The notes under the pieces were generated by a model. That model saw nothing but the letters and a program-made list of their open reading frames with translations. It did not search any database and was not told the DNA's origin. From Tetradesmus obliquus (Eukaryota; Chlorophyta; Chlorophyceae; Sphaeropleales; Scenedesmaceae): a stretch of DNA of 64,000 bases. The position numbers and the translations under genes were made by a program. Every line of letters begins with the position of its first letter. Position 1 is the stretch's first letter. Location of the stretch: NCBI GenBank assembly GCA_030272155.1, contig CP126206.1:62001-126000 (forward strand), in the 5' to 3' direction. Positions 1 to 64,000 of the stretch are shown here, piece after piece.

Positions 1-248
1 TTTATAGGGTTTTAGTGGTGCATTGCCTCCAGCGGTGCATGGCAGCAGCAGTGCCCTCCACCATCCACTGCGACCACCGGGGGGCACCACCCCCCCACAG
101 CCTGCCAGGTGCGATCTGTGTTAGGGTGTGTGTGTCGCAAGCAAGGCTAGTGTATTCAAGGAGTTTGCAGGCAGCTGTGAAATGCCATGGTGCCCTCCAC
201 CACCCACCGCAACTGCAGCTGCACTCAGCGAGAGGCACCAGCTCCGCA

Positions 249-438
249 CAGCCTGGCAGGTGTAGCTGCATGGCAGGTGTAGCTGCATGGCAGGTGTAGC
301 TGCATGGCAGGTGTAGCTGCATGGCAGGTGTAGCTGCATGGCAGGTGTAGCTGCATGGCAGGTGTAGCTGCATGGCAGGTGTAGCTGCATGGCAGGTGTA
401 GCTGCATGGCAGGTGTAGCTGCATGGCAGGCAACTTGC
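249..438. repeat. 17-bp minisatellite
   Basis: About eleven head-to-tail copies of a 17-bp unit (CATGGCAGGTGTAGCTG) with almost no variation. It lies in sequence upstream of the first recognisable aconitase exon copies, presumably in an intron or the 5' part of that gene. Reading frames through it are artefacts of the repeat. A CTG run at about 559-596 follows. Confidence 0.9.
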
Positions 439-555
439 GCCAGCTGAGAGGCTGTTGCAGCACCTAGCAGCAGCAGCCATTGCTTTGCAGCCAAATGTGT
501 GGGCGGCAGGCTGGCAGAGGGCTGGAGACATGCAGCAGGGAGATGCTGGAATGCC

Positions 556-596
<41 letters not shown>

Positions 597-687
597 CACC
601 CCTGCTGGCACCCAAATCGTGAACGCTGCTGCTGCTGCCGAATCAGATAATAACATTTCTGCTGCTTCGTTTTCATCTGTGCTGCAG

Positions 688-929
688 GGACAACTCGTTC
701 GATGGTGAGGCCGACCTGAGCCACGCCAAGGACGTGAACGCTGCCGCTGCCGCTGCCGCCAAATCAGATAATGACATTTTTGCTTCTGTTGACTCATTTG
801 TGCTGCAGGGACAACTCTTTCGGTGGTGAGGCCGACCTGAGCCACGCCAAGAACGTGAACGCTGCCGCTGCCGCTGCCGCCAAATCAGATAATGGCATTT
901 TTGCTTCTGTTAACTCATTTGTGCTGCAG
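688..929 (+). repeat. Two acceptor-side copies of the first aconitase exon
   Basis: The acceptor plus exon 5' part (reading [17 protein letters not shown]) occurs at 688-744 and 809-865, before the intact exon at 930, at an exact 121-bp spacing. Each truncated copy breaks off into CCGCTGCCGC sequence just before the point where the intact exon continues with GAGGTCTACTCC. Each keeps a CTGCAG acceptor. Confidence 0.9.
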
Positions 930-3900
930 GGACAACTCTTTCGGTGGTGAGGCCGACCTGAGCCACGCCAAGAACGTGAACGCTGAGGTCTACTCCTTCC
1001 TGGCCAGCGCCGGCGCCAAGTACGGCGTGGGCTTCTGGAAGCCGGGCAGCGGCATCATCCACCAGGTGATTGTCATTTCAATGTTATTGTGTTATAATGT
1101 CATGTGCATTGTTTGGTTCGGCGCCAAGTACGGCGTGAGCTTCTGGAAGCCGGGCAGCGGCGTCATCCACCAGGTGATTGTCATTTCAATGTTATTGTGT
1201 TATGTCGTCATGTGCATTGTGTGGTTTGGCGCCAAGTACGGCGTGGGCTTCTGGAAGCCGGGCAGCGGCATCATCCACCAGGTGATTGTCATTTCAATGT
1301 TATTGTGTTATAATGTCATGTGCATTGTTTGATTTGGCGCCAAGTACGGCGTGGGCTTCTGGAAGCCGGGCAGCGGCGTCATCCACCAGGTGATTGTCAT
1401 TTCAATGTTATTGTGTTATAATGTCATGTGCATTGTTTGTTTTGGCGCCAAGTACGCCGTGGGCTTCTGGAAGCCGGGCAGCGGCGTCATCCACCAGGTG
1501 ATTGTCATTTCAATGTTATTGTGTCATAAGGTCATGTGCATTGTTTGGTTTGGCCAAGTACGGCGTGGGCTTCTGGAGGCCGGGCAGCGGCGTCATCCAC
1601 CAGGTGAATGTCATTTCAATGTTATTGTGTTATGACGCCATGTGCATTGTTTGTTTTGGCGCCAAGTACGGCGTGGGCTTCTGGAAGCCGGGCAGCGGCG
1701 TCATCCACCAGGTGATCGTCATTTCAATGTTATTGTGTTATAATGTCATGTGCATTGTTTGGTTTGGCGCCAAGTACGGCGTGGGCTTCTGGAAGCCAGG
1801 CAGCGGCGTCATCCACCAGGTGATCAGCACTACAATGATGATAATATGTACCATCTTTATCACTGGATGCTCGACGACCTGCGGCAGGTTGCTTCCGCCT
1901 GAATGACTGCTGCCTGAATGACTGCTTTGACAGCTTGCTTGGCAGCCAGCGGCAGGCTGATGCTGTTCTGCTTTCTGCATGCTTGCCGAATGAACTGCTT
2001 GGCGGTGGGGCAGCTGAGGGCTACAGCACACGGCACTGCGTGTTACTGCTGGGGTGGTGTGCGCAAGGCCCCTGCGGCAGCTGCTGCATCAGTGGGGCAG
2101 CTGTGGCAGCAGCTGCAGCGGCGCAGGGGCAGCAGCCAGCGATCAACGCAAATATTTGAATTACAACTGCTCCTGCCTGCTAAAACCTGAACCTTGCAGA
2201 TCGTGCTTGAGAACTACGCCTTCCCTGGCGGCATGATGATCGGCACAGACTCCCACACGCCCAACGCCGGTGGGCTGGGCATGTGTGCGGTGGGCGTGGG
2301 CGGCGCTGACGCTGTTGACGTGATGGCTGGCCTGCCCTGGGAGCTCAAGGCGCCCAAGGTCATCGGCGTGAAGCTGACAGGCAAGATGAGCAAGTGGACC
2401 TCCCCCAAGGACGTCATCCTCAAGGTGGGTGACGCCGCACACATACACATGGCTGTTGCTTGTGCGCTGTTGTGTTTTGGACCTAGGTTCAGGTGTTGCA
2501 AGGGCTGCAACAGGCCGGGTGGGCAGGCAGGGGTTTCGGCAGGGTTTGGCTGTGGCTGGACGTGATGGCCGGCCTGCCCTGGGAGCTGAAGGCCCCTGAA
2601 GGTCATCGGCGTGAAGCTCACTGGCAAGATGAGCAAGTGCACCTCCCCAAAGGACGTCATCCTCAAGGTGGGGTGACACCACACACATACACATGGCTAC
2701 TGGTGTTGTGTAGTTGTGTTTGGGACCCAGGTTGAGGGTTTCCAGGGGCTGTGGCAGGCCGGGGTGGGCAGGGGTTTTGGCAGGGTTTGGCTGTTGACGT
2801 GACGGCTGGCCTGCCCTGGGAGCTCAAGGCGCCCAAGGTCATCGGCGTGAAGCTGACAGGCAAGATGAGCAATTGGACCTCCCCCAAGGACGTCATCCTC
2901 AAGGTGGGGCGGTTTAGGGGGGTTGCCTGTTGAGGGCTGCGGCTTTAGGGCTGTTGTTTGCGGCCTGGGTTGTGGCAGGGGGCAGGCAGTGTGCAAGCTG
3001 CTTAAGTGGACCATCCCCTAGGACGTCAACCTGAAGGCAGGGCGGCTGTGTGGTTGTTGTGTACGCATGTGTGCTGTAGTTGGGTGTGGTTGCACGTGTA
3101 GGTTGTTTGCGTACACCTGCTCACACCCGAGTATGGCAAGTATGCGTACACAACACAACCACACAGCTGCCCCACCTTGTGTGTGCGTGTCGTGACCAGG
3201 CAGCAGCAGCAGCTGCCGTTGACATGCTTATCTTTGTGTGTGCATGTTGTCCGATGTGTTAGTGCTATGAGCACAGCGTGGCAACCTGCATCAGCAAGGC
3301 TTGGCATGCCATTGTGCATTTGGCCGGCCATTGGCAGGCTTGGCAGGCCACTTGCATCAGCAAGGCTGGCAAGCCATTTGGCATTTGGCAGGCCGTTGGC
3401 TGGCCATTTGGCACCAGCAGGGCTTGGCAGGCCGCGCGAGCGTTGCCCTCTGTCTGGCTTCCCTAGAGCAGCAGCAGTGCCGCAGCACGGCTGTGGCGTG
3501 GCCAGGCTGTCTCAAACAAAGTTTGTTTTCTTAGCCCTTCAAGCCTCTGAATTGAGGCGGCTGGGATGTTAATTGTTTTCATCCAGCGTTTGGGTGGTCT
3601 CGTGCTCAGCACCAGCCACGCCACGGCTATGCAGCGCCTACGCAGGCATCCACACGTTAACACGTTGAAGGGCGGGATGTGTTACTGCTGTGGGCACAGC
3701 GTGGCATCCTGCATCAGCATGGCTTGGCAGGCAGCAAGGCACGCAGCCTGTGTATGGATTCCCTGCAGCAGCAGTGCCGCAGCATGGCTGTGGCTTGGTT
3801 GGTCGTCTCGAACAAAGTTTGCCACAGCACTCCCCAAGCCACGGCTATGCAGCGCCAGGCGTCTAGCAGGCAGCAAGTGCTGCATGCACACGCTGCTATC

Positions 3901-4169
3901 CTCAGGCAGTTGTGGACGCTTGCTGCTGCCGCGGCTGCTGCTGCTACTTATAAGATAAACTGCTGGCATCCTGACCATGAAGGGCGGCACCGGCGCCTTC
4001 GTTGAGTACTCTTGGCCCATCAAGCCGTGACATGGCTCTGCTGCTGCTGCTGCCCTGCTGCTGCTGCTGCTGTTGCTGTTCTCATTTCAGGTTGCGGGCA
4101 TCCTGCCCGTGAAGGGCGGCACTGGTGCCATCGTGGAGTCCCCTTTGGCTCATCAAGCCCTCACATGAC

Positions 4170-4202
<33 letters not shown>

Positions 4203-5246
4203 TTAAATCAGGTTGCTGGCATCCTGACCGTGAAGGGCGGCACTGGCGCCATCGTGGAGTACTTTGGCGAGGGCGTGGACAACATGAGCTGCACAGGCAT
4301 GGCCACCATCTGCAACATGGGCGCGGAGATTGGCGCCACAACTTCCATGTTCCCCTACAACAAGTGAGTATTCCTTGTTTATTTGTTTTGTGGTATATGT
4401 TTGTTGATTATTGTGTTCAAGCACTCGGCATGGCCACCATCTGCAACATGGGCGCGGAGATTGGTGCCACCGCCTCCATGTCCCCCTACAACAAGTGAGT
4501 GGTTTCTGATTTGTTGTGTTGGTATGCATTGTTGTCTGTGCGGTTGAATGCAACACAAGGCTGCCACCAGTTGCAACATGGGCGCAGAAATTGGCGCCAC
4601 CACCCCCATGTTCCTTCACAACACGTGAGCTGCGGTTGGTTATATCGTTCTTGGTCTGTGTTTTGTTTGAATTTGTCTGTCTCTTCGTGTGATTGGTGGG
4701 TGGTATGCATCAAGCATGGCCACCATCTGCAACATGGGTGCGGAGATCGGTGCCACCACCTCCATGTTCCCCTTCAACAAGTGAGTGGGGTGTTACATGG
4801 TGTGGTGTATAGCCAGGTGTCCTCGTCCTCGCTACAAACCACAACATGTAATACCTCACTCACAACCGAGACATATTCAATGCCACCATCTGCATCATAG
4901 GGTCCGAGATCAGTGCAACCGCTAGTTTGTCCCCCCATATGCCCCTACAACCAGTGAGCGTGCTAGGTGTGGTGCAGCACGGGAGACGCATTGGACGCTT
5001 TGGTTTGGCTGTATGGCTGTATGGCTGGCTGCTGGTTTGTTCACCAGTTTGTACTGGGCCCGTGCTGCATGTTGAGCTGCTGCAGCTGCATGCTTCCTGG
5101 GCTACAGCAGCTGCAGTTTGCCTGCGTATGGCTGCAGATGTGATTCACCAGCCGTGCCCCTGCTCCGGCGTGCAGGCGCCTGCATGATGAAATAGTGGCC
5201 GCCGGCTCCGCTGCTGTGAAACATGCGCAACAGTTGCACTAACACC

Positions 5247-5291
<45 letters not shown>

Positions 5292-8200
5292 GCCCCCTGC
5301 AGGCGCATGCACGACTACCTGGTGGCCACGGGCCGCGGCGGAGCAGCAGCGCTTGCAGACGCATTCAAGTGAGCGGGGCCTCAGTCGCACGCCAGCCAGC
5401 GGTAGTGGCAGTGGCGACAGCAGCAACGACCCTGTTTCCACAGCAGCGTTGCTGCTGCAGCAGCAGCAACAGCTTTGTAGCTGCAGCAGCATTACAGCGG
5501 CTGCAGCAGTACACCAGTGCTTGGCGCAGCAGTTGGCACAGTAGGTGCTCAGGGACGGCGGCAAGGTGTGGGCAGCGGTGCGTGCTGCTGTGCTCCTGCT
5601 GCCCAGCTGCTGCTGCATGCCTGGCACCTCGCTGCGTTGCCCGCATGTGTGATATCGTGCTCTCTTAAACCCTTGCAGGGAGAACCTGCAGGCTGATGCT
5701 GGTGCGTAGTACGACCACCGAATTCAGATCGACCCCTCTTGAAACATCGTGTAATGCAGGGAGAACCTGCAGGCTGACGCGGGCAGAGTACGGCCAGCTG
5801 ATCGAGATCGACTACATCACCTCACTGCCCGCTCAACCCTGTGCCTCACTGTTTTTCCGTCTTCCCCTTTCTGTGCCTCACAGGGAGAACCTGCAGGCTG
5901 ATGCGGGCGCCGAGTACGACCAGCTGATCGAGATCGACCTCAACTCCCTGGAGCCGCACGTCAACGGGCCCTTCACGCCCGACCTGGCGCACCCACTGTC
6001 CAAGTTTGCGGACGCCATCCGCGCCAATGGCTGGCCCAGCGAGCTCAAGGTGCGTGTGTGCGTGTGCGATAGGCGAGCAACATTTGTGTGCGGTTGTTGA
6101 CTTTTTGTGTGAAAGTGGAAGCGTGCAGTGTGGCTTGTTGACGCATTACCGGCCCTTCACGCCCGACCTCGCGCACCCGCTGTCCCAAGTGAGTTCACGG
6201 ACGCCATCCGCGCCAACGGCTGGCCCAGCGAGCTCAAGGTGTGCGTGCGATAGACAAGCAACATGTGTGTGCAGTTGTTGACATTTTGTGTGTGTGGAAG
6301 CTCGCAGTTTGGCTGTTGACGCAGTACGGGCCCTTCACGCCCGACCTGGCGCACCCGCTGTCCAAGTTTGCTGATGCCATCCGCGCCAGCGTCTGGCCCA
6401 GCGAGCTCAAGATGTGTAGGCGGCTGTAGCGGCTCTGTTGTTATATGTGGCTGTGGCATTGTGCATGATTTGTGTGTGGGGACAGTGGCTGTCCCAGTTT
6501 GCGGACGCCATCCGCGCCAACGGCTGGCCCAGCGAGCTCAAGGTGCGCGGCTGGCGATATTGTTGGCTGAATGTATGCCCGTGTGTTGTGTAGTTGGTTG
6601 GCTTGTTGACGCATTACTGGCCCTTCACGCCTGACCAGGCGCACCTGCTGTCCCAAATGAATTCGCGGACGCGATCAGGGCCAACGGCTGGCCCAGCGAG
6701 CTCAAGGTGCGTGTTAACACACAAACAAACATGCGTGGGTTTGTTGTGCGGCTTCGTGCTCGCTATCTGTGTTCGAGTAGCAGCGGGCAGCTTGGCTTGA
6801 GTGATGTCAACAGCCCTTCACGCCCTGTTGTGCCGCCTTGTGCCCTCAAACCGTGGACTGTGTGCCTGACTCCTTTCCAGGCTGGCCTTATCGGCTCCTG
6901 CACCAACTCTTCTTACGAGGACATGCAGCGCGCTGCCTTGTGCTTCCCTGCAGCCCCAAACCCTGAATTTCTGTGTTTGTTTTTGTGTCTGTTTTGCCTT
7001 CCACAGGCTGGCCTCATCGGCTCCTGCACCAACTCTTCTTACGAGGACATGCAGCGCGCTGCCAGCGTGGCGCGCCAGGCGCTCAAGGCCGGCATCAAGT
7101 CCAAGGTGCCCTTCACCATCACTCCTGGCAGCGAGCAGATCAGGGCCACCATCGAGCGCGATGGCCTCATGGAGGTGTTCACACAGGTGCGCTTTATGTG
7201 TTGCATTCTTTTAAAGGCGTGTTGTGGTTTTTAGTGTTTTTTCGGCTGGTTGATGAGTGCCCAGTTGCGTGCTTAATGCTGCAAGCATCAAGTGCCCTTC
7301 ACCATCACCCCCGGCAGCAAGCAGATCCGCGCCACGATCGAGCGCGACGGGCTCGTGGAGGTGTTCACACAGGTATGCCGCTGTCTCTGCGAAGTACTGG
7401 TTACGGGGCGTGGTGTGTGTTTGGATGAGGTTGTTTGGGTTTGAACGGCCTTGTGGCGGGATGGGAGGCATCCAACACTTCCTATCTGACCGATGCTGCC
7501 GCTGCTGCTGCTGCCGTTTCTTCTGTTCCCCATCATCCTTGCAGGTGGGTGGCACTGTCCTGGCCAACGCTTGCGGCCCCTGCATCGGGCAGTGGAAGCG
7601 CACCGACGTGGCCAAGGGCGAGGCCAACAGCATCATCAGCTCCTACAACAGGAACTTTGCCGCGCGCAACGACGGCAACCCCGCCACGCACGCGTTCGTG
7701 GCCAGCCCTGAGATCGTGACCGCCATGGTCATCGCAGGTGCGTGGTGTTCAGGATTTGGGCTTGTGGTGTGTGACATCTGGTTGTGTGCAAGGCCCTGCC
7801 AGCAACCCCGCCACGCATGCGCATTTTTGTGGCCACCCCAGAGTTTGTTGCTGCAATGGTAACGGCAGTGCGGCGTGGCAATGGCTTTAGGGTCAAGTTG
7901 GAGTACCTTGTGGCGATGGGGGTCTGGGTGTTGGGTGTTATGATACTAAACCCTTGCTGTCTGCCTGCCATCAAACCCTGCAGGCAACCTTCAACCCTGA
8001 GAAGGACACCCTGGTGTGCGCTGACGGCAAGGAGATCAGCCTTGACCCTTGGGTTGCAAGCACTTCAACAACTAAACCCTCGCTGCCTGTCTGCTGTTGA
8101 ACCCCGCCCCGCACTCCTAAAACCCTGCAGGCGACCTCACCTTCAACCCCGAGAAGGACACCCTGGTGGGCGCTGACGGCAAGGAGATCAGCCTGGACAG

Positions 8201-9908
8201 CCCCTTTGGTGACGAGCTGCCAGCAGCAGGCTTCGACCCAGGCATGGACACCTACCAGGCACCACCAGAGCCCGCCAGCCGCAGCCGCGTGCAGGTGCGA
8301 TTTAGGCACGCATTGCTTGGTGCATGTTGCTTTGTTGTTGTTGTATGCGACTGCTGTTACTTGACTTGGTGTGTTGGTGTGTTGGTGATGAGCTGCCAGC
8401 AGCGGGCTTTGACCCAGGCATGGACACCTACCAGGCACCACCATAGCCCGCCAGCCGCAGCCGCGTGCAGGTTCGATTTGTTGCTTTCCGCGCACAGGTT
8501 GTTTTTTATTGCTGGTTTGCTTGCTGGTTCAAGGAGCTGGTGAGTGCCATGTGTGTGGTGTGGTGTAGTGTGGCAGGCAGGCACAGTCGTGTGGTGGCTT
8601 GAGTGCGGGCTGCAGCTGCAGGACGTGTGCAATGCGGTGGGCTTTGACCCGGGCATGGGCACCTACCAGGCACCACCAGAGCCAGCCAGCCGCAGCCGCG
8701 TGAGGTGATTGCAGCGCTCAGGGCTTGTTGCATGTTGTTTTGGCACGTGTGCTTGTTGTGGAACAATCCTGTGATGGGCAGGACATAACTGACGCCCCAC
8801 ATTGTCTATCAGTTTCACCTCAACACCTGCTGCTGCTGCCACCACAGGTTGACGTGGCGCCCAGTAGCAACCGGCTGCAGCTGCTGGAGCCCTTCAAGGC
8901 CTGGGACGGCGGCGACCTCTTTGGTGCCCCCAACCCTTCAAACTCAAAACCCTCGAAACCTGCCTGCTAAACCTTTTGCTGCCCTCTAAACCCTGTGGCG
9001 CAGGTTGACGTGGCGCCCAGCAGCAACCGGGTGCAGCTGCTGGAGCCCTTCAAGGCATGCGACGGCGGCGACATCACTGACGCTGCCATCCTGATCAAAA
9101 CCCTTCAACCCTGCTTGCTAAACCCTTGGCTGCCCTCTAAACCCTGTGCTGCAGTTTGACGTGGCGCCCAGCAGCAACCGGCTGCAGCTGCTTGAGCCCT
9201 TCAAGGCCTGGGACGGCGGCGACATCACTGGCGCCCCCAACCCTTCAAACTCAAAACACTCAAACCCTTTATTAAAACCTGTGCTGCAGGTTGATGTGGC
9301 GCCCAGCAGCAACCGGCTGCAGCTGCTGGAGCCCTTCAAGGCCTGGGACGGTGGCGACATCACTGACGCTGCCATCCTGATTAAGGCCAAGGGCAAGTGC
9401 ACCACAGACCACATCAGCATGGCCGGGCCATGGCTCAAGTACCGCGGGCACCTGGACAACATCTCCAACAACATGCTCATCGGTGAGTGAAGGGGGGACT
9501 GTCACAGGCAGCAGCAGCAGCAGCGGAGCAGCAGCAGCGGAGCAGCAGCAGCGGAGCAGCAGCAGCGGAGCAGCCTGGCTCATCGGTGATGACTGGTCAT
9601 CTGTTGTAGTAGCAGTGGCAGCAGCAGCGGCAGCAGTGCACCAAGGCAAGGGGCACATGCAACACATCCACACCCACTTGTGCATTGGCGAGGAGCTGGG
9701 GCTGCTAGCTTGCGCTGCAGCAGGATTTAGCAGCAGCAGTACAGCAGCAGGATTGTGGTGCTGCCTGCATAGAAGCGCTTCAGCAGCAGCAGCAGCAGCA
9801 TTGGGTCAGGGGCGGGCAGCTGTTTGCTGGGACATTTGCAGACGCCTCACATGTCCTGGGTGCTGCCTCTCCTTGTCCTGTCACTGAACTGCTGCTGCTG
9901 CTGCCACC

Positions 9909-9946
<38 letters not shown>

Positions 9947-10857
9947 AGGCGCGGTCAACGCCGCCAACGAGAAGGTCAACGCCGTGGTCAACGTGCTGAC
10001 CGGGGAGGAGGACGCGGTGCCAGCCACGGCACGCTACTACAAGGCCAAGGGACTGCCCTGGGTGGTGGTCGGTGAGTGGCATAGGAGGTTGAGGGTTAAA
10101 GCATAAGAATGCTTTTTACATTTGGTGTCAAGCAAAGACATTTGCAAAGTGCAATGCAGGATGTTCATGTTTATTTTTGTGTTCACTTCATCTGGTGTTG
10201 TACTGTGTTGCGTTGTTGGGAGGGCTGGCCTGCTGCAAGGCCAAACCTGCCTTAGGTCGAGGTCCTTGAGTGACATTTTTGGGGGAATTGCAGCAAAAGC
10301 AAAGAGCAGGTGGATCCTGAGTGGGGCCTGGGTGGCCGTGAGGCAGTGACTGTTGTGCTGCTGCTTCCTGCCTGCTTGCTGCTTCGGTCGCCGGCACCAA
10401 CTTGCTTGTCAACATGTGTGCGCAATTGAGACCAGCTCTGGCCTGCGTCCCCCTGGCCATCCTCCGTTTGATGTTGTGCTGTGCCCAGGTGACGAGAACT
10501 ACGCCACGCTGGAGCCGCGCCACCTGCGCGGCGCCGCCATCATGATGCGCCGTGTCTGTCTGATGCCATCATGATGCGCCGTGTCTGTCTGATGCCATCA
10601 TGATGCGCCGTGTCTGTCTGTGTTTCACCCAACTTGTCTGCACACCCCACACAAAATCTTCCTCTGCAGGGCAACAGTAGGCAATGGCCCCCCAACAGGC
10701 TGCCTAGTTGCTCACACGGCTGCAACTGCTTGCCTACCTGCGCCCTGGGCACACAACAACTGCAGGCGATGAGAACTACGGCGAGGGCAGCAGCCGCGCT
10801 GGTGCCTGCCAGCATATCCATGCTGCTGCCTGCCGTCCTCGTAACTCATCCTGTGAT

Positions 10858-10891
<34 letters not shown>

Positions 10892-12017
10892 TGCAGGTGA
10901 CGAGAACTACGGCGAGGGCAGCAGCCGCGAGCACGCCGCGCTGGAGCCGCGCCACCTGGGCGGCGCCGCCATCATCGTCAAGAGCTTCGCGCGCATCCAC
11001 GAGACCAACCTGAAGAAGCAGGGCATGCTGCCGCTGACCTTCGCTGATCCGGCTGATTACGACAAGATCGACTCCACTGACAGGCTGTCCATCCTGGGCC
11101 TGGCTGGCCTGGCGCCCGGCAAGCAGCTGACCATCCAGGTGGGCATGTTGAATTTGCTTCGGTTGGGAGTGCCAGGCCCGGGGGGGAAGGGGGGTGAGCG
11201 TGGTGTGCTGCATGAGAGGGGTGCTGGAGGCGTGTTGCATGCCAGCAGCGCTGTGTGGCAGCTGCCCATTTAGTCGGATTGGGGAGGGGGGGGGGGGTGC
11301 AGGGCTGGTGTGTTGCAGTGCTGCCGCGCTGCATATGTGGAGGTGGGTGCAGGGGGTGTGCAGCTGCCTATGGCTGCATCTGAGCCTGGCGTGGGCTTGT
11401 CTGTGCAGTATGTGTGTGTGGAGGGGTGGCAGGCGGCACCCTGCAGCTGGGAGTGTTGCTTGGTTGCATTGGCTTCTCCCTGTGGCTTGGAGGCTTGGAC
11501 GCTGTCTCCCTTGTGCGTGCTGCTATCTGCTATCTCTTGCTGTTTTCGCTGCTGGGCACGCGCAAACGCTCCACGCATGATATATCGCTGGCGATCCACA
11601 CTATGCAATGAGTGCACCCTTTCACCTGCGTGTGCTGCCCGATGTGTTCGTTGTTTGCGGCAGGGCAAGCGCAAGCGCAAGGACGCTTTACCTCTGAGTG
11701 TAATGTGAAACCAGACGTCGCGGCAAGTGCACTTCTCACCTGTCTTTTTGCTCTGTCATCTATGTTGTGCTGCAGGGCAAGCGCAAGGACGGCTCTACGT
11801 ACGAGTTCATGGTGAACCAGACCTCTAACAAGCACACCAGCTCACTTGTTTGTGCTGCCTGCTGCCTGTTTGTTTTCTGTACCTGCAGGGCAAGCGCAAG
11901 GACGGCTCTACGTATGAGTTCAAGGTGAACCAGACCTTCAACGAGAACCAGATCTCATGGTTCAAGGCCGGCAGCGCACTCAACGCCATGGCAGCAGCAT
12001 TCGCAGCCAAGAAGTGA
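930..12017 (+). CDS. ACH1: Aconitate hydratase, mitochondrial type (5' partial, 12 exons in window)
   Basis: Aconitase interconverts citrate and isocitrate in the TCA cycle, using a [4Fe-4S] cluster. Exons with continuous phase: 930-1065, 2200-2424, 4212-4363, 5303-5368, 5884-6049, 7007-7186, 7545-7737, 8131-8294, 9290-9482, 9949-10071, 10897-11138, 11889-12017 (TGA 12015-12017), giving about 655 residues. Family landmarks in order: [50 protein letters not shown] (cluster Cys), [10 protein letters not shown] (two cluster Cys), [31 protein letters not shown], and [10 protein letters not shown] near the end. The order and the swivel domain match the mitochondrial (yeast Aco1) subfamily rather than the cytosolic/IRP type. 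The N-terminal third and transit peptide are outside the window. Nearly every exon is flanked by truncated duplicate copies (listed separately). Product certain; symbol follows the Chlamydomonas name. Confidence 0.96.
1013..1819 (+). repeat. Eight-copy 108-bp donor array (exon 3' end + intron start)
   Basis: The exon 3' end encoding [19 protein letters not shown] and the next ~55 bp of intron are repeated eight times. The spacing is 108 bp throughout apart from a 2-bp deletion in the sixth copy. Equivalent GTGATT/GTGAAT donors sit at 1066, 1174, 1282, 1390, 1498, 1604, 1712 and 1820. The copies lack an upstream acceptor. An in-frame TGA at about 1330 stops read-through. The true next exon begins at 2200. 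Confidence 0.95.
2559..3036 (+). repeat. Three donor-side copies of the second aconitase exon
   Basis: Copies of the exon 3' end ([24 protein letters not shown]) lie at 2559-2667, 2790-2903 and, much shortened, 2994-3036, downstream of the intact exon 2200-2424. The first carries a one-base insertion (frameshift) and the last an in-frame TAG. The first two keep a GTGGGG donor. Confidence 0.88.
3257..3900 (+). repeat. Diverged tandem duplication inside an aconitase intron
   Basis: Three ordered blocks of the stretch 3257-3640 recur at 3676-3865: a GCACAGCGTGGCA block, a GCAGTGCCGCAGCA..GGCTGTGGC block ending at AACAAAGTTT, and a CCACGGCTATGCAGCGCC block. This is non-coding intron between the second and third aconitase exons. 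Duplication is therefore not confined to exon boundaries, although boundary copies are better preserved. Confidence 0.7.
3958..4141 (+). repeat. Two acceptor-side copies of the third aconitase exon
   Basis: Truncated copies of the exon 5' part ([16 protein letters not shown]) occur at 3958-4013 and 4091-4141, before the intact exon 4212-4363. Both break into a TTGGC(C/T)CATCAAGCC tail followed by CTG repeats. The second has a normal TTTCAG acceptor; the first has lost it. Confidence 0.85.
4421..4955 (+). repeat. Four donor-side copies of the third aconitase exon
   Basis: Copies of the exon 3' end ([20 protein letters not shown]) lie at about 4421-4495, 4560-4624, 4715-4782 and 4880-4955, each followed by a GTGAGT or GTGAGC donor. 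Coding content decays with distance; the last copy reads [12 protein letters not shown]. The intact exon ends at 4363. Confidence 0.88.
5170..5215 (+). repeat. Decayed acceptor-side copy of the fourth aconitase exon
   Basis: The sequence after the GTGCAG acceptor here matches the start of the 5303-5368 exon ([13 protein letters not shown]) with several substitutions, including an in-frame TAG. It is followed by the (CTG)n tract that forms the 3' end of the intron before the intact exon. Confidence 0.7.
5679..5815 (+). repeat. Two acceptor-side copies of the fifth aconitase exon
   Basis: Copies of the exon start ([18 protein letters not shown]) sit at 5679-5735 (with an in-frame TAG) and 5760-5815, before the intact exon 5884-6049. 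Each keeps the TGCAG acceptor. Confidence 0.88.
6149..6705 (+). repeat. Four donor-side copies of the fifth aconitase exon
   Basis: Copies of the exon 3' end ([28 protein letters not shown], here given only as landmark) occur at 6149-6238, 6326-6411, 6488-6542 and 6616-6705. Three of the four retain a GTGCG/GTGTG donor and one has AT in place of GT (position 6412). The first and last copies contain frame-breaking changes within the LSQ/FAD stretch. Confidence 0.88.
6881..7371 (+). repeat. Acceptor-side and donor-side copies around the SCTNSS exon
   Basis: The exon carrying the first cluster cysteine (7007-7186) is preceded by a truncated acceptor-side copy (6881-6935, through MQRAA). It is followed by a donor-side copy (7285-7371, [25 protein letters not shown] with a GTATGC donor). 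Only the central copy is complete. Confidence 0.88.
7791..8050 (+). repeat. Donor-side copy of the seventh and acceptor-side copy of the eighth aconitase exon
   Basis: 7791-7869 is a decayed copy of the 3' end of exon 7545-7737 ([16 protein letters not shown]). 7984-8050 is an acceptor-side copy of exon 8131-8294 ([19 protein letters not shown]) with an intact CTGCAG acceptor. Both lie in the same intron. Confidence 0.82.
8389..8706 (+). repeat. Two donor-side copies of the eighth aconitase exon
   Basis: Copies of [25 protein letters not shown] (landmark [11 protein letters not shown]) at 8389-8471, with an in-frame TAG in place of GAG, and at 8625-8706. The intact exon ends at 8294. Confidence 0.86.
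8848..9235 (+). repeat. Three acceptor-side copies of the ninth aconitase exon
   Basis: Copies of [23 protein letters not shown] begin at 8848, 9004 and 9155, before the intact exon at 9290-9482. Two break into a GCCCCCAACCCTTCAAACTCAAAAC tail, so intron and exon segments were duplicated together. The acceptors are CAG, except the third, where the exon starts TTT instead of GTT. Confidence 0.9.
10489..10800 (+). repeat. Acceptor-side copies of the DENYGEGSS exon plus a 29-bp triplication
   Basis: A rearranged copy at 10489-10553 joins [16 protein letters not shown] directly, lacking the GEGSSREHA segment. It runs into three copies of a 29-bp unit (ATGATGCGCCGTGTCTGTCT...) ending near 10621. 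A second short copy lies at 10766-10800. The intact exon is 10897-11138. Confidence 0.85.
11664..11827 (+). repeat. Two acceptor-side copies of the last aconitase exon
   Basis: Copies of [16 protein letters not shown] occur at 11664-11716 (decayed) and 11776-11827 (nearly intact, FMVNQTSN), before the terminal exon 11889-12017. Each has a GGCAG/TGCAG acceptor. Confidence 0.88.
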
Positions 12018-12335
12018 GCCGGCAGCGGCAGCAGCAAGGAGTGACGCGGCTGCAGCAGCAGCAGCAGCAGTGGGTGGAGGAGGCGCGCGCGGATGGGTTT
12101 GAACGTCTGCTGCAGCAGCAGCAGCAGCCTTACTGCAAGAAGAGAGCCAGCAGCAGCAGCAGCGGATGCAGCGGACGGACAGGCGGCTCTGAGTGCGTGC
12201 CCGCAGCAGCGGCTGCAGCGTGCGTCGGAGTGCCCCAACTTGGTTTGCAGCAGAAGTCGGTGTGCGCCTAATTGCAGATGCATGCTGTGAGGCAGATGCT
12301 GTGCATGGCTGTCATTGAGCAGTTGCCTGCAGTGC

Positions 12336-12340
12336 TGTAA
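12336..12340 (+). terminator. Candidate TGTAA polyadenylation signal of aconitase
   Basis: TGTAA is the usual poly(A) signal of green-algal nuclear genes. This is the first one seen downstream of the aconitase stop, about 320 bases on. Further TGTAA motifs lie at 12885, 13057 and 13071. Confidence 0.45.
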
Positions 12341-13428
12341 GTGTTGCCTGGCGGCGCTTTTGGTTTGCCAATGCGCCTGAGATGCATGTTGTGCGGCTGT
12401 GCATGCAGCTGCTGTGGTGAGTGCTGTGCTGTAGGGATGCAGCGGCACTTTGCCGTGGCTTGTTTATGTGTGGTGCAGGGTGTGTTTGGTGGCGAGTTTG
12501 ATAGTGTTAGTCGCTGTGTGTCGGCAGTATGTGTTGTCTCCTGTGTCTGTCATCGCTATTAGCAGCTGTATGAGTGCTCGGCAGCTGCAGGAGTGACGCA
12601 GGTACTAAATGCTTTTGAAAGCACGCTCTTGGGGCAGGGCTTTTGTATGACAAGATGCCTGAAACAACGTTTCATGCTTGGCCGCGGCTAAGGCATGGCT
12701 GTACAAGTATGTGTGCGCCGGTTGCTGTATTATTTCCTTCAAGCGGCGCTGCAAGTCGCCTGCTTACTTGCTTAAGGAAAAGCTTTTTGCTTGGGGAGGG
12801 GCCAGGCTGGTGTGCTGTTTTGTGCACACTGTTGCAAGCAGGGGTGCAGCGATAATCAACGATTTGGCAGAACATGTGGCCCTTTGTAACGCATCCGTCG
12901 TGTTGGGTGTCTCACCGATCAACAGTGCTTGGCCATTTGTATGCCTGACTGTCAGCAGCCTGTGACCTGGGCTTGACATCCAACTATGTGCCATGCCTTG
13001 AGCAGGTGACTCTAGCCTTGCAGCAAGCCATGTTGCATGATTCAGCAATCGTCATATGTAATCATTACATTGTAATGTCTTCTTCGCAACCGTTAAAGTC
13101 ACAGCAATAACTGTTGTGCTGTGGAAGCAATTGTACAAGGTGCATCACTGCCATTGTGTGGAGCGACAGCCCTTGCACACACAGCATCACACCACGCATA
13201 ACCAAAAACAGAATGTAAAGTGTCTGTCCGTGTACGGTTCGCGTTGGTCGTCACATGGAGTGGCGATAACAAAGGGTGAGCGACGGTTGGGTGATAAGTT
13301 TTACAAAACCTCGCCAGGCACCGCCAGACCATGGAATTATGTCTGAAAGGTGTTTCCTGCTGTTGTATAGTCCAGACGTGTACACTATAGTTTGGCTTGC
13401 TGCCGGAACTGCAGACACCGCAGCAAAG
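12341..13428. other. Intergenic region with no recognisable gene
   Basis: No open frame with coding character or splice-site support was seen. The stretch separates the aconitase 3' end from the start codon of the next gene and presumably contains its promoter. No clear TATA-like element could be assigned. Confidence 0.5.
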
Positions 13429-14947
13429 ATGAAGGCAGTGACAGCAATTCTTGCGATTGGATTACTCTGTGAGTCGCATCAAAGCATCCTTCGCATTCAC
13501 ATCCCCCTATACTTGCCTGTTACTGCCAGCTCTGGCAGTGACGGGCTGGGGCATGCAGTGCACAGTTGGTGCCAGAAATGACGTTCGCTGCATGGATTGC
13601 TCGACAGCGCAGCAAACTAGATCAATCAAGAGCGTATCAGTAATATCAAGAAACGTTCAAGAGTGATCGACGCTGTTGACTGGGTTGTCACTGGAGCTCA
13701 ACGGCCACGCCTGACCAGCCAGCACACAGCGTGCCAAGCGCAGCTGAATGCCACAAATGTCATAGTATCACGTATTTAATCCAACTGCCCCGCTGTTGTG
13801 TCCCTGCAGGCACTGTCACTGAGGCCAGGTTGAGCTGGCAGCATGGCAGTGTGCTGCGCGGCCTGCTGCAGCTGCAGCCCATGACAGCGCCCATGGCAGC
13901 AGCACCAGGCGCAGCCACAGCTCCAACAGCAACTGCCACAGCACCTATGGCTGCTACAGCACCCATGGCAACACAGCCAGCTGTCAGCGAACCTGCAGCG
14001 GTGCAGCCAGCCATGCAGCCAGCAGTGCAGCCAGCAGCAACCACTGCGCCAGCTGCTACAGCAGCAGCGGAGCAGACAGAGCCGCCTGAACCCCGCGAGT
14101 TCAGGCCAGGTGAGGCATTGGCCCTCTGTTGAATACTTCTTGTAAAATCACTTTCAGCTGAACAGCGTGCGTTGCAGTGGGAGTGTCTGGCTGGAGGTAG
14201 GGTGTGGCTGTGTGATGACGCAAGTATGCTGAGCAGCACAGGGTCGAGTTTGCAGCAGGGTGCCTGCCCTCCTGAGAGGCATCAGCGCCACTGGCCCAGT
14301 GTCTTGGTGGGTGGGGTGTGGCTGGGGGTTGGGTGTGGCTGGGGGACGACACAGGTATGCTCACATGTGCTCGGGAGCGTGTGAGCAGCAGGGTGTGCCG
14401 CAGTGCCTGCCCTCCTGCAAAGCTCAGCGCCACTGGGTCAGCATGCTGCAACATAAACCATGATATGCACAACATTCACTGGCCCACACACACACCAGCT
14501 GAGCTATTGCAGCGGCTTCCATCTTTCCAAATGCAGAAGAACCGCACTGCAGTGCGCAACGCTCAGCTGTTTGGTCAACTGTGAGGCACACCACACCGCA
14601 CTGCACTGCAATGCACCAGCAGTGCCTGCATGCAACACATTTTGCTGCAGCTTCTTAAATAGGAAAAAAAGTGCACTGCCAGGACTATCACTCACTGGCC
14701 CAGCAGCACAGCAAGCTGCACATCATACGCAGCGCTGCTGCAGCATCTACAGTGACCTGCAGCGCAGCGCCTGCAGCGCAGCGCCTGCAGCGCAGCGCAC
14801 CGGCACACAAGGCGCACTTTGCGCGCATCCGATCGTGCCACTAGCCCTCCGCTGCTTGCCACAACAGCTGACGTTATGCTGCTGCTGCACCCTGTTCATG
14901 TTGAACGTGCTGCCAGCCTCCTCTGCTGGCCACTACAACTGAACCTG

Positions 14948-14997
<50 letters not shown>

Positions 14998-15925
14998 GCA
15001 GCAGGTACAGCCACAATCAAGCCCTTTGAGGCGTGCTGGGACATCAGCAACACATGCATTCTGATGGCTGCCTGCTGCCGCTGCTGCCTGCAGGGGTGTA
15101 TGTGCTGGACGAGCCACCCCCCAAGCCCTCCCCAGCGCCCGTTGCCCCCACTGCTGCTGCTGCCAACGCCACCGGCCCTGTTGCACCCACACCAGGCAAG
15201 AACCTCATGGTGAGGCGGCGTGCTGTGTTTGCAGGCGAGTGTGTTCCTTCTGTGACTCAGTAGCTGCGGTGTTCCTTGGCACGAACCTCTTGTCACGGCC
15301 GCGTGGTACTTGAAGCGAGTGTGTCGCGTGTGGTGCTGCAAACGTGTGGCTGAGTAGCTGCGGAAGTCATTGGTGAGAACTTCATGGTGAGGCAGCGTGC
15401 TGTGTCTGGTATTGTGGGCGGCAGTGGGTCAGCTGTGGTTTGGCGCTTGAGGGCAACAGAAAGCTGTGCCTGGGTGATGCTGTGTCTGCTGCTTGCTGGG
15501 GGTCAGCCTGGCATCCTCACCCGGCAAAAACCTCATGGTGAGGCTGGTGGGTTGTGCATCGGCTGCTGACAGCAACCTGCTGACAACAGCTGCATCTCTC
15601 AGCAGACTCTGCAGTGTGCCGGCACAACAGCAACAGGTGTGCGGCATACCGGCAGCACTGCTGCAGCACTGTTCGGCCACCACCCAGCCAGCTGAAAAGT
15701 GCTGCGCACCACAATCCTTGGGCAGGGGGTGTGCCTGCAAGCGCTGGCTGGCTGGCAGCCCTGCCCAGGAGATGCACAAACCCAGGGTGCACCTCTGTGA
15801 AAACATCATGCCGCTGTTTCTTCTGCTGCTGCTGCTGCTGCCGCCGCCAGGTGGCAATGACAGTGATGGGCCAGGATACGGGAGAGATCTACAAGCAACA
15901 AGAGGGCGCATACCTTTATGAATTC

Positions 15926-15961
<36 letters not shown>

Positions 15962-16181
15962 GCCGCCAGCTGGCAATGACAGTGATGGGCCAGGATGCGG
16001 GAGAGATCTACAAGCAACAAGGCGCATACCTTTATGAATTCTCTGCTGCTGCTGCGGCTGCTGCTGCTGCTGCGGCTGCTGCTGCTGCTGCTGCTGTTGC
16101 TGCCAGGTGGTGATGACTGTCATGGGCCAAGATGCGGGTGAGATATACAAGAACCAGGGCGCACCTATCTCAAAAACCCTG

Positions 16182-16221
<40 letters not shown>

Positions 16222-19200
16222 ACCAGGTGGTGATGACTGTCATGGGTCAGGATGCGGGCGAGATCTACAAGAACCAGGGCGCCCTTAAGCAGCAGCTGGC
16301 GGCTGCTGCTGGTGTGAGGCCCGGTCAGATCTTCTTTTACAACCAAACCGCAAACAGCGATGCACGCACCGGCGTGACTGCCATGTCGGTGAGCAGCGCA
16401 CGGCTTCAAAGTGGATGCTGTTAATGTTCAGTCGAGCACGGCAGAGCCAGGCAACCTGGCTAGAGCCTGTGATGGTGTCTGCATATCGTGAAACAGGACA
16501 TATGGGTTGTGATGTTACCCTGTGGGAGTGAGGGCTTGGCCAAATGTTCTTATACAACCAGACAGTCGACACCAACGGACACAGAGGCGTGACTGCCATG
16601 TCGGTGAGCGCCGGGCTGTGTTGACCTGCATATATATGAGCCTGTGCGGGTCATGGCTGCAAAGGGCCAGCGCTAGTATGGTGTGAAGCTGCAAAGCGTT
16701 GTGCGTTGCAGCCGCCGCAAACAGCCGGCTACACAGCAGCACAGCCGCGGTCACGGCAGGTTCAGTCATAGACTCGGCAGCTGCGTCTTCTTCTTCAGCC
16801 TTGCTGGGCTGCGCTGCTGCAGTTGAACCTGGACGCCACAGACACTGCCGAAGTTTATATGCAAGATAATACCCACAACAGGTGTTGCCCTGCTCTTCTG
16901 CTATGTGCCATGCAGCTGATCTTCAACGTGGACTGCTGCGACACCGCCGACTGATTTAGGGCAGGATGCCCACAAACAATGTGTGTGCATTGCTGTGCTG
17001 CTGTGTGTGCCATGCAGCTGATCACGAACGTGGACTGCACCGACACTGCAGCGTGTGTGTGCTTGGGTGCCACGCTGGTCAGCACAAAAGACAGTGCAGC
17101 AGATACAAACTCAATTTATAATCACAACCTGCTACATTATGCTGCTTACCGCCCTGCCTGCCCTGCAGCTGATCATGAATGTGGACTGCACCGACACGGC
17201 CGAGTGTGCGCGTGCTGGCGCCACGCTGGTCAACACCACCAGCCAGACACGCCTCACTGACGGCTTAGCAAAGGGCGGAGTCAGCCTGCTGCCTGGCACC
17301 TTCCAGGTAGGCTGCTGTGTTTGGGTTCATCGATAAAGTTGCACATCCAGCTGAGACGCTTGCAGCTTTGTGGCGGGATTAGCCTGCTTTGTTACGGAAT
17401 CCCTTTGTAGCTCGGGCTTTGTATGCTTTGGGGGGGGGGGGGGGGGCGCCACGCTGGTCAGCACTACCAGCCAGACGCGCCTGACTGATGGCCTGGCCAA
17501 GGGGGCAGTGAGCCTGCTGCCTGGCACCTTCCAGGTGGGTAGGGCAATATTGGGGACACAAACACAGCAGCTGTGCTTGCAGCTGTGTGTGTGGTGGTAT
17601 GGGGAGGGGGTGTCTGCTGTCTGTCACCCGACACATTCCAGGCGAGGTGAGGTGTCACAGCAGCTGCCAGGCGCGGTTTGCCATATGGCCTGGCCAAGGG
17701 CGGAGTCAGCCTGCTGCTTGGCACCTTCCAGGTGGGTGAGTCAGGCTGTCATTTGAGTTGCAAGGTAAGGTTGTGAGTAGGGGGCGATTGCTGGTACATA
17801 TGCAGGGGTGCGTGTTTTTGCGACGGGGATTGGCCAAGGGTGGAGTCAGGCGAATGCCAGGTGAGCAACGACTCTCCCAGGGCAGGGACGAGGGGGGTAA
17901 GGGATCTGCCTGTGAGGGATACCGTAGTAACGCTTGGTGATTTGACAGCCCAGAAAATTATTTTAAATTTTTAGATTGGACAGCATTTTTGGACCATATT
18001 TTCACTTTTGACAGGGCTCAAAATACATATAACTTAACATTTGACAGTCCAAAAAACCCTGTTTTGTCCATTTTCAGCTGTCAGACCCTATTTGCCAACT
18101 CTGCACTGCTTGTTTATCACTCAGCAGCTCAGGTAGTTACCAGTGATGCATATGTGGCGTCTAGGCATCAGTGGCCAGGTGTATATACATTCAATGCATT
18201 CAATGATTGAAATGCTTGTGACCGGTTCACATTTCACTACAATGTCCTAGCAGGACAGGCAGAGTCCACTACTGCAACAGAATGAACACCACACTCAGCT
18301 ATGGCTGGAAGCCATGTCACATGGTGCGGCGCAGCAAACCATCCCACCAAAGAAATCAGTTGTGCTGCACATCAGGGCTCCTTCACCCTACTCATCTTCC
18401 TATATTAGCACTTTTACTCAAAAGCAGTCACGTTGAAACGGTGTTATAAGTGCTATGCAGCTCTGATCAATGTTGCCGGCTGGCTGTTTACGGCTGGGTG
18501 TGACATGAACCGGAACGGGCGGCTCACTCGCCCCGCGAGGGAATTTTTTGAGCCTTTTCTCCGCTGTTTGGCAACTTTACATGTAAAGCTCAGTGCAATT
18601 TGACAAGCAAAAAAATTATTTTCTAATAAGATTTGACAACAGCGACCCTAAAAATACAACAATGTTTTGACAGTCTGAACAATAGGTGTTTTGTCAATTC
18701 ATCATGTGTCACTACGGTATGCCTGCACAGCAGCCAGAGGCAGTGCCATGGTTCCTCAGCAGCAACCTTAGATGCACAGGGCTGAGCGCAGCAGCAGCAG
18801 CGTTGCGCACGACCAGGTAACAAAAGACATCAATTACACTGTTTTGGGACATTTTCACTTGCGGACGTGCGTGCAATGCTGGCTGCCTCATGTGCACAGC
18901 ACCGGCTGCTGCGCTGCGTGTTGGCAGGTTTGCGGTCTGTGTTGCGCTTTGCATGAGCTCAGCCGGTGTGCAGACCCGACAGGAGCAGGCCTAACTCACT
19001 CCTCACGCTGCTGCTGCTGCTGCTGCTTCATCACAGGTGTACGGCGTGAACAGTGTGGGCCGCTACAAGGGCAGTTTGTGACTGCTGCTGCCGCTGCCGC
19101 TGCTGCTGCCGCTGCTGCTGCTGCTGCTACTGCTGCTTTTACCACAGGTGTAAGGTGAACAGCGTAGGAGATAGAAGGGAGCCACGCTTAGGCGCTTAGG

Positions 19201-19375
19201 CGTGGCTCCCTTCTATCTGTAGGCCGCTACAAAGGCAAAGAGACGCATGGGCTCAGCTGCATCGCAGACCTGACAGGAGCAGGCCTAACTCATTCATGTT
19301 GCTACCTCTGCTGCTGCCTTCTTACAAGTGTACGGCGTGAACAGTGTCGTCCGCTACAAGGGCACTCTGGTGACC

Positions 19376-19418
<43 letters not shown>

Positions 19419-19476
19419 CATCGCAGGTGTACGGCGTGAACAGCCTGAACCGCTACAAGGGCACTTTGTTGACTGC

Positions 19477-19509
<33 letters not shown>

Positions 19510-20042
19510 GTCATCACAGGTGTACGGCGTGAACAGCGTGGGCCGCTACAAGGGCACTCCGTTAACCGCTGCTGCTGCTGCTGCTGCTGCTTTGATCACA
19601 GGTGTACGGCGTGAACAGCGTGGGCCGCTACAAAGGCAATGAGACACTCTACGAAAACAAGGCCCTGCTGGCACCCAAAACCGCCACGTCTGCGCTTGAC
19701 TACAACGCCACCATGGCTCGTTTCAACAGCCCTCTGGCTACTGCTGCTGGGGCCAATGCCACAGCAGCAGCAGGAGGCCCAGGCATGCCTCTAGGAAACT
19801 TCTCTATCCCTGGCTTCACAATTGAGAATGCTACAATCCCTACAGTGTCAGCACCAGGGCTCAACCTCACGCAGGGCTTAGGGTTTGGCAACCTGAGCCT
19901 GCCTGGGGTTTTGCCGGGTGACGTGGCACCGGCTGAGCAGCCGGCTGAGCCGGCCAAGCCCAAGAGTGCTGCTGGGGTGGCTGCTGCAGGGCTGGCGGGG
20001 CTGCCTTTGTTTGTGGCTGCTGCTGCTGTGCTGCTGCTGTAG
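13429..20042 (+). CDS. Secreted, probably GPI-anchored glycoprotein of unknown family (6 exons)
   Basis: Exons in continuous phase: 13429-13468, 13810-14109, 15094-15209, 16227-16388, 17169-17306, 19602-20042 (TAG), 398 residues. The first exon encodes a signal peptide (MKAVTAILAIGLLC). An Ala/Thr/Pro/Gln-rich stretch follows (about residues 35-110), resembling cell-wall glycoproteins. Next comes a folded segment: VVMTVMGQDAGEIYKNQGAL, GVRPGQIFFYNQT, LIMNVDCTDTAEC, GVSLLPGTFQVYGVN. Its alternating strand-helix-strand pattern is like small SEA-type or ferredoxin-like extracellular modules; that is inference. The C-terminal region holds many N-x-S/T sites (GNETL, YNATM, GNFSI, ENATI, LNLTQ, GNLSL). 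It ends in a hydrophobic tail (LPLFVAAAAVLLL), typical of a GPI-attachment signal. Several exons are flanked by boundary duplications. An additional small exon may exist near 15005. No family recognised. Confidence 0.72.
15375..15537 (+). repeat. Two short donor-side copies of the third glycoprotein exon
   Basis: Short copies of the exon end (PGKNLM followed by GTGAGG) recur around 15375-15386 and 15513-15537, downstream of the intact exon end at 15209. The following intron start is repeated with them. Confidence 0.65.
15851..16226 (+). repeat. Three acceptor-side copies of the VMGQDAGEIYK exon
   Basis: Truncated copies start at 15851, 15970 and 16107, at roughly 120-bp spacing, before the intact exon at 16227-16388. 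Each consists of a (CTG)n tract, a CCAG acceptor and the exon start (V.MTVMGQDxGEIYK.QGA). Each is then cut off by the next CTG tract. A donor-side copy lies at 16540-16603. Confidence 0.9.
16540..16603 (+). repeat. Donor-side copy of the VMGQD exon
   Basis: Matches the exon 3' end (QMFLYNQT..GVTAMS) with substitutions and retains a GTGAGC donor. It lies 150 bases beyond the intact exon. Confidence 0.82.
16916..17085 (+). repeat. Two acceptor-side copies of the VDCTDTAEC exon
   Basis: Copies begin at 16916 (quickly broken by TGATTTAG) and 17018 (good to about 17085). The intact exon is 17169-17306. All three use a CATGCAG or CCTGCAG acceptor. Confidence 0.85.
17447..17860 (+). repeat. Three donor-side copies of the VDCTDTAEC exon
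   Basis: Exon-end copies (ATLVSTTSQTRLTDGLAKG..SLLPGTFQ) at 17447-17534, 17684-17731 and 17830-17860 become progressively shorter. They keep GTGGGT, GTGGGT and GTGAGC donors. The first is preceded by a G-run (17431-17446) where the rest of the exon would be. Confidence 0.85.
17941..18720. mobile_element. AT-rich insertion in an intron, possibly a decayed element
   Basis: This stretch is clearly richer in A/T than its surroundings and carries repeated TTTGACA motifs. Related ~50-bp segments (TTTGACA...AAATTATTTT...GATTTGACA-like) occur in the same orientation at 17941 and 18599. That spacing of about 657 bases could reflect terminal direct repeats of an inserted element. No coding sequence or target-site duplication was recognised. 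It sits in the long last intron of the glycoprotein gene. Confidence 0.4.
19037..19601 (+). repeat. Five acceptor-side copies of the last glycoprotein exon
   Basis: Copies of VYGVNSVGRYKG preceded by (CTG)n and a TCACAG-like acceptor start at 19037, 19148, 19327, 19427 and 19520; the intact exon starts at 19602. The last two are spaced about 90 bp. The copy at 19148 is interrupted by a fold-back insertion. The copy at 19327 has lost the G of the acceptor region (ACAAGTG). Confidence 0.9.
19165..19223. mobile_element. Fold-back (hairpin) insertion flanked by GTAGG
   Basis: A perfect 18-bp inverted repeat (19170-19187 and 19200-19217, GATAGAAGGGAGCCACGC and its complement) with a 12-base spacer interrupts the exon copy between AACAGCGT and GGCCGCTAC. 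The insertion is bracketed by GTAGG on both sides (19164-19168 and 19219-19223), consistent with a 5-bp target duplication. It could be a miniature fold-back transposon or a palindromic repair product. Confidence 0.6.
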
Positions 20043-20106
20043 GCACGTGCAGGCAGTAGTGTGCCTGTGAATGCCACGATTAGTAGCATCGTACTGCATA
20101 TGGTTT

Positions 20107-20227
20107 GCCGGGTGAATTGGCGCAGCAGCCAGCCAAGCCCAGGAGTGCTGCTGGGGTGGCTGCTGCAGGGCTGGCTGGGCTGCCTCTGGTGGTGGCTGCT
20201 GCTGCTGCTGCAGCCCTGCAGCTGTAG
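20107..20227 (+). repeat. Copy of the 3' coding end of the glycoprotein gene
   Basis: Downstream of the stop at 20040-20042 lies a second copy of the C-terminal coding segment (LPG..A.QPAKP.SAAGVAAAGLAGLPL.VAAAA), ending in its own TAG at 20225-20227. The copy would encode the same kind of hydrophobic tail. It lies in the 3' UTR unless alternatively spliced. Confidence 0.82.
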
Positions 20228-20726
20228 GAGTGAGGGGGCATTGCGCGTGCTGTGCCTGCACATGGTAGCGGCTGCTCAGTCAAAGTGTAGCTGCAGCGCT
20301 GCTGCTGCTGCAGGTGTGGCGCGGGCAGTGCGAGGTCTTTTAACAAATGCGGGCGGCATGATATTGCATGCGGCATGCACCCTCGTTGCGCAAGCGGGGT
20401 GTGGCAGCAGGCGCGTTATGGCGGTGGGGCAAGTGACACCTTTGAGACAGCAGCATCTGCATCATCTTGCCTGATTGCTACGTGCAGTGATCTGCTGGAG
20501 CCGCAGTGCGGCTACGCGTCGCCTTGCAATGCGCCATGGTACCTGTTGAGTATGTTGGTGTAGTGCCTGAGGCAAGTTGCAGTTCCTGATATGTATTCCG
20601 ACAAAAAACTGGATTGTGTTGAGCACGTTGTAGCACAAGCAGCCTACTGTTGGGTTGCAAGCACCGTTTATGGCGCTGTCCTGCGGCACGATGTTGTTGA
20701 TGGAATGGTTGCCGTGCCACATGTTT

Positions 20727-20731
20727 TGTAA
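20727..20731 (+). terminator. Candidate TGTAA polyadenylation signal
   Basis: First TGTAA seen downstream of the glycoprotein stop, about 690 bases away, just before the 24-bp minisatellite. The 3' UTR would include the duplicated C-terminal segment. Confidence 0.35.
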
Positions 20732-20837
20732 CACCCACAACAGTGAGGCTGAAGCCAAGCCTGTGTGAGCTGTATCGAGGCTGCGCTGTATGCATCAATC
20801 AAGCTGCTGGGTGGCGTGAAGCTCTGCCGCTGCGGGT

Positions 20838-21420
20838 GTTGAGCACCTCCTGTGCAAGGGTGATGAGCACCTCCTGTGCAAGGGTGATGAGCACCTCCTG
20901 TGCAAGGGTGTTGAGCACCTCCTGTGCAAGGGTGATGAGCACCTCCTGTGCAAGGGTGTTGAGCACCTCCTGTGCAAGGGTGATGAGCACCTCCTGTGCA
21001 AGGGTGTTGAGCACCTCCTGTGCAAGGGTGTTGAGCACCTCCTGTGCAAGGGTGATGAGCACCTCCTGTGCAAGGGTGTTGAGCACCTCCTGTGCAAGGG
21101 TGTTGAGCACCTCCTGTGCAAGGGTGTTGAGCACCTCCTGTGCAAGGGTGTTGAGCACCTCCTGTGCAAGGGTGATGAGCACCTCCTGTGCAAGGGTGTT
21201 GAGCACCTCCTGTGCAAGGGTGTTGAGCACCTCCTGTGCAAGGGTGTTGAGCACCTCCTGTGCAAGGGTGTTGAGCACCTCCTGTGCAAGGGTGTTGAGC
21301 ACCTCCTGTGTTGAGCACCTCCTGTGCAAGGGTGTTGAGCACCTCCTGTGCAAGGGTGTTGAGCACCTCCTGTGCAAGGGTGTTGAGCACCTTCTGTGTT
21401 GAGCACCTCCTGTGCAAGGG
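20838..21420. repeat. 24-bp minisatellite
   Basis: About 24 near-identical copies of a 24-bp unit (TGAGCACCTCCTGTGCAAGGGTGT) with two interspersed variants, GTTGAG and GATGAG. Two shortened units lie near 21300 and 21395. Because 24 is a multiple of three and the unit lacks stops in several frames, long false open frames run through it on both strands. Confidence 0.95.
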
Positions 21421-22149
21421 TGCATGCGACATTGCAGAAGGCCGACCTTCTCAGTGCACTACGAACATTTCGGGATTGAAACCTGCCCCAGGCACCTTCC
21501 GAGGCAGCCGCTGCTCCGCTTACCATGTTGAGGGTCTTACTGCAGCTAGCCATTGCTAGCTTCGTTTCATTACGTTACATTGCTAGCTCCGACATTGCTA
21601 GCTCCATTGCAATTGAGGCAGTGCTGCTGCGGGGCAGCTGTGCACGTTACAATACAATGCAGCACATCTCAGGGTTGAAAACCCCTGCCTCAGGCATACG
21701 CACACGCCCGGCAGATTGCCGCCTCACTGCATTGCGTCTAGGTACGTCGCACAGTGTTCCGTCTTTTTCTTAGGTAAAGAGCGGCAATTTTCTGGGAAAG
21801 GTCATAACTTGGGCGTCCGAAGGCCAATTGGCACACCGAAACTTGAGCCGAAAACCTTGCACCATGTACTATCATTTCAGGCAGCTTAGGGCAGTACCAT
21901 AACGTATAAAACGTATGTTATGGCCCTCCAAAGACGTAGTTGGCGGAGTGAGACCGGACAATGCACTACGAGCGCGCATTGCATCCATAGCTCGACGTTT
22001 CACTGGCTGAGCTTGATATAGTAAACGTTATCATATCATTTGAAGTGTTTAGTGTACGTTTGAAACATCAAGAGTGCACGGACGAAGTGTTTTCCCACCT
22101 ATTTTCACACCCACGTTCAGAGCGTGAATGCACACGTGTGTTGGCATCC
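21421..22149. other. Gene-free stretch with a faint internal duplication
   Basis: No gene recognised. Two related segments (about 21450-21500 and 21650-21700) share GGGTTGAAA..CCTGCC(C/T)CAGGCA. Base composition becomes more A/T-rich from about 21760. Confidence 0.4.
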
Positions 22150-22840
22150 CCATCACCCAATCACATTGGCATGATTGTTGATCAAAAGTAAATGCCGTTG
22201 TTCAAACGTAGAAAATGGACTGGGTGTCTCGTATGTGGGTGCTTTCCCACATGTGCACCGTCGAAGCGCGATTGCACATGTGTTTTGCCATCCCCAGCAA
22301 GCCACCACATTCGCACGTGTGTAAAGACAGCATAAACAAATAACGGGACAAGGTGGAAAGTGGATCGCGTGACTGTTCTGAAGGTGAATCCTCACCTGTG
22401 CACCTTCGGAGCGAGATTGCACGCGTGTTTTGCCATCCCCAGCAAGCTCCCACATTCGCAAGTGTGTTTACAGATCAGAAGTAGTAATTTTTGAAGGTGA
22501 AAAGTGGATCGCGTCTCTGTTCTGAAGGTGAACTGTCACATGTGCACCTTCCTGGCGAGATTGCACCCGTGTTTTGGCATCCTCAGCAAGCTCCCACATT
22601 CGCATATATGTTTAAACGTCATATAAAATAACATGTGAATGTGGAAAGTGGATCGCGTGTCTGTTCTGAAGGTGAACTTTCACATGTGCACCTTCCGGGC
22701 GAGATTGCACCCGTGTTTTGGCATCCCCAGCAAGCCACCACATTTGATTGAGTGTTTCAATAGCATGAAGAATAACTTGCAAAGGTGGAAAGCGGATCAA
22801 GGGTCTGTTCTGAGGAACGAACATTCAAATTTGTAACAAC
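22150..22840 (+). repeat. Satellite array, forward half (~145-bp units)
   Basis: About five units spaced 142-147 bp. Each contains GTGGAAAGTGGATCGCGTG, TCTGTTCTGAAGGTGAA, a CATGTGCACCTTC..GCGAGATTGCA block and TTTTGGCATCCCCAGCAAGC. Clear unit positions (GATCGCG) are 22363, 22508 and 22651, with diverged ones near 22216 and 22793. The same family runs in the opposite direction from 22960. Confidence 0.88.
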
Positions 22841-22959
22841 AGACACGCCATCAGCACAGCGACGTTCAGCATTTAGCTCATTCAAGAAACATCTTTCATC
22901 TATAAAAAACGTACTTTAGCATGCCTGTGCCTGCTGTAGATGCCTAGGTACCTGTGCAA

Positions 22960-23412
22960 TCGCGCTCGGAAGGGGAACAGGTGAGGATTCACCTTCAAAA
23001 CAGGCACGCGATCCACTTTCCACCTTCAGACATTACTTTTGATGATGTTTACATATACTTGCTGGGGATGCCAAAACACGGCTGCAATCTCGCTCCGAAG
23101 GTGCACAAGTGAGGATTTACCTTCAGAACAGACATGCGATCCACTATTCACCTTCAAACTTTATTCTTTGTGATGTTTAGACACACTTGCGAATGTAAGA
23201 GCTTGCTGGCGATGCCAAAACACGGCTGCAATCTCGCTCCGAAGGTGCACAGGTGAGGATTTACCTTCAGAACAGACACGCGATCCACTATTCACCTTCA
23301 AACGTTATTCTTTGTGATGTGTAGACACACTTGCGAATGTAAGAGCTTGCTGGCGATGCCAAAACACGGGTGCAGTCACGCTCCGAAGATGCACGGGCTC
23401 AACAGGTGAGCA
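22960..23412 (-). repeat. Satellite array, inverted half
   Basis: Three clear units and a decayed fourth of the 22150-22840 satellite in reverse complement (CGCGATCCACT...TTCACCTTC, CTCGCTCCGAAGGTGCAC, GATGCCAAAACACGG), at about 130-147-bp spacing. With the forward half it forms a large inverted repeat around a ~120-bp centre. Confidence 0.86.
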
Positions 23413-25852
23413 CATGTGTTGTACAACTCGCAGAACGGACATACGGTCCGCTTGTAACATTCAGAAAATGATCGATACGCTGTCTCGATAAACTTTCGCG
23501 TATCTTTGCTGCTAGTTATGCCGTCCTAAGCCTTCAAACACGCCCACAAGGTACCGCACCGGTGCTTTGCAGGCCTTGGAAGCTCACGTCGGCACCTCGT
23601 GCAGTTAGAATACAACCACAAACAAAACATAGTATATCTAACATTATATGGACATTCTGAGAACACCACGACGCGATTTGCAAAAACTGCCAAAATTCCG
23701 ACGCAACACTGTGCGACGTACCTCTAAGCAGAGGAAAATGACCAGATGCTCAAGTAAACCCACATGTTCCCTTGGTTGTCGCCGCGCAGTTCATAGTGTG
23801 TGCTCAGCCTGCAGGAGTGTGTGTCCCTTTCTACAAGCGAAGCAGCAAACGGCGTCTGCAATTATCAAAACTACCATGAGGAAGATTTTAAAGTAAATTT
23901 ACGGTGAAGTCAAGGCCCAGCACCAATCTCAAGTGATAAACAGCGTCATTTGCAGCATCATTTGCACTTGTCGAATGAAGCACATACCATACCATATCAT
24001 ACCATTGCGCTAGCCACGTGCATGGCGAGCCCCTCGCTGGCAGCGCAGGCAGCTGCAGCGCTGTAGCTAGCTCAGCTGCAGTGCAGCAGCAAGCTGTTGC
24101 ATGGTGGCAAGCAGCGAGTTGTTCCTGCCATGTCACACACAGCATGAGCACACAGCATGTTACATATACTGTCCGTGTTGATCTCACAAATATTTTTTGG
24201 CAAGCGCAGGTCGTGAGGGTGCGGCACACCCTCGAGCTCCTCGCAGGTACCACACCTGCAGGCAGCTGGGCCAGGTGACAAGCTGTGCTGCCACACGGGC
24301 ACCAGCAATTTGACACCCGCATACTGCGAAGCACGAATAGAAAAGGTTCCGGCTTGAAAAAGGTTTACCCTGCAGTCTGCAGGGACCTTTCCGGCCTGGT
24401 CACCCGTTGCATCGGTGACACATGCCCGCAGTCACCAGGCAAGAGGTGCAACTTCAGCCACGGCCTCTCCCTTAAATGATTATACATACTTTTATGGATG
24501 ATAAATTGTAATTCAAACACTTTGCCAACTTCTGGCCAGACATAACTACATCGTTAAAAATGTCCAGCATCTGCTCAGAGAATGCGGTACAGGTGAAGTT
24601 CGCAAGTCGTCGTAGTAACCAGTAGAAACAACAATCCAGTTGCTGCGCCCGTCTGCAATGCATGGATCGCCCCTGACACTTGCAGTTGCTCTTCAAGTCA
24701 CTGTCGCCACAACGCGGCTGACGCGCCTGTGCCGAAGTGTGTGTGATGATTCTCGAAGAACCGATCGTATACCAGTTTGCTTGGCTGTACATGTACTGCG
24801 TGCAGCGTTGCCAGTGTAGATGTTTTGAACATCACCACATGTGCCACATGTGCCTGGCACGGCTGCCGCAGCGGCAGTGCAGCTGCAGGCTGCAGCTGGC
24901 CTGCTGCCAGCCACACGCAATGGCCACCCAGCTGACGGGGCAACAGGATGCCGTGCAGTCGCTGAGAACCGGAGGCCCAAGGGTTGCTGTACGTGTCACG
25001 CTGACTAGTAGTCAGGATTGTTGGTTTCAACCAAACAAGTTTGCTGCGGGTAGCTGCTGGCACCTGCCAGGCAACTGGCCGCCAGATGGCATCATACAAG
25101 CGCTGCTGCAGTCCGTAAATAGCGGCTGCGTTGCGGGCTGCATTGCTACACTGGTATCGCTCCTTGGTTGCGGAATCCCTACCACAGACCGTCTGCAGGG
25201 CCTGCAGGTACCGGTGCTCTTTGGTTGGGCTCACATCTGCGCAACATCTACTCGAGGTTAACTTGATATAAGTCTCTTGACGTTGCACATGCCTCAGTGG
25301 CATGCATACACCTGCCCCGCATGGGCCTCTGTCCAGGCTGGCAGTTGATGCATGCATTGGCTGGCATAGGAAATGCATCCTTTCCTACGATTCAGCAACA
25401 CCTGGTCCGACCATGAGTCATCCTGAACATGTTCGATGTACACGCTTGTACAGGCAATGCAATCACAAGTATGGGCACTGCCGCAGTGCGTGATGTCATT
25501 CTGACTGTACTTGCAGAAGCATGCATGCCAGCTATTACGAGGTTATGTCGGCATGGTGTGCTGCCGGTGAAGGTAGTGTAGTGGACAGGTAGCATACGTA
25601 GAAGAGTGCAGCTGTTGCTGTTGGGTCCTTAGGCTAAGGATGCTAAGCATCATCATCTAGTTTTTAAGCAAGCTATGGCAAATGTATTTTGATCCCTATG
25701 TCACCACGTTGCGCTTACAGACAGCATTGTTTCAAGGTGTCATTGACGTGGGGCAAAGTTATGTGTGAGCACACTAAGCAGGTGATTAGCGGATCACATT
25801 GCAACGGTCATTCCTACACAATTGCCATTTGAAAAGAACAAATTTGTTACAT
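23413..25852. other. Long stretch without a supportable gene
   Basis: No splice-consistent coding sequence, RNA gene or clear repeat was recognised. Between about 24.70 and 25.38 kb long frames are open on both strands over the same DNA. They show no recognisable domain, and only one could be real. Confidence 0.4.
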
Positions 25853-26189
25853 TACATACATTACATTACATGCTCCACTCAACGAGGAGTGGGAACCCCA
25901 GGCAGGAGCCAACGAGAAGCTCATAGGGGGAGGAAACATCGAAGAACAACTCATCATCGTCCAAACCGTCAGACGAAAACGCAGAAAAAAACTCATCAGC
26001 ATCATCAATAGCTTGAGCAATAGCCTGAGAGGACAGAAGGACCTCAGGATCAGTGTCCGGGTGACACCGCATCAGATAGCAGCAGTGCACAAAAGCAGCC
26101 ACCAAAGCAGGTGCCTGCTTCATGAAAGTGATCACGTCATCGCCTGCTGGGTGGCAACCAGCAATAGTAGCCCATGTTTGTGATGTCAC
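25853..26189 (-). mobile_element. 3' fragment of a non-LTR retrotransposon (probable)
   Basis: On the minus strand an open frame of about 107 residues ends at 25866. It contains VAAFVHCCYLMRC, resembling the short C-terminal helix of LINE polyproteins in algae, then an acidic stretch. Immediately after the stop comes a tail of repeated ATGTA units (plus-strand ACATTACATACATTACATTACA, about 25848-25871), as LINE 3' ends often have. The reverse-transcriptase domain is absent. Confidence 0.4.
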
Positions 26190-26447
26190 ACTGCTCCGTG
26201 CTCAATCATTGAGTCAGTGACTGCGCTAGCGCTGCTGTCACCACGCATCCAATGAGCAACCTTCCTGACAATCATCCACACCGCGGCCGCTCCCTCTACT
26301 CAACGGTATCAAGAAAAACATACATGCAACCTCAATAATATACAGGCAGCCATGCATCCAGGAGCGGCTGATACAGCTGCCGGCTGGCCTCTTTACGCAC
26401 GTGGCTGCAGCAGCATGGCACACTGCGGCTGAGGCACCAGCACGCTG

Positions 26448-26625
26448 ACATCACAGCCACAACAGCAGCCGCATCCATGCTGAGTGGCCCCACATAGCCG
26501 GGCACGCTGATCAGCTCGATGTCATGACATCACAGCCACAAGCGCTGGCTGTGTTGCCATGATATCACAGCCACAACAACAGCAGCCGCATCCAAGCAGA
26601 GTGGCCCCACATAGCCGGGCCCACA
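26448..26625. repeat. Imperfect tandem repeat
   Basis: The block ATCACAGCCACAACAGCAGCCGCATCCA...GAGTGGCCCCACATAGCCGGGC occurs at about 26450-26505 and again at 26563-26622, with a partial copy between. No gene was recognised in 26190-27300. Confidence 0.7.
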
Positions 26626-27339
26626 ATGCCCTGCTGCTGCTTCACATGGTGATTGGTGGTACTGTGGGCGCCCCGCAAGCCTAGGGTTTACACACAGCTA
26701 GACGAGAGGCTTCCCAGGGGGCTGCCATGCACGCTCAACGCCATTACTCAAGGCCACCAACCCTCGATGAGCACCTTCGTGGCGACCGGGCGCCCACCCA
26801 CCCCCCTGAGGCCCCCCTGCCCTTTCAAAGGGAGACTAGGTCTTCTCCCGCTCTGAAGCATGCGGCCCCACGCGCCCTTAATTAAATGTTTCAAAACAAC
26901 TTAGTCAGTGACCAACTAGCGAGGTGAGCATCAGAACGCTGGCTGCTGCAGCAAAGCAGCAGCAGGCACAGCCATGCATGGATGCGAAGCAGCAGCTGCA
27001 GCAGCAGCTGCAGCGAAGCAGCAGCAAGCACAGCCATGCATTGGGTGCGAAGTGTGGGGCCACCCCATGAGGTCTGGGTGCGCTGCCCCACACTGCTGTG
27101 CTGCATCAGTTTAACCCTTGCTAGCGAAATGAAATGTGAACAGAGCACAGAGAGCCAGGGTACTACTATGATAGCTCAGTGTGCCATGCATGCTCGCGGT
27201 ACTTCCCACGCCGAGCACCTTCGCAGCACCTCGCTATGCTACACCCACGCCCGACAGATCCCGTGTGAGTGGCAACAGTCCTGGGAATCAAGTCATGCTG
27301 ATTGAACAAACACAAAGGCAGCGCATGCACGCCTGCAGG

Positions 27340-27560
27340 CACAGCAGCGCTGCGCTGGCACAGCAGGCACAGCAGCACTGGCACAGCAGGCACAACAGCG
27401 CTGGGCAGGCACAGCAGCCACAGCAGGGCTGGCACAGCAGCCACAGCACAGCTGGGCAGGCACAGCAGGGCTGGCCCAGCACAGCTGGGCAGGCACAGCA
27501 GGCACAGCGCAGCAGGCACAGCAGACACAGCAGGGCTGGCACAGCAGCCACATCACACAA
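27340..27560. repeat. CACAGCAGG-type simple repeat block
   Basis: Irregular runs of GGCACAGCAG/GGCACAGCAGGCACAGC variants about 9-15 bp long. Open frames here are compositional (Ala/His/Ser/Gln-rich) and are not believed to be coding. Confidence 0.75.
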
Positions 27561-27959
27561 TCAATGTGATGCTGCTGATGCTGCTGGCACAGCAGGCACA
27601 GCGCACAACAGATGTGATGCTGCTGGTGGAGCAAGCCGCGCCAGGGGAAGCAACCACCCACAGCAGCACCAGCGCTGTGCCTCAGCAGCCCGGCTGCAGG
27701 CAGCGCATGCAGGCACAGCGCTTACCACGACTACACAGCTCACACAACATGCTGGGCCCCACTGAGTGGTGACCACAAGATGCAGGCAGCGCATGCGTCT
27801 CCTGATGTACTGCTACATGCTACCAAGTAACCCCAACTGCACAGCTCATACACGTTGCTGTGCCTTGCCGAGTCAACACCCACACGCCTACAGCTACAAA
27901 GTATCAAGCAACCGCACTGCAGCCGCATACACCACTCTGGCAGTGTGGTGTGTGCAGCT

Positions 27960-29080
27960 GCCCCTGACCTCCCAGGGTTGTGTGTGCAGCGGCATGGCAT
28001 GGTGCATGCGGCCTAAGCACCAGCACACAACTCAGGCAGCCACAGCAGCAGCCACAGCAGCATGCTCGCCAAACAGCCACAGCAGATGTCGCAGCCATGC
28101 ACAAACACCTTCTGTGGAGCCAAGCGCCCTGATGAGGCAGCCACAGGTTGCTGCGCCACACCACATCTCCCTACAGGTTTGTCAAATCCTGCCAGAAAGG
28201 TTGTGGCACAGCTGACACAGGATGCTGTGCCTTGCCATGTCAACATTCACACGCTGAGCCTTCAACAGGAGCATGGCGCCAATCACCAGGCAGCCACGGG
28301 CAGCTGCAGGCACCCACGTTACATACAAAGCAAGTGCCACCTTGCTCCCTGACCTCCAAACTCCGCGCCTGACAGCAGCCAAAGTGTGCTTCTAGTATAA
28401 CGAGTATCAGGGGTGGTGGTAGAAGTAGTTGTACTAGCAGCAGCAGAGGCCAAGTAAAGTGGTCAAAACCACACAGGGCTGCACTGGCGCTGCAGCATGG
28501 ACTGCCAGCAACAAGCAACCGCACAGCGGGGTATGCAGCTGCGCAGCTGCATATGCCATCACCTTGCATGCTTGTCACGTGCAGCGGCATGGCACGGTGC
28601 ATGCGGCCTGAGCACCGGCACACAAGTCAGGCAGCCACAGCAGCAGCATACCGAACAACCACATCTAGCTGCTGTCGCAGCCATGCACAAACACTTTGGT
28701 GGGGCCAAGCGCCCTGACGAGACAGCCAGCAACGGTTGCTGTGCTCCGCCACAACTGCACAACTCGCACTGGATATTGTGCCTTGCCAAGTCAACTTGAC
28801 AACCACTGTGAAAGCGACACGCTCAGCCTTCCACAGCAACACGCGGACCACCAGGCAGCTGTTGTCACAACGTTGTCACAACCCGGGGCCACGTCACATG
28901 AGGCAGGTACTATTTCAGGCCCGAAACTCCCCATCCCGCGCCTGACAGCAGCCGCACTGCACGTACAACCAGTGGCAGGGGTAGTGGTAGCAGTGGTTGT
29001 ACTAGCAGCAGCAGAGGCCAACTGGAGTGGCCACAACCGCACAGCGCTGCACTGGCACTGCAGCCTAGAGTGCAAGGCCC
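27960..29080. repeat. Diverged ~580-bp tandem duplication
   Basis: Ordered landmarks in 27980-28500 recur in 28575-29080: GTGCAGCGGCATGGCA(T/C)GGTGCATGCGGCC, TCGCAGCCATGCACAAACAC, GGCCAAGCGCCCTGA, TGTGCCTTGCCA, GCGCCTGACAGCAGCC, and TTGTACTAGCAGCAGCAGAGGCCAA. Copies differ by substitutions and small indels. No coding function was seen. Confidence 0.78.
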
Positions 29081-29223
29081 AACCGGTGCGGCACAGCCTG
29101 TGCCTGGCACCGGTGACACAAATACAACAATTTAATATGACACTGGTGACGCAGCAAGCAGCTACCATCACCTAGTGGCACACCAGCCATGAGCCCGCAG
29201 CATCAAGCCCTGCTGCAGGGACT

Positions 29224-29680
29224 TCAGGGCTGGGGCTTGGGACCAGCTGGGCCCTCAGGGCTAGGGCTTGAGGCCTCGGGGCTTGGCCCTGGGGCGTCGC
29301 CCTGCTGCGCTGTAGCTGCTGTGCATGCTGCCATCATCTCTTCCAGCTCCTTCAACTGCTCCTGAATCTTCTGCTGCAGCTGAGTCAGGTGAGCCTTCAC
29401 ATCATACCTAGCTGCGGGGCTCGGCCTGCTGCGGGGTTTGGCCTGCTGCTGCTCCAGGTAGGCTGCAGGAGGGGGTGGATAGGTAAACAGCAGCATCATG
29501 GCTTCACGCAGCGCCTGTGTTGAGGGGTCGTCACCCTCCCAGCCACCTGGCAGGTTGTCGAGCGGGTGGCGGGCTGGCATATTGAGGGCGTATGCAGGCT
29601 GCAGGAAGCGGGCTACAGCTGCAGGGCATGGCAGCAGGACAGCAGGGCACCAGAGCAGGATGCTTGAGTCAACAATCTGC
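29224..29680 (-). CDS. Possible C-terminal exon of an unidentified gene
   Basis: A 150-residue frame opens after a consensus acceptor (GATTTCAG at 29681-29688 on the minus strand) and ends at 29224. It begins IVDSSILLWCPAVLLPCPAAVARFL, contains LPGGWEGDDPSTQALREAMML, and has a charged amphipathic helix (LTQLQQKIQEQLKELEE) that could form a coiled coil. The tail is Pro/Ser-rich. Residue use is unlike the compositional frames around it. Upstream exons were not identified and no family is recognised. It may be a fragment. Confidence 0.35.
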
Positions 29681-30358
29681 CTGAAATCGCAGGTCGCAGC
29701 CGTCGGGGCAAAGCAGAAAGCATTTGCAAACATATATCCGGTTCGCTGCGCTGCATATCAGCCTGCTGACAGCAGTCTGCGTCCAACAACCTCGCGAACA
29801 TGATGCTGTACGAGAAAGCCAGAACCGCTGCTGTTTGCAAGTCACGTGGGCGCAGTTCAAACGTAGGGCTGCGAGGTACCTGAAGCCTGCGATCAGAGGT
29901 GATAGACGCCAAGAACGTCTGTCTGGGTCCACCCTCACCTCAGGTGACCTTGATGGCTTGACGAAGAAAGCGCTGCTAATGATTATGTTTCACGATCAGT
30001 TCGCAAATTTGCAGTCTGCAGCACATTGATATGTGCGTGCTGCAGCAGCGTTGCATGCTATGTACATGCCCCTTCGTCACATTGCAATTGCAAGCGTCAG
30101 TGACACACAGTCAAAAAGGTAGTTGAAACCAGATACCGCGGTGAAGCCTTGCGCACTCATTGCATGGTCAAATGAAAACAAACTTGAAAGTGAAGTTCAT
30201 CGAAGGCCAGATGAGAGGACCTGGGTGCCAGATAAGCAGTTGCACTGCACCCCCATTGACCTGCCCGGCGAGGCCGTTCTGTCGCGGCGGGCGCCTTCAA
30301 AGTGTACTGCTACTCACGCACGGCTGAAGTGTGCTGAGGGTTGATGAGTAACACATCT

Positions 30359-30650
30359 TGCTGGTCACCAGCTGCCAGCTGGACCAGTGGTGACCAGCAG
30401 TCACTGCTGGTGACACACTGTGACGATTTTGCAGCCTGCACTCAACCATTGCACAAGTTTAACAGAACACTAGGAGTACAGGCTGTGCGGCCCACCACGT
30501 TAGCCGCGGTAGAGGTCAGGTTTACGGGGAATAGTCACTCCTCAGTGAAGTTTGCGAGGTGGTGTGGGGGCGCCCGTGACGCCTGTGGGGCCCTGATCAG
30601 GGCCTGATCAGGGCCTGATCAGGGCCTGATCATGATCAGGGCCTGTGGGG
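30359..30650. repeat. Small palindromes and an 11-bp tandem repeat
   Basis: An inverted repeat (CTGGTCACCA / TGGTGACCAG, about 30361-30400) lies upstream of four copies of an 11-bp unit (CAGGGCCTGAT) at about 30598-30650; TGATCA palindromes arise at the unit junctions. Function unknown. Confidence 0.6.
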
Positions 30651-30830
30651 CATGGCCCATGCTGCCGTGTTGCGCAACAGCGCCCTGGCCAGGGCCCCAC
30701 AGGGCATGCTGCAGTGTTCAACATTCCAAGTTGCGCAGCCGTGCAGCTGCACCCATTATGGGTGGGTGGCCACTGGCCAAGGTGGCACCTCGGCTGGCCT
30801 GGGAATGCCGCTGCTTCCAACAGCAGCACC

Positions 30831-30836
30831 CATGGC

Positions 30837-30875
<39 letters not shown>

Positions 30876-31400
30876 GGCGGCAGCTTTCCAGGCCCCCATG
30901 TGGTCCAGCAGCTACTCTGTTTTGCGCAGCGCTGAAGTGTTCTAAGGATGGTTTCACTGCATACAAAAACAGCAGGGCAGCATTGAGGGTTGCCCTGCGG
31001 TGCCCCAACGGCATCGGCAGCACTTTCATATGTATTCGTGACGCTGCACACAGGCACTGCCGCTGCTGGCTAAATCAAGAACATAAAGCGCAGCGGCTGC
31101 GCGGCACCCTCACATGCCCACACTCGCTCAACAGCTGCCACCCACTTTGGCTGCAACCCACCCTTGCTGCCACTCACCCTTGCGAAATGCTCCTGCTTTT
31201 TCGGCAGGGCGCAGCAGGCAGAACATGGCTGCACTTCATCGTTACATCGGCACTGACACAGGACACTGTACAGACTGGGCGATGTACACATGTGGTGCTG
31301 CACCGCTGCTGTTGCTGACACATGTGGTGCTGCACTGCTGCTGTTGCTGACACCACCAACAAAAAAAAGCAGCTTGGTCATGTTGATGATCACCCATGGC

Positions 31401-31439
<39 letters not shown>

Positions 31440-31956
31440 GGCGGCAGCTTTCCAGGCCCCCATGTGGTCCAGCAGCTACTCTGTTTTGCGCAGCGCTGAA
31501 GTGTTCTAAGGATGGTTTCACTGCATACAAAAACAGCAGGGCAGCATTGAGGGTTGCCCTGCGGTGCCCCAACGGCATCGGCAGCACTTTCATATGTATT
31601 CGTGACGCTGCACACAGGCACTGCCGCTGCTGGCTAAATCAAGAACATAAAGCGCAGCGGCTGCGCGGCACCCTCACATGCCCACACTCGCTCAACAGCT
31701 GCCACCCACTTTGGCTGCAACCCACCCTTGCTGCCACTCACCCTTGCGAAATGCTCCTGCTTTTTCGGCAGGGCGCAGCAGGCAGAACATGGCTGCACTT
31801 CATCGTTACATCGGCACTGACACAGGACACTGTACAGACTGGGCGATGTACACATGTGGTGCTGCACCGCTGCTGTTGCTGACACATGTGGTGCTGCACT
31901 GCTGCTGTTGCTGACACCACCAACAAAAAAAGCAGCTTGGTCATGTTGATGATCAT
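30831..31956. repeat. Near-perfect 564-bp tandem duplication
   Basis: The segment 30831-31394, starting CATGGCGGCAGCAGCAG, is repeated at 31395-31956. By eye the main difference is one A in an A-run before AGCAGCTTGG. Both copies contain a (CAG)n run. No gene was identified; frames open in both copies are duplicates of each other. Confidence 0.92.
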
Positions 31957-32103
31957 CAACAAGCACAATCGAATTTAATTTTCGAGCAATGCAAATCCTG
32001 CATAATATACGCGGTGCTGGAGGCCAGCTCAGATCCTACACATTCGTGAGTGAGTGACTACCCAGGCAGCTCTGCAGCTCCTGGGTAAGTTTGGTTAAGA
32101 GAG

Positions 32104-32938
<835 letters not shown>

Positions 32939-32946
32939 GTGTGTGG

Positions 32947-34030
32947 CCAGGGGCGGCGCCACACCCTCTACCTGTACTGCCTTTATGCTTCAATGCCCTT
33001 GAAAGCTGCGTCATGGCTGCTTTTCGGTTTCTACTGCTGGGGAGCAGCCAGAGCCCTGCTGGCAGCCCAGAACAGCAGAGGCACCGCTGCCGACAATGCA
33101 ACTGCGCTCGGTGTTAGTTGATTTCACCATGTCCTACAATGCTGCACCTTTGAAAGTGTTACTTTAGCCTGCTTGCTGGTTCCATGCGGTGACTTACCAA
33201 GATATTACCAGCTGAGCTGAGAGTGTCAGGCTGAGCCGGTCTGCTGTGGGTGCCCACGAGATGTGTAAAATGATGAATTCTAGACAAAGCCAGGATCCAG
33301 AAGGACGCTGGTCATGCACAGCTTGTTTGTGTTACACGATGGGAACAAAGCCCCTTTGTGGGCCAGTCACAGGCTGATTGAACAATGGCCTTACTGCCCG
33401 AGCCACTGGGTCAAACTGGGTCAAACTGGATTTGGCGGATCACAGCAGCGCTGCTAGCCACAGTAGAAAGCAGGGGAGTCACCAGGTGCTGGTGAGCAAT
33501 CAGCAACCCTGATGCCTCGCTTTTGCTCATAAGCTGTCAGAATGCCCCACGCGCACAGATATTGTGGGTGCCTGCTCAGCCGCCTTCAACGCAGCAAACA
33601 TCAGCAGCTCAACAGCAGCAACACAGCTGCTCCTGATGCTCAAGCATCATCTTCAGGACTGCACATGCCTCAGGCACCAGCCCGGGACCGCACACCACAC
33701 TAACATAGATGCGCCGCAAATCAAGTTCACGCCATCATAGTAATAATAGACCTGGCAAAAGCTAGCAACGCCGTCACACATCTGGCAAAAGTTTTAAAGA
33801 TCTAGCAAAACACCTGGCGACGAAGTCAAAGAACTACATCTGGCAACAACTGGTCAAAGATCTGGTAACCTGGCAATAATGTGTGTTGCACAGGCGGCGG
33901 AAGCTCGTAACATTGTAGCACAGTGTAACAAAAGCAGGCAAGCGCTAGCCGTACAAACGCATGCTGGCACGCACATGCTGCAGCACAAACCTGCAGGGTT
34001 GCTGCCTTGCAAGCGCTTGGCACAAGACTG
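32947..34030. other. No gene recognised
   Basis: The stretch is non-repetitive apart from loosely repeated (A/C)TCTGGCAA or CTAGCAAAA motifs at about 33750-33880. Nothing else is supportable. Confidence 0.4.
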
Positions 34031-34255
34031 AGTAGTGCATGCAGGTGCGCCGCCACAGGCATGCCCACAGGTCAGAAAGGTACCCAGGCCCTGAGCAATG
34101 CAGGTGCATGCAGCCCACACAGAGGCAGAGCACCAAGCTTGCTGCATTGATGAGCAATGCATGCAGGTGCGCCGCCGCATGCATGCTGACAGCTCAGAAA
34201 GGTACCCAGGCCCTGAGCAATGCTGGGGCACACAGCCCCCACAGAGGCAGAGCCC
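34031..34255. repeat. Two-copy ~122-bp tandem repeat
   Basis: The blocks GCATGCAGGTGCGCCGCC..GCATGC and TCAGAAAGGTACCCAGGCCCTGAGCAATGC occur in order twice, at about 34037-34125 and 34159-34240. Confidence 0.82.
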
Positions 34256-34351
34256 ACAGCCATCCTCATGCGTACCACCAGATCAACGTTGCAGGGAGGG
34301 GGAGAGAAACACAACAGTGCACACGCTATTCCAAGTCTCTACAGAACCCCA

Positions 34352-34683
34352 GGCCACCCGTGAACCCAACTAGCAACAGATAGAAACAGGCCACCCGTGA
34401 ACCCAACTAGCAACAGATAGAAACAGGCCACCCGTGAACCCAACTAGCAACAGATAGAAACAGGCCACCCGTGAACCCAACTAGCAACAGATAGAAACAG
34501 GCCACCCGTGAACCCAACTAGCAACAGATAGAAACAGGCCACCCGTGAACCCAACTAGCAACAGATAGAAACAGGCCACCCGTGAACCCAACTAGCAACA
34601 GATAGAAACAGGCCACCGTGAACCCAACTAGCAACAGATAGAAACAGGCCACCCGTGAACCCAACTAGCAACAGATAGAAACA
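34352..34683. repeat. 37-bp minisatellite, nine copies
   Basis: Nine almost identical copies of a 37-bp unit containing GGCCACCCGTGAACCCAAC and TAGCAACAGATAGAAACA. They start at 34352 and repeat every 37 bp, with one C missing in the eighth. Confidence 0.95.
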
Positions 34684-35815
34684 CACACACCGCACAAGTC
34701 ATCTGTGCGCACACACAGGGCCTCAAGGATACTGGGCAGGGGTGCATCTGTCCTGCCTATCAAACCGTACACAGACCAGCTGCAGTGACCTGCAGACTAG
34801 AAGGTCAACCTGCAGCGACCGGAAGGTCACCTTGCAGGGACTGGAAGGTCACGCACAAAGGCCGATTGCAAGCTGGCACATTGCCTGCCCTGCTGGTGTG
34901 GGCCAAGCTTCAACTGCAGCACAGGCAAGCTGCAACTACCACTGCCACAACTGTCACAAACCTTTCGACCCCCCTGCTGTCAGCAGGACTTCATACAGAA
35001 CCCGACCACCAAAACAGCACTGCTCTGCCACTGGCAGATGTGTGTGAATTATGCGCTAGCGTTGCAGCCGCTGTCAACACCACATCCCCGCCACGCAAAA
35101 TAGCGAGCACCCCAAACCGTGAGACATGCACGGTGTTTCCCCTGCATTGCTGCAGACTGGGTGTGCGGTGCCCACGTGCCGCCAGTGGAACATACAGCGT
35201 ACCAGCGCCGCCCCTGCCCCAACTGCACATCAACACCCACACCCGGTCGCACGTACATACATGTGTGCCTCCAGTTTCTAATGCATGCCCTCCTGTCACC
35301 CCATCTGGTTTGACCTGTGTCGTGTCCCCCAGATAATATCAACATGTGGTGTCCAGAGACCTATGAGTATGGTTCATAATGCATGAGGCCGCCCCAGCCA
35401 CACTCCAGCCCTGCTCGCCACTGCAGTGCAGCCATGCAGCGGCAGCAGCAGCAGCACGGAGTATGTTTTGGGGAATCAAAGTGGCGGTGCGCACCAACAT
35501 GGCACACAACACCAGCACAACCCGGTGGAATATGCAGCCGGATGTCAACACGCACTGCAGCCAATTTGTATGACCCACGCACAGCCACACATTTGTTGTC
35601 GTCAATCAGCAGATGTTGTTACCTGTGGCGATAACTGCAGCCTGGCAGCACACACCTGGCAACAGCTCGGCTAGGCACCCAGCAAACAGCAGCCACGCTC
35701 GGCGCACTAAGGCCAATTTCACTAATAAGAGGCCATCGATTGCATCCGCCAAGGACTCCCGCTGTCAGCTGCCTGCGCAGCTTATTCAGCCCCACCAAAA
35801 ACCTCACCATCAGCA

Positions 35816-36010
35816 GCCACAGCAAGCTGATCAATCTACACCACAGCAGCAGCAGCCACAGCAAGCTGATCAATCTACACCACAGCAGCAGCAGCCACAG
35901 CAAGCTGATCAATCTACACCACAGCAGCAGCAGCCACAGCAAGCTGATCAATCTACACCACAGCAGCAGCAGCCACAGCAAGCTGATCAATCTACACCAC
36001 AGCAGCAGCA
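35816..36010. repeat. 39-bp minisatellite, five copies
   Basis: Five copies of a 39-bp unit (CAAGCTGATCAATCTACACC plus ACAGCAGCAGCAGCCACAG). The unit is a multiple of three and open on both strands (Q-A-D-Q-S-T-P-Q-Q-Q-Q-P-Q on the plus strand), but no flanking gene structure supports coding. Confidence 0.93.
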
Positions 36011-36370
36011 CCTTGAACCGCCACAAAACCTCACCATTGCAGCTGCTGTTACAAGGCTGCGCCAACCTCTGCCTGACTGCTGTGCTCGCTGCAGCGCTGC
36101 CTGCGTCACAACGCCACCACGCCACTGCAGCTGCCGAGTGCAGCACCCCTGCCTGCACAATCCATCGCGGGAGCTGCTTTCACCATGCCACCGCAGCTGC
36201 AGAGTGCAATCACCCCTGCCTTGCAGAGCTGCAGCGCAGTGCTAGACCTCCTGCCCTGCACAGCCCACCCAAGTAGCACACCCGGCAGGAGACTGCCAGG
36301 CTAGCACCATAGCAGTGCATTCAAGCAACCACCGCAGCAGGTCGCACCCAAGTGCGAACCATATCCACGC

Positions 36371-36525
36371 CAAGGCTGCATCCAAGCAAGGCTGCATCCA
36401 AGCAAGGCTGCATCCAAACGTCCACGCCAAGGCTGCATCCAAGCAAGGCTGCATCCAAACGTCCACGCCAAGGCTGCATCCAAGCAAGGTTGCATCCAAA
36501 AGTCCAAGCCAAGGCTACATTTACG
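36371..36525. repeat. Short tandem repeats (AAGGCTGCATCCAAGC)
   Basis: Six or more imperfect copies of a 16-bp unit, interleaved with CAAACGTCCACGCC. A run of CACCAC repeats follows at 36815-36855 and 36915-36935. Between 36.6 and 37.17 kb no gene was recognised. Confidence 0.75.
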
Positions 36526-37177
36526 TGCAACCGCACACCCGCCACCACGCCCATGCTGTAGGGGCACAGGTGCGCAAACACAAGCCACATTTTTCCAGGC
36601 TGCAGACTCGAGCATTGTCAAGCCAACTCCATGCTGCACCCACGTGCACATTCAAGCCAGCATCACTTAGCACACCACCTCCGTGCTGCAACCAGCTGCA
36701 CATCACACCACCAGCTGCAGCCTGCATCCAAGCCGCATCCATGCTGCAGGCTGCAGCCACGTTCACTGCAAAGTTTCTCAAAACCAACCACTGCCAGGCT
36801 GAGAACAAGTGCAACTATGCAGCACCACCACCACCACCACCACCATCATCATCTCTAGGCTGCAGCCGTGTGCACTTCAACACCACCACTGCCAGGCTGA
36901 CTACACGTGCAACTTTGCACCACCACCACCACCACCAGGCTCCAGCCAGCAGCTCGTGCTTGGCAGCCGCAGCCGGCAGCAGCTGCTGATCACAGCAGCA
37001 CTGGCCGCAACTGCTGATCTGCAAGCAGCTCCTGACCACAGCTGCCCGACGCGCTGTTCACTCGCATGCGCCCCGCACGCGCTTGGCAGCCGCAGCCAGC
37101 AGCAGCTGCTGAGCACTGGCCGCAACTGCTGATCTGCAAGCAGCTCCTGCACACAGCTGCCCCCCGCACTTATTTTT

Positions 37178-39301
37178 TCATTCGAGTGCGCCGCGCACGC
37201 GCTTGGCAGCCGCCTTATCAGCTGGCTCGCTGGCAGGCCGCTTGCTGCTGACCTCCGGTTGCTCTCCGGCTGCTGCTGCTGCTGCTGCTGCTGACCTTCG
37301 GCTGCTGCTGACCTCCGGCTGCTCTGCTGCTGCCTGCTGCTCTGCTCCACCGGCCTCCCACGCCTCTGATGGCCCAGCAGCAGCAGCAGCAGCAGCAGCA
37401 GAGCCCGGCATGCTGACCTCCGGCTGCTCTGCGCTACCAGGCCCCCACGCATTTGATGGACCAGCAGCAGCATCGGCAGAGCTGCTGACCTCCGGCTGCT
37501 CTGCTGCCTGCTGCCCTGCGCCACCGCCCTCCCACGCCTCTGATGGCCCAGCAGCAGCAGCAGCAGCAGAGCCCGGCACGTCGATGCTCATGCCGGCCGA
37601 CGCGCCGCTGCTGCCGCTGCTGCCGGCCGGCACTGCAGCCTCGCCCGCAGAAGCTGCTTGTTCCGGCGCCAAAGCAATGACCAGCTGTGCGCCGGGTGCT
37701 GCATTGGCTGGCATCATCCCCAGGCTCTGCAACAGCTCAAGCACCATGCGCTGCTGCTGCTGCTGCCGCATGGGGCCTGCAGCAGCCGCTGCCAACTCAA
37801 CCTGCCTTGCTGCCTCGTAATGCGCTCTCGAATGCGCGATTGTACTTGCCACGGCGGCAGCTGCTGCTCCCAGCGCTTCCACAGCGGGGGGCGCAGCCCT
37901 GCCGGCGGCCCTGTCCCTAGCGGCTGCTGCCTCTACATCTGCCCCTAGAGCGGCAGCAGCAGCTGCCAGAGCGTCCATTGCCCTGTGCATGCGTGCAGCC
38001 GCTGCAGCAGCAGCAGGCTGCTGCTGCGGGCCTGCGTGGAGCAGGTGCTGGTCGGCTGCCGGCATAGCCGCCACAGCTGCCGCCAGCGCCTACTGGCAAC
38101 AACAGCAGATAAGAACCGAAGCAATTGCGGCGGCAGCAGCAGCAGCAAGGACACAGGTGAGCTTGTGCCAGATTTTGCAGGCAGGCGGGACTACTACCAA
38201 GCGGCACTTGCAGCACCCCGCTGGCAGCCATCACGATGACATTGATGATTATGCACAAGCCACCTACAACTTGTGTAGGCGATGTGGCTCTGCCAGCAGA
38301 TCAGCTGCTTACCCACCCCTGAGCTGCCAAGGGTTTCTGATATAATCCCAATAAACATGATGGTGCAGCAAACACGTCAGGGAAATACTTTTTGAGTTGC
38401 ACCACACTGTGCCTGTGACAGGCAGTACTGTGGGGTAAGGGCTTAGTTTTGAAAGCAAAACACGTGGAGCGACAATGGTACACCATGCAGATCCTCCAGC
38501 TCCCTTACTCATGGCACAACACCCTCTCCGCCGTGGATGCATGACTCATCAGCCTACAAGCAGCTGTCACAAAGTGACGCCATCACAACATGATGGCACC
38601 CTCAAGCTTGGCATCGCAGCAGCACGCCAGCAGCACGCACCTGAGGCCCTCGCCGCCGTGGATGCATGACTCGTCAGCCTACAAGCAGCTGTCACAAAGC
38701 GTTGCCATCTCAACATCATTGGCATCGCAGCAGCACGCACCTGAGGCCCTCCAGCCACGTGTGTCATGTAGCGCTCACGGCACTGCCTGCTGCTGCGCCC
38801 AGGCACTGCGCAGCCACTGCCACCCGCCAGCTGCCTTGTTTTTTGACATGAAACCACACACCCTCGCCGCTGCAGATGCATGACTCATCAGCCTACAAGC
38901 AGCTGTCACCAAGTCACCCCATCTCAACTTGACAAGTTGCAAGTTGATGGCACCCTCAAGCTTGGCATCACAGCAGCACGCACCTGAGGCCCTCCGGCCA
39001 CGTGTACCAGGTAGCGCTCCCTGCACTGCCTGCTGCTGCGCCCAGGCATCTGCGCAGCCACTGCCAGCCAGTCAACCCGCCCCTGCTGCTGCGCCACCAG
39101 CGCCGCCAGCCGGGCCTGCTCAGCAGCAGTCCAGCGCCGGGGCCTGGCTGGAGCTGCTGCTGCTGCTGGGCCCTGCTGAGGGTTTCCGGGGTTTGCGGCA
39201 ACGCCTTGCACCGGGCCAGGCTGCTGAGCAGGAGGGGCAGCAGGAGGGGCAGCAGGGGCCCTTGCGCGCAGCTCTTGCAGCTTCCTCATCGTGTCCTGGG
39301 C
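37178..39301 (-). CDS. Myb/SANT-domain DNA-binding protein
   Basis: Two exons are supported on the minus strand. Exon 39301-38984 follows a CTGCAG acceptor and ends GGPQ at a GTGCGT donor. A C-terminal exon begins near 38088, after CCAGTAG, and ends at 37178; the junction is phase 0 on both sides. The first holds a Myb helix-turn-helix: RRWTAAEQARLAALV, VDWLAVAAQMPGRSSRQCRERY, with the spaced tryptophans and the third helix expected to contact DNA. The second is low-complexity (Ala/Ser/Gln/Glu, with EQPEVS repeats) and ends in a bipartite nuclear-localisation-like motif (KRPASEPADKAAAKRVR). A likely start is the Met at 39289, but more exons could lie upstream. Likely a nuclear transcriptional regulator; target unknown. 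Confidence 0.68.
38536..38915 (-). repeat. Donor-side copies of the Myb exon with intron repeats
   Basis: The 3' end of the Myb exon (MPGRSSRQCRERY..HVAGGPQ plus GTGCGT) recurs at about 38743-38830. A shorter GGCCTCAG/GTGCGT piece lies near 38640-38650. The following intron block (plus strand GCATGACTC(A/G)TCAGCCTACAAG) occurs three times, at about 38538, 38663 and 38877. Confidence 0.82.
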
Positions 39302-39310
39302 CTGCAGGTG

Positions 39311-40996
39311 GTGCAGTCAAAAGGACGTCCGTCAATTCGACCATAGATTATTCATATGAAAGATATTTGGAGCGCTGCAGGCGGGCGGAGCACACGTGCA
39401 GTTGCTGGCACTTTGACTGGGCGAGTGCGTGGTGGTTGATCCTGAACATGCAGCTTAGCACACCCTCAGTTGATGGTCTGCTTCCTAATGAACATACAGT
39501 GGGTTTCGCGCGTTTTTGGCTTGGCAGAGCAATGGCATCGCATGTCCAGCTGATCAACAAACAACGTAACCGACGTTGGTGAGGCAAGCACATGACGCCT
39601 TGAAAGGCATACCTGCGCACACTATATGCATATTATGCCATTCCGCACCCTACCTGAAGGATCTGAAGGGGTCTCTCCGAGCAAATTCGCTGTGCTTCGT
39701 ACAGCTGCCGAAAGGTAGCTGTGCTGCAACAGGTGGTGCTGGGCTGTATGCACAAAACGTGTATCAACCTGCCAAGATTCAAATTCCGGGGTTGTGGAAG
39801 ATCACGAACATCTGATATTCATGGCCAGCGCTTGGTCTACAGTGACATGTCACAAGGTGGTTTACTCGCTATACCCACGGCCAGTGCATGCATCTCAGCG
39901 CTTTTCTCGAGAAATACTAGTGCTTTGGCCAGGTAGTTGCGCTAATGGCAGTAGTAACTCGGCTAGTAGCAGCACGTACTGCTGCTTTGCTGCACCTGCA
40001 GGCCTGGGCTGTTTACAGCGATCATGAATTGTTGTAGAGCCTTTTTACTGCGATCCTGCACCTTGTGTTTCGTTTAGCAGCGGTATTTGCTCGACAGGGC
40101 GGTGTTGCAGCAGGTGATCACCTGTTCAAATCCTGGTGACAAACTTGCAATTGCAAGTATTAGCTCATGGCTGGGAATTTCAACAACATATTCTGCCTAG
40201 CAATGATGACGCGTCATTAGCATCGCGCTTGTGAAGTTAAAGTTCAAAAGGACCACCTGCGGAAGAGTTATGTGTGACAATGTTGAGCAGAAGTGAAACC
40301 AAAGACGCGTAAACAACAGCCAGATTTGACCGCCTGGCATGGTCTGATGTGATGTCTGTTTGTCAGAATGGTTCACCTGGGACTCTTAGGTATATTGATC
40401 AACTAATCTTCAGCTCTGCACCATGTTCCGACAGACCTCTCTCCCCATGTTCTGCACACTGATGTTTTGACTGCAACCACTGCACACTACCCAGAAAATA
40501 TTCGTTGAGCCCTGGACAGTATGGCAGTCACACGTCAACTGAGGGTGATCTGTGCCTACGTCACCCAGTGTCAGCTTGCAGCATCCTCAGATGCTGGCAA
40601 TGGCGCCGTTGCCAGCTGTGTACTACTACTATAGACACAAAGCCGAGCAACACGCTCAGATCAAAACAAAACACAACCACAGCATGCCACACTGAGCCCA
40701 CTTCCAGCAATCATGATGCTGTTGGGGCACAGGGCTGCTTGGTGAAGGGCTGCCAGGCACGTGGCGAACGTACACACAACGCTCTCTTCACAACCCACAG
40801 ACACCCCGAATACAACTTGTTTTGTATATTTTATGGCCACAACCACACACAGTGCCGGCTACTTCTCAAAGAGTCGCTGGCGCCCGCCCTGCACACCAGC
40901 TGGGCTGCGCAGCTGTGCTCCCTGCCTGCCTTTGTCAAACCAGCACCCGAACCAAACGGGAGCCATGGTGGAAGCCTGCCACAGCAGCAAACCAGC
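39311..40996. other. No gene recognised
   Basis: Only short unsupported frames were found. The stretch lies between the 5' side of the Myb gene and the 3' end of the OPR gene, both transcribed leftward, so it should contain the Myb promoter and the OPR 3' UTR. Confidence 0.4.
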
Positions 40997-45645
<4,649 letters not shown>

Positions 45646-46533
45646 TTAAATGGTAACATGATGATGGTGAAGCAGGTGTCGGCAGTGGTCCCCCTGCTTG
45701 GCCTGGGTTTGCAATGCCCTGGTTCTTACCCCTTACCCTCCCCAGTACACTTAAGCTGCACAAGGTATCAGAGCCACTTTAAGCAGGCCCTGCACCCTGA
45801 GGGTGAGCAGCACCCCACTGAAGCACACTCTGCACCAGCCACCAGGCTGGTGGCAATCAATATAGTATCTGGTGGCATGGATTTAGAGCTCTCTGTGTGT
45901 TAGCAACGCAGCATTTCATCATGCGCCAGTACAGCTTAAATTTTTGCCAATGCCGCTGAGCAGCAGTCGCCAATTTTTTGTGAGTGTGGCGTGACCTGCC
46001 CGGCAATGCTGAACCTGCACTGCTGGCACTGGTTTGTTACTTGTTACTTCGTCTCGTGAGCGAAGGCTGAGCCTGGCTCTTGAAACTAAGCACTTCTTTA
46101 GAGATCTTTGGTGCGTTCGACGCACACCTAAAAGCACAAAACGCATGCACAGTGCGTCACAGTATCAGGGCCCTTAGGCTGTCACGTTCGCTCTGAAGCG
46201 CGCGTCCTTGGCATATCAGAGATATCTGCACAGAACCTATGCGGTGCATGTCTGCTAGAACGTCTGGCTCACACACCAGTGCAAACACAATAGACTAGCA
46301 GCTGTAGGGTGCGTCGCGTTCCGTTCATGCAGCAATAACCGCTTTGGATTGATGGTCTGATGCTCAAAAGCTGCCCAATGCAGTCTTCGGAGTTTCATGG
46401 GGCGTGCTACCATCTAGTGTGTTGGCAGCGTCAACCAGCTTCCGTTGGCGCAACGGATTAGAGTGGAGCGTATGCGGTTGCTTGTTATTGTCCATCATGT
46501 CGCTCTTTGCAGCCATGCAGCATACTCCTGAAC

Positions 46534-47960
46534 ATGCAGCAGAAGTGGGTGCCGACAGGTCACCAACTCTTGCTGAGTGCTGACAGTGGATCATGCACTT
46601 TGACTGCTGCTGCAGCAGGTTCCATCATGATCAACGTCACGATCAGGTTTGGGTCCACCCGCTATACGCCTCCAAGTGCCAGTGCGGCCGTGGGAGGCGC
46701 GGTTGACAACAGCAGTTGGCAGACGCTGTTGTTCACATGTGGTCGGCTTGGTGGCGCTGAGTGCACGGACGTTCTGCTGGTGGAGCCCAACGGCAGGCGG
46801 GTACCTCTAGAAGCGGCCAACCTGGCTAGCATAGGCGAGGGCGCTGAGCTCTTCGGTGTTGTGAAAGGTGAGTGGGTACAACAGACACAGTTCAGGCGCC
46901 TTGCAGCAGCTCAGCAGCTGCTGCAGTAGGAAAGAGTAGCAACGTTGGATTCAGGCATGTTGGAGGTGGTCCTGTCTCAGACCATCAGTGGGTCTAATGG
47001 CATTTACGTGAAACAGCAGAGCAGCATCTGAGTTGGCTGCTGTGTGCTTGCGCTGTGTCATCCAGAGTTGGTGTGTTCTGCCGTGCATGACCGTCATTGC
47101 GGCGGTCCTGTTGTCGTGGCCTCATCATGCTGTAGTTCCACACCAGTTGGCAGTACCCATGCACTTGCCATGGTGCATACAAGCCGTTATAACGGGAGCA
47201 ACACTTGCTGGCGCGCGTGGCAACAGGCAGATGGTCATACTCTGTGTGTTTGTGCGCTGCTAACACACGTATTGGCGTGCCGTGTGCTGGTTGCAGCTGC
47301 CAGCCAGACACTGGGCAGGGACACCTTCAACACCCGCATTGACAGCGTGGAGGACAAATTGCAGGAGACGCGTAAGGAGCTGCAGGAGACAAAGGAGGAC
47401 TTGGCGAAGAAGCTTGAGGCTGCACAGCAAGGTGAGGGTTCTAGGGCACGTACGATTACTGATAGCATGCTACCAGTCCGAGCCACAGCATAACATGTCA
47501 TGGCGCGGCACCTCACTGGAGGGGAAGCAACAAGGCGTGACATGGACAGGTGGTGCAGTTGCGTACTGGTCAACATCAGGCACTAGCTTGCATAGCAAGT
47601 GCCTTTGTCTGCTGTTGCCAGCTCCAGAAGTACACATCAGTTACACATATGGACTTGTTCTTGTGTGTCGCATGTCTTGCAGAAGGTGGTTTTGCGCTGT
47701 TTGGCCATCTCAAGGTGCACTGATGGCATGCAGGCAGTCTGCCGTCAAGGCCGGCATCGGTTGTACAGTTCATGGCCAAGTGTCTGGTGGTGGGTGGTGC
47801 AGCCGTAGAGCGGCACGTGAACGGCAGCTGGCCAATCCTGTCGATGTGCTTCAATGTGGTGCTGGCCGGTGTGGTGCTGTGCGCATGGTTGCCACGCCCG
47901 TGGGCAGCTCGCATTTTCAGGACGCTGATCACCCTGGCGGTGGTACCCGCTAGCAATTGA
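46534..47960 (+). CDS. Small coiled-coil, single-pass membrane protein of unknown function
   Basis: Four exons join in phase: first exon to 46867, then 47297-47431, 47683-47714 and 47769-47960 (TGA). The first exon start is uncertain: Met codons lie at 46534 and about 46627, and a possible acceptor at about 46510 would mean more upstream sequence. The first part reads INVTIRFGSTRYTPPSASA..SSWQTLLFTCGRLGG. The second exon is a charged heptad-like coiled coil (SVEDKLQETRKELQETKEDL). The last has one hydrophobic segment (ILSMCFNVVLAGVVLCAWL) followed by RPWAARIFRT. This suggests a tail-proximal membrane anchor with a short basic C-terminus. No family recognised. The exon phases give good support that it is real. 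Confidence 0.55.
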
Positions 47961-48001
47961 GGCATATGCACTGGGCAATGTTTGCAGCAGGCAGCCGCCT
48001 G

Positions 48002-48473
48002 TGGCATCGTAGCTTCACTAGCAGATGAGGTAGCAGCAGAGGCAGCAGCAGCAGCAGCAGAGGATGAGGACAGCGCAGGTCAAGATGTGGTACAGGAATG
48101 GAGGGCAGCTGGTGGTTATGGTGGGCAGGACGCTTTTATGGTTGGTGACAGCGATGGCAACTTGCAGCAGCAGCAGTAGCCACCTGTGTGTGCGCAGGAC
48201 AGCAGCCATGAGGGCAATGCGGTACTGGCATCTGTGGCTGCAGCTGAACAACTCGGGGATGATGATGCAGGGGACGCAGCCTTTGCAGCAATGCTTGCAC
48301 AAGCAGCTGTGCAATAATAGGTTGTGTGGCTTGCAGTACAGTTGGTGGTGTGCTCTGTGGCAAGGCAGCATAACACAACAGTAGTATTCTGTGTCAGTTG
48401 CTGGTTGGAGTGCTTATTCGGATGCAGTGTCAGCGTGTTGTGCAGTGGCAGCAGGCTGGCTGTGCTTGGCTGG

Positions 48474-48538
<65 letters not shown>

Positions 48539-49160
48539 ACAAGGTTGTGTTGTACTGGTGGCGGGTAGTTTGCTGTGTGGCTCTAGACTGAGAGTCTGTG
48601 TTCCTGTCTCCGGTGTTGTGGGCAAGGCTATCAACGTTGTCATGAGTGTTGCAGTGGCGCAACAACACAGAAATTTGCAGAACTTCAGCTGCTGCAGCAA
48701 CACAGCAGCTTCAGTTCTGCAAATTGCTGTGCTGCTAGTGGAAAGGGAAAGAAGCAAGCCACATGGCTGCCTTCTATCTGGAGGACGTCAACCTTGTGAC
48801 TGTGATGGCTGTGTGTGGCATCACTGGCATTGACAATATTGTGATGCAGTGGTGGCTTTGCAGAAGAGATGGCGATATGTTGACCGGCATGCAGTGGCAG
48901 CAGGCAGGCTGTGCTAGGAAGTTTGTCAGCATCAGGCTGCACTGCTGCTGCTGTTGACAATATTGTGATGTACTGGTGGTGGCTGGCGTGATGGTTACTG
49001 CTTGCAGAACACTAATGGCGATAGTATAGTGACCGGCATGCAGTGGCAGCAGGCTGCGCTGGGAAGTTGGTCAGCAATGAGGCTGGCCCTGCTGCTGCTG
49101 TTGATAAGATGTGTTGACGATGATGGCAATTACGAAAACTGGCATGAGGCTTTGTGGCTG
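48002..49160 (+). repeat. Repeat-rich region after the coiled-coil/membrane gene
   Basis: An acidic Ala/Glu/Asp-rich frame runs at 48012-48085. A second, DSSHEGNAVLASVAAAEQLGDD..AFAAMLAQAAVQ, opens after a GCGCAG acceptor near 48198 and ends in TAA; these could be exons of a further small gene, but phase does not connect them. A (CTG)n run lies at 48477-48538. The block GACCGGCATGCAGTGGCAGCAGGC..GCTGTGCT, preceded by a TTTGCAG/CTTGCAG acceptor-like site, occurs at about 48880 and 49030 with a weaker copy near 48435. Confidence 0.5.
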
Positions 49161-49379
49161 GCAGCACAGTCCTGTGCATTGCTGGAGTAATGATAATAGT
49201 CTTCCTGTAAGCCTTACCTTTCGGCATCGGCACCGCGCCTCACTGAAGCGGAAGTTATGACTGTTATTGCCTCTCTATTCAATATTCAAGTTGGTGAGGG
49301 GTAGACCACCCAGACCCCCTTCACCAGACAGCAGGTGGGGGTTGCCCATACGGTTAGCTGCATGCCTCGCTTTGGGGCA

Positions 49380-49985
49380 GGGCTCATCATCATCATGTCA
49401 CCCATCAAGCCATAGCATCTACGCCATCGGCCCCGCGCCCCAATGGAGCGGCAACAGGAAGCACTACACCATCATGTTTGCCAGCATTACGCACACCCCA
49501 AGCCTTTTCAAGGAAAGCAGCAATGAACCTAGACACCAGTAACCTATTAAAACCCCAAGCATCATCTGACACAAACCGCTTCACCTTCACCTCAGCATCT
49601 GTAATAGACAACAAGTTACGCAATTTTGCAGCGCAACCAGGCAAAGCCCTAATCTCATCAAACATCTCATCTTTTTGCACAGACGTCGCAGCACAATCAA
49701 ACAGCAAAATGTGACAATGACTCCACACCTGCACCACACGCCGGACATGCTACATTACCATCAGCTCTCCTGCCACCATATCGGCTGGTGCGTTCATGTA
49801 CAGCCAAACAACCCATACGCACACACATTATTAAGTCAATACCACGTGTAGGCGTCCCAGAACGCAAAAAAGGCCTGACCCGCTTAAACGTCATGGCATC
49901 AGCATGTTTGGGGTGCACATGCGTGATGTAACTCAAGTGGAATGCTCCAACGATTCACACATTATCCTATCTGCATGAAACATCT
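49380..49985 (-). mobile_element. 5'-truncated LINE (non-LTR retrotransposon) fragment
   Basis: On the minus strand, frames from about 49936 to 49405 encode the C-terminal region of a LINE polyprotein: KRVRPFLRSGTPTRG.DLIMCVRMG, then a CPACGAGVESLSH zinc-knuckle-like motif (C-x2-C-x7-H). A one-base frame change near 49700 separates it from FDCAATSVQKDEMFDEI and a tail ending GADGVDAMA at a stop. The 3' end carries a short (ATG)n tail near 49385-49397. The reverse transcriptase is missing. The truncated 5' end abuts the truncated OPR copy. Confidence 0.7.
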
Positions 49986-50108
49986 TAATCTGCCCTGAAA
50001 TGTGACGCTTGCAGCAGCTTGCACGCCCTGCCGCCCTGGCACAGCAGCGCCAGCCAAGTATAATAGCCCCTGAGGGGAGAAGCACGCCAGCAGGCCTGCA
50101 CCTCCTTC

Positions 50109-50147
<39 letters not shown>

Positions 50148-50240
50148 TGGAGTCTGACCAGGCTGGCTCCCATGTTGCTGCTGCTGCTGTTGGCTAAGTA
50201 ACCACTGCACAGCCAGTCGCCAGAAGTCGCCTGGCAGCAA

Positions 50241-50275
<35 letters not shown>

Positions 50276-50899
50276 CTGCACTCAAGCTTTTGGATGCATC
50301 AGCATCTGCATCATGCTTGGCTGACAGCCGCGCCAAGCACAGCAGCAGCACAGACAACCCTTGCGGCGTGAATGCCAAATGCGCATCCTGAATGCTGCTG
50401 CTGCTACTGCTGACGTTGACTTGACTACCGCCATCCGCAATCGCCACTGCTGCTGCTGCTGCTGGAGCTGTGCAGTCCAGCGGCAGCTGCAGCCGCCTGC
50501 ATACCTCCGGCAGCAGCTGCTGCTGCAGCCATGCCTCACTGGGCCTGTGCTGCAGCACCAGCAGCGCCCACACACTGTTGCTAATCGCCTGGCTGCTGCA
50601 CTGCTGCAGCTGCTGCCCTAAAGCAGCCTCAAACAGTGACAGCCAGGCCCTGCCAGGGTTATGGTTCAGCCTGGCCAGCGCCAGCAGGGTATTGGAAGCC
50701 TCCTGGGCCTTCAACCCTAGCAGCTTGGGACCTGAGGCGCGCACGTAGCTGGCTAGCCAGGGCTCTGGGGGTTTAACACCACCGGCTGCTAAACCCCACA
50801 GCGTGTTGGCAAGCTGTTGGGAAGACAGGCCCAGCAGGCGGGGCTGCAGCACTGCCAGCAGCCGCTGCTGCCAGCCTGAGTGCTGCAGGATGGCTTGTA

Positions 50900-50955
<56 letters not shown>

Positions 50956-51121
50956 GGCTGTTGTACGATGCTGCCAAGTGCCCAGCAGCAGTTGCGGAGT
51001 GCCAGGTCTGAGAAGCTATCTAGCTGCCCGATGCTGCTGCTGCAAAAGACACCCAGCCAGCTGCTGCTGCTGCCAAGGCCACTACGCGCAGCATCAGCAA
51101 CACTACTGCTGCCTAGATCAC

Positions 51122-51165
<44 letters not shown>

Positions 51166-52453
51166 GTCAGCAGCTCACCAGGCAGCGGCTGCAGCGCAGC
51201 ACTGCCCCAGCCCAGCTTTGCCACTGCCCACAGGCTGTTGCTCATCCCCTGAGGCACTGCCCCTGCCATGCTGCCAGCACTAGCTGCCAGCCACTGAGCC
51301 ATCCAGCTGGCAGGAGGACCCAGCACCAGCCGAGCAGCAGCCCAAGCCATGTTACTCAGGTGCTGCGGCTGCGCTGCTGCCATGCTGCTGCTGCTGGCTC
51401 GCCAGAATGCTGTGGCCCACTCTGCAGTAACAGGCTGCTCCAGTACAGCTGCTGCGTAGATGAAATTTGCTAGTGCCTGAGGACCCCATGCTGCTGCTGC
51501 TGCTGCCTGGGAGGCCATGCCAGTTTGAGCAGCGTCCAGCAGGGAAGCCAGCAGCTGTGCTGGGATGCCCGCTGCACGCCTAGCTGCTGCTGGGGTGCTG
51601 CTGTGCTCTGTTGGCGGCTGCTGCTGCTGCTGCTGCCATGTAGTCGTGCTGCTGCTCCAGGCACTGCCAGACAACATCTCTTGATGCCGCGGTTGCCAGA
51701 CAAGCTGCTGCTGCTGCTGCTGCTGCTGCTGATGCTGCTGCTGCTGCTGCTGCCACAGCGCACAGGCATACAGCACAGAGCTGATGTGCTGCGGCTCCAT
51801 GGCTGGCACTGCTGCTGTCAAACTCTGCACCAACTGCTGCATTGCAGCTGGCCCTGCGGCACTTCAAGCTTGGCCAGAGCCCAAGTGGCATTAGCTAAGC
51901 CCCTAGCACCCATTGCAGGAGCATGGCGCATCAGCAGCGGCAGCAGCAGCTGCTGCGCAAGCGCCTGCGCCTCTGCCAGCTGTGCAGGCGGCACAGGCCA
52001 CTGCTGCTGCTGCTGTTGCTGCTGCCATTGCTGCAGCAGCCGCTGCTGCTGCGGGTGGCGGTGCTGGGGCTGCTGCTCCTGCTGTGCCAACTTGGCCAGG
52101 CGTGTGAGTGCTGCTGCCACATGGATGGCATTGAGCCGCCCCTGGTGCTGTGCCACTGTGGATGCCAGGTCAGCAATGCTAGTGGCTGCAGTGATGAGCT
52201 GAGTCAACTGCCAGCCTGATACTGCTGCTGCTGCTGGTGGTGGCGGTAGAAGCCGTAAGCTGGAGCTGCTGCCAGGCTGGCGCATGGGCAGGATGTGGCC
52301 ATGCACACTCGCTGCTGCTGCATGCTGCTGCTGTTGCCATGGATGCTCATCCAAATACAGCTGTTGATGGCGGCCTTGGCTGTTTCTGGTGCGCCTGCGC
52401 CGGCTGCTGGGGCTGCTTTGTAGCTCAGGGATGGGCACTTCACTGGTGCAGGC

Positions 52454-52486
<33 letters not shown>

Positions 52487-52666
52487 ATCCTGAAGCACGG
52501 TGCAGCCTGCAGCCCGACTGGGACACGCTGTGTTCCGAACGACTGCATGTAGCTGGCTGCTATGAGAGACGGGCGTAGCCTGCCCCAGGCATCTGCTGCT
52601 GGGAGTGCGAGGGTTGCAGCTGATGATGTTGAGACCAGCGCGCAACGCCGAAGCACTCAAGCACAT
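49962..52666 (-). pseudogene. Truncated, frameshifted duplicate of the OPR gene
   Basis: This is the second copy of the 40997-44650 gene. It keeps the same N-terminus (Met at 52666) and the same repeats, but a one-base deletion near 51855 (GCCCTGCGGCAC versus GCCCTGGCAGCAC) breaks the frame into 52666-51818 and 51842-49962. The C-terminal ~300 residues are missing: homology stops near 50037 and unrelated sequence adjoining a LINE fragment supplies about 25 residues to a stop. Polyglutamine tracts are mostly shorter than in the full copy. It is probably non-functional, although the N-terminal ~280 residues could still be expressed as a short protein. Confidence 0.85.
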
Positions 52667-53575
52667 TCGCTTAAAACCTGCCTTTCACAATGTTTTTACA
52701 GCGCCAGGTTATGCATGGGCACAGCGCATGGAGATCCAGGCACAGCAGGTCCTCCGCTTCGAGCTGCGAATGAGGCTGCAACGTATATGTTCGTGGCAAA
52801 ACGGTCAATGTAGAAAAGATGGGAATGTGAGAAGGCAGCTTACAGACATGCAGCAAAGAAGGACGGCAGCACTAGTGCAGCGGACCCCAGCAGTGCAACT
52901 TGGCTACACATGTCCAGGCAAAATAAATTCTTGCTACAAACGCTCAAAACCCATGCGACTTCACATGCACTGTGGTTTTCGCGCTTGAAGAGGCAAGATG
53001 TAACAGGGATGTTCACCATGAAGTAACCCCCTTTGAAAATACACAACAGTTGGGCACGCCATGCATGCTGCCACAGATCTGCACCTGTACAGATATGCCT
53101 GGGACTGCATCTATTCCACAAACAGCGCTGCACATGACACTTGGTGCCCAGTGAGCGCATCAACACGCAGCCAGCAACCCAGAGCCTGGCAGGGCCCCTG
53201 CGGCCTGCGGTCGGGCCACTGTGCCAGTACCATTGTGCTGCTGGCTGGTGAACTTCCAGTGTGAGAATGCCTGTTGCAGCGATGCTCAGTGCGCAATTCG
53301 TATGGGGAAAATAATTCACCTCAAACACAGTGGCAGGCTGTGCCTTACAGAACTGCATGGAGGATGCTTTCAACCAGACTGCAGGTCACCCCCAGCCACA
53401 ACTGCAGGACAGACATATTGCAGCCACGCCACGCCGGCAATGCCACCCTGGCTATGCCCAGGCGCAATCCTATGGCAGCCCACAAAGCCAGGTGCAGTGG
53501 CTGAGACACGCGCCATGAAATGCCTCTGAACTCAATGATACAAGTGGGGGCTGCGCCCTTTCACCTTCCACTTCA
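50037..53575. repeat. Segmental duplication, right copy
   Basis: Direct repeat of 41876-45645, about 8.1 kb away. Its upstream part (52667-53575) has one notable deletion relative to the other copy, near 53395, where the segment between CTGCAGGTCAC and ATTGCAGCCACG is shorter. After 53575 the two loci diverge completely. Confidence 0.9.
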
Positions 53576-53629
53576 AGGAACATGTGTGGCAGGCGGCTAT
53601 GCAGTCGGCTCACATGCTGATAATGCCAC

Positions 53630-53850
53630 ACAATGGCTCGCGTGCCTTCGATTGCTGCTCACATGCTGAACATCTGCTGCTGCTGCACCGCATGGCTCGC
53701 TGCTCATATCGTGCGGACGCCAGGCGGCGGCTCACATGCCTTCGGTCGCTGCTCACACGCCGAACACCTGCTGCTGCTGCACCCTACGGCTCGCTGCTCA
53801 CATTGTAAGGACGCCAGGCGGCGCCTCACATGCCATCGGTCGCTGCGCAC
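53630..53850. repeat. Two-copy ~107-bp tandem repeat
   Basis: The blocks CATGC(T/C)GAACA..TGCTGCTGCTGCAC, GGCTCGCTGCTCA and GGACGCCAGGCGGCG..CTCACATGCC occur in order twice, with a partial third start at 53637. Confidence 0.7.
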
Positions 53851-53929
53851 ATGCCAACTGCACCACACGGTTCATGAATTCACGATGTTCACACGTCTGC
53901 TGTTGACATGTCTGCTGTTCACATCATGA

Positions 53930-54024
53930 AGATGCCAGGCGGCGGGCCCTCGCCGCTGCCGTTGTCGCACACGCTGCTCTTCCAGCGCAGCCCGTCGAGC
54001 TCGTACTTGAGCTTGCTGCCCAGC
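53930..54024 (-). repeat. Copy of the 3' coding end of the TLDc gene
   Basis: Downstream of the TLDc stop (54192), the last exon's 3' part is repeated (KLKYELDGLRWKSSVCD.GSGEGPPPGIF), including its own in-frame stop just after. It parallels the duplicated C-terminal segment of the glycoprotein gene. Confidence 0.85.
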
Positions 54025-54191
54025 GGCATGCTGCCCGCCAGGCACACTCCTTGCTATTCTCAAGAACACCAGCACCAGACTGTTGCTGCTGCTGCTCACA
54101 GATGGGCTGCACCAGCCGCGCCTCACGCCGCCGCAAATGATATTGTTGCTGCCCCGGCAACTCCGCGGCCGTACGGGGTGACGTCTGCTGT

Positions 54192-57100
54192 TCACATCGT
54201 GAAGATGCCGGGCGGCGGCCCCTCGCCGCTGCCGTCGTCGCACACACTGCTCTTCCAGCGCAGCCCGTCAAGCTCGTACTTGAGCTTGCCGCCCTTGCGC
54301 ACAAACACGCGCAGCTCCACAAGCTCAGTCTTTGTTGCGGACTCAACTGCAGCCGGCAACGCAGCAGCAGCAGGCGCATGCAGCGCAGCAACAAGTCAGA
54401 TCAAGTGAGCTTGCCGCCCTTGCGCACGTACACGCGCAACTCCGCGAACTCGCTTTTAGTGGCAGACTCGGCTGCAGCCGGCAACGCAGCAGCAGCAGGC
54501 GCATGCAGCACAGCAGTGACTCAGATCAATGTTTTGAGCTTGCCGCCCTTGCGCACGAACACGCGCAGCTCAACAAGCTCCGTCTCGGTGGCGGACTCGG
54601 CTGCAGCAAGGGCAGCAGCAGGGTGCATGCAGCGCAGCAGTGAGTAACATCAAGTGAGCTTGCCGCCTTTGCGCACGTACGCCCGCAACTCCACGAGCTC
54701 AGCCTTGGTTGCAGGCTCGGCTGCAGCAGAGGGCAGCACAGCACAGCAATAGGGCAGCATGCCAGCCAGCAGCAGTGTCAAAGACTTGCAGGGCTTGCCG
54801 CAACAGCTGCTACGACGCGGCTCGCAGGCGGCTGCAGCCGGCGACCCCGTGGCGTGGGGCTGGGGGCGTCCATACCCTGCCTGATGTGGAGTCGCATGCA
54901 TGCAGCCTGCACTAGAGCCCCATGGCGTAACGTGCAGCTTAATCACGGCACATGTTTGGCGGCAGTGGGGCACCTGCGCGCACCTGCTGTGTTGAAGAGC
55001 GACTTGCCGCCGCCTGGCAGCCGTTGGTAGTCGATCAGCTTGCATGTGGCGCGCGTGGGGCTGCCTGCATGCGTGACAGCCAAACACACACGACAATGTT
55101 CCTACTTATTGTGACAGAGGAAGTTACATGTGGGTCCCGGCACCATCTTGCTATGGCTGAATTTGTAGTTTGGTGATGATGACAGCAGTGAGGTGGCTGT
55201 CCCTTACACCACCACCCCTACACAAGTAGCGTCTGTAGGGCTGCCTGCGGATGCTGGGCAGGGCATGCACTGTGGTGGTGGTGGTGTAAGGGACAGGTGG
55301 TGTAGGGGTGGCTTCTACATAAGCAGTGTGTGTAGGGCTGCCTGCGGATGGGGCCAGGGCATGCAGTACGGCGCAGTGTCAGTGCTTGGCATGTGGGAGC
55401 ACAGCACATGTTGTTGCAGAGTGGCACAGCACATGTTGTTGCAGAGTGGCACAGCACATGTTGTTGCAGAGTGGCACAGCACATGTTGTTGCAGAGTGGC
55501 ACAGCACATGTTGTTGCAGAGTGGCACAGCACATGTTGTTGCAGAGTGGCACAGCACATGTTGTTGCAGAGTGGCACAGCACATGTTGTTGCAGAGTGGC
55601 ACAGCACATGTTGTTGCAGAGTGGCACAGCACATGTTGTTGCAGAGTGGCACAGCACATGTTGTTGCAGAGTGGCACGCGTGGGGCTGCCTGCGGATGGG
55701 GCCAGGACATGCACGCAGCGCAGCGTCAGTGCTTGGCATGTGGGGGCACAGCACATGTTGTGGTACGCGCGGGGCTGCCTGTCGGTGATGGGAGCCATCA
55801 AAAAGTGTGGCGGGGCATGCAGGCAGCACGAGCCGCTCTGCCCCATCCATCCTGCGACTGCAGTGCCCACACTACACACTGCATCATCTGACACGTGTGT
55901 GTCTGCACTAGCTGGATGCACGGTGCTGTACGCGGTAATGGCCCTGGTGATCGATCAGCTTGCAGGTGGCACGCGTGGGGCTGCCTGCAGGCGTGACAGC
56001 CAAACAGCAGTGAGGCGGCTGTCGCCCTTCACCACCACTCCTTCACCACCACAGCTACACCACCACCAACGCAGTGAGGCAGCAGGCCCCCTTCCACACA
56101 AGGCTGCAGGCTTTACACGCATGCTGCCAGCGCGCCTCACCTCTCTGCAGCTGCATCTTCAAGTCCCCTGGCCCAAACTGGATGCCGTTGCCCAGGCCAT
56201 CCACAACAGCCATCTGGTCTGTTGCAATTTTGGGCAACTTGTGTGGCAGTTGGCTCATGTCTCCGTCAGGCCAGCTGAACAGGAAGGAGCCCAGCGTGGC
56301 CTTGGGGCCTGCAGCAGCAGCAGCAGCAGCAGCAACAGAAGTAGGCGGTTGGGTGCTGTGAGCATGACCACAGCCTGGCGGCATTCCATACATTGTGTGT
56401 GCACAGCTGCAGCCTTGGGCCCTGCGGAAGCAGGCGGTGCCGTGCTGCGAGCATAGAAACAGCCTAGCAAGCAGACATTGTTTGGCAGACAAGGACAGCT
56501 GCAGGCAGCCCTGGACTGATGAAGGAGACTTGGCATCTGCCCGCGTTAGGCAGCAACGGCGCTGCTGCTGCTGTCATCCACGGCCCAGCAGCACCTCCAG
56601 CTGGCCTGCTGCTGGCCTGACGCTGCAGCACCTCCAACGTGCCTGATGCTGGCCTGATGCTGCTGCACTGACACATGCACACGTGGAGCAGCTGCGCCAG
56701 TGGCATGCTAGCTGCGCAGCCCACAATGATATCCAGCTGCTGCTGCTGCTGCTGCAAGGAGCAGGCCTGCTCAAAGCAGCTCACCGTAGCCGTCAAAGCC
56801 CAGCGGGTTGTAGCCGCCCAGCACAGCGCCGCCCTGCACAGCCGCGCGGGGAGATGCACCAGGAACAATAAGAACAGATCATAAAGATCACAAAGTATCA
56901 GGCGTAGGCGCACCCATATGGCAGCCAATGCGCTCAGCGGTTGCAGACAACAGCCCAGCACACAGCGTTGCCCTGCACAGTCACGCAGAGAGATGCATCC
57001 GGAACAATCAGAAAAGGTCACAATGTATCAGGCGCAGGCGCACCCATATGGCAGCCAGTGCTGCTCAGGGGTTGCAGGACAACTGCCAAGCACACAGCGC

Positions 57101-60100
57101 CGCCCTGCACAGCCGCACGGAGAGATGCATCAGGAACAATCAGAAAAGGTCACAATGTATCAGGCGCAGGCGCAGCCATATGGCAGCCAGTGCTGCTCAG
57201 CGGTTGCAGGACACTTCCAATGACAGCGCCGCCCTGCACAGGCCAAGTGCACAGGAAAGTATGATACAGGTGTGCTCCCTTCTGTTGCCGCTCCATTGGG
57301 GCGCGGGGCCGATGACGTTGATGCTATGGCTTGATGGGTAACATGATGATGATGAGGTGTGCTGACATGGCGACCACACAGGCTTGCAGGCCGTTGTTGT
57401 GGAGCTGCGACTGCTGCTTCCGCCAACCTTGATGGTATCGCCAAGTACGCTGTAGTGCAAAACGCGCCGGCACGTGCCTCAACGGCCTGTTATTCCACTG
57501 CGCATCTGTGTACTTGACCTTTACTCTGCAGCCCAGACACATATGTATCTGCAACCTGCGGATTATGAGGCAACCATGAGACATGTCAAACACAGAAGCT
57601 ACTTCGGGCCGTCGGGCCGTACGCTCAGCCAGGGCAGTTCCGCCATATCCACAAACTACAGCAGCAGCACTGTGCTGGCACCTCTGCCTCTGTGCCATGC
57701 CGCCATGCTGCATGTGTCGGTCGACAAACATCTTCCAGCGCTGACAAAGACAAGCAGCAAGCACGCACCACGCCAGCACGCACACACGCATGCAGCCATA
57801 TCAAGGCAAGAGCACCCACCTGAGTGCGGGCCACGCACAGTGCAGCCCCATATGTACCTGCAAACTTGCCAATGATGAGGCAGTTGAGGGACATGCAAGA
57901 CATGAAATGGAGAAGCTGCTTCAGACCAACCTGAGTGCGGGCCACGCACAGTGCAGCGCCATATCCATCCACTCTGTCGTGGAAGGTGTCTGGGTTCCAG
58001 CCATCTTCAGTGGCCGAGTAGGTGCAGCGCAGCGCCTCAGTCTCCAGCTGCGTGCCTGCAGCATGGCGGCATGACACAGAGGCAGAAACATTGATGCCAT
58101 GTGTATTTCCTGCATGTTTGACAAAAGAAGCGTAGGCGCAGCGCAACGCCTCAGACTGCAGCTGGGTGCCTGCAAGCTGGGCGGGGTGGGTGGGTGCGTG
58201 GGTGTTTGTGAGCGCATATCCATCCACTCTGTCATGTAATATGTCTGGGTTCCAGCCATCTTCAGTGGCGGAGTAGGCGCAGCGCAACGCCTGAGTCTCC
58301 AGCTGCGTGCCTGCAAGCGGTGTGGGGTGGGTGGGGGTGCAAATTCACAGCAATTTCAGATCCCCAATCACTGCTGGCAGCAGCAAGCAGGGCAGCTACA
58401 AATCCCTGCATGAGCTGATGCATCAGGCATTGATCCCATGTGTGTTTGCTGCAAGTTCCGACAAAAAAATGAGAGGCGCAGCGCAACGCCTCAGCCTCCA
58501 GCTGCGTGCCTGCAGCATGGCGGCATGGCACAGAGGCAGAGGCAGAGGCAGAAACATAGATGCCATGTGTGGTTTTTGCATGTTTGACAGTAGGCGCAGC
58601 GGAACGCCTCAGTCTCCAGCTGCGTGCCTGCAGCATGGCGGCATGACACAGAGGCAGAAACATTGATGCCATGTGTATTTCCTGCATGTTTGACAAAAGA
58701 AGCGTAGGCGCAGCGCAGCGCCTCAGCCTCCAGCTGGGTGACTGCAGGCGGGGTGGGTGGGGGCGCACAGTCGCAGCCATTCCATGAGCTGATGCGTCAC
58801 GCATCCATGCCATGTGTGTTTTTGCTGCATGTCTGACAGTAGGCGCAGCGCAGCGCAGCGCAGCGCCTCAGTCTCCAGCTGGGTGCCTGCAGCATGGCGG
58901 CATAGAACAGAGGCAGAGGCAGAAACACAGCGCTGCTGCCTTGAAACTTCGGCTGGGTGCCTGCAAGCGGGGTGGGTGGGTGGGTGGGGGCTGGGGGTGG
59001 CGGTGGGGGGGAATGCACAGCCATAGCAATTTCAGCAGCCTGCCCAATCACTGCTGCCAGCAAACAGGGCAGCCACAGCGCCATATCCATCCACTCTATC
59101 GTGGAATGTGTCTGGGTTCCAGCCATCTTCAGTGGCCAAGTAGGCGCAGCGCAACGCCTCAGCCTCCAGCTGCGTGCCTGGGTGCAGCATGGGCATGGCA
59201 CAGAGGCAGAGGCAGAAACATTGATGCCATGTGTACTTCCTGCATGTCTGACAAACAAAGAGTAGGAGCAGCGCCTCAGCCTCCAGCTGGGTGCCTGCAA
59301 GCGGGGTGAGTGGGGGTGCAAAATCGCAGCAATTGCATGAGCTGATGCATCACGCATGCGATGCCATGTGTGTGTGTGCTGCATGTTTAACAGTAGGCGC
59401 AGCGCAGCCCTCAGCCTCCAGCCGGGTGCCGCAAAAGGCAGCAAGCAGTGGTGTGCGCATGTGCGAGCGGGTAGGTGATGAGTGAGATGCTGAGTGAGAT
59501 GCTGAGTGAGATGCTGAGTGAGATGCTGAGTGAGATGATGAGTGAGATGCTGAGTGAGATGATGAGTGAGATGCTGAGTGAGATGCTGAGTGAGATGCTG
59601 AGTGAGATGATGAGTGAGATGCTGAGTGAGATGATGAGTGAGATGCTGAGTGAGATGCTGAGTGAGATGATGAGTGAGATGATGCGTGAGATGATGAGTG
59701 AGATGCTGAGTGAGATGCTGAGTGAGATGATGAGTGAGATGATGCGTGAGATGATGAGTGAGATGCAGGACACTGGCGGAGGTTGGCTACACGCTCAAGC
59801 AAGTGAGGCCAGGTGCGGCAGTCGCAGCACGCCAAACACACACCCTGCACATGAGCGGGTGTTTCATGCAGCGTGCATCTGAGCGTGCAGGCTGAGTATG
59901 TCGACATTTCGTACAAAGCAAGTGCCTGCAAAAGCATTAGACAGAGAGGTTGTTTCGTGGCAAGGAGGCTTGACAAGGCAGCAAAGTGTTGGTCCAGATT
60001 GTTGCGTGCAAGCAGCCCAGCCCACATTTGCAGGCATTGCGTGCAGCTGTGCCAGCAGTCCATCGGCCAGACAGCAGGCATCATGCAGGCAGCAGCAGTG

Positions 60101-60416
60101 TAGCTGCAGTGCAAGCAGCAGTGCAAGCAGTGCAAGTAGTGCAAGCACCAGCAGTGCAAGCAGTGCTGGCAGCAGCAGTGCAGCAGCAGTGCAGCAGCAG
60201 CAGGCAACTGGGCAGACAGCGGTAGTGCAAGCAGCAGTGCAAGCAGTGCAAGTTGCGCAAGCAGCAGCAGTGCAAGCAGTGCTGGCAGCAGCAGTGCAGC
60301 AGCAGCAGGCAACTCGGATGACAGCAGCAGTGCAGAGCCTGCCAGCCCCCACCTGCCAGCAGTGGCCGCAGCTTCGCCATGAATGGGTCATCTGTGGCAA
60401 CAGGGCCAGCCCACCT

Positions 60417-60479
<63 letters not shown>

Positions 60480-61615
60480 CATGTGTCGGTGCATATGCGG
60501 TGCACGCTGAGATGCTTCCCTGTACGAACTACAGCAGCAGCTGCAGCTGCTGAACTGCACGGCTGCTGCTGAACTGCAACAGAACAAAGCAGCATATGTG
60601 TCCTATATTCAGCTGCACCTGCTTCAGTGTGCATGCCACCCACATGGCATTGACACCCCTAGCCAGCACAGCAGCACCGGCTATGCTGTGATGGATCCAG
60701 CATCTACCTGTTGTGCTTGGTGCTGCTGTGCCTGCCTCTGCTTACGTACCAGCTGCCTACTGCACTGCATTGCATTGCTGCTGCTGCTGCTGCTGCTGCC
60801 GCTCATCCACCAACAGCAGACTTGCACCCAAGTCTTTGGTGCCCCCAGCAGATTAAACGCCAAGGGTATGGTGCGCGTTGTTGTTGGACCTGCTGCTGCT
60901 GCTGCTGCTGCTCACTGGTCTGTGTCCAGCTGCTGCTGCTGCTGCTGCTGCTGCGCCTGCTGCTGCTGCTGCTGCTGCTACTACTGCTGCTGCTGCTCAC
61001 CGGTCTGTGGTCACCTCCAGGTCCTGCACACTGCTCCAGTCCATGCGCTTCAAGCCGAATGGGTTTGCATCCTCTGCAGGTGCATACATACACACACAGA
61101 CCGAATGGGGATGCATCCTTTAAAGGTGCATACATACACACTGGCAACTGCAGGCAACACCCGCAGTTGACAGCTGAAGTGCTAGTGGCATTGTGTGGAT
61201 GTCTGAGTGGGCTGCAAGATGATGAAATTGGGTTCTCACTGTTAGTCTGCGGGCCACTGGCATTGCTCTTATCACTGTGCTACGGCAACACCTAGAAGCA
61301 TTTGAACAAGAGGCAACTGTGTCTGGAGCTGTGGCTGCAAGGTCGGGTATGGCGCGCCAGGCAACAGCACATGCAGGTGATGATGCCCTGCAGCTGTTGC
61401 ACATGCTGCTGCTGCCAGATGCTGCCTTCATGCTGCGCCTGCACCTTGCAATGCTGCTGCTGCTGCTGTTGAAGCTGGCCGCCGCTCACCCACAACTGCC
61501 TTGCCAAACAGTTTCTCAACCATTCGGGTGACAACATCATACTCTTCAGCTCCCCCCTGCTTGGCTCTGGTTGGTGCTGCGCCTCTGCTGCTGCTGCTGC
61601 TGCTTCTGTTCAGGG
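54192..61615 (-). CDS. TLDc-domain protein (OXR1/NCOA7-like)
   Basis: Minus-strand exons in continuous phase: 61615-61490 (possibly longer 5'), 61073-61001, 60414-60353, 58055-57931, 56833-56785, 56308-56141, 55064-54984, 54346-54192 (TGA 54192-54194), about 278 residues. Landmarks of the TLDc fold in order: DPFMAKLRPLLAGTQLEAEAL, SATEDGWNPDTFHDRVDG (FH..D), GAALCVART, GAVLGGYNPLGF, GSFLFSWPDGD, NGIQFGPGDLKM, ATCKLIDYQRLP, ELRVFVRKGGKL. TLDc proteins protect against oxidative damage, and several (Oxr1) bind and regulate the vacuolar H+-ATPase. The N-terminal part (EEYDVVTRMVEKLFGK) is not a known domain. The exact start is not visible. The introns are packed with acceptor-side exon copies and minisatellites. 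Confidence 0.85.
54409..54725 (-). repeat. Three acceptor-side copies of the last TLDc exon
   Basis: Copies of ESATKTELVELRVFVRKGGKL preceded by CTGCAG lie at about 54409-54473, 54535-54601 and 54651-54725, upstream (in gene direction) of the intact exon 54346-54192. Each stops at KGGKL and runs into intron sequence. Confidence 0.9.
55235..55986 (-). repeat. Acceptor-side copies of the ATCKLIDYQ exon
   Basis: A good copy of the exon start (SPTRATCKLID) is at 55951-55986. Only the acceptor and first few codons (plus strand GCGTGGGGCTGCCTGC and variants) recur near 55235, 55330, 55675 and 55765. The intact exon is 55064-54984. Confidence 0.75.
55401..55676. repeat. 25-bp minisatellite, ~11 copies
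   Basis: Perfect or near-perfect copies of ACAGCACATGTTGTTGCAGAGTGGC (25 bp) inside a TLDc intron. They are flanked on both sides by related GGGGCTGCCTGCGGATGGGGCCAGG blocks that are themselves repeated. Confidence 0.95.
56955..57235 (-). repeat. Three acceptor-side copies of the GGYNPLGF exon
   Basis: Short copies of the exon start (GGAV.) after a CTGTGCAG acceptor occur near 56955-56973, 57085-57108 and 57213-57235. They form a ~125-bp array that also repeats the intron block CATATGGCAGCCA(A/G)TGC. The intact exon is 56833-56785. Confidence 0.85.
57264..57360 (+). mobile_element. LINE 3' tail fragment
   Basis: This is the reverse complement of the 3' end of the element at 49.38-49.45 kb (GTTGCCGCTCCATTGGGGCGCGGGGCCGATG, landmark CCATTGGGGCGCGG), followed by a TGATGGGTAACATGATGATGATGAGG tail (landmark (ATG)n). 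It lies in an intron of the TLDc gene, opposite to the direction of that gene. Confidence 0.75.
57600..57855 (-). repeat. Two donor-side copies of the FHDRVDG exon
   Basis: 57855-57820 repeats the exon end (YGAALCVARTQ) with a GTGGGT donor, which is closer to consensus than the GTTGGT of the intact exon. About 57655-57610 is a diverged copy (GYGGTALAERTAR). The intact exon ends at 57931. Confidence 0.78.
58129..59445 (-). repeat. Nine acceptor-side copies of the FHDRVDG exon
   Basis: Copies of the exon start (GTQLEAEALRCAY; plus-strand landmark CGCCTCAGCCTCCAGCTG) begin near 58174, 58316, 58514, 58633, 58747, 58890, 59179, 59299 and 59445. Most end right after RCAY. Those at 58316-58218 and 59179-59080 extend through SATEDGWNPDTF and may be near-complete older exon copies. 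The intact, phase-consistent copy is 58055-57931. Intron blocks such as AACA(T/C)(T/A)GATGCCATGTGTG and GGGGTGGGTGG are repeated with them. Confidence 0.92.
59477..59765. repeat. 12-bp minisatellite, ~24 copies
   Basis: Head-to-tail AGTGAGATGCTG and AGTGAGATGATG units in a TLDc intron. It is open in several frames (ISLSISLSIS-like or SEMLSEML-like) and not coding. Confidence 0.95.
61090..61127 (-). repeat. Partial acceptor-side copy of the NPFGLKRMDW exon
   Basis: GGATGCATCCCCATTCGGTCT repeats the start of exon 61073-61001 together with the intron motif GTATGCACCT just upstream. The copy has lost the AG acceptor (TTTAAAG). Confidence 0.7.
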
Positions 61616-62824
61616 CTAGCCAGGATGTGCACCCCAACGTTTTAAGGGCCCTGGTTGGCCGTGCTGTGCAGGATGCATGCTGCTGGGGCAGGTGCATGTG
61701 GGCAGCTTGCTGCATGACTGGAGTGAGAGCAGCTCCAGTCAAAGATACACAACGGCGTGCAGTGCAGCAGATAACATAAAAAATAGTATTCTGCAGTCAA
61801 TGAGCCGACAGCTAGCCTACGGCGGTGAGCAAGGTGTGAACGAAGTGAAGATCTCCTTTGAAAACCACCTGTGACAGAGGGATGTCACTTTTTACACGCA
61901 CCCGGAACCTTGCCACCTCGATCACTACAAACGGATTCACCGAAAAAGCAGCAGCAGCTGCTGCTGAGGTGCCTTTGTGCTGCATAACTTGAAACTTCGT
62001 GCTGCTCGTCTTCAGTCACCGGAACACCTAGGAAGTGGCCCTCAAGGCTGTCAAAGCACACATATGCTTGCTTGCTAAACACGTAATAATAGATGCAGCT
62101 ATATAAGCGGGATCAGCGCAGCTTATGCCGTTGGCATGGTGCAGCGGCTGCTGTGGCACTTTCAGTCTAGAGATAGGGCACAGAGGAAGAGGGTCCATAC
62201 GCGCGCACAGGCCGCAAGAACCCAAACATTCAGAGCTGAAGATGAATCAACAGGCTGCACGTCAGCATGGCTCAAACAGGAGAGATAACTGTGGCAATAA
62301 TCCCAGTGAGCAACTGCTGACGCTGCTGGCACATGGTTACACTAGAGACATGCCAGCGCACATGCCACACCAAAAAACTGCTCAACAGCTCAAGCCGAAC
62401 TTAGCTTAATGAGCAGCAAGGCCCTCCTTGTACGTGCACGGCAGCAGCTGTGGCAGGGGCGCTGCCCACTTCTGGGATCATGCGCTGCACAGCTTGGTGG
62501 CAGTGGCTGCTGCACAGCTATGGTTCAAACTTCACTTACAGGAGCAGAAACATTTGTTTTTTTGGCAGTGGCACCACAGGCCACGTATGGCTTTGCTGTT
62601 GTGCTGTGTGACACTGCAACAGCTCACACGCAGCCTGCGCAGCACCAGTACATCATTTTGATGTTACACACAGTGACCAGCGGCCATGCACACAAGCTGT
62701 GCTGCATATAAAAAATCAATTGTTGCTGTGCAGTCACTAGGGCCTCTTTGCCACCCATGTTTACATCGGCTTCTGCCCTCCCGCTCACCTCTGACCCAGC
62801 ACCCTTCGTCCTGCCCTGCTGCAG
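61616..62824. other. No supportable gene
   Basis: The TLDc gene's first exon(s) and promoter should lie in the left part. On the plus strand a 100-residue frame starts with ATG at 62409 (MSSKALLVRARQQLWQ) and could be a first exon of the following gene, but nothing connects it. Confidence 0.4.
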
Positions 62825-63992
62825 CTGTGCTTGTGGTCTCAGCTGCAGCATTGCTTCTGCTGCTGTACAGCCTAGGCAGCTACACAAGTACACATCATGA
62901 TCAAACCCGTAGCGGGCGCATGCGCACTGCAATCACAGCTGGTGGGGGCCTGGGGCAGCAGCTGCAGGCTGAGCTGAGCAGAGGAGCTGCAGGGCAGCTG
63001 CAGCAGCACATCCTGGCACTGTCAAACATCAGCAGCTTGTCCACAGCACAGCTGCCGCTGCTGCTGCAAGGCACAAACCTGTCCTCGATAATCACGGCAG
63101 ATGTGCTGGACAGTGCTACAGCCAAGGGCCTTGGATGGCAGCAGCATTGGCAGCTGGTGCAACTGCACCAGCAGCTGCTGTGCACGTGAGTGGCGATTTG
63201 AGTTTGTAAACAGAGAGAGCAACACCAGCACCAGCAAGCTCATAGTCCAACTTTCAACGCATGCACCAAGGGTGCTGATAGTACATCAGCAAACACAGCA
63301 TGACAAGCAAGCTGCAGCAGCTTGCCTATATCAGGGCAAGCAAACTCTTATGTGTGCACGGATTGTGCCATGCAATGCGTGTGAGCGCTGTGTGCTCTTG
63401 AACAGCCCCCGGCAGCTGGCCCCTGCTGCATGCATCCTGTGCTCTTACCCAGCCCCCTGCATGCCATCAGCTGATGCGTGTAGTGCCGCTGATACTAGAC
63501 TAATCCTGCAGGCACGCAGCCAATGACTCTGTTGCATGTGCTGCGCTTACATGCTGTGTGTATGTGTGCTGACATGGATCTGTGCAGGTCTGGCTTGACT
63601 GCTGTGCACAACCCGCCTAATTCAGTGCCGGTAAGCACGGCAGAATGTAGCCCACAGCACCTGGCTATGATTCACAGCCTCCCAGTGTCACTTGCAGGAA
63701 GCAGGCAGAGCACAGGTTGTTGCATGCATGTGCCATGCAGGCATGCGCGTTTGAAATGCCAGGGACTGCTGAGTAGGCAACAAATGCAATGACCTGCATG
63801 TCATGCTGCTGCTGCTAGCTGCTGCTGCTGTGTGGCTGCGCATGCACTCTGTTTGCATAGGTCAGGCTGGGCAACTGCTCCGTGTTTGTGTACGCAGCGC
63901 ATGACTTTGTGTCACAGGAGCTGGCAGGGCCCCGCCACAGCTATGCATATGCCATGCAGGCATGCGCGTTTGAGATGCCACGGACTGCTTAG
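62825..63992 (+). CDS. Unidentified membrane-anchored protein (5' and 3' limits uncertain)
   Basis: Three exons join in phase: 62825-63185, 63588-63630 and 63861 to a possible stop TAG at 63990-63992. The first has a hydrophobic segment ([18 protein letters not shown]) followed by a basic stretch and a helical Gln/Leu-rich region with NIS and NLS glycosylation-type sites. That is the layout of a type II Golgi membrane protein. The third reads LGNCSVFVYAAHDFVSQELAGPRHSYAYAMQ (only part quoted). A GT47/exostosin-type glycosyltransferase is conceivable from the VFVY start, but no motif proves it. The start codon was not assigned and the gene may continue beyond the window. Confidence 0.45.
63709..63781 (+). 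repeat. Partial copy of the last visible exon
   Basis: Sequence after a CACAG acceptor-like site reads HACAMQACAFEMPGTAE and is followed by TAGTAGGCAAC-like DNA. It matches the 3' part of exon 63861 onward (YAMQACAFEMPRTA, 63951-64000), so boundary duplication continues in this fifth gene. Confidence 0.75.
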
Positions 63993-64000
63993 TAGGCAAC

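What the first reader, a model, noticed from the sequence alone, without database searches (positions are those of the whole stretch)
688..63992. Exon-intron boundaries are tandemly duplicated in every multi-exon gene resolved here
Aconitase, the glycoprotein, the Myb gene, the TLDc gene and the last gene, on both strands and with unrelated functions, all carry truncated copies of their own exon ends. Acceptor plus exon-5' copies lie upstream of the intact exon; exon-3' plus donor copies lie downstream. In aconitase I count more than 30 such copies around 12 exons. Choosing the single full-length copy of each exon gives unbroken phase across the whole gene, so the loci look functional. Copies are diverged, which argues against a simple assembly error. 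I know of no described genome-wide process that multiplies splice junctions in this way; introner insertion differs because it adds introns, not exon pieces.
Basis: partly seen in the sequence, partly recalled or inferred. Interest (0 to 1): 0.92.

Follow-up and report, generated by a model that had tools for sequence, protein, structure and literature searches.

The report
Exon-end copies filling algal introns
In this green alga (Tetradesmus obliquus) many introns hold truncated copies of the neighbouring exon ends, splice sites included; they look like short tandem duplications that gather at exon ends, mostly decay as junk, and sometimes appear in annotated proteins.

Summary
The genome is Tetradesmus obliquus. 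In aconitase, 10 of 12 exons have local copies: 37 matches, all on the predicted side (exon-5' copies upstream, exon-3' copies downstream). In 20 other 10-kb loci I found 104 such copies. 15 of 20 predicted genes with at least 8 true exons have a predicted decoy and 5 have none, so 'every gene' is too strong.

The copies evolve like non-coding DNA: 67 of 71 indels break the frame. Yet annotated proteins contain some: three aconitase decoys and one GSH1 decoy donor.

Best reading: short tandem duplications straddling an exon end are tolerated by splicing and then accumulate. Tolerance alone is not enough: arrays involve exon ends far more often than random tolerated placement gives (88 of 129, expected 24.9; aconitase 16 of 17, expected 3.9). 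Birth or retention must favour exon ends; I lean to retention. In 39 of 77 arrays no intron-side similarity is detected, which plain contiguous duplication does not predict. The nearest precedent I found is a single potato gene (PMC4974935, abstract).

The parts
930..1065 (+). aconitase, complete exon (first in window)
   Evidence: 655-residue chain identical to P0004
624..864 (+). two upstream copies of acceptor plus 5' end of exon 930-1065
1119..1837 (+). seven downstream copies of 3' end plus donor of exon 930-1065, unit about 108 bp, intron part included
2200..2424 (+). aconitase, complete exon
2549..3037 (+). three downstream copies of 3' end of exon 2200-2424
4212..4363 (+). aconitase, complete exon
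3921..4149 (+). two upstream copies of 5' end of exon 4212-4363
4427..4958 (+). four downstream copies of 3' end plus donor of exon 4212-4363
5303..5368 (+). aconitase, complete exon without a copy at the cut-off
5884..6049 (+). aconitase, complete exon
5676..5821 (+). two upstream copies of 5' end of exon 5884-6049
6148..6714 (+). four downstream copies (d1-d4) of 3' end of exon 5884-6049; d3 (about 6486-6542) is in annotated isoform P0002 and in OEZ85 P0003, d2 and d4 in P0001 (mapping of the inserts by eye)
7007..7186 (+). aconitase, complete exon
6878..6937 (+). upstream copy of 5' end of exon 7007-7186, one difference in 57 exon bases
7292..7374 (+). downstream copy of 3' end of exon 7007-7186
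7545..7737 (+). aconitase, complete exon
7802..7872 (+). downstream copy of 3' end of exon 7545-7737
8131..8294 (+). aconitase, complete exon
7973..8061 (+). upstream copy of 5' end of exon 8131-8294
8382..8742 (+). two downstream copies of 3' end plus donor of exon 8131-8294; the first has an in-frame stop
9290..9482 (+). aconitase, complete exon
8845..9242 (+). three upstream copies of acceptor plus 5' end of exon 9290-9482
9949..10071 (+). aconitase, complete exon without a copy at the cut-off
10897..11138 (+). aconitase, complete exon
10486..10798 (+). two upstream copies of the 5' part of exon 10897-11138
11889..12017 (+). aconitase, last exon to the stop in my chain
   Evidence: the annotated OEZ86 isoforms continue past this point, the OEZ85 ones end here
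11622..11851 (+). two upstream copies of 5' end of exon 11889-12017
15851..16603 (+). second gene: predicted exon 16107-16388 with two upstream and one downstream copies
   Evidence: predicted exons
16916..17731 (+). second gene: predicted exon 17169-17306 with two upstream and two downstream copies
   Evidence: predicted exons
38741..39301 (-). predicted exon 38984-39301 with one copy of its 3' end (38741-38825)
   Evidence: predicted exon
53923..54718 (-). predicted exon 54196-54346 with one 3'-end copy and three 5'-end copies
   Evidence: predicted exon
57954..59429 (-). predicted exon 59052-59177 with copies of its 3' part (57954-58019, 58211-58274) and 5' end (59392-59429)
   Evidence: predicted exon

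Best explanation
Short tandem duplications (mostly tens to a few hundred bp) keep arising in the genes of T. obliquus. One that straddles an exon end leaves one complete exon with its outer splice site and puts a truncated copy inside the intron: 5' copies upstream, 3' copies downstream. The gene survives because the complete exon, the only copy flanked by both sites, is still the one spliced (inferred). The copy then decays as non-coding DNA and is now and then spliced in. Exon-end copies outlast intron-only duplications; I infer a ratchet. A purely intronic repeat can collapse harmlessly by recombination between its copies, whereas collapse between the true exon end and a decayed decoy would graft the decoy's mutations onto the exon and is selected against, so exon-end arrays are trapped. 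Shown: anatomy, geometry, near-neutral decay, spread over the genome sample, enrichment at exon ends, presence in annotated proteins. Inferred: tandem duplication as the birth event of all arrays, exon definition, and the ratchet.
For: 37 of 37 aconitase matches lie on the side that tandem duplication requires; in random loci 34 down against 5 up for exon 3' ends and 21 up against 3 down for 5' ends. Direct, not inverted, local repeats. 38 of 77 arrays carry the intron side along, the youngest clearly as contiguous units (108-bp array). Gaps 4 of 71 multiples of three; 498 synonymous, 493 nonsynonymous, 12 stop differences fit a free copy and a constrained exon. Fillers single-copy in the genome (2 of 2). 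Enrichment at exon ends, weaker at >=95% identity. A toy calculation gives an enrichment that grows with age.
Against: 39 of 77 arrays show no detected intron-side similarity (8 of the 39 pass a more lenient test), and the share with intron similarity does not fall with age after the youngest class (6/8, 7/17, 14/27, 7/18, 4/7). The toy calculation reaches only 1.5-4.2-fold over all ages, less than observed. Exon ends are already over-represented among pairs >=95% identical (9 of 17, expected 4.0). Stops are fewer than expected (12 against 28).
Confidence: 0.45

Rival explanations
1. Junction-directed birth: breakage, repair or copying at exon-intron boundaries creates copies preferentially at splice junctions, often bounded by the splice-site consensus.
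For: 16 of 17 aconitase arrays involve an exon end, expected 3.9. Mismatch between copy and exon is about 10% in the exon, 8-16% over the first five donor bases, 26% at the sixth, about 40% at the seventh; on the acceptor side it jumps from 8% to 38% just beyond CAG. L018 has 51 identical exon bases and aconitase exon 6 has 56 of 57, with no detected intron-side similarity. Exon-side copies have a matching intron side in 12 of 46, intron-side copies a matching exon side in 13 of 17 (random loci).
Against: 38 of 77 arrays do carry intron; no source was found for 2 of 2 fillers tested; decoy acceptor sides keep a pyrimidine-rich tract (C+T 0.62 against 0.52, n = 15), so they are not exon ends pasted into arbitrary intron; intron-only and intergenic arrays exist (28 and 13).
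Confidence: 0.3
2. Old arrays kept alike by exchange: duplications are old, introns have diverged, and the exon parts are refreshed from the true exon by gene conversion or unequal crossover.
For: High exon identity beside unrelated introns; shared small insertion in decoys d1 and d4 of exon 5 although their introns differ.
Against: Mismatches are spread almost evenly along the exon part (mean z for clustering 0.2-0.6 in 59 arrays) and do not rise towards the junction.
Confidence: 0.14
3. Functional decoys: copies are kept because they regulate splicing or supply alternative exons.
For: Annotated isoforms use decoys; d3 is annotated in two strains; stops 12 against 28 expected; third-position share of differences 0.57.
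Against: 67 of 71 gaps break the frame and nonsynonymous changes are about as many as for neutral copies; 11 of 62 decoy donors and 4 of 37 decoy acceptors have lost GT or AG.
Confidence: 0.07
4. Assembly error: collapsed or misjoined reads made the copies.
For: None found; reads could not be inspected.
Against: Copies are diverged and decoy d3 appears identically in the annotated protein of a second strain's assembly.
Confidence: 0.02

Closest known systems
Tandem duplication across an intron-exon boundary in the potato RdRp gene (PMC4974935; abstract read)
   Same: A tandem duplication crosses an intron-exon boundary and part of the duplicated exon becomes intronic; splicing signals are inherited from the parent junction.
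   Different: One gene and one event, read as intron gain. Here many genes, many copies per exon, both exon ends, and no new intron is needed.
Intron creation by internal gene duplication and introns from tandem arrays (Gao and Lynch 2009; Zhuo et al. 2007; seen only as entries in the reference list of PMC3488318, content recalled)
   Same: Tandem duplication inside genes absorbed by splicing.
   Different: Those models make a new intron inside an exon; here existing introns swell with truncated exon copies.
Tandem exon duplication with mutually exclusive exons (recalled)
   Same: Local copies of exons in introns.
   Different: Those are whole exons with both splice sites; each of the 37 aconitase matches covers only part of its exon.
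Introners (recalled)
   Same: Genome-wide change of intron content in an alga.
   Different: Introners are dispersed families that add introns; the copies here come from the adjacent exon and 2 of 2 tested fillers are single-copy.

Membership tests
Junction-spanning tandem duplication (potato RdRp type) | Duplicated segment contains an exon end, its splice site and adjoining intron, in direct orientation next to the original | tested here: inconclusive
   Exon end and direct local orientation met; adjoining intron detectably copied in 38 of 77 arrays, not detected in 39
Junction-spanning tandem duplication (potato RdRp type) | A new intron is created at the duplication | not tested
   No outgroup DNA was at hand to show intron gain; the reading here is growth of existing introns
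Tandem exon duplication / mutually exclusive exons | Complete exon copies with both splice sites | tested here: not met
   37 of 37 aconitase matches are partial exons; some decoys are annotated as exons through another acceptor or donor
Introners | Similar sequences at many unrelated loci | tested here: not met
   2 of 2 fillers searched matched only themselves in the genome; the search skips simple repeats
Assembly error | Copies identical, or absent from an independent assembly | tested here: not met
   Copies diverged 0-26%; decoy d3 present in the annotated protein of a second strain; raw reads not testable here

The most novel reading that the evidence does not exclude
Exon-intron junctions are targets of a duplication process in this alga: copies are born preferentially at splice sites and are often bounded by the splice-site consensus (donor hexamer, acceptor CAG), so that DNA breakage or copying is coupled to splice junctions across the genome.
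Probability: 0.3. Interest if true: 0.92.

Novelty: new variant of a known kind. Interest (0 to 1): 0.72.

Why it matters
If the sample is representative (104 copies in 200 kb, extrapolates to roughly 50,000 in the genome), this is a concrete source of intron growth and of alternative exons, and a natural experiment on how a spliceosome picks the right site among many near-identical ones. It makes two questions testable with existing strain assemblies: whether duplications are born at splice junctions or only survive there, and how much cryptic splicing a genome tolerates. It also warns that automatic annotation of such genomes may absorb decoys, as in the annotated GSH1 protein.

Tried and rejected
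Self-trained gene finder, first version, over-predicted tiny exons and was replaced. Intron hypermutation: rejected, because arrays with about 14% exon divergence can keep clearly homologous introns (for example L013 and L021). Origin from a diverged homolog or allele: not favoured, since the synonymous excess left after allowing for neutral copies is small (my arithmetic). Gene conversion: no clear mosaic. Exon ends pasted into arbitrary intron: decoy acceptor sides are pyrimidine-rich (introns without copies 0.51 at the matching distance). The C6 aconitase-family gene is too diverged to serve as outgroup. Literature: ten searches of the open library brought up, in the listings shown, no description of genome-wide exon-end copies. 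Passages only were seen of PMC12571836 and PMC7955037 (the word intron does not occur in either), PMC5966456 (T. obliquus mean intron 462 bp, 7.8 introns per gene; 12 of 17 places shown) and PMC3488318 (reference list hits). Subscription journals are not covered.
Full report
What was checked. The window is C16:62001-126000 of a 104.66-Mb, 17-contig genome. Its aconitase is annotated as OEZ86_010120 of Tetradesmus obliquus on a contig of 4,414,154 bases, the length of C16. Size and contig count fit GCA_030272155.1 in a table of PMC12571836 (passages). Joining one full-length copy of each of 12 exons gives 656 codons with one stop, the last; the 655 residues are 100% identical to the annotated P0004, which begins upstream of the window and, unlike the OEZ85 proteins, continues at its C-terminus past my stop. 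P0005, from a 2,624-base contig, encodes a near-identical chain uninterrupted and without decoys; since the gene spans over 11 kb I infer that it is a transcript.

The copies. Each exon with 80 bases of flank was compared with window 1-12600. Ten of 12 exons have local copies, 37 matches in all: 15 upstream, each of the exon's 5' part, and 22 downstream, each of its 3' part. The rule holds in 20 loci of 10 kb taken at fixed positions on all 17 contigs: of 217 exon 3' ends 34 have a copy downstream and 5 upstream; of 215 exon 5' ends 21 have one upstream and 3 downstream; minus-strand controls gave none. For these loci I used a gene finder that I wrote, trained starting from the aconitase gene. 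It finds all 12 aconitase exons, three of them with a different end, fuses neighbouring genes and calls some decoys exons, so exon labels outside aconitase are approximate. Pfam recognised the four predicted proteins sent (EFTUD2/GTP_EFTU, GCS2, Oxidored_FMN, UBA). A search on the expected side only found 34 copies in aconitase, 8 in the rest of the fused plus-strand model and 104 in the random loci, 93 of which run to within 6 bases of the exon end. Local direct repeats cover 16.8% of 264 kb, local inverted ones 0.5%; 15 of 20 random loci have direct ones. Of 20 predicted genes with at least 8 true exons, 15 have a predicted decoy and 5 have none.

Are the copies coding? Over copies that reach within 6 bases of the junction, differences from the true exon are 498 synonymous, 493 nonsynonymous and 12 stops, and 4 of 71 gaps are multiples of three. 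With the neutral spectrum computed there (0.303, 0.660, 0.037) the nonsynonymous changes imply about 750 changes in the copies, and the surplus of synonymous ones about 270 in the true exons: a ratio of 2.7, against 3.3 for a free copy and a fully constrained exon (my arithmetic; several decoys of one exon share changes, so the counts are not independent). Two signs go the other way: stops are fewer than the 28 expected, and the third-position share of differences is 0.57. Eleven of 62 decoy donors and 4 of 37 decoy acceptors have lost GT or AG.

Are they used? Three OEZ86_010120 proteins are on record. P0002 carries a 19-aa insert that I map by eye to decoy d3 of the exon 5884-6049, and so does P0003 of the second strain (OEZ85); P0001 carries 53 extra residues that map to decoys d2 and d4. 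For GSH1 (locus L013) the annotated OEZ86_012514 product P0121 runs through the true donor and uses the decoy's donor, adding 49 aa, while P0123 (OEZ85) and the Scenedesmus acutus protein P0122 do not. These are annotations; the reads behind them were not available.

Is there a link to exon ends? Per 50-base probe, duplication looks similar everywhere in random loci: exon 3' ends 17.1%, exon 5' ends 11.2%, exon middles 9.4% (3 of 32), introns 9.8%, intergenic 10.9%. Per array, against random placement that already excludes exon-internal and whole-exon duplications, the picture changes: 74 junction-spanning, 14 exon-only, 28 intron-only and 13 intergenic arrays, expected 24.9 junction, 72.0 intron and 32.1 intergenic. 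Junction over intron-only is 7.7-fold; it is about 9-fold if exon-only arrays count as exon-end and intergenic ones as background (my arithmetic). An array counts as junction if any copy touches a true exon end. In aconitase, where exons are exact, 16 of 17 arrays involve an exon end and 1 is intron-only; expected 3.9 and 13.2. No pair lay wholly in the 35 kb called intergenic there, though 11.4% of it is covered by repeats that reach into predicted genes. Slower divergence of the constrained exon may account for about 1.5-fold (my estimate). Among pairs at least 95% identical the excess is smaller: 9 exon-end against 8 other arrays, expected 4.0 and 13.0. These are few, and the trend with age is only suggestive.

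What plain tandem duplication does not explain. In a contiguous duplication the intron side is copied too. In 38 of 77 arrays it is, in 39 it is not detected; a more lenient test raises 8 of the 39. Pooled mismatch is about 10% in the exon, 8-16% over the first five donor bases, 26% at the sixth, about 40% at the seventh and about 50% from the twelfth; on the acceptor side it rises just beyond CAG (aconitase exon 1 left out). In L018, 51 exon bases are identical beside an unrelated intron side. Exon-side copies have a matching intron side in 12 of 46 cases, intron-side copies a matching exon side in 13 of 17 (random loci). Conversion is not supported, nor a mobile filler (2 of 2 single-copy), nor pasting into arbitrary intron.

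Mechanism. I commit to tandem duplication filtered by splicing and selection, with retention biased to exon ends. The ratchet is an inference; a toy calculation yields an enrichment that grows with age, 1.5-4.2-fold over all ages for the contraction rates tried, less than observed, and the share of arrays with intron similarity does not fall with age beyond the youngest class, which the ratchet would predict if intron similarity offers a harmless way out. Junction-biased birth is the main rival, and the data at hand do not separate the two. That the complete exon wins because it alone has both sites (exon definition) is also inferred.

Known relatives. The potato RdRp case is one tandem duplication across an intron-exon boundary (PMC4974935, abstract). 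Ten searches of the open library showed no account of a genome-wide pattern in the listings I saw.

Noticed in passing
window about 41000-45200 and 50000-53500 (minus strand): Two similar genes rich in CTG repeats with similar flanks: a segmental gene duplication (by eye; predicted proteins alike).
   Followed up: no
window 30871-31295 and 31435-31859: A direct duplication, 100% identical over the 425 bases aligned, 564 bp apart, outside predicted genes: a very recent one.
   Followed up: no
window 32107-32448: A perfect (GT)171 dinucleotide run of 342 bp.
   Followed up: no
window 254-430, 20834-21398, 34350-34683, 55399-55677: Minisatellites with units of 17, 24, 37 and 25 bp, nearly or fully perfect: active short tandem duplication outside the exon-end arrays.
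   Followed up: no
window 22248-22813 and 22955-23394: Two arrays of about 144-bp units; by eye the second is the reverse complement of the first.
   Followed up: no
window about 19169-19218: A near-perfect palindrome (19-bp arms) inside one decoy copy of the second gene (by eye).
   Followed up: no
G000 C6:5018784-5023677: A second gene matching the aconitase family, too diverged from the mitochondrial aconitase to help.
   Followed up: partly
L013 (GSH1) and P0121: The annotated OEZ86_012514 protein contains 49 extra residues from intron plus decoy, a probable splice variant or annotation error caused by a decoy donor.
   Followed up: partly
L024 4115-6039: A large array of about 345-bp units, 5.5 copies, in the span of a predicted gene.
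   Followed up: no
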